From Protonemura montana (taxonomy: Eukaryota; Arthropoda; Insecta; Plecoptera; Nemouridae): DNA of 64,000 bases. The notes below the pieces were generated by a model. It saw only the letters and a program-made list of their open reading frames with translations, was not told where the DNA came from and did no database searches. Shown here one piece after another: positions 1 to 64,000 of the stretch. Each line of letters opens with the position of its first letter. Position 1 is the stretch's first letter. A program made the position numbers and the translations under genes. The DNA lies in assembly GCA_947568835.1 (NCBI GenBank), contig OX387603.1, forward strand, positions 5,988,701 through 6,052,700, written 5' to 3'.

Positions 1-2700
1 TGCGCAGCACGAAAAACACCTGCAACTCAGAACAGTGGAGTAGGATTACTTGAAATCAGATTGTTGGATGATTGAAGTTTCGACTTGCCGGGACAAAGAT
101 GATTTCTTCTTTGATTTTTATAGACAAAATGGATGAACAGATTTGGAGAACATTTTCAGGACAGCAGTGACATTTTTTAATCTTCTTGTTTCAATGCGCC
201 CTTAGCATTTTTTGTTTCTTCGTGTTCAGCCCCAAATTCGAAGAGGAACCAGTAATTAATATACATTTTTCGAAAATTATTATTATATGTCTCGCAACGC
301 TCGTCCGCCATCGTGGCACCACTGTAGATTAAATCTACTTGACTAGCGGCAATGTTTTCTTTCTGTGCAAATGATGCCTAAACTCTGCGTTATTTGATAA
401 ATAAGAACGCAATGCGTTAGTAGGCAACCCTCGCTCTGCCGCGAAACACGGGTTGCCTAGTCGTCTTTCTGCAGGCAAACGCTAAGTTTTATTCTGGGGA
501 AAAAAACCATTCAAATTATACAAAGTTCGTTATAAAATAATTTAGTTCTTTTAAATGCAATTACGTTTGCATCAAACTCCTCTAAGTACATACAAATAAT
601 TGCAGGTTAATACAGTTTATAAGCTCGCTAGATTCCCAACGTCCATGCTTCATTTAAAATTTCCTGACAAAAATTTCCACCCGATTACTTACTTCTTATG
701 CTTTTGCTTACGTAGAGAACCACCGTCTTTTCAAGAGACAGGGAAAGTAGTTTTGTTTTCGCTCACCGATAAAATACATTTGAGAATGGGTTTCACTCAA
801 TTGACAATCCCAAATTATTCTTTTAATAAAAGCGACGAACTCCAAAGGCACCACGTACCAGAAAAACTTGTTACCAGAGGAAGACTTGCGACTATCCAAG
901 CTGAATGCATATTGGGTGACGGTAGGCATCCCGAGCACGGCCAAGCAACAGCAATTGCCTAGTCAAATGACTGCAGGCGTATATCGACACCGTGAACACG
1001 TCTGTTAATTGTTATGTAACTTATTTCGGTCTGAAGTGATGATAAATAAGTAGAATTTCTTAGATTCCACACACTTGAATATGTTAATGTGATAGAAAAA
1101 AGGTTTAATTTAAAAATAGCATTAGCTGCTTAGGTATCGGAAAAAGTAGCCATGATGAGGCAAATACTCCTCTAACAACAAATCACTTGCTCACATGCAT
1201 GTACTCACCGTGTCCGATAGTTCAGAGAGTTTGGCCAGGTAGTAGAGGTACACAGCACGCGCAACCTACAATGTTAACATTATTTTTAATTTTAGTTTCG
1301 AGCAAGAGCGCAAGGTGGCGCTACGGTAAAGAAGCCCAAAGCGAAAGAACGCATTTTGACTTGCCATCTAAAAGTTGTTCTCACAAAGACAACATTCTAA
1401 TGGTTTTCTTTGATTTCTGTTACTATTTATAAGGTTCATTTTCACATAATTCATCGTTCACTAACAGGTTAACACTCAAAGAAGACCAAAACTGCCCAAC
1501 ATCGGCCCTTGTAACAAAAAAATCCTATCCTTCTCGCCCCTTTCTGCCCCCTCCTGCAAATTTCTGGTCCTTTATGCCCTTTCCTGCCTCTTAGTGCCCC
1601 TTTCTGCCTTTTCGTGCTCCTTCGTGTCCTTATCGTCTCACCCGCAAAGCTTCGGGGCTGCTCGAAAAGTCGACTGGCTGGCAACGCCAGCTGTATTTGT
1701 AAAGCCATGCCGCGTCCAGACCCTGAAACATGAAAGAAATTACATCAACCCATTGCGACCACGGAAAAGATCTGCTCAAAGATGCCAGCTCAAAGATGTT
1801 TGGTTTTTTTTTACTGCGGTTGTTAAAAGTTTTTAGGTTTTAACAAGTTTGGTGGTTGTTCTTGTGCTTGTATTGGTTTCAGTACGCAATCTGTTATGAG
1901 ATTTTTATTCTTTGATCGATCTTGAAGAGAGGTGTTTTCCTATGAGAACATCTGCGGCTCAATTTCTATGGCTCTATCGCCGAATCTGAGACCACTCACA
2001 AGAATCAGTGGCATATAATTAAAACAGAATAATCGTGATTTGATTTTTCTTAGAACAACTAGTAATAACTTTATTAGCAATTTATTGAACGTTTGTCAAA
2101 ATGTAACGACTAATTACAAAGTGCCTACAGTAGAATTCAGAAATTCTTCAAGCAACTCGAAGCGCCAAAAATTTGGATTACTAAAAGTGGGTGATATCGG
2201 AGCAGTTTAGTCATGCTTCCTACTTGACACAAAATTTAGTCACTGGACCTACCCGCGATTCTTTGCTACTTTCACCATTTCTCCACGACATTTTTAGCAT
2301 TGCTGCTGGAACTGCATGACTAACCTATATGGCATTGTCCAAACACATACGTAACTCCAGAGCATGAATCGGTATGTACTGCAGCCTAGAATTGCCTCTA
2401 AGAGAGTCTGCACAGACAAACTTCAAGTACATTTACTCTGAGATCTGCCTCTCCAACAATTTTCGTACCTAATACTTTTTTACTAGGTGCTGAAAAGCCG
2501 CACTAGATCTTAAAAGGTTGTCCAGGGACCAAGTATCAAATACAAAGAAGGTAAAAGAAAATAGCCTTATCCTATGACAGAGAAAATATCTCAGTATATG
2601 GCTAAAATGGTTGTGGGAAATTATCGAATGCCACAACAAAGATAGCGGGTCACCAGGATTTCCTAATCGGAAAATCGATTACCCCTCAAGACACATTTAC
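1..2700. other. Left flank, intron of ELOVL gene A
   Basis: By orientation this should be intron 2 of the minus-strand ELOVL gene. No exon with the CQPVDYS signature was found on the minus strand. Apart from the pyrimidine minisatellite at 1538-1635 I see only AT-rich sequence. Confidence 0.5.
1538..1635 (+). repeat. Pyrimidine-rich minisatellite, period about 13 bp
   Basis: Degenerate repeats of ccctttctgcc (with variants cctttatgccc, ccctttcctgcc, ccttttcgtgct). The minus strand translates to a Lys/Arg-rich frame that is an artefact of the repeat. Confidence 0.65.
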
Positions 2701-2888
2701 CTCGTATAGAAGGTAGACGCTGATTGCGACTTGCACGGCGTTGTACACGACCATCGTCCTCTCAATGGAGAGCGGCTTACGATCCTTCATATACGCCGGC
2801 CCCCATCGTAACACGAACATAAGGTAGACGCCGAGAATGTAGAAACAGACGGGATCGCGCACCAGGAACCAGTCGTTGGTGCGGGGGT
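2701..2888 (-). CDS. ELOVL gene A, coding exon 2
   Basis: The exon is 188 bases, preceded by the acceptor ccctccag and followed by the donor gtaaat. With the one base carried from exon 1 it gives 63 codons without a stop. It encodes the DPRTNDW motif, membrane segment 1, the cytosolic DRKP loop and the start of membrane segment 2, ending in LYE at a phase-0 junction. Both the phases and the end point match exon 2 of the plus-strand paralogue (47621-47811). Confidence 0.92.
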
Positions 2889-3660
2889 CTGGAGGGTGAC
2901 AACAAAATTGGGTTTTCAGGTTTTTTTGGTTTTTCTGGCGTTTCCAAACCAGCAAGCGAATGACGGAACAAAATTGGGTTTATATGATAGGAAGAGTATC
3001 AGCGCCAATGTTAAATTGTCGTCGTGGAAATTATCGACGGGTAACTTCTATACCGACATAAAGGGCAGTCGCCCAGAGGTGGAGTCCTCGTTGTTTCGAG
3101 TGTTAAGGAATTAAATTTTTATTTAAATAAAATTAATTAATTTTATTGATGCTAACAGAGATTAAAAAAAATTAATCGATATTTCGAGTCGAGCGATTAA
3201 ATTGTAGCAGTTTGTGGAATCGACCATTTTTACTGGTTTTGAAGTTTTGACAACTTAAGTTATCTAAGGTATTCGAAGAGTGCATGTTCCACAATTGTGA
3301 ATTGAAACGATGCGAAGGGTTTGACACAGAATTTGATGCATTTAGAACCTGGTTTGAATGTTTTTCAACCTCTAGAATCTAATGAAACATTTTAAATCAG
3401 GTTTCTGTTAAATTTTTGCTTTTTTTGAGAATGTCGAAGAATTTGTATGAAAATTGGACCATTAAAATACAAAAGTGACTGAAATTTGATCGGGACAAAA
3501 TGTATCTGGATGTACGCGATAGAAAACTCCAGAATTCGAGAGATGCTTCGAAGGAAATAGCAATGACATGTTTATCACCTGCGAGGTCGACCATCAAAAA
3601 TTCGTAGAGCTGAGCGAAGTTCTCCACGCTGCCCAATGTTCGGTTGGACATTGTCGCCAT
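2701..3660 (-). CDS. ELOVL-type very-long-chain fatty acid elongase, 5' part (gene continues beyond left edge)
   Basis: ELOVL proteins are ER membrane enzymes that catalyse the condensation step of fatty-acid elongation, joining malonyl-CoA to a long acyl-CoA. Two coding exons are visible, 3660-3579 and 2888-2701, giving the first 90 residues. Residues 28-34 read DPRTNDW, followed by a hydrophobic first membrane segment (about 41-55), the motif DRKP and a VYN-x-x-QV-x-x-S stretch ending in LLYE. This is the standard N-terminal pattern of animal ELOVLs. The catalytic HxxHH part is missing because it lies in later exons. I found no exon 3 in positions 1-2700, so the next intron is at least 2.7 kb. 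The gene is a diverged paralogue of the plus-strand gene at 47165-56204, with the same phase-1 first intron and the same exon 2 end. The ELOVL subtype cannot be fixed from this part. Confidence 0.9.
3579..3660 (-). CDS. ELOVL gene A, coding exon 1
   Basis: This 82-base exon encodes 27 residues starting MATMSNRTLG plus one base of the next codon. The start is the first ATG, in the context CAAGATGGC, which is the same context as in the paralogue at 47165. The exon ends in GCAG followed by the donor gtgata, leaving phase 1, which fits the acceptor at 2889 exactly. A second in-frame Met lies at residue 4. The nearest upstream acceptor is at about 3713-3715 (gttttcag), so the 5' UTR is probably split by an intron. 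Confidence 0.85.
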
Positions 3661-3703
3661 CTTGGATCGAAGCGTGACTCCTACTTCTAGAGGGCTGTGC
3701 GGT

Positions 3704-3715
3704 GCTGCAGACCTG
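3704..3715 (-). other. Probable 5' UTR splice acceptor(s) of ELOVL gene A
   Basis: On the minus strand a short pyrimidine-containing stretch gttttcag ends at 3713, and a second cag ends at 3705, both about 45-52 bases before the ATG. The paralogue also has an acceptor just before its ATG (24 bases before). By analogy I infer a non-coding first exon further right, which I could not identify. Confidence 0.45.
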
Positions 3716-5324
3716 AAAACAGCATGCGATGAGAACTAGCGTTCAGTGTGCAGGTTATAGGTAGAGACAAACGCCGCCAAATGACTACTTTACCGACAAA
3801 AATACAGAGTACCGGAACACGACGTTAAGTGGAGTCACTGTCGTATAAAACTGTAATTCGATATTTCTCGTAGGTTACTCGCTTTTGAGACTTTTCATGC
3901 TCAAATGATCTCCGTAAATGTTAATCTCAACGATTAATATACAGGTAACGATATTGAAATATCTTGTAATCAAAGTTTTACTATGAAATAAAACCCAAAT
4001 TTTCTTCCATCTCGTTTTCAAATCAAAATAAAATCAAAAGGAGACCGTTAAATTTGTAACACCACCATAAAAACTAGAATTTGCACGTGGTCAAAAGTCG
4101 CCCTATTACGTCGAAAGTGTCAAATGTCTCACATTGGTCGTGAATTTCGAACCATAAAAGACAATTAAATTAAAACTATGATTTGCAAGGTTGGTAAGAT
4201 TGCCAATCAAGTTCAAAGCTTTAAAAGCATGTAGTAAAATTGCCAACACACCCGTGCCAAAAAGGTACTGTTATGGAGCAAGCGATGCCCCCCTGTTCTT
4301 CACCGTGAGCTTGTGTATTGAACGGATGGCGCCCACCGCCTCGTATATTATAGCGTCGAGAATAGGAGAAGAATCACACCAATGAGAATGCGTCAGAGAT
4401 ATACTTCAGGGGAAAACAATTTTCTTGAAGGTCGCTAGCGCGGGAAGACCCGAGAGACAAGAGGGCCTTTACATGATAGAAGATGGCACGATTAATACCA
4501 AACAAGCTCAAAGTTTCAGAGTCAAATGAGTTGAGACAATTACTGACAGGTATAACACTGCAATCAGTACTTGTAACAATCCCCTTATTGCAATTGTGTT
4601 GATGATTGCAAATATATGCATGCATATGAAATTCGCTTCATTGCTTGCACCGAGTCAACAACAATCAACATTGGCAACTTGATCATTACACTGTACTTTT
4701 TTTTTTCTGTACAAATTTATGTAATACACACACTTTTCAGTCAAAGAAGGTATCATTTCAAAGCCCTCTTGAGCCATGTTTGTCATTAGCTAATGAAAAC
4801 AAATGGTATCTTCTCTCACGGGCTAGACCAAAAATACTTCTTCTACGACTACGACTGTACGATTTGCATTCACCCCTAATAAATTAGGATTCTAGAATAA
4901 AATAGGCTGAACAAATGAGTATTTATTTTGTTATAACTATTGCTTCGCAAACGCTCTTTATCGTATTGAATGATGAGAGTTAAGTAAGATTCAAGACATA
5001 CTAATCCTTTTAGAGTGCGACAAATATAAATGACCTGCTTCTTTAAAAATGTGGCAACGAAATGTGTGAGAAATTATTCTCGGTTAAGCAAAGCTTCAAA
5101 ATTTCCAAAAATCTAAAAAAAAAACACTAGAAAAATGCCAATAATTCAAAAATGTGAAAACTTGGGGATCTGTAATTTTTAGGCAACGTGGTCAAAATAT
5201 TTAAAACATTTCATTAAGTTTTGTCAAGTTTTTTTGACATTTATTTAGTTTCAAAATTTTCCTTTTTTAACTCTAATTAAAAAATAAAACGTAGCAGATC
5301 TGAGTTCATAGATTTTAAATATCC
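3716..5324. other. AT-rich intergenic sequence
   Basis: This should hold the promoter and first exon of ELOVL gene A, but no convincing promoter element was found. The short open frames here show no family signature. Confidence 0.4.
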
Positions 5325-5461
5325 CGTAAACGTGTAATTCAAATCGGTCCAGCCATTGCTTGGTCAGTAGCGTACGAAATAAATCACAAAAATAAATATT
5401 CAAGAAACAAGACGGTCGTTTTTTTCCGGGTAGTCAAATATAGTCTTCGCTACGCTCATCC
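5325..5461 (-). repeat. Dispersed repeat R, copy a
   Basis: On the minus strand: gagcgtagcgaagactatat, gactacccgg, gctactgaccaagcaatggc and tggaccgatttgaatt, matching copy c. Confidence 0.55.
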
Positions 5462-5639
5462 AATTATAACGTATAAACTGAAGACGTGGAATTTGTTTAA
5501 TTTATAGACTTTATTGCGATCTCGTAGGATTGAAGAGTTGTTAGTATTCAAACCTTCCGAGGGTCCCTCATGATTCCTCACAAAAGTAAACTGTCAGTAG
5601 ACAAAAAATAAGTTGGCACTGCATTCGCAGCGCATGGGC

Positions 5640-6165
5640 TCGTACCCACACAACACAGTGATGTTGTCACGATTGGACAGTGATACCATTTAATGTTTTT
5701 AATGACATCCTCAGGAACTTGCCCACGTCACATTATTATACCATTGTGATGTTGTCACAAAGATCATTTGTCTCAGAATTCTTTACACATTCATATGCTT
5801 TTTGATACCATTAATGGTATCCTCAGGATGTGTTTTGGGAATCGGAAAGGAACAAAGGAATTGAAAACAAAATACTTTTTCGATTTTCCATACCATTGCA
5901 TATTAATTCGTAGGCAAACATATGATAAAGAAACACAAATTATATATATCCAATATAAATTAGTTAATGTGGCAATAGCGATATCCTCAGAAGCTTGCAG
6001 ACATAGCATTATTACATCATTGTGATGTTGCTTAAATATTCGCTCCACTTTTTGTTACATATTTGTATACATTTTGGTACCATTAATGGTATGCTAATGA
6101 TGTGTTCTAGGGGCTGGAAAGAACCAGGCAAATTAAAAATAAAATTATATGCATAAAAAGCTATT
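5640..6165. repeat. Diverged tandem repeat, period about 273 bp
   Basis: Blocks recur in order: cctcaggaacttgc (5711) with cctcagaagcttgc (5984), cattgtgatgttg, and taccattaatggtat followed by ggaa(t/-)cggaaaggaac or gggctggaaagaacc. The left end starts with cccacacaacacagtgatgt. Confidence 0.6.
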
Positions 6166-6420
6166 TTAATATCAAGGATAATATCAAGAAAATTTACTCG
6201 ACTAAATTTGTTTCTGGAACTCGATAGTTTTAATATCGAATTTTGAAGTTATTCTAGAAACAAAACCTGAGCTTTATATTTGGTCTTGTTACAAAAGCTA
6301 ATTAGATGCAAAGCAAGAAGGTAAATGTTCATTTACACGGGGATGCCACTAATGGAATAAGGCTAATACATTTTGCAACCCTGTGCGGCTGCTTTGGTTT
6401 GGTTTGAAAAACTCATTTCT

Positions 6421-6846
6421 GTTAGTCGACAGTCCAGTGGACTAGCGACTAATAATTTGTAGTCCTTGTTCCACTCAATTAAAATAATAACGTTAGGCCA
6501 GTGGAAAAACGTCTTACTATTTGTAGACCCTCTTTCAATTTATAAGACGGGGCTGACTTTTTTTGGTGAATGAAACGTAAATTGAAATAGGTACACACTG
6601 AACCCTGGAAATTAGTGGGCAATTTCATTTTAATTTGCTTGCATTCACCAAAATATTACTGACCATCTTTTATTAATTTCAAATGCGTCTAAAAACTGTC
6701 GACGTTTGTCCACTGGACTAGCGCGAATTACATTTTAATTTTAACCGAGTGGAACATGGACTAAAAACTGTTAGTAGCTAATCCACTTGACTAATGACTG
6801 ACATAAATTAGTTGTCATTCCACTGGAATACTGACTAAAATAGTTA
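6421..6846. mobile_element. Foldback (MITE-like) element, long imperfect palindrome
   Basis: The stretch 6421-6586 pairs with about 6629-6806 as an imperfect inverted repeat around a 40-bp centre. Shared blocks include ccagtggactagcgact against its complement near 6790, agtcc(t/a)tgttccactc, and tttggtgaatg at the centre. A further copy of the outer unit follows at 6806-6846. There is no coding capacity. Confidence 0.75.
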
Positions 6847-7021
6847 AACTCTCGTCCAGACGAGCACAGCGGTGTACCGAACATTTTTCTGATTCTTCAG
6901 AAGTGAGATGAAACAACAATGTTTTTAAATATCTTTCAACATTTTTTAAAAGAAAAATTTCGCAATTGTCAGGGAAAGTTGTATCAAAAGAGTTTTGAAG
7001 ATAGATTTTCCTAATTACTGA

Positions 7022-7185
7022 TTACTCTACTGCAGAATCCTCGCTGCTGGACGCGGCTATTTGATTCTTTTTTGCTTTGGCAAACTGCTTGATCCTTGTA
7101 CCAGCGTGCAGGATCCAGTTTTTTGCTTTTGCTTCAATAGCTGCATTGGTTGCATCAGGTAGATTTGGCATCTTTTTAACAGCAG
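7022..7185 (-). CDS. DUF4806 gene, exon C (last exon)
   Basis: The exon has 164 bases after the acceptor tttgttacag. It completes the split Ala codon and encodes AVKKMPNLPDATNAAIEAKA, then KNWILHAG and a basic then acidic C-terminus before TAA. Alternating positions in ATNAAIEAKAKNWI fit the helical end of DUF4806. A possible AATAAA lies at 6674-6669, inside the foldback repeat downstream. Confidence 0.72.
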
Positions 7186-8314
7186 CTGTAACAAATTCAA
7201 TTTAAGTAGAGGTTTTGGTCACTGGGGTACCGTGCAAAAATATGTGAAATAAAAAGGGAATTCCACAAAAACCTTGATTAGAGAATTTCGATTGGAATGT
7301 CAAAAGGCATACTCAAGATTGTCAGTAAGCCATAGGGAATAGTGGGGTAAAAATGAGATACACAAAAAGAGACGGGTGAAAAATAAAAGGACCGGCTTGT
7401 TGCCCTGGCTTAAAAATAAATTAATGGATATGTGAACTTTGATCAACATTCATGCATAAAAATAAGGCACATAGTTGTAACAAATTCTTGGTGTGAAAAA
7501 ATTCTAAAAATTCCAAAACATGTTGGAAATTATTTCCCCTTTTTCCATTGGAAATGGGTGTAGTTTTTAGTGTTTTTGCTCAAACCCAGGGTCGCCAGAA
7601 AGTTTCCCTGTCGATTTTGAAACTATTGCTGTCCAAAATACAACATCACCACAAAAATGTTTTAAAAGCACTCGTTCTACAAACTTACCAATTATTGATG
7701 CCGTTAGAAGCAGATTTGAAAATTTCTTCTTCCCTGTCGCCCCATCCCAAGTGAACTTTACGGCGACTTCGTTTGCGCAAACCATCACCAGCAATCGGCG
7801 CACAGCGGAGCCGATGTCCACCCCACCAACTTCAGCCATGTGTTTGATCTGGTAGGGCATAAGTAAACATTATCAAAGAGGCTACATTACTAAATTAATG
7901 CTATTTCACTTTTGCACAATTGCACTTACCAAAGCTTTTCTTAAGCCCGACTCATTTCCTAGCTTTGCCTCTAGGCTCTCGAGTTCCGACAGGGTTCTCA
8001 GGGGGAAAACAGCTGAGAAATAGTTGGAGTATTCGTCCTCTACCTCTCCTGTACCGGCACCCGACATGAGTTTTTTCAAAATGGTAGCAAGTGTGTCGTA
8101 CATTTCTTTCAAGCCGCATCTTAGCAAGTATAGTTTTCGGTCCACTGAACGTTGCCATTCTGAAAGCAATTATGTTAATATTCCACAATTACATTTAAAA
8201 TACAATAGGTAATAGCTTAGTAAAGCATGAACAATTCACCTCTATCAGAAGATGACTGATCTACATGGACACTCTTCCTATGTTTTGATGCAGGCTGAGC
8301 AAAACTGGGTGTGT
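7022..8314 (-). CDS. DUF4806-domain protein, 3' four exons
   Basis: Four exons (8314-8240, 8159-7930, 7848-7689, 7185-7022) join with matching phases into about 209 residues ending at TAA (7024-7022). The linker is polar and Ser-rich. The second exon has a basic or amphipathic helix followed by FPLRTLSELESLEAKLGNES, and the third has AEVGGVDIGSAVRRLL, then ANEVAVKFTWDG and GKKKFSNL. This order (FPL-T-EL-E, GG-D-A-R-LL, N-W-G-GK-F) is the pattern I know from DUF4806, a domain of unknown function common in multicopy arthropod and cnidarian genes. The tail carries NWILHAG and an acidic end. All donors are GT and acceptors AG, and no stop interrupts the frame. This suggests an intact or recently active gene rather than an old pseudogene. 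The N-terminal exons were not found. Whether it is a host gene or transposon cargo is open. Confidence 0.75.
7689..7848 (-). CDS. DUF4806 gene, exon B
   Basis: The exon has 160 bases between the acceptor cctaccag and the donor gtaagttt. It encodes the domain core IKHMAEVGGVDIGSAVRRLL through the FTWDG and GKKKFSNL motifs, ending in phase 1. The upstream intron is 81 bases. Confidence 0.78.
7930..8159 (-). CDS. DUF4806 gene, exon A
   Basis: The exon has 230 bases between the acceptor ttgctttcag and the donor gtaagt. It encodes EWQRSVDRKLYLLRCGLKEM, a likely helix, then the FPLRTLSELESLEAKLG motif, ending KAL in phase 0. The intron upstream is only 80 bases. Confidence 0.75.
8240..8314 (-). 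CDS. DUF4806 gene, exon D (most 5' exon found)
   Basis: The exon has 75 bases between the acceptor cattctag and the donor gtgaat. It needs one base from an upstream exon (phase 1) and then encodes a Ser, His and Lys-rich linker including QPASKHRKSVHVDQSSSDR. It leaves one base for the next exon. Confidence 0.6.
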
Positions 8315-8429
8315 CTAGAATGATAACAAATAAATACATCATAATTCTGGCCTAAAATATATACTTGAAACATAACATCATACATAATAAGTCGACACAA
8401 CAGCATCCACATTTGGAAAGACGTTTTGA

Positions 8430-8545
8430 TTAATAACGGGCATCAGCAAGAATAGCTCTAATGTGTTCAGCGGAAAACTTGTCTGTATCCAGAGTGCACA
8501 ATAACAAGCCTTTGCCTAGATAGGTAGATAGGTCCGACCACACTG
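8430..8545 (-). CDS. Possible terminal coding exon (weak)
   Basis: On the minus strand, after a possible acceptor aaccag, a frame reads VWSDLSTYLGKGLLLCTLDT and then DKFSAEHIRAILADARY before TAA (8432-8430). The last part (LDxxKFxAxxIRAI) loosely resembles the end of a BEN domain. The stretch is short, the acceptor lacks a pyrimidine tract, and such lengths arise by chance. If real, it could be an alternative last exon of the gene that includes exon D, since both would take a phase-1 junction. Confidence 0.2.
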
Positions 8546-11239
8546 GTTATCACAGCACTACCATGCTGCCTTATGTTCTGTGCACAACTTCAATGTGTTA
8601 TAAAGGGGGTAAACAGATAAGGACTTACAATCCTAGCAAAATAGTACAGCCCCCAGCCACCATACCTTATAATATTATCTTCTCAGGAATTGCTCAATGC
8701 TAGCCTAAAAGGCAGGATTTCCACTGATTCCACCAGTCTAGGTAGTGATGATTATAGAGGTTAGAATGGCACGTTGTCGCAGTGTGGACACCTTTATCTA
8801 GATAAGGCAAAAAGAAACAACAGTCACTTAAGCATGATAACATAAAAACCAATTTCATGTGATATATAATTTATAACGATTCGAGTACCTATAAGCTTTG
8901 CAGTAAAACCAAATGTTCTAACGCCGGCTAGTAGGCACGGCCAGAGGCACGGCAACTGATGCCGGATGCGCCCTAACCTGTATTTCACGGCGCTCTGTGT
9001 GGATGGCGTGCCGGGCGCGAGCTGTTGGCGCGAGACATTGCGCATACATTCAAACCATGTTCAAACCACTTCAGCTCATCATAATTGTCTCAATTCACTC
9101 AAATAAATGAACAAAATAAATATCAGAAGGTAAAATTTTGTTCTAATGCAATGTCAATACTTACTTCTTTCTTTACTTCACACTTTCAGACTGATCTTCT
9201 AATGATTGCCGGCTGCCGAGTGCCGAGACATGTTGCCAGTCTGTTTCAGTTTGACCAGCTGTGTGTAGGAAGCGTGTCGCAAGTTTCATGGTGGCGGCTG
9301 CCATTCAAACCGCACTTTTTATTATTAAATTGTCACAATTCTGGTAAAAATTTAATCTTTGACATAATCAACAACATGCGGTAGAATTTGGTTATAATTG
9401 AAAGTATATACTTCCATCTTCCTCTTTTGGCAGTTTCAAGCTGGTCGTCTAGCGATTAGTATAAATGTTCGTGTTTGAACACAGAAGGCGACCCAAGAGG
9501 TTATGCTCAGCAGCCGCCTCGATCTCAATCATGACCGCGCAAACAAAGTGTGGACGCGTAACATTTAATGGTATTTTTAAAATACCATCACAATACAAGT
9601 AAAATGTATAAAGTTCGTCAATTCAAAAAGCATTAATTCGTATTTTTGTGATATCCTTAAAATTTATATTATAAATAGGGTAACAAAATAGCAAACACTT
9701 TATTATGGAATGATATTGTAATCGAATTGTGAAGATAACATTTAGTGTTCTAAAACACTAGTGTTTCGTTTGCAACCTCCTCACAACATCAGTGTGTTGT
9801 CTGGGTAATAGCTCGCCATTCTTGGCGCTGGCTCATTACAGCTATCCAGGAAGACCGTGAGAATAACTAAGCTTATAATAATTAACTATAAGCAGATGAG
9901 CCTCAATTAATATTTAATAATCATCAATTAGTGGTTTAGAAAGAGTTGAACTTGATCGAAGACATTGTTGTGACCTTGTGACTGTTGCACATCCAGGGCC
10001 ATCTCGAATAAACAACAACAAGCTGGTAGTTTTCCGCAAGGCTATTTAGATCTCTTGGTTTTGCACTTTTTTAAAATTCAGCTTGTATGACAGCTCCGTG
10101 GGATTTTCAAATAGAGGTTAAAACGAAATATTTCAGAGAAAAGCTGTCTATTCTCTGGATATCTTAAAAAAACTTCTTCGAAATTACGATGTAGATAAGC
10201 AAACTGCAAACCTCCCTTAGTTAAAAGTGCAGAGAGTTTTAATACCTTCTCCCAATAAATCTTTCAAGTATCAGAATTGAACGATTCGACGGTCCAAAGT
10301 AAACTACTATTGTATTGATGGTGTTTACCAGACGGAAGTTTACCTGACCATTGAAATTGAAGTCAGGCAATCCAATGCTCGTAAAACACGTTTTCAACCA
10401 ATTTTGACTATTGTGGCAAAAAACACCGAGGAAAACACTAAAATAGTACGGGCTTTTAGAGGAAATTCAAAATTAGGAACTCTCAAGATGGCGACCTGGG
10501 CTTTAAAGTCTCTTTAGGGCAACCGCTATCCAGGTTAATTGAGATCTGTGGTTTTTCAGCGTATTTAACTAAGAATTCTTATTATAATAATTACATTTCC
10601 GGTAAAAAGCATTTGCATATCTGACTGATTTCTGAAAGCTTATTATAGGAAAAGCATTTTGCCATTAAGTGGAAATGAGCCTGAGGATTTTCCTGCCTAC
10701 CACTGGCAGTAATTAATTTTCTCTAAAAACAACAAGATTCAAGATCTGCTAGAAAAACCCTTGTGAATAAACCCTCAACTCATCGTACTCTGGGCGTAGA
10801 TCGGTATGAAAATATTTATCGTCTTCAAGACGATTATAAATTAAAATAAGACGCATTTGCAGTAAGACGACACTACAAGACGACCTGTATGTGCGCAACA
10901 AATTAAGCGTCTGCTCATTATTCATCTGCATAAGTTATCAGAACCGTGGGTCAGCCTGATGGTCGAAGCAAGATTTTTTTCTAACCCATCCACGGGTTCA
11001 ATATAAAAACGTTTAAAAAATACTAATCTTTGTGCGTCAGCGAGCGTGCGCAAATAGGCGCTGGTGACGCATTAAATTCCCTCTGCACCATTAATGTAAA
11101 ATTAAATACAGAATTTACAACAAAAAAAATCTATGTAGAATATATTATTTTCTTAGTAAGCCTGGAGTTAAGGAGATTTTCTCAAAACCAACGCCAAAAT
11201 AGAAAGAAAACAGTTTAAGATTTCAAGGTCAAGACACCT
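8546..11239. other. Region upstream of the DUF4806 exons
   Basis: The missing 5' exons of the DUF4806 gene may lie here. A GC-rich stretch at 8880-9050 is open on the minus strand and ends in CAG|gttagg. Its phase does not fit exon D, so it is not called. Other contents are the repeat at 9545-9812 and plain AT-rich sequence. Confidence 0.4.
9545..9812 (-). repeat. Repeat related to 5.64 kb by its end sequence
   Basis: Read on the minus strand it begins ttacccagacaacacactga then tgttgt, matching the start of the 5640-6165 repeat (gtacccacacaacacagtga then tgttgt). It holds a palindrome aatggtatttttaaaatacc at the other end. It is probably a member of the same AT-rich element family. Confidence 0.45.
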
Positions 11240-11507
11240 AATGTCTAGCATATAGGCGACGGCGAGTGTCCGCTCCTTTGCGTGGACCAAAACAAGCACC
11301 CAGTCATGGAATGTCCAGCACAGAGGCGACGGCGAGTGTCCGCTCCTTTGCGGGGAGCGAAACTAGCACCCTGTCACGGAATGTCCAGCATAGAGGCGAC
11401 GGCGAGTGTCCGCTCCTTTGCGTGGACCAAAACAAGCACCCAGTCATGGAATGTCCAGCACAGAGGTGACGGCGAGTGTCCGATCCGTTGTGGGGAGTGA
11501 AACAAGT
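11240..11507 (+). repeat. 70-bp satellite array 1 (about 3.8 copies)
   Basis: Tandem units of 70 bp carry the landmarks GTGTCCGCTCC, AAACAAGCACC, GGAATGTCCAGC and GGCGACGGCGAG. I define this direction as sense. Two units have GGACCA in place of the usual GGAGCG hairpin arm. The left edge (GGTCAAGACAC then TAATGTCT) is shared with array 2. Confidence 0.92.
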
Positions 11508-12085
11508 CGTGGCTTAGGTCTCTTAATCGAATTCAGAAAACAGAGCTGGTTTTCTCAAGATGTTCATTGATAGTGGTCGGTGCCGGCTAAATATATCCTC
11601 CCTTGCTACGGTGTTTTTCTAAGCCATCTTTTATGGAATTCACGAGCCGACTAAAAAATTGCAATACAAATTATAGGCACAGAAAAAAATGCAATGACGC
11701 AAACTCAATCGATCACTTGCCACGATTCACGTGACGTCCGACTTTGCAAATTTCCTTGCGTCTTCTTGAGTGGTAGGCTTATTGAGTGTTTGAATGCGCT
11801 CTCGAGGATGGTGCTACAGACATTTCCAAACTTATGGTGTTGCGAAGAGGTCCAAAATACGTGAATAAACAACACTGGGATTGAGTGGGATTCGTGCTGT
11901 CAAATCGTGGTCTTACCGTAAATTTAACAACAATATTCACAATGTAAGTTGCAGGTTTTGGATAAAATTTGGATCGAACAGCAATTTTTTAGAGATATAT
12001 TTCTTTCTTGGTTAAAAAAATATAGCTAAAGTTTATGATGCTTTTTAGACTCATGTCTACTTGATTTAGCTTTAGCACTAGTTTT

Positions 12086-12395
12086 AACAAAAACTATTTG
12101 AAATGGGTTTTGAATGCTAAGTAAAGGACAACTAAATTTCCCGACGTTTCGTAACATGTACTAGCTACTTCTTCAAGGGTTAGAGCAGTCCTGGTTCCTA
12201 GTTTTCCAGTCCAGTCCAAATTTCTTAGTTCAAGCATCCCAGGAAATTGTTATAATTTTGTGTGGTTCTTTTGTTATCGGAAAACTGTCAGGACTGCTCT
12301 AACCCTTGAAGAAGTAACTAGTACATGTTACGAAACGTCGGGAAATTTAGTTGTCCTTTACTTAGCATTTAAAACCCATTTAAATAGTTTTTGTT
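12086..12395. mobile_element. Palindromic element with 107-bp arms and hammerhead-like motif
   Basis: Left arm 12086-12193 and right arm 12289-12395 are reverse complements with only two substitutions and one indel. The arms contain, on the plus strand at 12300-12343, ccttgaagaagtaac, a short loop, gttacgaaacgtc. This is the layout of a CTGATGA-hairpin-GAAAC core, here degenerate. The central 95 bp is unique. An exact 15-base direct repeat (tatagctaaagttta) lies at 12021-12035 and 12399-12413. Confidence 0.85.
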
Positions 12396-12413
12396 AGGTA
12401 TAGCTAAAGTTTA

Positions 12414-15400
12414 ATTATCTTTCCGTGAATTTCAAGTTGTGCTGTAATTCACACGATTTTTACAACAAATTACTCTTTGTAATGCAGCAAAGATTATGTA
12501 GCAACGCAACTCAATCGATGCCGTCCGATCTCTGTTTTTCTCCTCCCGATAAAGAATAACTTTTATGATATTATTCAAGATATTCATGATCTTAATCTTA
12601 ATCTTTATCCAGGGCTAGTTACATGATCTGCCTGGTGATAAGAGACGTTAAAAAAGATTCGGCCAAACTTGTATCCAACGAGCAGAAATACACATAAGCA
12701 CATTTGTAAGTTAAGCATACAGATATTTTACTGTTTTTTTTTACACCAGTCTCAGGTAATAACTAAAGTTTTTTTTTAAACAAAAAGAAAATACTGCATC
12801 AACGCCACAATAAATATCTCTCAAATCCCTAACTCAAATCACTCATATAGACTACGAATGCAGCGAGTATACTGCTAGAATTCTGATTGTATTCAAAATA
12901 TGCAAGATATTCCTATACATATTCCAGATACAAATCTTAAGTTTTATAAAACAATTATATAATCCACTTCAAGATAAACCGAATTGAATAATATTTACCC
13001 AATCTTGTAAACGCAATGCATTGGCATGCATACTTTAGCATATGAGAACTGCCATACATAGACCATCATCTAACAATCTAGCACCTTGTATGACCGATGA
13101 AAGAAATAAAGAAATCAATTAGCAAACAATGCAATTAATTGTGCGAAACAATTGGAACATGACAGAGCACGCAATCGGGTACTGCTATTATGATATACAT
13201 TCTGTTTACACGACCCAGGTAGCGTAATCGCAAGAGCTCGTTTTGTTTTCCCCATCTTTGTGGTGATTGCAATTCCGACTGGCAGGTACAATGTTCACAA
13301 GTGTAATAGATGTCCAGCGCAACTAACCTATAGCAATGTACAGTTATGTCATCTAGTGTTTTTACTCAAGAAGCTGAGAGCGAGTTGTCAAATGGGATTA
13401 TGTAATTCATTATCTGTCGCTAGCTCGGAAGTCTCTCAAACAACTTATTATTATTTTATAAGAGTGACCTAGAGTGAGTCTTTAACACTGTAAATGAGAG
13501 TATGCCAATTTTGAGCACGTAGGGCGTGTTTTTACTTTTCTTTGCCTGGTGTTAGTTTGCTGCACTAAAGTAAATAAAATATTGATATGGGACACAAAAG
13601 AAGATAAATATTATTTTAGACAGTGTGGAATGGAATGTGTAGGCTTGTGTAGGCATGCACAAACCCACTCTTCTTGTTGTTACACGCTCGCCATTTCACC
13701 ACTAGAAGAATTGCTATGAAAATATCATTAAAAGTCTTGAGAATTCTAGGGAGATAATACATTAATCTTCCTGTGGTACCATTTTCTTGTCGGCGAAAAA
13801 AGATTTCAATGACAACAGTAGAATGTATCCACAAATCATAAACACATTTGTTGCAAGAATAACCGTGAGTCAGTATCACATCAACAAATGAAAATATAAA
13901 CTAGTGATTTTTAGATTTTCTTAGAAAATTGATATGTGTGGATTCGATTTAGAACGCAGATTCTAACCGATGTTCCATTACAGTTTTTGTTTAATAACTG
14001 CATAGGTTTAACAAGGTGTTTGGTTATTGAGTTTGAGGCGAAAGGCTTGGATCAAGAAAAAATATATTTTCCTCACTATACTGATTACAGAAGCAATGAC
14101 ATCCACTCGGCAATGGCTGCCAACTGCACCTTCATATTTGCACTCCAAGCGAAAATGTGCGCCATGTTGATTCGTCACCAGAGGAGAGTGGCAGTCAATA
14201 TTTAGGGGTTTCAGACCATTACGCGTATAGAACATATATTTTCATAACACAATAAAAATTAAAAAAACAAACAAAGTTTTGGCCGGGAACAAACTCTTGT
14301 TTCTGGAAGATGAATGGTTATTGTTCTGTAAGTCACTGTTTGGGGCTCATTTTGGTTGTTTTAGAAACAACAAGTGTTTCTATATTTGATATGCTACCAA
14401 AGAGACGTTTTTTGGAGTCAGGAAATGGTATTCCTACATCTAATTTTCTTTTAATTCGAAACATTTTGGTGGGTTATTTTTGACCAAGGATAGCCAAAAA
14501 CACGTCGGTCAACGTAAGGTCAATTTATCTTTATGCTTAAAGAAACAAATAAGAATAGCAAAAACCTTATCACCAAGTAAATCAGTCTTTGCCCTCCAAA
14601 AGTAAATCACTGAACGAAGCTTGAGGATATAAGATGCAAATACCAATCTCAAATACCTAACAATGGGTGCTGCTCTCATGGTTCAAATGGGGCGGGATAT
14701 CATCGCGTCTTTGCAGAGGGCATGTCACGACTGCCAAAATATGCGTTGCTAACTCTAGGCTTAGAATTTGGGAATTTGTCAGAAAAACTAGAAAATAGAA
14801 AATGGCCAAAGAATAGTTCGCTACGGAAAAGAACAAAAAGAAACACTCTCTACAACCCAGTAAAGTCAAAGGAGGGCCGATATTAAAAACAGGTACTTTT
14901 CGGATTAAACTCTAGATCATTTGAACTGGAATAAAGTGACTGTGATAAAATTGCCTATTGCGTCACAACGCCCAGAGTTATGGTGATACGTCATGGCTAT
15001 GACGGCAACGATGACGGTGTTGCACATTAACACCGTATTCCATGGAGTCTATTGTCATTTAATCGGGGACTCCCACTGTAGCCAGCAAAACATGTCAGAT
15101 GCCACGTTTTAGCAATTATATACCACTGGCATTTGCATGGCCTTCAATTTTCGCGTTGAGAATACGCTGAGAGTGGGTCGGAACACGCGTGTGACAAGAA
15201 AGTACCTTTAAATGTTTTTACTTTTTACGTATTTAATGAATACATTTTAGTTTCTACGCTCGCTCGTCTAAAGCATTTAGGATATTTTTCGAAAAATGTT
15301 TGTTTATTTGTTTATAAAGTAGATAACTTGCAGTTAGCAACCAATTCAAGTGATTTTTAAATTGACTGAAGTTAAGTTCCTTCCTTTAATTTTCCTTCGA

Positions 15401-16982
15401 TCCACTGGGCTCGGATATTTCAAATTGAAGGTTAAAATTGATGTGCTTTTCATTTGCTCTCTCCTGCATTCTAGTTGTAGACATGGCGAGCTAACAGCTT
15501 GGTGTGGAAAGAATTTACAGGCCTAGCCTATGAGAGAAAATCAATTTATTTAAAAATCGACAGCTATCCAAAGATATGGTTGACCATTAAGGTCGAGCTT
15601 ACTGATCTATACTTTAATACAATTTGTTATTAATAATATTTATGATTATGGTTATGGTAGTTATGAAGTGTTGTTGTCTGAGGATAGAAAAAAAATACAA
15701 AAATGTTCTTTACTCTGCTTATGCAGGTTACTGTCCATGTTTTTTTCCTCGTTTAATTCAATGGTATGGTAAGATGGGTGAAGCAAGCGAAGAAAAGACT
15801 CAATATGACTACACGGGAAAAACACAATTTGTTGTTTTTATGTCTGGTCGCTTTTACCGGCCAAACAATTTTATCGATTTGAACGAAGCCCAGAGTTGTT
15901 ACGGTTTTTTCTTTTATTAAGAGAATTTACGGTTTTGTTTTAAATCGAGATTTTCATAAAAATATCCAGACACATTGGTAGGTGGGAATTTGCAGATTTA
16001 GTATACTTGGCAAAAGTTTTGCGCTACGAAAAGGAACATGAACATGATTTTTTCTTTCCTAAGAAAAATTAAGTTTTAAAGAGTAAAAGAAAAAACTCGG
16101 GTCAAATTCACTGTTCCTTTGTACTAACCATTACCCCGCAAGTGTCAATCACGGCTTACTGTAATAGATTGAATCATGAGCCAATGAGAGTAAAGTCTGA
16201 CTGCGGTAAGCAAATTCCTCTTCTCATCTGGCATCGAACTCTCTCCTGACAGTCGACGTGTATGCAGACCTTTCACGTGCATATGAACACAACGTGCTGC
16301 ACCATGGCAACCAGGTTGTTATTATCGTTTAATTGACGGTTAAACGTTACCATAGCCACGATGAATCTCAAAATCACTCTGATAGGCGGTTACATTTAAG
16401 AGAATGTTCACTTGTCTGGGTTTAATTCTGCCGAAAGATATTAGACAATGCCTCGACAAATTTCTGGTACATTTCAGCGCATGTAAGCTTGCACTCTATT
16501 ATAGTCAAACACTAGCATAGTCAAACGTGTCTCAGTGTAAAAATAAAAGACCGACAATTATCGATATTATGTTTGGACGCAGAGCGGCATAAAAGTAAGT
16601 ATATTTAAATAGAAAGATTAAAAAAAAATTGGGCTGAACACAAAACAAAAATCGGCAACGAAGAAAACAAACATGTCAAACAGCACGCTTCCGAACTCTA
16701 TTCGCTAGATTTCGTAAATTAACTTATTCATAATTTATAGCGCGTTGTTGTTATGTAAGACAAAATCTAGAAAAAACAACACACTTTCTTTGCTTGACCA
16801 ATGAAGCAGTTCAATTAATGACGTAAGACTCGGATATCCAGTCAAAGATCTCATATTTGTCCGATTCTAAGCATGGCTGAGATGTCTGAGTCCGGCAGCA
16901 ATCCATGAGATAGCTGTCCATGATGGCAGATGGAAGCCCGTTGGCCAATAACTGTCCCTACAGAGGAGTGTGAACCGTCACC
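12414..16982. other. Intergenic, no gene seen
   Basis: Only dispersed repeat R copy b (15780-15890) is recognisable. The remaining open frames are short and lack splice or domain support. Confidence 0.45.
15780..15890 (+). repeat. Dispersed repeat R, copy b
   Basis: This copy has gcgaagaaaagactcaatat, gactacacggg, and taccggccaaacaattttat followed by cgatttgaacgaag, in the same order as in copy c. An open frame of 98 codons across this repeat is not considered a gene. Confidence 0.5.
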
Positions 16983-17430
16983 TCCGTCGCCTCTGTGTTG
17001 GACATTTCGTGACAGGGTGCTTGTTTCGCTCCACGCAAAGGAGCGGACACTCGCCGTCGCCTCTGTGCTGGACATTCCGTGACAGGGTGCTTGTTTCGCT
17101 CCACGCAAAGGAGCGGACACTCGCCGTCGCTTCTGTGCTGGACATTTCGTGACAGGGTGCTTGTTTCGCTCCACGCAAAGGAGCGGACACTCGCCGTCGC
17201 TTCTGTGCTGGACATTCCGTGACAGGGTACTTGTTTCGCTCCACGTAAAGGAGCGGACACTCGCCGTCGCTTCTGTGCTGGACATTTCGTGACAGGGTGC
17301 TTGTTTCGCTCTACGCAAGGGAGCAGACACTCGCCGTCGCTTCTGTGCTGGACATTCCGTGACAGGGTGCTTGTTTCGCTCCACGCAAAGGAGCGGACAC
17401 TCACCGTCGCCTATGTTTTAGACATTATGT
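16983..17430 (-). repeat. 70-bp satellite array 2 (about 6.4 copies)
   Basis: This is the largest array of the standard unit. The landmark gacatt(c/t)cgtgac recurs at 17001, 17071, 17141, 17211, 17281 and 17351, exactly 70 bp apart. The sense strand has no stop codons, so long open frames cross it; these are not genes. The right edge repeats the AAGGTCAAGACAC edge of array 1 in inverse orientation. Confidence 0.95.
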
Positions 17431-17604
17431 GTCTTGACCTTTGGAGCAAATAAATATAGGTTTTCTCTTGCAAAATAAAGAAGATCTTCTTGCACATATC
17501 TGCCTTCTCTCTAACTGACCTGGGATCTGCCACGTTTTTGAAAGCAATTACTCGTTTTTCTTTGTTTTCTTGATGGTTTTCTTCTCGTTCTTCTCGGTAT
17601 TTTT

Positions 17605-17670
17605 TTGCAGCTCTTACGTCTTATTTAACCGAGAATCAATTTTAAAACATTTCTTTACTAAATTTTGAAA
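17605..17670 (+). repeat. Dispersed repeat R2, copy a
   Basis: This stretch has cttatttaaccgagaatcaa then aaaacatttctttac, matched at 25908-25950. Weaker similarity (cttgacgctcaa) goes on to about 17790. Confidence 0.5.
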
Positions 17671-18601
17671 AATCGAACTATTTCAATTTGTGGCACTCTT
17701 AACAAAGGGTCTTCAAATATGTCTTTAATCCCAGCTTTGGATTGAAGAAATGTAAACACTAAACGAAATTCTTGACGCTCAATCTTCAACACAAAAACTT
17801 ATTCGCGACGCTAATTTCCAAAACTTGTTTTCATGAGTCTAACAGCCTTTCATTTGACGATTTCTAATGACTGTCATATAAGTCAGACGCTACACCAGCA
17901 AAGAGTGTCGGCACACGCAAACTCAAGTAGTTGTCGATACAGGGTTTACATTCGTGTTGGTTCTTTCACTAGCGTAACTTGGACAACGTCTCATTAAATT
18001 AAGGATAATTTAGGGTCACTTTTTTGGTAATACAACTAATACATATTTTACAGTCCATATGACGGTCAATATTCAGCCTAGATATATGTACGATTGAACA
18101 CTGTCAAGGTTGCTTCTTGAGCAAAAAAGACATTTGCAACATCAACATGTAGAGCATTTTATGACAGGCTACATTTACTGATCATCGAGACATTTTTTTT
18201 TCCTTTTTTTGTGGCCTGAAATTTGCAAATTACTTACAAAGCAAGTGCCATTCAGTCAAAGCGATATTACTGCTCCAATTACCGTGCAATTTCATCCAGT
18301 CTTTCAATTGCTTTTCAATTCAGGATCACATTAAAATTATTCTGCTTCATTCTCTATTCGCTATATAAAGTCTATAGTTCGAGACTCTACGACCTCCAGG
18401 GTGGAAATAATTCATGGGTAAAGATGCATTTGATGATTGATTTGAGGTTGGCGATGCAAATTTGTTAATATTCATGCTTTGCAGACCTGACTTCATAAAT
18501 AAACAGCTTCGTTATAGTTGATAAGACTTTAGCAAGTAGAGGGTATGGTATACCAATCAGTCTCGGATGGCGGTCAGGACAAGAGCTGGACGATGCTAAT
18601 T

Positions 18602-18825
18602 AGTGGTGTTTAACCGTTTAACGAAGCACTGTTTTGACAACGGATCCTGCGGCACTGGTCTAGTGGCGTCGGCAAATGACTGGATGAAGACCGCCAATTG
18701 GACCATCTGCTTCACGTCCCTTCCGAAGAACAGTCCAACTTGAAGAGCAGGATTCCTCCACAAATCCATGCTATCATAAGCACAGTGTTGCTTTACTTCG
18801 GTGACCGTGAGAAAACCTGTGTCCA
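18602..18825 (-). mobile_element. 5S rRNA-derived SINE, copy 1 (internally deleted)
   Basis: On the minus strand a 5S-like head (ggtcaccgaagtaaagcaac) runs straight into the middle of the body (catggatttgtggaggaatc) and the tail. The C-box part of 5S (GGGTGACC) is deleted. The tail landmark gtgccgcagg and the end gtttaaacaccac-like sequence remain. Confidence 0.75.
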
Positions 18826-18875
18826 ACAAGAATGAGGACAACGTTAAGGTGTAAAGGTGGTTTCTATCAAAAGGG

Positions 18876-19160
18876 CTACAGGTCTTGGTGGAGTGATATT
18901 TTTTCTGGGCCAGTTTTGACGACTTCTCGACGCATTTGCTTTAGTTGGGAAGCTTTTGGCGACGCTTGTACGCCTTCGAACGAACGCGGTTTTTCTAGCG
19001 CATCGGCACTTTTCTCTTCGGACGCTCTTGTCTGGGTTTCATGGACGACCTTTGCCCTGAGGAACGACCGACGCATTTCATATAGCGACGCAGTGGCGAC
19101 ACTACCACTACGTGATTCTAATTTGTGATTTTTGTGTTTTTGTTTTTTTTTTAATCTCAA
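18876..19160 (-). CDS. Hypothetical exon-like open frame, no family recognised
   Basis: The region 18900-19120 is richer in G+C and CpG than its flanks. The minus strand is open for 94 codons, giving a charged soluble peptide (for example VVHETQTRASEEKSADALEK and KASQLKQMRREVVKTG) ending at a stop. The plus strand is open too, so coding is not proven. A possible acceptor (acaaattag) sits before the charged part. It abuts the 5S-derived SINE copy at 18602-18825. Confidence 0.2.
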   Translation of the reverse strand: MRLKKKQKHKNHKLESRSGSVATASLYEMRRSFLRAKVVHETQTRASEEKSADALEKPRSFEGVQASPKASQLKQMRREVVKTGPEKISLHQDL

Positions 19161-19604
19161 ACTGGAAAAACTTTGACTAATCTAACCGTGAAATTAGGGT
19201 ACTCACTCCAAGAGTGCGCATTTTATGTACGGTATGTTTTGCACCCAATTTATTTATAAATTATGTAGATAAATTCACTTTTTTTTTTCAGTAAGAGATA
19301 CCAATAACTGAATTAAAAATAATTACACTCATTGTTTCTAATTATTCTGTGCATTCCGCTGTGGCCCAGCATAAAAATTCCTAGATAGAAATAATAAAGC
19401 AATTATAAAAAAAGAATCGTATAATGTGCCAAGCTGTGTTGGCATGTTTTAACAATTATCACCATCACCAAGGCTATGGCCATCATATGGTTGAAATCGT
19501 TAATCGTTCATTTGCAGAGTTTAAGTTTCACCCATTAATTTCATTTCATTTCACTTCATATCGCACATTTAGGAGTAAATTTACAATTTAAATTTGTTAT
19601 TTGC

Positions 19605-19668
19605 TAACCCCTGCAACCCTTGCAACCCTTGCAACTCCTGCAACCCTTGCAACCTCTGCAAACCTGGA
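19605..19668 (+). repeat. 10-bp minisatellite, about six copies
   Basis: Imperfect tandem copies of the unit ttgcaaccct with small variations (gcaactcctg, aacctctgca). Confidence 0.85.
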
Positions 19669-19885
19669 AACACGTCTGTGATTGGCTGATTGCCTTTAAG
19701 CTCCGAGGTTAGGCTTACACTCTCCTCTGTGGTTCCGGTCCCAGAAGAGTAAATCATTTTCTCAACTGTTTATATTGAGTATTATTACAATATTGTCAGT
19801 TATGCATTATATGTGTAATAGGTATGTAATTTTAATATTTTAACCATGACTGTCTCATATCAAAACCTGATCTCTGGACAATAAA

Positions 19886-19888
19886 ATA

Positions 19889-19920
<32 letters not shown>

Positions 19921-20275
19921 GATAATTCAACCTCTTGCACAATGGTGTAACCGTGGTGTAACATGACTTCAGGATATGAAAAGCTGATAGAGAACGACTG
20001 ATGATGTGGATAAACTCGGTGCCTATTCTTGTCGGAGAGCACCAAGGGTTAGCCAAAGGGTTAACTTTATTTCTTTGTAATATATTTGTTATGTATGTGT
20101 TTGTATTGTAAAACTCAAACAACTAGATTCTTCCACAAAACCAAACTGCCGAGAGAAAATTGAAGGAGCAAGGAATAGTGAAGTGGTAGTACTAACTTCA
20201 ATCCCTCTTACTTCTCTGCAAAACAGAAGCCCCAACTTTGATGATAACCCATTTAAAACCTGACCTAGGGCAAGG
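19886..20275 (-). mobile_element. 5S rRNA-derived SINE, copy 2 (old, with TTA-repeat tail)
   Basis: The body landmarks (cggtgcctattcttgtcggagagcaccaaggg and the stretch before gatgataacccatttaaaacctgac) align with the well-kept copy at 36718-37152. The 5S head is badly decayed. The element ends in the (TTA)n run at 19890-19918. Confidence 0.6.
19890..19918 (+). repeat. (TTA)n microsatellite
   Basis: About nine TTA triplets, forming the tail of SINE copy 2. Confidence 0.95.
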
Positions 20276-20316
20276 TCGCTTATGGTTTATGGACTGATGT
20301 AAAAAATGTATAACAA

Positions 20317-20660
20317 CTAAGTTTTTAAATGCTAAGTAAAGATTAAAAAAAAAACGCATGGCGTCTCGCAACACACACTTTTTTTCACAATCTAATTGGT
20401 ATAATTAGTAAAATAGCGCCCATTTTCGTGGTCATTTCATATCGGAAACCTTAAATAAGTTGGTTCCTTGAATTTATTGACATTGGTTGTTTGGATTATG
20501 GGTGCCTAGACAAGGCTACTGTTTAGATTTGTGTGGTTTATTTGATATCAGAGAATAGCCACAGCTTCTTACACCCGTGATGAAGTAACAGGCAAATGTT
20601 ACAATATGTCGGGAAAATTAGTTTACAAAATTAGCATTCAAACCCCAATTTTAACTTTTG
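20317..20660. mobile_element. Decayed relative of the 12.1-kb palindromic element
   Basis: The right part (20568-20655: gtgatgaagtaacaggcaaa, then tgttacaatatgtcggg and ttagcattcaaacccc) aligns with the right arm of the 12.1-kb element. The left part keeps tttaaatgctaagtaaag. It retains TGATGAAG but has lost GAAAC, the reverse of the other copy. Confidence 0.65.
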
Positions 20661-21671
20661 TAAAGCTACACAACCGGTGTTTGCAACTTGTCTAAGCCTT
20701 GATCTTCATTTTAAAGTACCAGATATAGAAGTAGTATAATATAGAATGAGATTAAATTCTGTTTTTACTTCATTTAGCATGAGCATTAAGTTCATTTTGA
20801 TATCTCTTTCTCTGTTCATTTGGTTTCACCTCTTTCTCGTCTAAGAAAATTAAGATTTTAGCCAAATTTTGTTCAGCATGCAAGGATTGGAAACTGATTC
20901 TCCAGTCTTGTATATCATCATACTGGGCCTCTTTGAGTGCGACAGTCAGAAATTACTTGGCTATTAAATATGTGGTAAAGAATGTGATAGGCATTCATTT
21001 CTAGCGTAAAAACTAGCATGAAAACTAGCGTGAAAATGGCAAAAAAAAAATGGGAAAACAGTTTTAAATGGAAAAAAAACTACAGTGTGCAGACATGAGA
21101 ATCTACAATTTTCAGGAACGGTGAATCTCTATACGCTCAACGCACTTGACAATTGTTGTATCGTTGTGTTTAGTAGGTACACAGCATTTTTCAAAAATTT
21201 AGATTTTGGAGAAAATATAAAAAGTGTTTACAACGTTTGGGCTAATCGTTTGCAAAGACGCAGCAGATCATATCAAAATATCTAGAAATGAAATTCCATA
21301 CTAATTTACCCTTTCTATTGTGATCCAAATTGAAAAGCGGAAGATATAATTTTTTTCCGGACATTAAAATAGTTTTTCTCTTTTGAAAACAATTTTGTCA
21401 GTACATGCAATCCGTTCAATGTCTGGTGAAGCGAGGTCCGGATAAGGCCACCACATCGTGATCTAAATATTTAGTTATGTATTTGGAATACGTGATTAAC
21501 ATGATGAACTGTCACCTCCATACCCAGACATGTAATGACAGTAATCACAAGTTTACAAACTGTGATCGAAATTATTTAAAAAAGGTAAGGTATCAGCCGG
21601 TGACTTACACTTCATACCCCAAAGGAATAGATCCTGCTAAAGGACTTGTCAGTTTTGCACCATATGTTTTG
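20661..21671. other. Intergenic, nothing recognised
   Basis: AT-rich sequence between the decayed palindromic element and SINE copy 3; no motif or frame could be supported. Confidence 0.45.
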
Positions 21672-22055
21672 GTGTAGTGGAAACGCCGGTTCTTGTGAGA
21701 TCACCTTGGTTGAGCAACACCGCGCCAGGTCAGGTACTGGATGGGTGACCATCACGATTATGGCCAGTTATGTTCGCGAAAGAGGATGGGAGGGATAAAA
21801 TGTAGTACTAATTAATTCGTTTTGCTTATTTATCTTAAGGAAACATGGAATTTTGGAGAATCCTGTTGTTGGAATTGTACCACCCATTGGAAGGGACGTG
21901 AAGCCAATAGTGCACTTGGTGCTCTTTGGCAGGAATAGTCTATGTGGGGGTACTAGTGTTCAGGCTCACCATCATCACCCACTTTACTAACCATGGTTCA
22001 TGCATAGGGTCTGTTGTCAAACAGTGCTTCGTTAAACACAACAAATCAACCAATA
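21672..22055 (+). mobile_element. 5S rRNA-derived SINE, copy 3
   Basis: The head reads cgccggttcttgtgagatca, then ttgagcaacac and tactggatgggtgaccatca, matching the A-box and C-box regions of 5S rRNA in order and spacing. The body and the tail (gtcaaacagtgcttcgttaa) follow. Confidence 0.85.
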
Positions 22056-24189
22056 CATTTTCTGAAACTTTTGCTTGAAGCCAATTGAGATAAAAAGGAA
22101 GGTGGACGAGGAAATTTTGAAACATTTATCATCATTCTGCGCATGGCTCTCGGTACTTAAAAACATGATTTTATATCGTGCTCATACAAGCAACAAAGTA
22201 TTCTGTTCCGGAGACCCATGTTTGTATAAAATAAGGACATATCTGGAAATAATGCTGCTCCCCGGCGGTTTTCAGCTTTCCACGCGTATTTTTCTAAATC
22301 TAATATGTACAACTACAAGTAAACAAGTAAGCAGAAGTCTGTTTGCTAAGAAGTCCACTTTCAATCACAGTCAACCTGAGTAACGCGAATAAAAAAATAT
22401 TGCAAGTGATCATGCTGATGTTTCTACGGCGACAGCAATGGCGACCAGTTGACTGCCCAAGGCGATTTTAAGAAAGGTGACTGCCTTCCTGCCTACCTTC
22501 CGAGCGAATTGTCTAAAATATATTATTATTCGGACTTTCGAAAGCTGTTTTAGCGCCGAAACTCAAACTTGATCGTAACCGTATGTCGAGAAATTCAGAT
22601 GGATTTCATCGACCAGTGCAGCAAAAAATAACCTAGCTGTGGATTGGTACTCTTTATGATTGCATTATGCAGGGGAGATAACACACGCGAAGTAGTGAGC
22701 AAATTTGTTCATTCTTTTGAGTTATGTAATCATCGTCCCGTTCAAATTATGCACTTTGAAGTCATAAAACAGATTGGCTTTTCGGTAATACACTCACTGA
22801 ATGTAGGTGAGGTCCAATTTTCCTATGCTTAAACTCATTTGGCAATCAATGAGGCAACACAATATCAATGACCATATTTACATTTTCATACATGCGTTTA
22901 AATTACGGCTATTGCATCGCAGCAAAAATAAATAATAATTTTAAGCCCGAATGTGGTCAGCAATAATGGCAACCACTCAACAGTCGTGCATTCTTTACTA
23001 GCTACATTATCCGTACTCCAACCGGTTTAAACCACGACTATCTCTTTTAGGCGCGTTAGTGCGTTTAATTGCGTTTAATCGCGGAGGTGATAAGTATCCG
23101 AAAAATTGTCAGAAGAAATGGACGAGGAACTGAGTCGCTGGCGATCGACGATCACCTTAATCTTAGCTGATACCGTTTGAAGAAAATCTAAACTATATAA
23201 TCAAGTTATTTTAAGCTTGAATATCCCAATTTTGAGCACGGTTACGAAAAATATGCTCTTAAAATGGTTAAGAGATGTGCCTCGCACATTTTCTACCACA
23301 ATAATATCCTGTACTTATAGCATTAACCATCAGTAAAAAAATACTCAGAGAGTCTTCCTAATATACACACAGTGTCCGCAGTAAAACCTCCCTTATTCGA
23401 GCGACCCGTCTCTCCTAGTTCCCGGATTCAACAAATATTTGTTTTCCAAAAACAAATTGTGCACATTCGTTAGACATTTGAATATTCTTTTAACTATTTA
23501 AATTGATTAACGTCTAAATAGTAAAAACTCGATTAAAAATATATACCCCGATTTACCGCACCAAACGAACACTCTAGAAAATACTTTTGCTTACAATCTC
23601 TTTAAATGCTGTAACTAAGTCGCTAGGTATGAAGTACCTTACCTGAAGGGTGCTCGTTCAGCAATAATCCAGGGTGAGTGTGTAAATTAGCTTCCTTTTT
23701 AACACTGTCGACAAATAATTCAGCTGCTCCCCGATGCACTCTGAGCGAGAAGCAGATCGTGAATGCCGTAATGCCTGCTGCATCAACCGATATTCAGAGT
23801 GAAACCCACTTGGCGCATACAGGTGCAAAAAGGACCAAGCTAGTAGCGTACTTTTGAGATAGAAAGAGGCAGCACTCATGGGCGGGCCTTACCGAAACCT
23901 ATAGAAAAATAAAGTTCAGTTCCTGTATTTCATTTCATTATCATAAACACTTACACTTTCCGTATAACTTTCTTCCTGGCTGAAATGCGAAGATGACCAC
24001 TTCTCTACTGGTCCCATCAACTCGCTAAGGACATGAAAACAAGTTCTCGATTACTGTATTCCAACATGCTGCTCTTAAGGTGTCTAGCTCACAATGTGTT
24101 TTGTTTGTCCAAAAGAAAAGTCACTCTCGCAAGCAATTTGAATAAAAAATGCATATTTTAACTGCTACGAAATTTACTGTAGAGTTATA
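22056..24189. other. Intergenic, nothing recognised
   Basis: AT-rich sequence with scattered short open frames without domain signatures. Confidence 0.45.
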
Positions 24190-24467
24190 CCCTGTCACGG
24201 AATGTTCAGCACAGCAGCGACGGCGAGTCTCCGCTCCTTTACGTAAAGCCAAACAAGCACCCTGTCACGGAATATCCAGCACGGAGGCGACGGCGAGTGT
24301 CTGCTCCTTTGCGTGGAGCGAAACAAGCACCCTGTCACGGAATGTCCAGCACAGAGGCGACGGCGAGTGTCCGCTCCTTTGCGTGGAGCGAAACAAGCAC
24401 CCTGTCATGGAATGTCCAGCACAGAGGCGACGGCGAGTGTCCGCTCCATTGCGGGGAGCGAACAAGC
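24190..24467 (+). repeat. 70-bp satellite array 3 (about 4 copies)
   Basis: Four units in sense direction. The first and last are diverged (TTACGTAAAGCC and ATTGCGGGGAGCG variants), while the middle units match the consensus closely. Confidence 0.92.
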
Positions 24468-25078
24468 GATGTAGATATGGACTCTCTTTGCAGCTCGTAG
24501 ATTTTTTTTGGCGAGTTATAATATTTTAATTCAGCAATACGCAACGATGCAGTTACTTTATTATATCTAAACAGTTGATAGACGCGTCGCAGTTAACGGT
24601 TTTGAAAGTACCTTTAATTCATAGCAGGAACAAGTTGTTTGATTTTTTCTAGCTTCAAGATTGAGCACTTTATTGGCCCCTCCAGGGCATGATTTAAGTA
24701 CAGTCTTACTGGCTGCACCCTGCAGTAAAGGTACCAAAACGGATGCGTCTAATTTGCTAGAGAATAATTATTTGTTTTTAAGTGACACGTTAAGTTATTA
24801 ACATATCTTAAGCATCAAAAACATCTTTTGATTGGCTTTTGCCAAGCAAATAATGAATTAACGGTCTGTTAAGTTCGTAACGGACCACTGAAAAACTGAT
24901 AATTCACCGAAAAATAACCTCTTACTCAAAATGTACGTCTTTATTCGTCGACATCAAAGTCCGAATATGTAGGTACCACTTTTAGAAACCAACGTTTCCC
25001 AAAAAAACTGGGGGAGTTTGTAGGCTCTGTCCTTGAATACAGGTCAAGTCTACGGGGTATGAAAGTTTCAACTGGTCT

Positions 25079-25175
25079 AGGCCCCGCATGTGCATAAATT
25101 CCCGGCTGGCCTCAAGTGGGTCGCTTGAGACGGCCTTGCCGGTGTGGTATCACTTGCTCGGTCGGCCCCGCCTAC
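25079..25175 (+). repeat. GC-rich motif cluster related to 45.5 kb
   Basis: The motif aggccccgcatgtgcataaa at 25079 and ggccccgcctacgcatat at 25163 match the 45.5-kb cluster. The surrounding 180 bp is unusually GC-rich. Confidence 0.4.
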
Positions 25176-25524
25176 GCATATTTTTCTTGCTTGTCGCGGC
25201 CTAAGGGCGACTGGTATACCGAACGTAAGCGACGAGTCTGTGGTTTTAGGCCAAACCACGCGATGAGTGAGAAAAATTGGAATAATCGGCTAAAAATTAC
25301 TAGAATTTGAAATACAATCCTTATAAACAGGCAGGGAAAACTGTGTGTAACTTCAAAAGTTCATAAAGACTGATTTTTTGTTTGAAAAAAGCTTTATACT
25401 CCCCTACGCTATGTGTTTTAAAATGTGTTTTATTTGTTTATTTGATGTGCTTGTTCGCTTAACAATTGGCAGGTACGATTTGAAGGAAATCTCGCAAATG
25501 TCTACTGCATTAAAAAAAAAAGAA

Positions 25525-25690
25525 AAATAGCGAGCATAGCAAAGACTCGATATGATTACCCGAAAAAAGTCCTGTCAGCTTTAAGCGTGTTTGTGTTTTT
25601 GTTTTGTTTGTTTGCATGCTACTGACCAAACGGCTGGACTGATTTGAATGACATTTTCGGGAGACCGTTAAAAGACCTGTAACTGACCTG
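25525..25690 (+). repeat. Dispersed repeat R, copy c
   Basis: Landmarks are agcgagcatagcaaagactc, gatatgattacccg, gctactgaccaaacggctgg and actgatttgaatgacatttt. Other copies are at 5325-5461 (minus) and 15780-15890 (plus). Confidence 0.6.
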
Positions 25691-25894
25691 TGACTTACAG
25701 TAGAGATCTGTTAGTATTTTGAATTTTTACAAAAAATTTGGATATTTTGCAAAATTTGGTAACTAAATACTTTTGGAAATATGTTTGCAAATACGTTGGC
25801 CGCATTGAAATGCATCACGCCTAAAAATTACGAACTCACGAATTTTTTCAATTCAAAGATATTCGTATTTGCACGTTTTTTTTTTCGAAATGTT

Positions 25895-25965
25895 GACAGT
25901 TTTTACGCCTTATTTAACCGAATATCAATTCTTAAACATTTCTTTACCACATTTCAAAGAAGGAA
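25895..25965 (+). repeat. Dispersed repeat R2, copy b
   Basis: This stretch has cttatttaaccgaatatcaa then ttcttaaacatttctttacc, the counterpart of 17605-17670. It follows repeat R copy c, so R and R2 may be parts of one longer element. Confidence 0.5.
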
Positions 25966-26299
25966 GTAACTTATATTTGTCGTTCTTTAAAAAGGTGATG
26001 TGTAATGATGAATGTTGATGATGAAGGTGAAGGTGAAATATGTTTCAAACCATACTTAAATACTTATTAAAATACTTAACGCTCAACAATCACAGCGATA
26101 GAGATCGGTCGTAAAGTCTTAGTAATTTAAAATGCTGTGGAGTTCGTACGTGGCATTGCCAAAAAAAAACCGATGTTTTGCGACTCAATGTCTTTCTTTA
26201 GACCTTTATCACCCGAGGGGAGTAAGTGTGAGCTCCATCAATACCCCCACCACACCTAGTCACCAGTTTCCATTTCTTGGTTGCCGTTCTGAGTTGAGT

Positions 26300-26372
26300 C
26301 AAAAATCCCCAACATCTCGACGTGTCATGACGTTTTGACGAGGCACGGCTCGTCATCTTCAGGAGAAGTTTG
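26300..26372 (-). repeat. Third copy of the CTGA-hairpin-AAACGTC motif
   Basis: On the minus strand: cctgaagat, a perfect 6-bp stem gacgag/ctcgtc around ccgtgc, then aaaacgtc. This is the same layout as in the two palindromic elements but with a different stem sequence. No surrounding element edges were found. Confidence 0.5.
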
Positions 26373-28780
26373 GCCCATTTTTAGGACCGCAAACCTCTTC
26401 AACACAGAGCAAAACCGAAAAGCATATCACAAAATCTAGAACTTTTGTTTTTAAATTAGACGTTTAAACTCTTCTGATTGTAAGATGGCCTTTTCCACAC
26501 TACTTATTCTCAAAACAAAATCTAACCTCTAGATTTTAAACTTAACTATACTAGATTTATAAAAATTGTATGCCTCATGAAAGACATCAGGAATTGGCAT
26601 AATTCTTCAACTCGCAGAAAATTTGTCAGTGGTTTGTAAATCAGCGAATTGGAAATTACTAAAAAAAACCGCCACCTCGTTCACAAAACTCGCACGCACG
26701 AATTCATCTGGTCGGGCACAAAACCTAGCGACAAAAAAATCGACGTTTTTTCTGCGTGCACCAACAAGATCGTTCCGCTTTTAGGCAGATTTTTCTTTTT
26801 TCCGAACCATATTTCCCACGTGTTATCTTTTCCGGGATTTGAACGTGAATCTCATTAATTGGTAGTTTCTGCATAAGTCAAGCCCGATGGCGTAAAAGTT
26901 GAGCAATTATGGACTACCTTTTTGACCTTTGTGCATCAGCAATTAGGGTCATTAGCTAAAGGTCATATCACGTCCATCAGGTGCCACTGATTGCGGCCCA
27001 ATGCATTTACAGACACATAATAATATAACATAATAACATAATAATATGTTTAAAAACTTTAAAAATAGTTTGGCACCCACCCTCACTCCTCCGCGGAACG
27101 CAACTTGCGTACAAACTTTCTAAACCTCCGGTGCCTAAACTGAAGATTTGCAGCAACAATCGGAATTTTCCTGTTTTTTGAAATAATTGGACTCTACTAA
27201 ATAAATAATAAAAACATCGCCTGGCTTTAACCAAAGGTGGTTGTAAAAGAATATAAGACAATTCCTCGATTCGCGTATATTTTATCTAACTAAAATCACA
27301 ATCACGCCAGCAATCACGCGTTTATTTTCTAAGAGTTGTACCAAATTCTACGAAATCAGCACAAAAAAAAAAAAAAAAAAAATCTGCAATAAAGCACAGC
27401 TTAATGTATATTTCTTTCAATTCTTTGATCTCAGGTCAATTGTTTGCCAATTACTCGCGTGATTAGTGCAATACGATTTGAAATTTTGATAATTTTACGA
27501 GATTTGATTGAATTTTGTACATGTGGCATATTATTTTGCTTGTACCTACCGCTGGCTGTTCACACCACTTGCTTCGTGGGTCTCTTGGATGTCTCAGGTC
27601 GTAAGACATACTGTAGAATGGGTTGCAATCAGTAAAATTCCATACTGGAATAATACTCCCAATCCAGGAATACTGGATCTGACGTTTGATCTACTGGATC
27701 TGAAACGAACCCACAGGACCTATATACCTGATCCAGTCGATCTGAATTTTGCAGCCTTCACGATTGCTAATCATTTTTGCTTATTCTTAGCCCAAGAAAG
27801 TTATCAATTCTTCCAGAAAAGTTTTTGTTACGAGTAACCCTATTTTAGTGCGAACACAGCGTCAGCACAAAAACTCTTCCAAGTGGATTGAAGACCACCA
27901 GTCTCGACAAAGTTTCTGGACTAGCATGTGCCCAGCATGGCATGACCCATTAACATCGAACTTCGAAGGCACCTTCAGCAACGCCGCTCCTCAAGGCGTG
28001 CCAGAGAACGGGGTTTTGCGCGCTCGCTACCGGCCAGGGAAAGTGCCGCGTGGCGGTGGAACCAGCTGGTTTCCGTCCGTGGCAATTTGTTGATCGCCTC
28101 TCGCGCTGTCTAATTGCTCGTTCTGTTGACAGGATGAAGGGGGAGGGAGATATTGTGCGACTTACAGCGAGGACTTGATTGCAGTTTGGACGTTTAGCTA
28201 TCAGATTTAGCGAAAAAACATCTCTTTTCTCTTGTGATTACAAGATAAGAGCTCCGATAACGCAATTAATAATTTAGCTTCAAAGGTAAACGTAGCTTTT
28301 ATTTACGGCAAACTTCAGGTGAAGGGATTCCGGATTTCAATCTCCTCTAATTTCTTTCCGTTGCGACAGTGCTCTAAACTTATCGTTCGACACTGATTTT
28401 TTTAGGGACTGCGCTCCGAGCCCCTAGCGATTTTCTTCTGAACTTTCGGTGCTCCACATTTGACAATTGAGCAATTGTATTATTCGCGCGGTTTGCAACC
28501 TGTGACAAGACTCTTGACAATCGTACTCGACAACATTTCAGGCTCAGAAATTGTCATGCAACAATTTCAACTCTCGCTTTAAGTTCTATTTTCCCCTTCA
28601 GACGTCAAAATTTTCATTTTGTTAATCTTTCCTTCCAAATTTGTCTTTAGGGTTGCTGATGTTGATGGTGATTGTACCGGATTTTTTTAAGCACACCATT
28701 GCTTCTGCAAACAGCACAAGATAGCTATTCACTAGGCAGGCTAGAACTGCTTTACTGCTATACAGTAAAATTTACTTCAA
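26373..28780. other. Intergenic, nothing recognised
   Basis: It contains the poly(A) run at 27363 and a GC-richer, CpG-containing stretch at about 27900-28130 that is open in one frame but matches no family. A small internal repeat of ctggatctg occurs near 27675-27735. Confidence 0.4.
27363..27382 (+). repeat. Poly(A) run of 20
   Basis: A homopolymer without recognisable element sequence before it. Confidence 0.9.
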
Positions 28781-29130
28781 CGCCGGTTTTCGCGAGGTGA
28801 CCGAAGTTAAGCCACACTGAACCAGACCGGGTATTTGATGGGTGACCATATTTTGACTAGTTAGGTTCGGGAGAGGGGTTGAAGTTCGGACAACAAAACA
28901 GTTCTACACTACTTTGCTTTTCAATCTCTCGGCAGCATGCATTGTGGCGATTAGTGGCGCTGCACCGTCCTTCGAAAGGAAAGTTAAGTCGGGGTTCTCT
29001 TGGACACATGCACGCATATGTGCCTGCATCCGATCACCCTTCCTACCTTCTCGGCCAGGAGGTTAGGCTAGGCTAGGCTAGGCGTCATCAAACACATATC
29101 AATCAGTGCTTCACGAGCAACGATGATTAA
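28781..29130 (+). mobile_element. 5S rRNA-derived SINE, copy 4
   Basis: The head carries cgccggttttcgcgaggtga, ccgaagttaagcc and gatgggtgaccat. The body landmark ggcagcatgcattgtgg is followed by an expanded (GGCTA)n stretch at 29063-29083. The tail ends near aatcagtgcttcacgagcaac. Confidence 0.83.
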
Positions 29131-32100
29131 TCGGTATGGTGTTATTTTATGGCGCGAAAAGGTCGCCTCCTACCGCGCTAAAGGCCACCTCGATGCAATC
29201 ATGCCAACAATGTGCGTTTAATCGAACGGGTGCGATAAAGGTTCGAACAAAATGGTCTTGATATTTGAATTGCATTGACACACTGGCGCTCTCTAGCGAC
29301 TGCTAAGTAAACACTCGGTGCAAACAGTGTGTGAGAAGTTGCTAACTAACGAGTTTGATTTTAAGAACCGGCGAGTGTGGTGTTTACAAACAGAAAACTC
29401 GTAGAGTCTCGGAGAGACGCAGCTAAGTTTTGGGATCACAAAATTGAACACAATCATAGTAAAGTGACAGTAACACATTTCTTTGTAGTTTCGGTCGAAA
29501 CTTTGCTATTTCTAAATTGAAATGCCATGCTAATCGATTACTGTCTGCGTTTTCGAAATCGGAAAAATACACTGGAGTAACAATGCTGGTGATTTTTTTG
29601 TAATACCCATGGTTGCAGTAATGCTGCTAGTTATGTTGAAGTATGGAATCGCAGCACGAAACACATAAACGAAGTGTGTATTCATTTGAAATTTTAATAG
29701 AAACTGATTTGAAACGGTGGTGTTTTGGGGCCTGGTTGGTCTAAATTATAGGTCTGCACCAAATTGCGTACAAAACAGAAACGCCACATCACCCCAAGTT
29801 TAAGAGAAATCATGAACGGTTAAGTGTTGCACCATTTTCGACGTCCTGTATTCTTGCCCGGAGGTGGTCATGGGTGGATATTACACCACTTTGTTCTTCA
29901 TGGGAAGCTAATGTAAACTCAGAGAATAACCAGTACCATGCACTTTCAAAGTTCGCTAATTTAGCATCGAAAAATTTAACTGCACTTTAATTAGGGGCAT
30001 GCTATAAATGAATTTCCGTGCATCACGATCATACACACTTCACCGCTGAAATAAGCCTTATACAACTTTCGTCGTCGACAATCAAACGATAGCATTTTGA
30101 ATGAATCAGTATAATCATAAATTCGGATGCAAATTTTTATGTAAATGGCGAACACAAGAATCCATGTTCTTCTTCCCTAATGCAAATTTATTTTTAAACA
30201 AACCCTGAAACGGAGAGTGGTATCTAGTATCGACAAGTTGAGCAAAATGTTCCCAAGAACAGTCTTTAGACCGTTGTAATACATCTAGAGGTCGGGGTTG
30301 TAAATTTTTTTTATTAACATGTTACGCCCTCATGTGCACCTTATTTTAATCCACTCTCCTTCTTGAAGTTCTTTCCCACTCACGAAATTTCTGCCATTGC
30401 ATTGCGTACTGCTTTTAATAATCCAAATCCTTGGATTCTTGAATTCTTGAAATTCTTGAAATTGTGGTTTTCCCGAGCCTATTCGCCTGTGAATCCACTT
30501 TTAGGGTGGCAAGTATATAACCAAGTAGACCTGGTGCCCGCAATGCTAGCTGGCAAGTGGCGCCAGCCGCGAGTAATCCTATGTCCAGGACGCATGTCTC
30601 GACTCCACGTGGTCCAGCCTATAGTCCAGCTGGTTCGCCTGCAGACCGGTTTGCTTGGTTACGTCGTGCGTGTCCGGACGCAGTCCAGTGTTTTGTTTGC
30701 GGCGGATCACGTAACGATATCGCACAGCTTCCTCGTCCCACTGACCCCAATGTTGGCGCAATTCATAGTTGCCGCGATGACCACCGACGTATAGACACAA
30801 TGCTGAGAATTCCGTCATCTTCGTTTAGCAACGTAACTAAGATGCAGCCACGTGCAAATGGCAGGAACACCTAGAATCACTTATTTATGAGGAGAGTTTT
30901 ACAAAGTTAAAAAGATAAGTACCAGTTAAAGTATCTACGTCATGTGCACTGCCAATCAGATATTTGTTTACAATCTCAAAATCGTCAGTTTTTTCCCGAG
31001 TATAGTGCAAAACTGAGCCGACAAACCCTGATAATTTATTTCAGAATTTAATATTGCTATCAAAATATTTTTTCTCATAAAGTAATTTCTAGCAATAAGT
31101 ACTTCAATCCTGCGCCCGGCGAAATCCATCCCAAAAATATCAGGAAAATTGAATTCGCTGCTAAAAGCAAGATACGTAATACCACATATTTACAGCGATG
31201 TATACAGAGTTGACTGATGTCGGTAATTTAGCGATTAAGAGAGTGTTATGGATACAGACGGTAGGTGCCTATAAAGAGAACAATTCACCTGTGAAACTGG
31301 ACTAGACCACTATCATTTAGAGCACCAAACCTCAATGTTTGGCGGGATCGTCGTCGATGACGTTGTCGTTGGGCAGCATTCTTCGAGCACGCCTCATATA
31401 GCTGGATGGTGATGTAACTGACAACCAACCGAAATGATACGAACAAGGCAGCGCTGACCAATCTACATTTGGCCCGGGGCACGTCGCCACTGAGCATTTC
31501 TTGACAGTCATTTGATTATCGTTCTCTCTTCGCTACCTCTTTTCAGCTTACCTTTCCCACTTTCAGTTTCTTTTCCACCGTCAGTTACGTTATTATGTTT
31601 TTTTTTCAATGGCAAGTTCCTTTTCGTAACTATTGAACCAAAAATTGAACCAAACTTGTGATGGCAAGCGTTCCAGGATTTTTCCTCTGGATCAATACAT
31701 TTCGGCAAGATGTTAATTCTCCTATTCCTGCCAGTATTACGAATTCATCAACACGTTTCGCCCAGATTTCACCATGGGCTTGTTTTTTTTTCCCGACGAG
31801 AATTTCCGGCTGGTTATGTAGACCTCATTCGAAGGTGTGCAACCCACGAGCACAGATGGCATCGAGGAACCGAAATCCCCTCGGAAGCCTGAGTTTTGAC
31901 AAGCAGACAGACAATATCACACGTAGAGGTTGTAACACATAAAGTGTAAAAGATTGTACTACTTCAGAAACCAACCTTTATCTATCAAACTGAAAATGTA
32001 CGTGGTAGTTTTAAACACATAGTCCATATTTAAAGGAGAGAATCAATATGAATTTGAGGCTCTAAACTTCTAGTATGAAATATTTTACGAAAAAAGATGT

Positions 32101-33050
32101 TGGAGAAGATCTTCTAAGCCAAATTAAGAACTGTCCAGACCAAAATGGTGCGAAGTAAATCTGTTTTTGTTTCTTCTGTTTAAGAGGTCCTATTTGAATT
32201 GTTTAACGAATTGTGCCAAGTAAATTTTGCCTATTTACAAACCTCATCTTCCCTGATCAAGACTAGGCGCGCGACGATAACTTTAAAGTCTTGCTAACAA
32301 TTCTTCGCAGAAATGATTCCGCTGGGAAAAGATTTCGAAGTCTGCCACGACGCTATTCATTTCCCACGTGTGCGGTCTTATGTGACACTTGTATCGTTGA
32401 CAATGGCGTGCGTTGAAAGTAACGCAATAACCCCGAGTAGCGAGCGTTTTGTTGCTTCAAGACTTGACAAGACTCGAAGTTTACACACATATATGGGAAG
32501 ATGGAATTTCGATGACAAAATACCACAGTGGGTTAATTGTTACTTACAAGGTACGTAAGTATCGCGTGTGATGGAAACTCAAAAAAAAAACTCAAATGCA
32601 TATAGTAAACAAAGTGTATGGAAGTAAATCGGATGAAATGTGTATGGCAAAATTATACCTATTCACGCAATCATTTGCCATTTAAATTTTAATAACTCAT
32701 TTTTGAAACCAAGGATTATCGATGAAACGTTCGATGGTTGTCTGATTCAAGTCATAAGAGCAAATCAAGATTGTCTAGATGCTATCAGAGCACATTGGTT
32801 AAGACGGTATCAGACCGCGTCTCAGCTTAGTGATAAAATCGCGCTCAGAAGTTTTTTTTTCGTTTATTTGGTTTTTTTTTTTTCAAAAAAAGTAACGGAT
32901 AACATTTTCCATTCACTCTTTACGTGATATGTCAAAAAATCTCATAACTTACACAATCTTCTCTTTTTTTGCCAGCGCTTGCGTTTCTAATTCGTCGACA
33001 TCGTAGCAAAAAGATCTAAGATTAAAGAATAATGCGCCTCAGAGGTTCAA
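29131..33050. other. Intergenic with two GC-richer open stretches
   Basis: The stretch 30540-30870 is open on both strands and includes a plus-strand frame with CFVCGG. No domain is recognised, so no gene is called. The weak exon candidate at 31288-31497 is listed separately. Confidence 0.4.
31288..31497 (-). CDS. Hypothetical exon-like open frame with one membrane segment
   Basis: The minus strand encodes a peptide from MLSGDVPRAKC through a hydrophobic run (LVSAALFVSFRLVVSYITI) to a very basic stretch (QRQRHRRRSRQ). It ends at a consensus-like donor, CAG|gtgaat, at 31288. No family is recognised and no partner exon was found. Confidence 0.15.
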
Positions 33051-33790
33051 GCTTGTTTCGCTCCACGCAAAGGAGCGGACACTCTCCGTCACCTCTGTAC
33101 TGGACATTACGTGACAGGGCGCTTGTTTAGCTCACCGCAATGGAGCGGACACTCACCGTCACCTCTGTACTGGACATTACGTGACAGGGCGCTTGTTTAG
33201 GTCACCGCAATGGAGCGGACACTCACCGTCACCTCTGTACTGGACATTACGTGACAGGGCGCTTGTTTAGCTCACCGCAATGGAGCGGACACTCACCGTC
33301 ACCTCTGTACTGGACATTACGTGACAGGGCGCTTGTTTAGCTCACCGCAATGGAGCGGACACTCACCGTCACCTCTGTACTGGACATTACGTGACAGGGC
33401 GCTTGTTTAGCTCACCGCAATGGAGCGGACACTCTCCGTCACCTCTGTACTGGACATTACGTGACAGGGCGCTTGTTTAGCTCACCGCAATGGAGCGGAC
33501 ACTCACCGTCACCTCTGTACTGGACATTACGTGACAGGGTGCTTGTTTAGCTCACCGCAATGGAGCGGACACTCGCCGTCGCCTCTGTACTGGACATTAC
33601 GTGACAGGGCGCTTGTTTAGCTCACCGCAATGGAGCGGACACTCGCCGTCGCCTCTGTGCTGTACATTACGTGACAGGGCGCTTGTTTAGCTCACCGCAA
33701 TGGAGCGGACACTCTCCGTCACCTCTGTACTGGACATTACGTGACAGGGCGCTTGTTTAGCTCACCGCAATGGAGCGGACACTCGCCGTT
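33051..33790 (-). repeat. 70-bp satellite array 4 (about 10.6 copies, homogenised variant)
   Basis: This is the longest array. All units except the left edge unit carry the same private changes (gtttagctcaccgcaatgg in place of gtttcgctccacgcaaagg, and cattacgtgac), and units are almost identical. The left edge unit keeps the standard ctccacgcaaagg. Confidence 0.95.
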
Positions 33791-36717
33791 CCTTGTGCAC
33801 CTCAACTTTGATTGTGCACCTTGACACCTTAACTTCAACAAAATTCGTGGCAACAAGAAGTCGGTAAAGCAGGTGACTCCTTTTCTCTGGTTCCTGATTT
33901 CTCGCCCCACGTTTGGCGCCAGTTGTTATAATCTAGCATGTTTTGTCTTGCAATTGACACCGATTTAACTGTTGAACAAAAGTATTTGTCTCTCATATGC
34001 TCATATTTTCGAGCAATAACTAAAACAAACTCCACAAGATGAGTAACGTTTCATTGTTGCAGTGGAGAGCGAGAGCTGTTAGCGATGTGAGCTTGCACAA
34101 AAAAACACTAATTTGAACAAGAAATTGACCCTACGTGACAAGGCTATGCTATGCTGATTGCAATTATACTTTTTTTGGTCCCAATCACGATTGCAAGACG
34201 GTCAAACGTTAAAACCTTGTGCACGCACCACGCTACAAGGCACAGGCCTGGTCTTCTGTACCTTGAACATATCCAGCTAGACAAGATGCAAGCATAGTTT
34301 TTCTGAAATATTAGTTTTTTTGTAAGTGAAATTTAAATAATTTAGTTTAAATGGAGATCTCACCACCCCCACCCTTCTTATTATGAAAGACTCATTTATT
34401 AGGATAAAAAACTACGATCCTTAACTAAGCACCAAAAGCAATTGTCCAATTGCCTGACACAGCCGTCATACTGATCTCACTGTCACTTTCTTGTTTTTAA
34501 GACGTACTTTATTTTGGCTAGATCAGATCTAAGTTCGAACGCATAGGTAATTTATATCAGTTAAATAAAATATTTACATTTTTAATGCAACATGACCAAC
34601 CTCAATACTATTGGAGTGGGAGTTTACGTAGGTCTCCATCTAGGCTTACTGGATACAACCAGGCGGCCACACCACTTGTCCGATCGCAACGAAACAAAAA
34701 CTAGGTGACTCTTCACACTATTGCCAACAGATTGACGCTTTTCAAAATAAAATACAATTTTTTTCTTAAAGTTACACCGTTGAAAAAGTAGACAGTTCTC
34801 GGCGTGTATCCGATGTATAAAAAAATGAGCTTTCCTAGTAGCTGTGGATCCCAAATTTAGTAAATCTACCGAAGTAACAACACATAAAAAATAAAAAATA
34901 CAATCATTGTGAAAAGCCTCTCTTCGTAGTTTTATCCAGTGTAAAAGCATTTTTTTGAACGCATTTTACCGGGAAAAGGTTCACTTTTTTGCATTTGACT
35001 TAACAGTTCATACCAACAAACCACAAATAACGAATAAATGTACGATATTTTCCCCTAAATTTCCTAGAAAAAGACGATAGGCAGTACAACCCCTTTTCAC
35101 CGTTTTATTTTATTCTTAAAAGCGTTCAAGCACGAAATCCACGAGAACGGTTAGCGTGAAAACTAATTTTCTTTCCGCGAGTAAACACCAAAATACGGGT
35201 AGATTTGGAGCTCAGCACGGATTTTCCGGAATATCATTTCAATTTTACAGAATCAATACACACACACATGCCATCAATAAGAATAAAACCGAACCTATCT
35301 CATTCCTCTCACACAGGAAATCAAACGCGCTAAACGCTCCCGTCGGGGTCGCCGTCGCATCCAATCTCCCTAAACGCCCTTGTCCTTCCCCGCTAAAAAT
35401 ACCCTCGTCATCGTCACTAATTCCACCACGGCCTAGGCAAGCTCAACAGCCAACAACCACAAAAACACACCTGTTGCACACATCTTTTCTTCTCACACTC
35501 TTGTAATCTAATATTTTGTAGTCATCAATCAGTCTGCATCAACCTTTCGACAACAATCAACAGTGCGACTATCATTCCAAGGCTAAAAGTTCTTGTGCAG
35601 CCTCTTATAACACATGTAATTAATCGACTGACATTTAACAGCCTAATTAAAACCCACATTGATCTTGGGCATGATGGCCTCAAGCATCAGACAGCTGATT
35701 CATCCACTGTCGGCGTAGTCGCAGGGTCAAACAACACTAACAGCCCCCAAATCAGCAACATTTTGATTCGGTGCAATTTCGGACGACACAATGCCGAGAT
35801 AGTGAACATACCTGAAATGTGTTAATCGTTTTTCTCACAACAAAGCAGTCTCAATTCCCTGTCTCCATTGTTTGTACTTGGCGCTATGAATTGGTTCAGT
35901 GGAGTTATTTTAATCATCACTGACACACGAGAATCGAAGGTTTTTTTTTACAACGAAGTCGGTAGCAAAATATCTGCGCTTCGGCAATCGACTGCCCCTT
36001 CGAGGGTAGGGACCAAGCTTTCCCGGTAATTCTCATAAATATGCTTCGTAAGAAGATTTCAACGGATTAGCACGGTTTTAGCTGTTAATCGCGTCATAAT
36101 GAACATGACTCGGAGCAATCAGAAATTGATTGCGAAAAGTTTGGAGGAAAAAAGTCTGCGTTCCTACATTACTTACATCAAAACGCCATGTGTTTGAAGT
36201 TATTTCATGGAGTTTACTTTTTAAAAATTACTACCCTCTCAAAAATTGATGCCCAAACGGGAACTTGGACCCCAATCTCCACTAATCGCGGTTATTGCTT
36301 TTTTGAAGGTGGCAGTAGAGTTCTTAATAATAAAATACCCCTGATGACTTTCCTTACCTTAGACCGCGAGGTTTGGAGAGACAGCTTAGATGAGTCAGTC
36401 GCACCTTATCAATCAACCACTTGGCTCTCGACTGCACAATGCTTCAATTCGAGAACAATCCTGCTATGCAATCCTGGGCATCAGCCACGTTTGCATGATG
36501 CACGTCGATTAGATGGGATCGCACTAAAAATATGATTATTTTACTATCTTATCGAGGCCATATGTAGGTGTCATGTTAATTTCCTGGGAACTCTTTTGTG
36601 GTGCGTGGTGGACACCTGAAGGCTTGCTCGAGTTCAAGGGTGGATTCTCAAGTCTCAATCCCATCATAGGCAAATTAACTGCACTTGCACTCAACGGACG
36701 AGAGCCAATACAGAAGA
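33791..36717. other. Intergenic, nothing recognised
   Basis: A Pro/Ser/Thr-rich open frame at 35156-35506 lies in low-complexity C/A-rich sequence and is not supported as a gene. Confidence 0.4.
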
Positions 36718-37152
36718 TTATTATTATTATTATTTGTGGTGTTTAACGACGCACTGTTTTGACAACTGACCCTGCGGCACTGGTCTAATGGCGTCGGTGA
36801 ATGAGTGGATGATGATGAGGATGATGATGAACCTAACCTAGCCTAGAAGGGAGGAGGGGAAACCCGGTGTCGGCACGTAGCCTACTCCTGTCGAAGAGCA
36901 CCAAGGGGACCACCGGCTTAACATCCCTTCCGAAGGACGGTACAACTCGAACAGCAGGATTCCTCCACAAATCCATGCTGTCGAGAGGTTGATAAGCAAG
37001 GCGAATGAAGTTGCTGTACTAACTTTCATCCCTCCAACCTCTCTCCCGAACAGAACTGTTCATGTGTATGATGGTCACCCATTCAATACCTGACTCAGCG
37101 CAGTGTTGCTTAACTTCGGTGATTCAACGAGAACCGGTGTTTCCAACACGCC
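36718..37152 (-). mobile_element. 5S rRNA-derived SINE, copy 5 (best preserved)
   Basis: Read on the minus strand: a head with caccggttctcgttgaatca, ccgaagttaagcaacac, and gaatgggtgaccatcat; then a body of about 190 bp with gggatgaaagttagtacagc and gggatgttaagccggtggtc; then a tail with accgacgccattagaccagt and gcgtcgttaaacaccac; then (ATT)n. The head follows the 5S order with 24 bases between GTTAAGCAAC and GGGTGACC, as in 5S genes. Confidence 0.9.
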
Positions 37153-37450
37153 AAACTGTTCGGTGTTGGCATACAGATGTGCTGCTTATAATTTGTTTGA
37201 GCTAGTTGGTTGCTGTGATTGAATCTCTTACAGGGTAACATTAAAATGTTAAATTTACCAAAGTGTGTTTAGTGATAGCAACAAAAATTGTATTAAAGAT
37301 AAAGTTAAAGATAAAGTTGAGAAACGATGCAATGTATATATGATAATTATCCATAAGCCTTTATCTGATGCAGGGCCAGCAACTTGCTTACACTTCGTTT
37401 AAGCAAAATTCCTGGGATACCTGAACCGACCGCTTCCTTAGTTTTCAGCT

Positions 37451-37553
37451 TTCGCCTATGTGCTGTGCTATTCCGCGACAGGGTGCTTTTGCTCCCCGCA
37501 AAGGAGCGGACACTCGCCGTCGCCTCTGTGCTGGACATTCCGTGACAGGGTGC
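37451..37553 (-). repeat. 70-bp satellite array 5 (about 1.5 copies)
   Basis: One full unit with a ggggag variant hairpin and a half unit. It lies 300 bp from the SINE copy ending at 37152. Confidence 0.85.
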
Positions 37554-40359
37554 CTGCAAATACTAGTAGAAAGTAGGTATTTTTTAGTTTAGGGAGAAAT
37601 TATCTATGCCTACCTTTCCGGGGAGAATACAATCAGGCTCTTTACAAGGAAGCACATTGGTCTGTAACTTGTAAGTGCCTTGGAAGTGTATCCTAGCGCA
37701 ACCGATGCTCTTTGTCGAATGCACTGGAGCGTGACTGATTGGAAGTGCAGAAAGAATCAGACTGTTAATAACACAGATTACTGCTTTACCGACTGCCGTG
37801 CAGGTTGATTGCAGTCAGTGCAGATCACGGGGGCAGTGTGTTGTTGACAATCGAGATGCGGATGTTGACATGGTGATTGCTTGATAATTACTGATTCCAC
37901 AGTCTTCCCGATTGGAAGTGATTTCCATTTGGAATGGAGCAAATAAATGAATTAAACAGTTAACGATTGTGTACTTCTCGCTACCAAGATGATTATCATG
38001 TAAGCCGTTGTGCATGGCAGTTTTTGTTGTATTGCGTCACAAATCAGTGTGGTGCCTGAATTAACGTGGTTGAAATTTAATTTATTGAAGGATTTTTTCG
38101 ATATTAATCATCATTTATTAATTTCACGTTACCTATTATTACAAAAAGTTATTATTTGTGTTTGTCATAATTATGCGCATGCGCTTGTTGTAATTTGTCA
38201 TAATCTTTGTGTTTTACCTTCCTTTTTTTCTTTCATAATTGAAAAAAAAATTTAAAAAAGACATTGGCTTCTTGGTTTTACCCTCTGGTAATAAATAGGA
38301 ATTACATTAACCAATATTTTCAGAATAATTATTAAAAAAATTAAAAAAAAAAACAGAAAAATTAATTGCGTCAACATCAGCATGATTGCAAAACTTTTTG
38401 TCAAATCGGGAGATGACTTTTATAATTAAATACCCACATCCTTAACTTGGTTATATCAATCCTTGGGTACTTATTAAGCGTGCGTTTTAAATACAATACG
38501 TCCAAGCTATAGGGTTAGCCAATTGGCCGTGCCGTGGAGACTTTCCCCTCTACCACACCGCCCGTAGTCTGTCGCTACCCAAGTCTATAAAGGACCGTGG
38601 TCGAACTCTGGATCTCAGTGCAAGTTTATCTAGCTACTCTGACGTCGTAGAACCAAGTGATCCAACGGGCTTAACGCAAAAACTGTCATTTTCCAAGACA
38701 AAAGTCTAACGTCGCTTCTAAGATGTATTTCTGCTGTTTTTCTGCCACTTTTCGGGCGTTTTTTGGATTCTTTTGTTGTCGCCCCTGACACATCAAAGTT
38801 ATCCGAGATTTCGGAAAAACATGCGAAGAAAGTGAACAAGATATTTGTCGTGAAGAAGCTTTTTTCACGAGTGTGATTCACTTCGGTTGTGTTTGTGATT
38901 TTTAAATTCTACTCGTTTGGCAACAGGCTTTGTGCGTGTTAGTGTGTTTTTTTTTTTTTTTATATATTATTTATCTTTTGACATATTTGGATATTCAGAT
39001 CTTCGAGATTTTCAAGATCTTCGGTTACTTTGGTTTATAAGGTAACTTCTAACTGCTGCAGTTACGGAATCAACTGTGTGAAGTTGCGACAAGTGTGGTT
39101 CTGTTTTTGTATAGAAGCTCGCGTCATAACAAACAGGCTTGTCGATATATTGCTCTCGGTGCTCGCATAACCTTAGGTCATGAAAATACCTGTCTTTATC
39201 AATGAAAGAGGCGGGGCTATTCCGAACATTGCTCTTTCGTTGTGGTAACAGTAACTAATTTCCACAGAAATGAAAAAAAAAATGGAAAAAGAAGGACATT
39301 TTCAAAACAAGGAATAGGTCAAATCTTGGTTTTTTGGCGTTATGTCAAAAATCATTTTTAAGTTTCGTTATACCAACATTTTTGGGCTTCATAGGAAGAA
39401 GCGATGACCACATTTCCAGATAAGACCGCGGTTTTATATTTTTCTCTCCAAGGTGAATAATTGGAAGACTTCTTTATCTTGCAATCTCTGCCTTTTTTCT
39501 ACGACTCACTTTCTTTGATTACCTTGCCTGCAAAAATGTAAAACTACTGAAAGGAAATCATAACATTATCCTATACCGTAATAGTAAGTTGCAAATAACT
39601 TTGCGGGTTTCAATTCTGCAGCTCTCAGTATCTATGACATTTGCAGAAATGCCTATAGAACCTTTCTTATGCCTGCTTTAAACAGCGGAACTGTTCACCG
39701 AGAGAGGATTCGAATCAGCCAGGAAAAACGGACGATTTCTAGAATACTCTAGCTCTATTATAGCTTGAGAAAGGATGAAAAAGAATTTCATAGTATATCC
39801 GGTGATGGATAGCATTAATGTTACACAGCAATTTATTAGCCAATTCCACAGTTACAGCTATCGTCTTTCATTCAACCAATTACTGGTTCGGCATCACCAC
39901 AGGCCCAGTGGCAGGGAAATGCTTTTTTTGAGATGATAATAATACTCTTTGTTCCACTTTGCAGTTCCTATATGTGGGTAAACCAGAAGTCTGCGCGAGC
40001 ATCTTTTGAAATAGTTTCATCGCGCGCGCGCGCGCGCGCGGTTGGATAATAACAAACAAGTAAACCCAAATTGCGCAATCGGTGTAAAAACATAATTATT
40101 GGCTTTCGCTTGAAATAATAATAACTAATTACTATATCGTAACCTACGGCGCGGTAGATCGCGCGGCGAGAGCAAACGTCTGGCAAACGTCTGGCAAACT
40201 CTGCAAATGTCAGGACGCCGGAAGGTTCGCTTGGCAAACATAATGGCCTAATTTCAATCTTGGGGTGACGAGGGTTATGGCAAGAGCATTTTGCTATTGA
40301 CCAAGATGAAAACTGTATTATCATATGAGCCAATTGCACCCTTTAACGTAGAAAATGGT
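37554..40359. other. Intergenic, simple repeats only
   Basis: It holds a T run at 38946-38961 and the (CG)10 at 40021-40040. No gene could be supported. Confidence 0.45.
40021..40040 (+). repeat. (CG)10 dinucleotide repeat
   Basis: Ten uninterrupted CG dinucleotides in AT-rich surroundings; such runs can adopt Z-DNA. Confidence 0.97.
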
Positions 40360-40598
40360 GGGAGTTCGCTCCTTTGCGTGGAGCGAATCAAGCAGCCTGT
40401 CACGGAATGTCCAGCAGAGACGACAGGTGTCCGCTCATTTTTAGGGACCCAAATAAACAACTTGTCACGAGATTTCCAGTACTTAAACGACGGCGAGTGT
40501 CCGCTCCTTTGCAGGGGACCAAAACAAGCACCCTGTCAGTGTCACGGGATGTCACGCACAAAGGCGACAAAGGTGACCGCTCCTTAGCAATAAGCAAG
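40360..40598 (+). repeat. 70-bp satellite array 6 (about 3.4 diverged copies)
   Basis: Units retain gtccgctcctttg, aaacaagcaccctgtca and gcgac landmarks but have indels and many substitutions, so this is an old array. Confidence 0.8.
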
Positions 40599-41778
40599 CA
40601 AGCTATCAAACGACATTAGAGGAAGTATACCATCAATGTATCAGAGCCGGTCATCTCTGGATATTCTGTCGTACAGCTTTTGTCGCTGCGGCAACGGCGG
40701 CGACGCCGTGTTTCTTGTAAAATCTGTGAAGTTGCAACACAAAAAGAGAGTCGCGCATTCGCAATGCTGACCGATGGTGCGCTGTTGGATAACACCTGTT
40801 ACGCGTCGAGTCAGTTTCCCTGGCTGGTGTAATTCAGTGTTCACCGTTCAACGGAGTCCTTAGCCACCTCATGGCTAGCCTTACGTGTCCAGTCGAATAC
40901 CGGCTGAAAATAAGTCATAAATTGGCTGTCATTATTAAGACAAGCTTTAAATTTGAACTTAGTTTTTATGTTCGTTGTAAGCCTTGTTAATACAGGTTAA
41001 GTTATTAGCAGTGTTTGTAGCCTTCACTCGCATAAAACCATCTTACCACCGATTGCGTAGAAGAATGAGAATTACAGAATTTGAGATTTTTTGTTTTTAA
41101 ATGTTAATTTAGTAGATACAGCTGGTGTGTTTTCAAATCTCTTTCTGGGCCTTGGGAGCTGAACTTGGCCACGTCCTTCTAAACAACGAGTGAACCGTTC
41201 GGTTCTTTACTCGAGGATCGAGTCACAAGCCGGTCTTGACGCCGTTCTGACAGAGTTCTGAAAAATGCCGTGAAGATGTCGACGCTAGATCTTGAGGTCT
41301 TCTTCAATTAAGAAATGTGTCTTAATTTTAAGTGTTAATATATCCAGTCCATCATTCCAGAACTCCCGGATATGATGTTTCCTCGTCTTCACGTGCCGCG
41401 ACGCGCCGCACGCTGTGAAGGAAAATAAGAATTCGGAACTTGGTCCTAAAAGTCTTGCAAAAATTTCTTTTGGCGTTCCGAATTCATAAGCATTCTGTAG
41501 TCTCCTCTTACGTCTATATTGTTAATGATTTCCAAATCGAAATATATTTTTATAACGCACCTAGCTATGAGGTTACGAAACTTTAGGGAAAATCCAGACA
41601 TTTCACCGCTGTAGCATTTCAAAACTAGTTTCGATACCCAAGACATATATTTTAATCATTCAATAAGCGCTAATGTTTTTTGACTTCTAAAAAAAAATCA
41701 AATATTGGAATTGGTCCATTCCCTCCGACGTCACTGAGCGTCACAGCGCTGCGTGCTATTTTTGCTTGCTATTTTTAT

Positions 41779-42181
41779 GACCAATGTCATGTAACCCGAC
41801 GTAACCGTCAGTTTTGCGTTGATATCGGAAAACACGAACAATCCGGGAAACCAACTGAGCAAGAAGTTGGGACGGTGTCACTTTTTAGTCTGTCTGCGCG
41901 AAGAGAATGTACAATTTAGACAAAAAAGGTGTCGATAAAACCAGCGCCATTCGTCCGAACTGTTTCAAGCGTGGAGTGACAGTGACGTAACTGCTCCGTC
42001 ACGGTTCGCCCTGAGTTTGTGCGCTCGGACAGTGGACTCCACGTGGCCTGCTCCAGCTGATCACAGCTTCCGTGTTACCATTCAGATGAGATGTCAGACC
42101 TTCTTTTAAACATGCCAGGGACATTTTCGTTGTGATTTCGTTATCGGCATCTAATTGTGCGCAAGGACCAATGTCATGTAA
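41779..42181. repeat. 387-bp segment bounded by exact 16-base direct repeats
   Basis: The sequence gaccaatgtcatgtaa occurs at 41779-41794 and again at 42166-42181. This may be a target-site duplication around an unrecognised insertion or a local duplication. The segment between is not coding and shows no poly(A) before the second copy. Confidence 0.5.
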
Positions 42182-42611
42182 AAAAAAAACTGAATATCAG
42201 TAAAGGTTGTTATTGCTGTTTTAGCTATTTTCTCAGCTGCAAACTGAAGTGAGCTTTTGAAGTAACTGAAGTAACTGAATTAACTTTTCAGAAGTTGGGA
42301 CAAATGTCATGGCTACAGGCAATCATAAGTAGTAACATTAGCTTATGTGAATTTGGAGTCGGGAACTCCACCAAACCTAGTGTGCTCTGGGACATCGCCA
42401 TCAAAGGTATCCTTCTTAATTAGGATGCAACGAAGCCCATTCAACTTTGCAAACGTGTCCCGCTCGGTTAGGGAGAGAAGTAGCAGGAGATAGTGTTAGG
42501 CGTCTTAGATAGAAATGTACACATTTCAATCCCTGTGCCAAAATGAAGATTTCGATAAACGCGCTATCCCTAAAAAAGGTTTGCAAAGAATCTAACTCAC
42601 TTTACTAATTT

Positions 42612-42820
42612 CCAACCTTTTAGCATGAAGGTTTCAATGCATGGCGAAATTCCCATCTTTTAACATGGAGATTTCAACGCACTACTCACTTCTATCTTTT
42701 AGCATGGATATTTCAACGCGCTGCGGTAATCTCTGTATTTTAACATGGAGATTTCAACGCGCTGCGATAATCTCTGTATTTTAACATGGAGATTTCAACG
42801 CACTTCTATATTCCCTATCG
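42612..42820 (+). repeat. Minisatellite, period 40-41 bp, five copies
   Basis: The landmark ta(a/g)catgga(g/t)atttcaacgc recurs at 42621, 42661, 42700, 42741 and 42782. A lone related piece (aaggagatttcaatgcatcg) lies at 42999. Confidence 0.88.
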
Positions 42821-45800
42821 CATTGATATTATTTCTAATGAATAAATTGCTTCCCTATATTGTGAGGAGACATTAAAAATGTTCGCTAGTTTTTAACTAT
42901 CTTTGGTACTCTTGTGGCCAGTATAGACTACTTATTTAAGTAAGTGTTTCATTTACTGTTTCTAAAAGCATGCAATATGACCTAAATGACATAAAGCAAG
43001 GAGATTTCAATGCATCGCGCGCTTCCCAATCAAAGAGTCACAGAGACATCTCGCAGTCAGCTGTCTGATTGAAAGTGCAAGTGGAATCTGTTGCTGCCCG
43101 CTTCACGTGGAGAGCAAAACACGGTAAGGCTACGACGCAGCAAAGTGTTGCATCAAACCGCACTGTGTTTCTAGGTTAGCCAGACACCTAGATCTAAGAA
43201 CAGGTTCGCTCGCGCGCGGCACAAACCTACTTCAACTTTTGCTTTCTCAGAGCGACGAATTCCTTCGTCGCGGAATAGGAAAGTCTGTCCGCACTAAACG
43301 GACAGACTGTTGGCTTCGATAAGCTTGGTCCATTATCATGGCCCACATGCGTTACCACATAGCTAGCAAGCTAAACGCTCATAATTAAGCTAGATTGGGA
43401 CTTGCAGCTGATGCCGAGCGGATAGGTTTCACGTGCAACCGCGGTCGAGCGCTCTTGCGTTTCTTAGTCACTGGTGAGCCACCTTTATGACGTGGCTTTT
43501 TCGGGCATAATTTTAGGGGTATTCCAGTGGGGTTTAACTTAAATGACCTGTTTCATCGACGTGGTCCGAATCCATCCCCTACAAGCTAAATTCGTTTGTG
43601 TTTAGAATCTTCAGAGTGAGATTTTTCTTTTCTGTGGCGAAAAGAGGCTTTCGTTCCTCTCCATAAGATCATGACTTCGGCGTCTTGAGTACTTTAAAAT
43701 TCTGACTAGGGGTTACTGAACCACCGTGTGGAGATTTTCAAGCCCTGCAGGATATTGGAGCATAGCGTTGAGTTTAAGAGTATTGTAATAATTTAAAGGT
43801 GCAATTGAATGACATTTGCATACAGCTATGGGAAGTTCACCGTTTCAAAATTCTATCGCCAACACTTTCCTGGTTTTTGTTTGAAAAAAATAAGGAATCG
43901 ATGTCCTTTGTTGATAAAAATGAAATCAGCGATTTCACCTAACCGATTAAAATATGAAAACTGAAAGCAAAGAAATGAATCAAGAGTTGTCCATTGTCAA
44001 TCGCGGCGACAAGTGTCTGCCCTCGAAGGCTCATATCGTAACAGCTAGCGAATTAGGTGTCTTGAGGTAACACGTTACCGTGTGACGCGGTAACATTGTA
44101 AAGTGTCTTTCCATCTAAAGTAGGCACCTGTCACACGTTAGTATTGTCAGGAAGGGCCCGCTAGATAGTGTCCGTGGCCAAGGTCATGGGACCGAAACTG
44201 AGTGTGGACATTGTTGCTGCCGCGTGCGAACGAAAAAATTGCCGCCGTGGACCCAGAGTTCACACCACTCGCGTTTTTTTTTTGCAAGTTTATCACCTAA
44301 AATGTATTTAAAGATTTACCTATGCCTTAGAACTTAACTCACATTTCATGATTCTGTAGCTCGTGTTCCCCGCAAGTATCTCATTCAAGATATCACAATT
44401 TTGCAAAAAAAAAACTTTTTTGTTCCACCATCTTGGCGACAGAGGATGCCACGTGGCTTTTTAATATATTAAAGCGCTATTCAACCGTTTCAAGGGCAAA
44501 ATTAAACGCCATTTGAACTTTTAAATTCAGACATTGTGACGACAATTGCTATTATGTTAGCAATTAGCAATACTAATACGTCTGACGACAACACAACACT
44601 TAATACGCCAGTCATTGAAAGAAGTGGAATTATTTAAACTATTAACTACTCTTATCCTAATAAGGCCCATTGTCAAAGAGAAGTACACAAGACCAGACAA
44701 CAAAATGTGCTGATCTGCTTGTGTTCAAAGCATAAGTTGTCCAGTGACTGGCTACTTCCCGCTCAATGGAGACAAGTGAAGGAGCTACAACAGACACTGG
44801 TTCCTGTATGGTGTATACTTCGGTGGTTCTTTGGTCTCCGGGGGGCTTTGTCGCACCACACATGCAACACAATGCAGCGCCACGTGGGTCACTGCCACTG
44901 CCATGCTGATCATGTCAGATCTGAGACGTTTCTGACAATGAGATAAATGTAGATTCAAGTTTATCTCGTTAACAATGGAACAAATGAAGTTATACTATTT
45001 GTCTCATTGGAAAGGCTGTTTCCTAGAATTAAATTTTAACAAGTTGATCTTAATGTATGAAGTGCACTTAATTATGAAATACAATTAAACTCTTTAAAGT
45101 CTTTGTGTTTGATGAGCATTAAAGACGACGATAGCAATAATTTTGTTTTCTGGTGGCCAAGGTGAGCACCACAATTGTCAAAGAGATTTTCATATGAAAT
45201 ATTAGAGCTTTTGTAAAACACCCAAAAAAAAGGTAATTTACCTTTCCTTGAAATTTTTTATATTTTAGATAGGAATGTAGAGCTTGATGGCCATCACTCA
45301 CGGCAATATCTACGCCGATCTACAAAATTATACCGGAAAATGATGAAATATCAATGAAAACGTGCGTGCCGAATGTCTTCCAATTAAATATGTCGTTTCG
45401 TTCTTAATAATCGGTATCGGACCAGAGTCAAGGTGCCAACATGTCATTAAACAAAACAACAGCTATAAGTTGTCACTGTCAGTTATTTTAAATTCACATA
45501 CCAGGCCCCGCATTCGCATACGATTCCGTTCTTTCGCGAACTGACCTATACCAAGGCCCCGCAGGTGCATAATTGCCCGTTTCACCTGCGTTCGCAAACA
45601 AATTTACTCGGCCGAAGAAGCGTGACCTGCCGGGTGCATAATTACGCGTACACACGCGCATTCAGTCACGTGCGAAATTGATTTAAAAAATTGCTGCACT
45701 TTATGCAACGGCCGTACCGCAATTGGAATCCGAATTCGGTGGATTACGCGACTGAATGTGAGTGCAGAGATGTTACAACAATCGTTAGGAGCTGTCGGAC

Positions 45801-46759
45801 AAAAAGTGAAAGATAATTCGTATCTCGATTGCTTAGTTGCACAAGTGGCGAAATTTAGTGGTGCCAATCCACAGGGGGGTTTCCGCGGCCATCTTGTCTT
45901 GATCTTATCTATTGCCAAAATGTCGAGCTTGTCTGATCAAAGTTTTTCGTGAGGATCATCTTTATTTAATTAATGGCGAGGCAGATGAGTTAAAAACGAT
46001 ACGACCTATGGTAGAACGTTAAATAATTGTTGCTGTACGCGATTACTATAATTATCTTGGGGCCTAGCTAGTAGCTACAGGGGCTTGAAAAACAGTCACG
46101 AAATACTGTGACCCTAAAACTTTATGATGATAATCAAAATGCATGCAGAATGTGTCAGATTTTAATCATAGACCTTTGCAATTTGGGCTTTTTAAGTAGC
46201 TGGCAGTTGCAAAAGCGATTGGAACATTACATAAGTAATATTTTAACACTACCATAAAGAAATGTCGGACTTTTAACGACTGCCACCTATCCCTTCTCGG
46301 TACACCATCAGCGTCGTTGCCAAAGGATTAGAGGAGAGGAAATCGGTCTTTCTGGGTTGAGTAAAAAATATCTCTTTTCTGGCGCTAGATATCTAACGTC
46401 ACATGGTTGACGACAAGAAAATTTCCAGTTTAAATAGGAAAATTTCCCATAAGATTTCCACGTAAGCCAGCAAATCCAATTACAGAACGTTCCCGCCTAC
46501 AAAGATAAGTAGTGAGAATGACATTTAGGATTTAGCGTATTATTCCAGTGCCTCATCGAGGGATTGTTGCTCACCGAAAAACAAAAAAACACGTGGCAAG
46601 GTGACTAGAAAGCTCCCCGTTTGAAATCTCAGAGTCAATGAGCACAACAGACCGTAGCCGCCTCCTAGATGATAAAGGTCGGCTATGAATGACTTGACAT
46701 GACTAGACAAACAAGGAAGCCGGGAAATCTCGTATTGGCTTCAGGCTAGCCTTACCAAG
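42821..46759. other. Region upstream of ELOVL gene B
   Basis: It probably holds the non-coding first exon and promoter of ELOVL gene B, not located. CpG-denser stretches occur at about 43000-43650 and 45500-45950. A frame at 45758-45952 has protein-like composition but no splice or family support. Confidence 0.4.
45504..45660 (+). repeat. GC-rich motif cluster (ggccccgca-gcata family)
   Basis: The motif aggccccgca followed by (g/t)gcata occurs at 45504 and 45553, with a related cctgccgggtgcataatt at about 45629. The same motif occurs at 25079. These could be subterminal repeats of a DNA transposon; no edges or transposase were found. Confidence 0.4.
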
Positions 46760-46830
46760 GACGCCTTGGCTAGGTTAAGCAACATGTCAGTTTGTGTATA
46801 TCGCGATTGGGTGACCACCGCATTTTCGAA
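46760..46830 (+). mobile_element. Isolated 5S rRNA-like fragment
   Basis: The sequence has ggttaagcaac, then 25 bases, then gggtgaccaccgc, the order and near spacing of 5S rRNA. No SINE body follows; satellite array 7 starts at once. It could be the head of a truncated SINE or an old 5S pseudogene. Confidence 0.45.
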
Positions 46831-46835
46831 ACCAG

Positions 46836-46980
46836 TTTCGCTCGGTGCTTCACTCTCGGAAAAAAGCGGACACTCACCGATTTATCTTGCAGGATATTTC
46901 GTGACAGGGTGTCTGTTTCGCTCCCCGCCAAGGAGCGGACACTCGCCGTCGCCTCTGTAATAGACACTCCACTGAGGGTG
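46836..46980 (-). repeat. 70-bp satellite array 7 (about 2 copies)
   Basis: A good unit (gtttcgctccccgccaaggagcgg) and a degraded one, followed by a run of T. It directly follows a 5S-like fragment at 46760-46830 and lies 160 bp before the ELOVL B exon 1. Confidence 0.82.
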
Positions 46981-47130
46981 TTTTTTTTTTTTTAGACACT
47001 GATAGCAGAAAAACTTTTGGATCCATTGTTGGAAATAACGACATTATATTTTTCCTGCTTTCGGCTCCTGCATTCGTCGACAAATCTCTGGCGGGAGAAG
47101 CTTTGAATAGTGACGTGATATTGTTGTCTT

Positions 47131-47140
47131 TTGGTTGCAG
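47131..47140 (+). other. 5' UTR splice acceptor of ELOVL gene B
   Basis: A pyrimidine-rich tract (ttgttgtcttttggttgcag) ends 24 bases before the ATG. It implies an upstream non-coding exon and therefore a promoter further left. I could not locate either. Confidence 0.6.
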
Positions 47141-47164
47141 GACTGACGCTTGAAGTTTTCCAAG

Positions 47165-47225
47165 ATGGCAGGACTTGTCAAAATGGCCGTGGACCGGTAC
47201 ACGAATCTTTTCGACGCCGTCTCCG
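47165..47225 (+). CDS. ELOVL gene B, coding exon 1
   Basis: This exon encodes 20 residues from MAGLVKMAVDRYTNLFDAVS plus one base, then the donor gtaag. The ATG sits in CAAGATGGC, as in the paralogue. The exon begins at 47141 after the acceptor ttggttgcag, so it carries 24 bases of 5' UTR and at least one non-coding exon must lie upstream. Confidence 0.9.
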
Positions 47226-50200
47226 GTAAGAGATTCCCACCGCCTCCTCGATAGCAGTTTTTGCAGCCAATTCGAATGTTGTAAGAGTTTTTTAGAGATA
47301 ACTTTTAGAGATTGTACTAACTGCTCGTGGTATGGTATAGTGAAGGTAAGGTCAAGGTTGCTCTAGTTTAATTGTTATTACTTGTTTTATTATATATAGA
47401 GCGAATTTCTTTAGGGTCAAACGGAGAAAGGCTGTGCCTTGACTTAGCTTCCTGGATGTATATTTATGGTCATGCTCGCTGGGAAGTGTTTGAAAACCCA
47501 TTACGGTGTCTTCATGCAGGTTCACTGTCTTCTGTTTTATATTCTTAATAGGTATATTTATATTTATTTATTGGTATTTTATATACCACTTGTGCTGACG
47601 CCTTCGGTGTCTTCTTGCAGACCCACGCGTCAATGACTGGACGTTGATGGACAGTCCGGTGCCGACGCTGGCGATGGTCACCGTCTATCTGTACCTGGTC
47701 ACCGTGCTCGGCCCTCGAGTCATGCGCGATCGTAAGCCGTTCAACCTCCGCAGAATACTGATAGCGTACAACGCGTTCCAAGTGGTCTTCAGTCTCACCA
47801 TGCTCTGGGAGGTACGGCATGTCCATCCAGATGGACTTACACCCTCTTAAAAGTGTTTACACTCAAGAAATGTGTGTTTTTTTTTTGTTTTTTCTGGTAA
47901 ACCATAGTAATAGTAGTTAAATAGCAACGAAAATTTGAGACAACCATCAAAATGTTATTCTCTTGACGATGATAATTATTTAAAGCCTGTTGCAAATAGG
48001 GTGCTTGAATAATCACATCGAAAGTATGTAAATGTGTGCAAAAATCTGGTTTTTGACATAAACTTTCAGGACATGGTGCATGAGGGTTTGTTATTTTTTT
48101 TTGTCGAACTGGCGGAGAAATTTAATTTCATTCAAAGTTTGGTCGGTCTTTTAATTATTGTGTTTAAAAACAAGTTCCCTTCTGAAATTTGCTGGCTTCT
48201 AAAATGTGCCATAACAGAGCGCCGGTCACATATTTGTGCAGCGACCTGCTTTGCAACTTATAAGAGTTGGTACCTTCCTCAGACCCACTGACCTAACACA
48301 GACAACGATTTCTTGTAACAAAGGAAAGTTCGGGCCCGTCGACACCCCCTTGACATTTTCCACGGACTGCAGACGGCACCGTTGCACCCGTACTGACGAT
48401 GATAGAAAAAATAACCGCCTTTAAGTCACAGGTTTTTTATCTATATTAAATCGCGCAGATTACAAAAATTACACCTAAATATCTTCATATATTCTCACTG
48501 CAAGCATTGATGTATATTTATCAATAGTTTATCGGTAGAAATTGAAAAATTGGAAGAGTTTGTTAAAAAGAACGGTTGCAAACGCCATCGGATGGCGTTA
48601 CCATAACCAGGTCTTGTCGGCTCGTTTGCGTTTCAGAAAGTTTTAGAGCTGGATACTCTGTCTACACCTAAAAACCCTGTAGTAAAACTTAACGGGACCG
48701 CAATGGTGTCCCGAGGTTCACTCTCGGATCCCCTTTAGGCTCGGCTATCTTTTATATCAACCTAGCTATCACCTACAACATTAAATTAGGGACAAAGCTA
48801 AACGATGACCGGCCCTTGACGCTGTTGAGCAGGTCATCGCTGGCGCCTAGTTCACCCTCGGCTCATGGTTAGGTTAAGGTTAAGATTTATTATCAATTTG
48901 TTATTAACTGCGCCAACCAATAGATCAGCTCTTTGTGTAGTGACAGCAGACTTCATCTTCAACTGAAAACTGAAAGTGATCCTCGCCGAGCATGTAATCA
49001 TAAACGCGGTTGCATCATTGCATGAGTAGAATGTCGGTCACGGAGTTGGGCAACATGAATGCACCGAAGATGACAGCATCCCGCTCTTAGGCAGCGGCCG
49101 ACAACAGGTATTACTTTTTTGGCGAGCTCGAGCACGTACTGAAAAATAAAAATGATGTTCCTCCAATGTCAGTATTCGATTGACCGTAATAATACTATGA
49201 TGACTATAATCATTGCGTTTCCTAAGTGAATCTCAATATACATACATAAATAATACAATGGTATTTCGTTTCTTTTGTTGGATTTAAATATTGACTTTAA
49301 ATTATATTTTCAGCAGAAAATAGCGCTGACTGTTGAGAGAGGCAATTGTTATGAAGAGTATATTTTCAGACACACTAAATATGACGGCACACAACGAAAA
49401 CTGAGATGTGAATTGATAATAATATTTAAACACATTCGTTGTCTATGTACACGTATGTTTCTTTATAGGAATCACCTTTGAAGGTACCTACCTATGCACA
49501 TATTGTTACAATATCAGTGATATTTATGTATGCCAGATAGGATCAGCTCCTTTGCGTTTAGCGACACCTACGGCAGACGAGGCTTGCTAATTGACAGGTA
49601 CTTACTTAGAACATGTACTAAAGCCAACCACGAAGATGAAGAAAGCTTTTAGATGTTGATAAAACACGGAAGATCCTTGTCAGCGAGCATTTTGTTTGCG
49701 AAGCATTGGTCAGTGGATACGGAAAACGATGAAGACATAGCTTACCGAGACGTTGATTAACCAACGGACAGTGACTCGTCAAAAAAACGGCCAGTTAGAT
49801 TAGGTAACACAAAATCATCGGCCTTCTCGGCTAATCTCGATGACCAGAGCATTGTTCGATACTCTCGACGGAGAAATTGCTTGCAATGCAACAAGTCACT
49901 AGCTGTACACATGCAGACATTTCAATTTTATTTCGACCACCGAGGCTTATTCGTTGTAATTAATTAGGTAATAGGTTTTAAGGCAATTTACACGCCAGGT
50001 TGGGCAATTCTGAACGCGGAACCGACAGGTCCGAATGTTCGAAGGCCTGCTATGACTTGTTGGGTTATTGCAGACTGTTGCGAGATGTCAGGATGACCAT
50101 CTTTTTATTTGTACCCATTTCGACAATGCTTCGTGATCGCTGAAAGTAGTTGGCGAAAATTTGGTACACTAAGCTGGTGCAGTCAGTTAGCTTTTCGTTG

Positions 50201-53200
50201 TCTACCCTGAGTTGATACCACAATTGGAGTAATCTTCCCGGGGTAACTGGTATAGATACTTCTATTCTGTTTTGTTGTCATCGTTTATTCGATGATAAGC
50301 ATTTTTTCACAATTATAAATCTGTCGGGGAATATCAAAATGCAATAATGAAGCAAGCTCAAACCATATCTGCGGTAATTAAATAGGTGTATTTGAAGTTT
50401 TCAGCCAATGGCTGAGGATGACATTAGAACACGAACAAGAAAACATACAAAAAGGCAACAATTCCAGACGTAAGTTCATTTTTTGGCCAATTTAACTTTA
50501 AAAAAGCAGAGAAAAAGTAGAAAATCACTTAGCAGCCTCAAAATCTGGAAATACCCTGGAGCCGGATCCACGAACCAGAATTTTCATTCCCTCAGGACTA
50601 AAAACTAAATACAAATTATTATTAGACGTTCAAAGCTTTGCACGAGTTATTTATTACCATGATGTTGAACAAATAGAAATGAACCCAAAGTAGATCAGCA
50701 GCGTACGAATTAGCCGTCAAAAGTCTCAGGCTGGCAATAATGTTCCAAAAAAAAACTTCTGTGCAAAACATTACAGGTCAAAGAACTGGTGAGGACCAGG
50801 GGTTTAATATCCCGATCGGGTGCTAATTTTTTAGAGGGTGTTAGCATTGAGTGAAATAGTAGAGTCAGAACGCCATCGTTAATGTTAAACTTTCTGCTGA
50901 GCAAACGAGCCGGCAACACGTGGTAACGGCGGTGACCACCCGATGGCGTTTGCATGCACCCTTTCAAACAAACCCCTTCAATTTAATAAGAACGACTCAA
51001 AATATTGGTATCTATATATGAAACGTTAAGTTTAGCATCGATACAGATTAATCGGGCTTAAGGTAGTCTCATGATCCACATATCGACATGGGATCTCGAA
51101 CCAGCCAGCGATGGGTGAAAGAGTGAGTAGATAAATGTCAAAATAGGTGATCAACTTCATATAAAAATTAACCAATAAAGCTAACAGGCCCTGAGAGAAG
51201 ATTCCTGACTTCTTTCATACCTGTCTTAAACTCCATCAAACCCTTGAATTTGTATTTTCCCTTCGCAGGTGGTTGTAGTTTTGTTGATATACATTTATAA
51301 GCTTAATTTAAACACTTTTTATGGAAATAATCAAAGATCCAACGAAACCTGAAACTGCTATGTTTTTGTTGTAAGTAAATTAGTTATAAAGTATGTTGCA
51401 AATATTATTTTGAAGTTTATTTAAACATGGTTTATTCTTAATTAATTTGTTTCAAATATTTATTCACTTTATCTAGTACCAAAGTTGTGCTGGACCTAGT
51501 TATAAACGTGTCATTCTTAGAGGTTTATAAGCATAGTTCAACCAGTTGTCTACAACATACAGCAACCGTGGGAAAACTTTGGTTAGCTGACTTTTTTTCC
51601 CAAACAAACCTTGACCCTGCCAATATACTTAAAAACAGTAATATTCACAAATTTTGTTGTAGGTACACTTCTTAAATTTGGGTAAAACACATTGCTCTCT
51701 CTTTTTTCTACTTGCCAACATATGCCCGCCAAAAATACCTATTTTGAACCTAGCTTGGGCCTAACTTTATTGACGAATCCTGCAAATATGTAACGCGATT
51801 GTCCAGTTCTTAATTCTTGGCGGATGGCGAAACCGCCTGGTGTCCAGGGGCTTCATTAATACCATTATACACCAGATTAATTAGACGTATAACCAATCAA
51901 TTTCCGTCACCGAGGAGGCAAAACGCCGGGAGGTATGCGCTGCTTGTGAATTCATTAACGGGCTAGCTGGTGAGTCAATCAGAGTGTTGATGGGCTGGTA
52001 ATTAAGAGAGAACTCTACTGTGGTCCAAAGTGCGGACGCCAGATGCCTTGGGTGAAGACGGAGATAAATTTAATAATTGAAATCAGGAAACAGATCAGAA
52101 TGATACGCACATGTGATTTATAGGTGGCTAGGTTTTGAGGGATTAACATGTAGTATTATGTAATGCTTGTAATGAAATTACTTTTAAACATGCAACATTT
52201 CTTCTAGTTACAGAGTCTCCACTAAATATGCACTAATTTCTCATTAAAGTCCTAATTATACTTATCTTGGAAAACGTCTGAATTTTTAAATTCTGAACTC
52301 AAATAAGTAAACACGTTATAATTAGTACTTCACTTAGCACATAAAATACTCATTTAGGAAAATTATTTTAAAAAAACTGCTAATTGGAAAGGTAAACTGG
52401 TACCAAACCATTCGAAAAGACAATAGGACATTTCTTCGGCGTGGTCACACCTTTACATCCTAAACGCTCGATTAATCTTTATTTGTGCTAACCTCAATTA
52501 TTGATGTACACGAATCAACGATTTGAGTCGTAATTATTTATATGTGAAGGATTTTTAAAAAGAAAAGAGTCAAGCGCCATCGCTTGGCAGCTAGCATTAC
52601 CATGAGCTGTCAACTCGTTTGCTCATCTGACTTTTATGATTTATAATAAGGCACTGCAAAATGAAAAATAAAAACACATACAAGCAGCGTAACACTCTTT
52701 TTAAAATAAATGAAATAGAAATAAAATAAAATTGCATTGGCGGTGTGACTGTGACTAAACCTGTAAACCTATTGGTACAGGATTACCCGGAATCAACATG
52801 ATTTAAATGGGCTTTACGAATACCGAGAGTCATCGTTAGGAAACTGATTACGTAGCTCAGCTTCGTGTAAGAAAATTCACATAATGGATTTTTAACTGTG
52901 TGTCGTGCTCCATGGATTCTCGGCCTAGTTAGCGCCCACGCCGGCAAGCGCAAAACCGCAGCGAATTACCGTGAAGAAATGTACTATTTTGCCGCGCGCG
53001 TGTAAGTCTCCCAAAAAGGCAGCTAGCACGAATTGCACCTGTTAAAAGTTACGTGTCTTCAACAATCGAGTTTAATTGTTGTCAACATGGTCGACGGCTG
53101 GTGTTCGCTTCTTTGCGGGGAGATAAACAAGCACCCTGTCACGGAATTAACAGCAGAGAGGGGATGGCGAGTGTTCGCTCCTTTGCGTGGAGCAAAACCA

Positions 53201-56200
53201 GCACCCTGTCACGGAATGTCCAGCACAGAGGCGACGGCGAGTGTCCGCTCCTTTGCGTGGAGCGAAACAAGCACCCTGTCACGGAATGTACAGCACAGAG
53301 GCGACGGCGAGTGTCCGCTCCTTTGCGTGGAGCGAAACAAGCGCCCTGTCACGGAATGTCCAGCATAGAGGCGACGGCGAGTGTCCGCTCCTGCACTGGA
53401 ACTGAGGAGCGAACAGCAGACCTTGACGGACAGTTTCAAGGTCGTTCGCCGACATATTTTACTGTAATTATTGTGGCTCTGTTCTCCAGAAGCAACTTCC
53501 CATAGGGTTGTTTCTGTCTCATTCCCGTAAAGCAGAGAATTTCTCATCTACCTTTATGTTCTCCTACTTATTCTTCTTCTCTTTATGTTCTTCTTTTTTA
53601 TCCAGATAAAGATAAAGTCAACGCATTTTTTTATCTAGAGATTGAACAAAGAAAGCGGTAATAAATTGATTCGGAGGTGGAAGATAGTTAAAATTATCAT
53701 AGTAAATTTGATATTAGGCTGGGAATTGTGTTTAAACTAAATATTTATATAATGTATAAACAGTGAAAGATTAAAATGTTTTTTCACCAAACGACCTATT
53801 TTTGGAAAGAATGGATAAATTTTGGTTTTAGCATGTAAATAGATTGAAATTGGTTCGAATGGTCACCCGTGTCTGCGTCGTGTATAAAAGTGAGCCTCTG
53901 GTTTACCGATGTTGTGTTTTGCTTGTGTTACAGCACCTCATGAGCGGCTGGTTGCTAGACTACAGCTACAAGTGCCAGCCTGTTGACTACTCGCATAAAC
54001 CGGCTGCACTCCGGGTGAGACGTGTTCCATAACATCCGATTGTGGAAATTTAATTTAGAATCATTTTCGGCCAAAATCCGTTCAAATTCATTGCCTAAAA
54101 ACGTTTTACACTTGGTGAAAAATAATAAAAAACAAAAACGTTGTCATTTACGCCGTTCTCCTAGTTCACGTTCTTAAACTACGCATTTCGCATGAAAGAG
54201 TGTGAAGGAATCAATAATTAAGAATAGGGTGGTTTTGATACCTCTAAGAAAACATCTAAGAGGGTCTGAAGTCTGCACTGCACATTAATCATGGCTGCAA
54301 AGGATATGTAACCCGATTCTTTAACCAGCGGCTTTGAAGCGGTATTGAAGACTATTTCTGTTTTGATTGGTGGCTTACATTTGAAGAGCCCAAAGAAAAC
54401 AACATTCAGTGTCATCTCCCAAAATCATCAGCTCACAACATTAGCATAAGGTGTACTCAACGGAAATCTCTGGAGAAAATCGAGTCTCTCGTGTGGTTAC
54501 AAGCACACTGGGTTCACTGATCTTCCCTGAAATTGCAGTTTTGACTTTCGGGATTTCAGGAGAGAAAGGTACAAAACGTGTAGTTCCCGTTGTAACGCTG
54601 TTTTGCTTGACAATTGCCCGCAGATGGCCAACCTGTGCTGGTGGTACTACATCTCCAAGCTGACTGAGTTCATGGACACGGTAAGAATTGACTCCTGGGT
54701 TCCTGGCACTGACGCCAAGGGGACAGGGTTGACAGAGGTCATAAAGTGATCTAGTAGTAATAAGTAGTAATTTTACCCTTAGCTTCCTGTTTGGGGAGGC
54801 AAATTCTAGGCTTACATTACCACTAGTGATAGACCTTTGCGAACTTTATGGTCAACTTATCATAATCTGACAGAATTAAAAAAAACGTTTACCCATATTC
54901 CTGGACCACATTTGGTTTGAATTTGCATCAGCTAGAAATCTTTTAAAATTAAAAAAAAAAATAGACCATCATTATGTGAGGCCAAAATAGACTAGAACAT
55001 CCAATCACTAAGCTTCTTTCTCAAATAAAGGAAAAGCAGTTTTTTATGAAACCCTGGAATACCTATTTCATTTCTTCGACCAAAATCTCTGTCTCTTAAA
55101 ATCTCTTAGCTGTGATCCAAAACCCTTCGATTGTTTCTCTCCTACTGCCGCTCTCGTTTTTTAACTAAACCCACCATTTGTTCACGATATCTGGCAGATC
55201 TTCTTCGTGATGCGCAAGAAGGACCAGCAGATCAGCGTGCTGCACCTGTATCACCACACCCTGACGCCCATCGAAACGTGGGTGTGCGTCAAGTTCCTCG
55301 CCGGCGGCCACGGCACCTTCTCCAACCTCGTCAACAACGTCGTGCACGTCATCATGTACTTCTACTACATGATGGCCGCTTTGGGGCCCGAGTACCAGAA
55401 GTACCTCTGGTGGAAAAAACACCTCACAACAGTTCAGCTGGTACCTATACTCTTGAATATGTCTGGCCCAAAGCGTTGATGTTTCAAGACCCACTTTGTT
55501 ACACATCAAATAATATGATACATTGGATTGCCCCAACGACAAAACATAGCTCCAGACACGATATTGGTGGAGTTCATCCTCTGGCATTGCTCCTCCACCT
55601 TTCTTAAAGACATGGCTCCACCATCGCATGACTCCTCCATTTCATAGCACCTTCGTGGGTGTGGCTCCTCCACCAACATGGTTCCTTATACCTGTCTGCT
55701 TTCTTCCATCGACTGCGCCGAAGGAATATCGCCAAAGAGTGCGTCAAGTCATCCTTGGATCTTAGGATGTTGGCCAGAAGAAACCCATACGTGCCAGCAC
55801 TGGGTCATTATCTTCAGCCCGCCCCTTGCGAACAGCTATAGTCCAGCCCTAGCGAGAAGATATTGTTATACTAAACAAATATCAATTTTCCAAATTATGA
55901 ATTTATATAACAAAAAAATGGTTACTAAAGCTTTGATAAGGCATTTTCTTTCTTGGGGTAGGCAATATCAAGAGCACTAACCCCTACGAGTCGACGAAAG
56001 GCCAGAAACTAACTCCCAGTATTTCCGTTGCAGTTGCAGTTCTTCCTCGTCTTCATCCACTCGGCACAGGTACTAATCTTCGACTGCGGATACCCGAAGA
56101 TCATCGGTTCGTTCCTTCTTGTCCACTCGGTCATCTTCTTCGCTATGTTCTTCGATTTCTACCAGCAAGCGTACAAAAAGTCGCAGACAAAGAAGATCGA

Positions 56201-56204
56201 GTAG
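47165..56204 (+). CDS. ELOVL-type very-long-chain fatty acid elongase, complete (267 aa, six coding exons)
   Basis: This is the 3-ketoacyl-CoA synthase step of ER fatty-acid elongation. Exons are 47165-47225, 47621-47811, 53934-54014, 54624-54680, 55198-55440 and 56034-56204. They join without stops into 267 residues, a normal length for the family. Family landmarks are all present: DPRVNDW at 21-27, DRKP at 57-60, CQPVDYS at 98-104, K123-x-x-E126-F-x-D129-T, the catalytic HLYHH at 146-150, H180-V-I-M-Y-x-Y-Y, and T207-x-x-Q210-x-x-Q213. The C-terminus KKIE fits a KKxx ER-retrieval signal. Hydrophobic segments at about 35-51, 66-82, 143-163, 174-191, 212-227 and 235-252 fit the multi-pass fold. 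It looks closest to arthropod ELOVL1/7-like enzymes, but subtype and chain-length preference are inferred. No AATAAA follows within about 1.8 kb of the stop; the first is at 58023-58028. Confidence 0.95.
47621..47811 (+). CDS. ELOVL gene B, coding exon 2
   Basis: The exon has 191 bases between cttcttgcag and gtacgg. It encodes DPRVNDW, the first membrane segment and the DRKPFNLRRILIAYN stretch, ending LWE in phase 0. It is the counterpart of 2701-2888. Confidence 0.95.
48576..48645 (+). repeat. Dispersed repeat R3, copy a (ELOVL intron 2)
   Basis: This copy has the palindrome aacgccatcggatggcgtt, then accataacc and tcggctcgtttgcg. Related copies are at 50880-50960 (minus) and 52568-52630. 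Confidence 0.55.
50880..50960 (-). repeat. Dispersed repeat R3, copy b (ELOVL intron 2)
   Basis: On the minus strand: gcaaacgccatcgggtgg, gttaccacgtgttg and ccggctcgtttgctcagcag followed by aaagttta, matching copy a. Confidence 0.55.
52568..52630 (+). repeat. Dispersed repeat R3, copy c (ELOVL intron 2)
   Basis: This copy has caagcgccatcgcttggc, gcattaccatgagctg and caactcgtttgctcatctga, the most diverged of the three. Confidence 0.45.
53092..53392 (+). repeat. 70-bp satellite array 8 (about 4.3 copies) in ELOVL intron 2
   Basis: Units are in sense direction with respect to the ELOVL gene, ending about 540 bp before exon 3, so the array should be transcribed in the pre-mRNA. The first unit carries the ggggag edge variant. 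Confidence 0.92.
53934..54014 (+). CDS. ELOVL gene B, coding exon 3
   Basis: The exon has 81 bases between gtgttacag and gtgaga, phase 0 on both sides. It encodes HLMSGWLLDYSYKCQPVDYS and KPAALR, the lumenal loop typical of the family. It is separated from exon 2 by a 6.1-kb intron. Confidence 0.95.
54624..54680 (+). CDS. ELOVL gene B, coding exon 4
   Basis: The exon has 57 bases between cccgcag and gtaaga, encoding MANLCWWYYISKLTEFMDT with the KxxEFxDT signature. Confidence 0.95.
55198..55440 (+). CDS. ELOVL gene B, coding exon 5 (catalytic histidine box)
   Basis: The exon has 243 bases between ctggcag and gtacct, phase 0. It encodes the HLYHH box, the GGHGTFSNLVNN segment, HVIMYFYY and WWKKHLTTVQL. 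Codon third positions are strongly G/C here, unlike the AT-rich introns. Confidence 0.96.
56031..56039 (+). other. Tandem splice acceptors six bases apart
   Basis: The sequence ttgcagttgcag gives two AG acceptors, after 56033 and after 56039. Use of the second would drop Leu212 and Gln213 without shifting the frame. Confidence 0.6.
56034..56204 (+). CDS. ELOVL gene B, coding exon 6 (last)
   Basis: The exon has 171 bases including TAG. It encodes LQFFLVFIHSAQ, DCGYPKIIGSFLL and the final membrane segment, ending QTKKIE. I chose the first of two tandem acceptors (cag at 56031-56033) because it keeps the conserved second Gln of TxxQxxQ. Confidence 0.93.
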   Translation: MQFFLVFIHSAQVLIFDCGYPKIIGSFLLVHSVIFFAMFFDFYQQAYKKSQTKKIE

Positions 56205-59200
56205 CGGCCACCGACCGCTAAGAAGGAATGAAAGCCGGCTGAGAAAATGAAGTTTACTTCAAAACAACAATTCTTTGCATTTGACTCTCACAGTTTTAGA
56301 GTTTCTTGGAATTATTTGTTGGATTTTAAAGCGAAGGCGAAAGGAATGGTATACTGCAAAGCCAGTTAAGATTGTCATGTTCCCTATCCATAAATGGTAA
56401 GCCAAGGGTATCACTGAAGAAGCAACACTCCTTTACGCTTAAAAAGGACAGTTTTTAAGTGGCATGATGGTATTAGATTAACAGAATGTTAATACAAGAA
56501 TACCATCGTACGGTTAGCTGTTAGCAAATATCTGTTATAAGTAGCGGACTGTTAGATTTTTTACGGGCTACTACAAGAGTGGTACGAGACTCGTGTTTTA
56601 ACTTGGAAAACGTGACCCTATCTGTGATTTGGCAGCCACAAGAAATTAACAGATGCTGAAGTAAATTTGGAATATATTGCTACAAAAATTGCAATATTGC
56701 TGTATTCCCTTTGCTACAAAACATGCAGACTTTTTAAGTAGCGTTAAGTTAAGTATGGCAGTACGTTTCGTTAACGCATACCAACTTCCTGCGCATAAAG
56801 ACAGAATTAATCGATATCTACACTAAATTGTTTCATCCCACGTGATTGCCACTCGAGCAACGCTCAGAAGAAACTGTTTTTGTCCAAACTTTTAATTTGT
56901 CTACCTTTTCAAAAGTGTTGGCCATAACTAAACTTGGATTATCAAAAAAAAAAACACATTTTTTTACTAAAATATATGAAGGATCTGCTGGCAATTTCTG
57001 CACACGACCAGAAAAACTTACAAATTTAACAATTTGAATCTGCAAAGTAAATTTGCTGGAAAATTCATATCTGTTTAGCTACAGGTAGACGTGGTTTTTC
57101 CTGCAATATCTGTTTCCATCCCGACCGCCGCTGGCCGCATGGTCGTGCCTTGAGTGTGTGTTTAAAAGGGTCCTGGGGGCTGGGTCATACCGGATAGGGT
57201 TACATCATTGCCAGTAACGTAACACCGGTGATTATTCTCAAGTTACCACAAAATATAGTCTCGGTGAATTAGTCTATGTAATTTTAATAAGTTACCTTTG
57301 TTTGTAGACTATCATTTAATTACGAAATAATAATTACCTTTAGCATATTATTATAATTTTTCTCTTTACGTCAGTTTCTGTGACAGCTGATTTCATGTTT
57401 TTCCTAAGTACCAGTGCAATATTTTAATTGAAAGTTTTTCGATCAAAACTCATGTGCTCATTTTTTATTTGTACAACGTCTACCTATAATATTATGTCCT
57501 CTGTGACTTTGTCAGTTTGGTTATCACGACAATAGCGGCCAACCACTTTTCTTCTCGCATTGTTTCTTTCAAATGTGAGGAAACAAATTCATGTGTAGGG
57601 CGGACTAAGTACTCATATCTGCATTTATTGTAATCTGCACTGACTTGACAGCGGCCCTGTGGCACTGATCTAAATGTGTCGACATCAATTACAAAATGAA
57701 GAGTGAGAGTAATTGAACGTAACGTGTTTCGATCGATTCAGAGTCCGCCGGATGAATGCGTTTGTTTTTCTTGTTACATTTTAGAGTGAATGAAATTGTA
57801 ATCAGTATTTTGTATTAAACGTTGTAAAAAATAACTAGCCTCTATATTAAACAAAATGCAAGTGGCTGCAGAATTGTTTCTTTTTCGAATTGAGTCCTTT
57901 TCGATATAAAGTATCTGGTCGACGAGTTGTTCATGATCGATACATCTGTCGGTAGGTAAGTACATTTTGACGTGTTTATCTAAAAAGTATGCTTTTTCCT
58001 AGTCTCAAATTTTCCTGTTCAAAATAAAATAACAGTGTTTATCTCAAATCATAAAATCTAATCAATGCTCATAATTATAATGAAGCTCGATATGAAATTT
58101 TAATGTGGATAGCAGTAGATGTAGGTGCTGCAGCATCGCCAAACTAAAAATTGTCACCACAGACAAGTGTTTCTGCTCGCTTTATTATTATGCCCACTGT
58201 AAACTATCTAACCAGCTGAAATGTTTGGGTTCATGGTTTGATGGTTGAAGTATTGTGTACCATGGTTTGGGTCCATACATTTCTAGAAGAGCAGTGAGCT
58301 ATTAACTTTATAAGAACCTCCGAAAGTGAATGCATCCATAGATTAAGAAAGGCTAAAAAGTATACAATAATGCATCTAATGTAGACCTACTGAGCGATTA
58401 AGTAACTTTTATACATTCACCGTTGGCTGTTGAAATTGATTGACCATTCTAACCGAAAACGGCATATACAAAGAAGAAGAATCGTGAACAAAGAAAATAA
58501 ACTCACATAGGGTGGGAGGAAGTATAACTCGATATAACTTCACACTTTTGTTACACACATTTTGTAGCATTCAAACAATTAAAAAAAAACGATTTATTGT
58601 CACCAAAATGTCATCGGAGATGTCAAAGACCGGCGTAAAGCCTGAAGGGCTAGGCAATTTGCTATACAGTCGTGCAACGCGTGGTGCCTAATCAGCAAGG
58701 GGGTCAGGACGTAGATGATTAGACTTTTCAGTCTGACAAGCAGTCAACCAGTTAAACAATTGACGCTATTCGGAAGCCGAGGGATGACGAACTACAGCAC
58801 CCCATATTACCACTGGAGACCCACAGTTATTCACAGTGGTCGTTGATGGGGCACTATCTACCAGCTACCATGATAGAAGTGCAGGAGATACGCCTATTAG
58901 CAGGGCTGTTTACACACAAGAGAGTTTTTTTTCTTCTTAAATTAAGAAACTGCTTAAGGGTCTACTCAAGGTGTGGGTTACATTATTTAACATTATGTAC
59001 ATTATGTTACTCTTGCCCATTGATTATTTTGTCTTTCCTGCAAAAAGACAGGGTATGAGACCTAGCGGTAATAGAAGAAACTAACTCTTAGACGAAAGTT
59101 CTTTTATTGGCTACTAGAGCGCGTCTCAGTGCTGTGATCGCGCGGCGCTGAGAGCGAGAGAAGCCAGTTCGCGAGTTCGAGTCGAGGTTGGCAAGAATAA

Positions 59201-61170
59201 TAATATGTTTGGTTCGTGAGTGCACATTGACAGTGGATTTTTATAGTTTACTCTCGCAAACCGACGCCACACATGGATTACATTACACAAACTGTAAGTT
59301 GCTTTCGAATTCCTATCCTATGACGGCAAATAACTCTGCGAAAACTGCTCCTAATCCGCTCAAAGTGTCAAAACGCACACCGTGCTTTCGAAGCAGCGTT
59401 TCACCAGTGTTAGTCACCCTTTTCTCAGATTTTACCAATCAACCCTTGGCTCGCACCTTGTGAAACGCCGTCGACAGGTCGGCGAGAAAGCCATTGTGAT
59501 GGCTAGAGATTGTTTTAGCAGGAGTTGTCAACGACAAATCCGGGAATCGGGAAGTTATTCGGCTCAGACACCTGTCCTCAGGCGGTATCTAGTCTTTACG
59601 TGTACTGGCAGGTTATTGGAAAAATGGGAACCCGCCACTGGTCAAGTAGTCTGCAGGTAGCAAATTGAATCGAGTGTCAACTTAAACGAAAGAAAAATAA
59701 CAATACATCTCAAATTCAGCTGTGCATTTAGCACTAGTTCTTTTTCAATCCACGCAGGTGATCAAATCGGCAAAGGGAGACAATAACATGCAGACCATGC
59801 AGTTTCTTCACGTGTAGTGTAGGTCATGCATTGAATTCAACGAGCTATATTGAATTGAAGTACGTGACCGATTATTGCTGAAACTAGAATAAACCTAGGT
59901 TCTAGGTACTTTAAGAACAGATTGCTCCGTCAAACAGCCAGAAGGGTTGTTAGCTGTTTGGTATTCATGCCCGAACATGTATGACCCGAAGCGGAAAATT
60001 TTAGGGGTGCCAGATATTGGGGTAGATAACAACTTCGTCGGATTAGGAAAAGCCTATTGGCAGGAGTTATTATCCAGGATCAGGATAATTCCATACATAT
60101 TTTGTTTCAGTTGTATAGCCTGTAAAAATTGGCTACCAAACATGGTGCATTACCGCGTAACTTAGGGTTGGCAATTGAAACCTAGTTTAGACAATTACTG
60201 AAGATTTTACAAGCCAGCTAAGTGTCGAGTCGGTTCAATATTGAACAGGCCATCTTTTCGGAGGGTGTGAATAGACAGTACTTCCTCGCAAAATTCTGGA
60301 GTAATACTTTATCGCTGTCTTTCTAAGACCAGGAACTAGGAACCAAACCAGGGGGTCAAGAGTGCATGCACTGCTTTCAATAATGACGTATACATAATAA
60401 TTGTATACTAGTTGTAATTGCAACGCAAGAACCTTTGACCACCTCCTTGACCCTTACTTGTACCTACCTTCCTTCATGTGTGTTCGCACTGAAACAATTA
60501 TTGTTTTCTTCAAAATTGCCCGGTCATTTTCCATCATCCCTAACGGAGTTTAAACTTTAAAAGGCTTCCTATGTTCGTGTGGAATAGGGGACAGGGTTCG
60601 ATCCCTCACACATGTCTCTGACATACGACACCCCAAACAAAGCGGGATGGCCCGTTGAACCCTTGTGTGCAGAAGCCCCGTGGATTCGCGCCGGTTGTTT
60701 GCGTACACTTCATTTAAGATTGAGAAGCAAACAGTAACATGGGTTGATACAGATTCCCAGGTTTTTCCTGGTTCATACTGTAAGTAATTTTGATTTTCGA
60801 AAAGTAATTGATATCTCACACGTGTAGGTACACATATTTACAAGCTACTTTGCCCTCTCAAAGAATTTGATCCAAACGTGAACTCGAAACCCGTAGAAGT
60901 TTCCTATTTATAATAATGAAATGTCCTGTCATTGCGATCACTGGTTATGTTAACAAGAGTCACAATATTTCAAAACTTTGCAGAAAATATTCATGGCATT
61001 TGGTCTTTCTTATCCAGCTATGGAAATGGTTTGCCCGACCTTGACGGAAGGCTTTAAAGTTTTAAACCATGTTGAAGTGCTTGTTCAAAGCTCGGGTTGT
61101 CAACATCTCCCAACTCACAGCCCGTTTGTCTACGGTTGAAGAGGTTCTGAAATATTTGGTTTTGCAGTGA
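56205..61170. other. 3' flank of ELOVL gene B
   Basis: It carries the 3' UTR of undefined length, the SINE tail fragment at 57634 and AT-rich sequence. The first AATAAA after the stop is at 58023-58028. Confidence 0.45.
57634..57682 (-). mobile_element. 5S rRNA-derived SINE, tail fragment
   Basis: Only the tail is left: cagcggccctgtggcactga followed by tctaaatgtgtcgac, matching the minus-strand tail of copies 1 and 5. Confidence 0.6.
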
Positions 61171-61560
61171 TGGAAACACCGGTTTTTACTGAACTGGACC
61201 AGGCATTGGATGGGTGACCAGCAAACATATGGCCAGTTCTGTCTGGGCATTGGGGATGCAGTTAGTACAGCTTCATTCACTTTGCTTATCAACCTCTCGA
61301 CAGCATGGATTTGTGGAAGAATCCTGTCATTCGACTTGTACCTTTGCTTGTACTATCCTTCGGGAGAAACTTTCAGCCGGTGGTCCTATTGGTGCTCATC
61401 GTCAGGAGCAGGCTAGGAACCGGCACCGGGTTGAACCTCCTTCCTTCCAGACAGGAGCTAGGTTCATCATCACCCACTCATACACCGACGCCATTAGACC
61501 AGTGCCCGTTGTCGAAAAAGTGCGTCGTTAATCACAATTGACAACAAATCAATCAATCAT
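61171..61560 (+). mobile_element. 5S rRNA-derived SINE, copy 6
   Basis: The head has lost about 20 bases between accggtt and the C box (ggcattggatgggtgaccag). The body and tail (cgacgccattagaccagtgc, gtgcgtcgttaatcac) are good, ending in aatcaatcaatc. Confidence 0.85.
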
Positions 61561-63673
61561 GTCTTTTGAATTGATGAACTCAACCAGAAAATTAGATAAT
61601 CTAAACGGAATAAATTGTGAAATACATAAGAGTTGCAGGTTCAGCATTTTCGAGAAATGTAGGCTCGTTTCATCTGGTACAGATGTCATAAATCGACTTA
61701 GGGGTTCAGGTTGGATTCGATGCTCTCTTACGAAAAACAGTATGGTGTAAAAACCCTCTGACTCACTTCTCACGGCAAAAAATGGGTCTAGAGATATTTG
61801 ACGTAGTAGGTATCTTTTCTCACATCATGGACAGTAGAGTAGCCAAACGACTAACCGGCTTCCAACCCCTGCGCTCTGATGTCAAGGCAAGTGTCGAACA
61901 TGCATGGGTTGAGTTCTATGCGCTCGGCACGATGCACGTGAACTGCACACTGGATCGATATGGCCACCCCTGTTGTCCGACGATGGGGACGGGGTGGGGG
62001 GTGATGAGAATGACGTCATCGGGGTAGGGAAAGTTCGACAGACGAGTCTAGCCGGTGCCGGGTGTTTTTTTTGTGAGGGTGATGCTGGCGGGGAGGGGGG
62101 GGGGGGGGGGGGGCTACGGCCTATACTTTCCCGACCGCGAGAGAGTGTATTTTCCAGCCGCAACATGTACCACCGAATTTAAGTGTGAGACAACAGCAAT
62201 TTTGTTACAGTTAGACGAAAAACGAGAGTTACGAAAGTGTAGGTTTTTGAAGAGATACCACAAATCCAGTCTGTTGATGATAAATTACTTGTGGTTATGG
62301 AGAATCATCATGGATATTTTTTAAGAGTTGGGAACTTATGAGAGTTATTCATTGATTAAAATATCCAGCAGAGTTCGAATACTCGATTTTTTTCTTGATA
62401 TGAATGTCAAACATGGTATTCATACTACATGGCTGGACCCTAAGTGTGTGCTGGGTGAAAAAATAACCATAAAATCAAACACAGCGAGGTCCGTAGTCAT
62501 AATAGTCACAAAAATAGAGTACATTTTCTCTAAGCCCAGTCTCTTTTAGCCCACTTACCACCCTTCGGCCCCTGTGCCATTCTAAATAGGTGGCGTCCCA
62601 ATAAATCTCAAAAGGACGACAGATTGGCAGATTGGGTTTGTAAGTATAATAGGTATTTAAGAGGCAAAGAATGAGTTAGGGTATAACCAAAGGAACAAAT
62701 ATAAATCTAAATTCTGGTGACAAAGCAGTGAATTCTACAAACACCGAGCTGTCAAAACAGAGTTTTTTCACTCCTCGAATAGTTCCACCACTGCATCCTG
62801 ATTCCTGTCCACGAACACAATTGCCCAACGCACTGCTAAGTACGAAATGAACAGGAATCGCGGCAATCACAGCAACTTGATCTACTACCCAACATGCTGC
62901 GAGCTAGCGTCACGCAATGCGTGCGTTAAATGTTCTTGAAGGCAGGGTTGGAACCCGGGCTTTCCCACGCTCTCTAGACTTGCCGACTCCTAGCAAAGAA
63001 CAATTCTGCCGAACTTCATTCCAACTACTCGGGACAGCTGCAAAGTACTCGGCCAATAGCTCGCCGTTTCGTAGACCGATTCGATGTCTTAAAAGACCGT
63101 CTACAATTAAAAAAATAAATTGTGGGTACCAAACCGCACCTAATTGAAAACGCTTTATATACTCATCTCTTTTACGATTTTTGTATCACGTTTCTGTAGT
63201 TTGCGTTTTCAACAACTTTTTGTCATCTTCCAAATTACTTTTGGAAACGGAGTCCCGTTTTAAAGAAAAACTTGAGCATTCTAAAATGATTGAGCGTTTA
63301 TTAAAGTATATACCTACAGGGAGTTATGCCGCTCATTATCGCTTCCTGCACGGACCAAGTGGTAGGCAAAAGATACACGTCTCCGGGTTGCACGGTTTGC
63401 AAATGGACAAGGTTCGAGCCCAGGCTGGGTCTCGGCCACGGGCTCTCCGTGTATTTTGTAGTCAGGGGGGTGGGGGCAACTTGGATCACACAATTGTTGG
63501 CACGAATGCCGGCTTGGCTTCCGAAGACCACGCTACTCTTATCGGTCTGCTGAAATGTAATACAGCAAGCGAGGCGTCGCGTGTCTGCCGCTTGCAATAA
63601 TTAGCAACACGCCGAATAGGCGAATTCTTGAAGTAGGCTTTCCACCCTTTCCTGGGGTCCCGGCAAGGTAGGT
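61561..63673. other. Right flank, nothing recognised beyond the G-rich tract
   Basis: A stretch at 63330-63600 is GC-richer and includes ggttcgagccc, which fits a Pol III B box. No A box or tRNA cloverleaf could be built, so it is left uncalled; it could be part of a tRNA-derived SINE. Confidence 0.35.
61983..62113 (+). repeat. G-rich tract ending in a run of 19 G
   Basis: The stretch 61983-62000 has ggggacggggtggggggtg, and 62095-62113 is an unbroken run of 19 G. The plus strand could form G-quadruplexes. Open frames here are Gly-rich artefacts. Confidence 0.9.
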
Positions 63674-63995
63674 AGCCGTCGCCTCTGTACTGGACATTCC
63701 GTGACAGGGTGCTTGTTTCACTCCCTGCAAAGGAGTGGGGTCTCGAAGTCGCTTCTGTGCTGGACATTCCATGACAGGGTGCTTGTTTCACTCCACGCAA
63801 AGGAGCGGACACTCGCCGTCGCCTCTGTGCTGGACATTCCGTGACAGGGTGCTTGTTTCGCTCCACGCAAAACAGCGGACACTCGCCGTCGCCTCTGTGC
63901 TGGACATTCCGTGACAGGGTGCTTGTTTCGCTCTCTTCAAAGGAGCGGACACTCGCCTTCACCACTCCGTTGAACAATTCGTGACAGACAGTGCG
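63674..63995 (-). repeat. 70-bp satellite array 9 (about 4.6 copies, reaching the right edge)
   Basis: Standard units with a diverged edge unit at each side (ctccctgcaaaggagtggg at left, ttcaccactccgttgaacaa at right). Homology continues to about 63995 and may go on past the window. Confidence 0.9.
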
Positions 63996-64000
63996 CCCCG

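Follow-up and report, generated by a model that had tools for sequence, protein, structure and literature searches.

The route by which satellite DNA leaves heterochromatin, or a source locus, and reaches dispersed euchromatic positions is an open question; as a rule, the outcome alone is visible. The window, a 64,000-nucleotide stretch of the plecopteran Protonemura montana (contig OX387603.1, positions 5,988,701 to 6,052,700), bears on this question: its array edges hold some information on how joining took place, namely a preferred point of the unit and a one-sided genomic motif in fixed register. BLAST with the consensus unit agrees with the original prediction of one 70-bp unit at nine loci on both strands, with four arrays in plus and five in minus orientation, ranging from 1.5 copies (array 5, 37452-37556, minus) to 10.6 (array 4, 33051-33789, minus). 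TRF at a score of 50 lists six of the nine, including array 8 (53092-53392, plus, 4.3 units) and array 9 (63675-63987, minus, 4.5 units); absent from its list are array 5 and two arrays of old units that match the consensus at 79% and 80% respectively, array 6 (40364-40588, plus, 3.2 units) and array 7 (46857-46987, minus, 1.9 units). With at most one mismatch allowed, a 20-mer taken from the unit matches 22 times in the window and never in 100 dinucleotide shuffles.

The family extends far beyond this stretch. Near-exact matches to the 20-mer number 3,717 in 258 Mb (1,396 forward and 2,321 reverse; reversed-pattern control 0), unevenly spread across the genome among the matches listed, so the 70-mer is not confined to the window. 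Nor are the nine loci parts of one segmental duplication, since the flanks adjoining the arrays share no sequence at E 1e-4. The picture is of a 70-bp tandem unit scattered over many unrelated sites, as in dispersed satellite DNA of the TCAST type. Outside the window, complete arrays number 40 and their median length is 13 units, in a sample picked by consensus similarity, which over-represents young arrays there. Across flanks of up to 400 bp from 55 arrays, nothing common adjoins the arrays (BLAST, E 1e-4, blind to words of 15-20 bases). Compared with about 197 kb of sequence, these flanks yield 115 matches at E 1e-4, none less than 46 bases from an array edge. All 115 are other repeats further out, some of them 5S-derived or other satellites. 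A carrier element was rejected because the flank matches of the 55 arrays are such distant repeats, at least 46 bases off. At the very array edges, direct duplications are no more frequent than in shuffled pairs (common words, 46 arrays, about 12 flank bases per side, a span that would miss one beyond the motif). The 20-mer has no match in viral contigs, and its single match in prokaryote genome contigs (a Thermoleophilia MAG) was put down to chance. Six 17-20-mers of the unit match nothing in the papers searched, and no publication on the unit was found, which is no proof of absence.

Units cluster little by array or chromosome, in a star-like pattern resembling the TCAST-like dispersed satellite. 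In a set of 54 arrays with 661 units, two units of the same array diverge by a median of 4.3% and two units on different chromosomes by 5.1%; for the 45 arrays of at least six units, the median goes from 3.8% at lag 1 to 3.9% at lag 7. The nearest neighbour of a unit lies in the same array in 21% of 656 cases, on the same chromosome in 29% and on another chromosome in 50%. One exception is array 4, a locally amplified variant whose units diverge by 3.6% among themselves and by 13.4% from other arrays. Another is some sharing within arrays: derived changes are shared at 0.548, compared with 0.342 in mixed pseudo-arrays (at least six units, outside the window), an excess that implies some growth or conversion after insertion. 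Copying of ordered blocks of unit variants between arrays was rejected, as the best 6-unit matches have a median of 0.0310 versus 0.0333 with unit order shuffled, and pairs at or below 0.02 (144/990) are hardly more frequent than in the shuffled control (118/990).

Arrays spanning 0.2% to 18% divergence agree on the consensus at 69/70 positions, and young, middle and old classes share one consensus with 1/70 positions differing (array 4 being excluded from the old class). Similar divergence within arrays and between chromosomes, together with one consensus across ages, makes the arrays look as if they were inserted ready-made from a constant source and then decayed. A constant consensus over such different divergences argues for a long-lived, constrained source, closer to a transposon master than to concerted evolution.

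Only two neighbouring arrays hint at a local origin. Array 1 (11240-11506, plus, 3.8 units) is preceded by AAGGTCAAGACACCT (11225-11239, plus), and array 2 (16984-17426, minus, 6.3 units) has on its left, in unit orientation, the inverted partner AAGGTCAAGACACAT (17427-17441, minus), the two being alike by eye at 14/15 bases. The junction pattern AAGGTCAAGACACNTAATGT is exact at these arrays and nowhere else. With two mismatches it appears at four more places, compared with eight for its reversed control, and it was rejected as a left end of the family. Copying inside the region through small inverted duplications could produce this pair, but it fits the remaining loci poorly and is very improbable as a general account: no other flank likeness adjoins the arrays at E 1e-4, and array pairs less than 100 kb apart are less alike (11.6% divergence against 4.4-5.8% for distant pairs), though many of these close pairs are old window arrays.

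The right ends of the arrays are not random. Every unit carries a hairpin, CGCTCC-7 nt-GGAGCG, at phases 43-61, and 23/50 right ends fall just past it at phases 61-69 (14% expected, p 5e-8), while none of the 50 falls at phases 9-29 (34% expected, p 7e-10); the expectations come from simulated random arrays put through the same edge caller. A majority of these ends are accompanied by CGGTTTAGGNNNCTT, a degenerate motif some 14 bp long, in a register fixed relative to the unit. Its columns 78, 79 and 84 reach p 2e-6 to 5e-10 (n=24), compared with a minimum of 3e-6 in 2000 jittered controls. The motif was first spotted by eye in the same sample used to score it; in leave-one-out scoring, the locked register is the best of 40 offsets in 15/23 arrays ending at phases 61-69. 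Across chromosomes it is best in 7/11 and 7/12 arrays, training on C2 and testing on the others and then in reverse. Three of the 15 locked arrays score low (L059 1.4, L070 2.5, L009 3.3), and 8/23 have their best match away from the locked register. Among 24 further scored arrays, that register is best only in L062 and, weakly, L006. Within the window, array 1 ends at phase 68 and is followed by GGCTTAGGTCTCTT in locked register (11511-11524, plus; rank 1/40 offsets, leave-one-out). Array 5 has CGGTTCAGGTATCCCA (37413-37428, minus) close to its right end, at offset 23 and outside the locked register, and the best offset also differs from it in array 3 (24189-24467, plus, 4.0 units, phases 0 to 69, hence whole units) and in array 4.

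This pattern is one-sided. Left ends have no fixed-register motif column (smallest p 0.0067). At offsets 1-11 their flanks agree with the unit in register (151/506 against 23.8%; 0/65 other registers), an agreement that is gone at 12 bases and may reflect erosion of the edge. Right flanks lack an in-register unit match except at offsets 11-15 (83/250 against 26%). Letters between array end and motif match the unit at only 12/41 positions and so are not unit letters, which means that simple ligation of a linear end does not account for a register that is fixed while the junction varies. Older arrays have no weaker motifs (rho -0.03, n=23), as would be predicted if the block had met the site when it inserted, and not if a copied tail were decaying.

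Taken at about an even chance, the preferred reading is that of a dispersing satellite, whose ready-made tandem blocks come from a constant source and are joined by a preferred right end near the motif. What moves would be a block ranging from several 70-bp units to a few dozen. Tandem concatemers would arise from a source whose sequence stays constant, most simply through rolling-circle copying of a small circle, and the blocks were probably rolled off such a circle. In about half of the arrays, the block would join its new site by the right end just past the hairpin, beside CGGTTTAGGNNNCTT, with a putative enzyme or template reading hairpin and motif; joining at the left end would be less strict. 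After insertion, arrays would decay mainly by point mutation, fastest at CpG. The insertions, apparently made over a long time, suggest a directed route for satellite DNA, and the motif offers a definite target site open to testing and a handle by which the enzyme or template could be sought directly. A more specific version, improbable as it stands, makes the satellite itself the mobile element: circles of 70-bp units would be integrated by a putative site-specific recombinase or Rep-like enzyme binding the hairpin and the genomic half-site CGGTTTAGGNNNCTT at fixed spacing. If crossover could fall at any point of the core of about 11 bp that separates the two, both the fixed register and the variable junction would follow.

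The main rival, though somewhat unlikely, treats the arrays as the internal repeats of an ancient TIR element (a MITE or foldback), with locked motif and hairpin forming a TIR whose left copy is mostly lost or decayed. Inverted hairpin-plus-motif copies do lie left of L045, L061 and L067 (clear, all outside the window) and, more weakly, of L071 and L003; an inverted score of at least 12 occurs in 4/48 left flanks (within 150 bp) versus 0.5 when shuffled, but the far-left inverted control also reaches 2/44 and the left forward count is 1/48. L046 adds two oppositely oriented arrays 610 bp apart. Precedent exists in the Tetris foldback of Drosophila virilis, where, in the cited account, satellite arrays are supplied by tandem repeats lying inside inverted repeats; its TIRs reach 1,735 bp, however, with TSDs of 8-10 bp, whereas few, short inverted ends occur here (PMC4079207). 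The left side without a fixed-register column, the steady motif strength and the letters just beyond the unit, which differ even where arrays are young (L065, for example), also speak against such an element. As for the mobile element carrying the tandem repeat inside it, put forward originally, the flanks show no conventional carrier at E 1e-4, but a MITE-like ancestry may apply, given the three clear inverted ends.

Passive movement is unlikely, yet it accounts for part of the data. Satellite circles or broken fragments would recombine at slight unit homology without a dedicated enzyme, as the in-register left flanks would allow, and near-whole unit numbers point the same way. Excised circles and rolling-circle copying are discussed for Tribolium in the cited part of PMC5844308, and T. 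freemani circles hold satellite arrays, as told in PMC13081366. The short reach of the left match and the specific motif on the right flanks weigh against it. The whole-unit signal itself is weak: Rayleigh p is 0.019 and permutation p 0.027 (n=49), but 23/49 arrays lie within 12 bp of a whole number compared with 20.7 permuted (p 0.29), and the end classes give p 0.22 and 0.067, and the 14 locked arrays p 0.076. Reinsertion of circular satellite DNA, the other route of the original prediction, accordingly gains from the star-like units and only weakly from unit numbers. Neither a mobile element nor circle reinsertion alone predicts a motif in fixed register beside right ends.

Known systems resemble the dispersing satellite in single features. 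According to the cited passages, TCAST satellites in Tribolium castaneum euchromatin likewise lie near genes, with near and distant repeats equally diverged and read as independent insertions, but they tend to be single, unlike the median of 13 units, preferred right end and locked flanking motif here (PMC5844308). Helitron-tied satellites of Crassostrea gigas also form many short scattered arrays, some with a one-sided element box, yet the end boxes described are conserved 42-53 bp segments, whereas the present family has just a degenerate motif roughly 14 bp long, and no element was found (PMC8268682). Truncated Helitrons repeated in tandem, which combine numerous 5' ends with one 3' end (Xiong et al. 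2016, as told in PMC12628747), share the tandem block and the one defined end with a hairpin near it; in the present family the hairpin is in every unit, and no Helitron end or protein was identified. In the mollusc satellite phBglII400, junctions likewise cluster at a unit palindrome, 13/16 of them at a longer one, and the cited passages report no in-register flanking motif, unlike here (PMC5139131). A hairpin near a fixed 3' end, described for Helitron-type elements (PMC12628747) as a rolling-circle hallmark, is seen at 23/50 right ends and not at the rest.

Among ten window ORFs scanned for proteins, only ELO appeared, in two of the ten. Helitrons begin with 5' TC and end with 3' CTRR, and no such common ends were seen by eye in the array edge lists. 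A retrozyme, self-cleaving ribozyme or structured RNA was rejected after no Rfam match up to E 10 at 16900-17500 (described families only). Folding is no better than in shuffles for the plus monomer (z -0.18) and plus dimer (z 0.46), and the minus monomer gives z -1.27. An HMM profile of the right tail had too little power as a query (9 matches, best E 0.16). Away from arrays, two solitary tails with a score of at least 16 occur in the window (453 and 55125), compared with 0-1 in ten Markov copies.

The original prediction placed nine arrays of one 70-bp unit in the window, and all nine are present. The window spans contig C2:5988701-6052700, and the host is an arthropod, since the mitochondrial contig (C34, 15,885 bp) carries its tRNAs in the order of the pancrustacean ground pattern. 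The unit has 61% G+C within a region of 39% G+C and contains a single hairpin, with a 6-bp stem, at phases 43-61, where phase is the position in the unit from 0 (the A of ACCCTGTCAC) to 69 (the last C of AACAAGC). Two exons of ELO-family fatty acid elongases lie in the window on opposite strands, at 2689-2979 (minus; Pfam E 3e-10) and 55165-55476 (plus; Pfam E 2e-26), so the arrays sit in gene-bearing DNA. An unrelated 41-bp tandem array occupies 42618-42804.

Comparison of 55 arrays, the nine in the window and 46 from 45 other loci, shows that the right ends, taken in unit orientation, are far from random. At least 60 bp of flank was available on the right side of 49 of the 55 arrays and on the left side of 51; selection of the loci for resemblance to the consensus tilts the sample to young arrays, and most arrays of the window are older. 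Of 50 right ends, 23 lie at phases 61-69 and none at phases 9-29, while simulated arrays with random ends give roughly flat phases with the same edge caller. Past the right end lies a motif, C-GG-TTT-AGG-NNN-C-TT, which occupies columns 72-86 on the scale of unit phase. Its best three columns reach p values of 2e-6 to 5e-10, against a minimum of 3e-6 in 2,000 jittered controls, the motif having originally been spotted by eye in the very sample later scored.

Validation consisted of leave-one-out and cross-chromosome tests inside this one sample. Among the 23 arrays ending at phases 61-69, the locked register, meaning the motif at its fixed position in unit phase, ranks first among 40 offsets in 15 (leave-one-out; 0.6 expected), three of which score low. 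It is not the best in the other eight, including the young arrays L047 and L054. Of the 24 arrays whose right ends lie at other phases, L062 (13.4) and L006 (just 1.7) alone rank it first. With the motif trained on contig C2, which carries the window, the locked register holds for 7 of the 11 arrays from other chromosomes; training on those gives 7 of 12 on C2. Between the array end and phase 69, unit letters matched in just 12 of 41 cases; the register of the motif therefore follows the unit and not the junction. Motif strength is uncorrelated with the age of the array (rho -0.03, n=23).

Left ends behave differently in part: no fixed-register column was found in the left flanks (smallest p 0.0067). 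They resemble the unit slightly at offsets 1-11 (151/506 versus 23.8%), which may reflect erosion of old edges. In held-out scoring with the hairpin and motif, a threshold of at least 12 is reached by 4 of the 25 right flanks that lie outside the training class and, with the pattern inverted, by 4 of 48 left flanks, each versus 0.5 in shuffles; controls give 0/25 for the opposite strand of the held-out right flanks, 1/48 for left flanks read forward, 0/37 for far right and 2/44 for far left inverted sequence. L045, L061 and L067 have inverted left ends scoring at least 20, and ten Markov copies of the window yield 0 or 1 hits of at least 16. A few arrays thus carry an inverted left end, and as an alternative the arrays may be the inner repeats of an old TIR element. 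Within about 12 flank bases per side, the span searched for direct duplications, words shared at the array edges were no commoner than in shuffled pairs. End minus start phase clusters near zero (mean -4 bp, n=49; p 0.019 by the Rayleigh test and 0.027 by permutation). The clustering is stronger at 94% identity or above (p 0.003, n=42, a post hoc cut); the two end classes taken singly give p 0.067 and 0.22, and simply counting the arrays within 12 bp yields no significant excess (23/49 versus 20.7, p 0.29). Together these values only hint at whole-unit numbers.

The divergence of 661 units extracted from 54 arrays bears on whether arrays arrive ready-made or grow locally. Median divergence is 4.3% inside arrays versus 5.1% between arrays on different chromosomes, and the nearest unit (656 units) lies in the same array in 21%, on the same chromosome in 29% and on another in 50%. 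Divergence is nearly independent of spacing: across 45 arrays of at least 6 units, neighbours (lag 1) differ by 3.8% and units at lag 7 by 3.9%. Per-array divergence from the consensus spans 0.2% to 18%, and the consensus sequences of the three age classes, with 6 young, 38 middle and 9 old arrays, agree everywhere but at position 0, where young arrays carry G and not A. Interior units lie 2.4% from the consensus, first and last units 3.7-3.8%. This pattern is what insertion of already-tandem DNA from a constant source would leave. Derived changes are nevertheless shared between units of an array in 474 of 865 cases (0.548) versus 0.342 in mixed pseudo-arrays (arrays of at least 6 units outside the window), an excess that indicates some local copying and speaks against purely ready-made insertion. 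The clearest case of local growth is the array at 33051-33789, a diverged variant amplified in place, which is left out of the age-class comparison.

Taken as a whole, the data fit a model in which blocks of concatenated units are joined to new sites, in about half of the arrays by one defined end near the recurring motif. Rolling-circle copying would be the simplest maker of such blocks. Site-specific strand exchange inside a short core, with a hairpin half-site on one side and the motif on the other, is a more speculative reading that would suit a fixed register with a variable junction. Published accounts describe dispersed, unclustered satellites in Tribolium (PMC5844308), mollusc satellites whose array junctions lie at a palindrome (PMC5139131), element boxes on one side of arrays in oyster (PMC8268682) and, as related in PMC12628747, Helitrons in tandem that share a single 3' end. 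No report of a motif in register with a satellite unit was found in the excerpts of the literature searched.

Across the 258.5-Mb assembly (34 contigs), a unit 20-mer allowing at most one mismatch matches at 1,396 places on the forward strand and 2,321 on the reverse; the window holds 22 of these 3,717, about 24 times its share by length. The exact 159-base consensus occurs 52 times (C2 17, C12 4, C14 28, C15 3, other contigs 0), and similarity searches, with 40 of 356 and 40 of 306 candidates scored, also place copies on C11 and C13 and at about 0.56 Mb of C3 and 0.82 Mb of C4. From these counts and contigs, the distribution of consensus-like copies looks strongly uneven among the matches listed. 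Longer arrays occur at C2 27.25-27.79 Mb, and the 4,500-bp locus L079 is array over its entire length (at least 64 units); these are a possible source locus. The five least diverged sampled arrays (L009, L027, L044, L045 and L047; 0.2-0.6% from consensus) are grouped at C2 1.0-1.63 Mb.

CpG positions make up 14 of the 70 bases of the unit yet carry 459 of 1,042 substitutions. Across all 70-bp arrays, transitions per site are about 2.6 times higher at CpG than at other C/G sites, with C>T (131) more frequent than G>A (84). Outside the arrays the CpG ratio of the window is 0.95, without depletion; the arrays themselves may be methylated.

Other repeats accompany the 70-bp family. A 5S rRNA-like sequence lies at 37044-37164 (minus; Rfam 58 bits), and similar stretches at about 21.7, 28.8 and 61.2-61.5 kb point to a SINE-like repeat derived from 5S. 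Another dispersed satellite, with a unit of 91-92 bp, matches this repeat at the sampled loci L007:84-528, L022:2524-3020, L027:534-983, L044:2454-2700 and L070:2225-2498, loci that also contain numerous further short satellites. At L009:782-1195 and L085:140-446, tandem repeats with units of 52 and 70 bp look tRNA-derived, with A-box-like and B-box-like words recognized by eye. Two inverted 130-bp satellite arrays, L022:1-561 and 768-1240, stand about 206 bp apart in a foldback-like arrangement. On C4, 5760925-5777755 contains two COX1 copies separated by 15,886 bp. This spacing, the length of one mitochondrial genome, points to nuclear mitochondrial DNA in tandem or to a misassembly.
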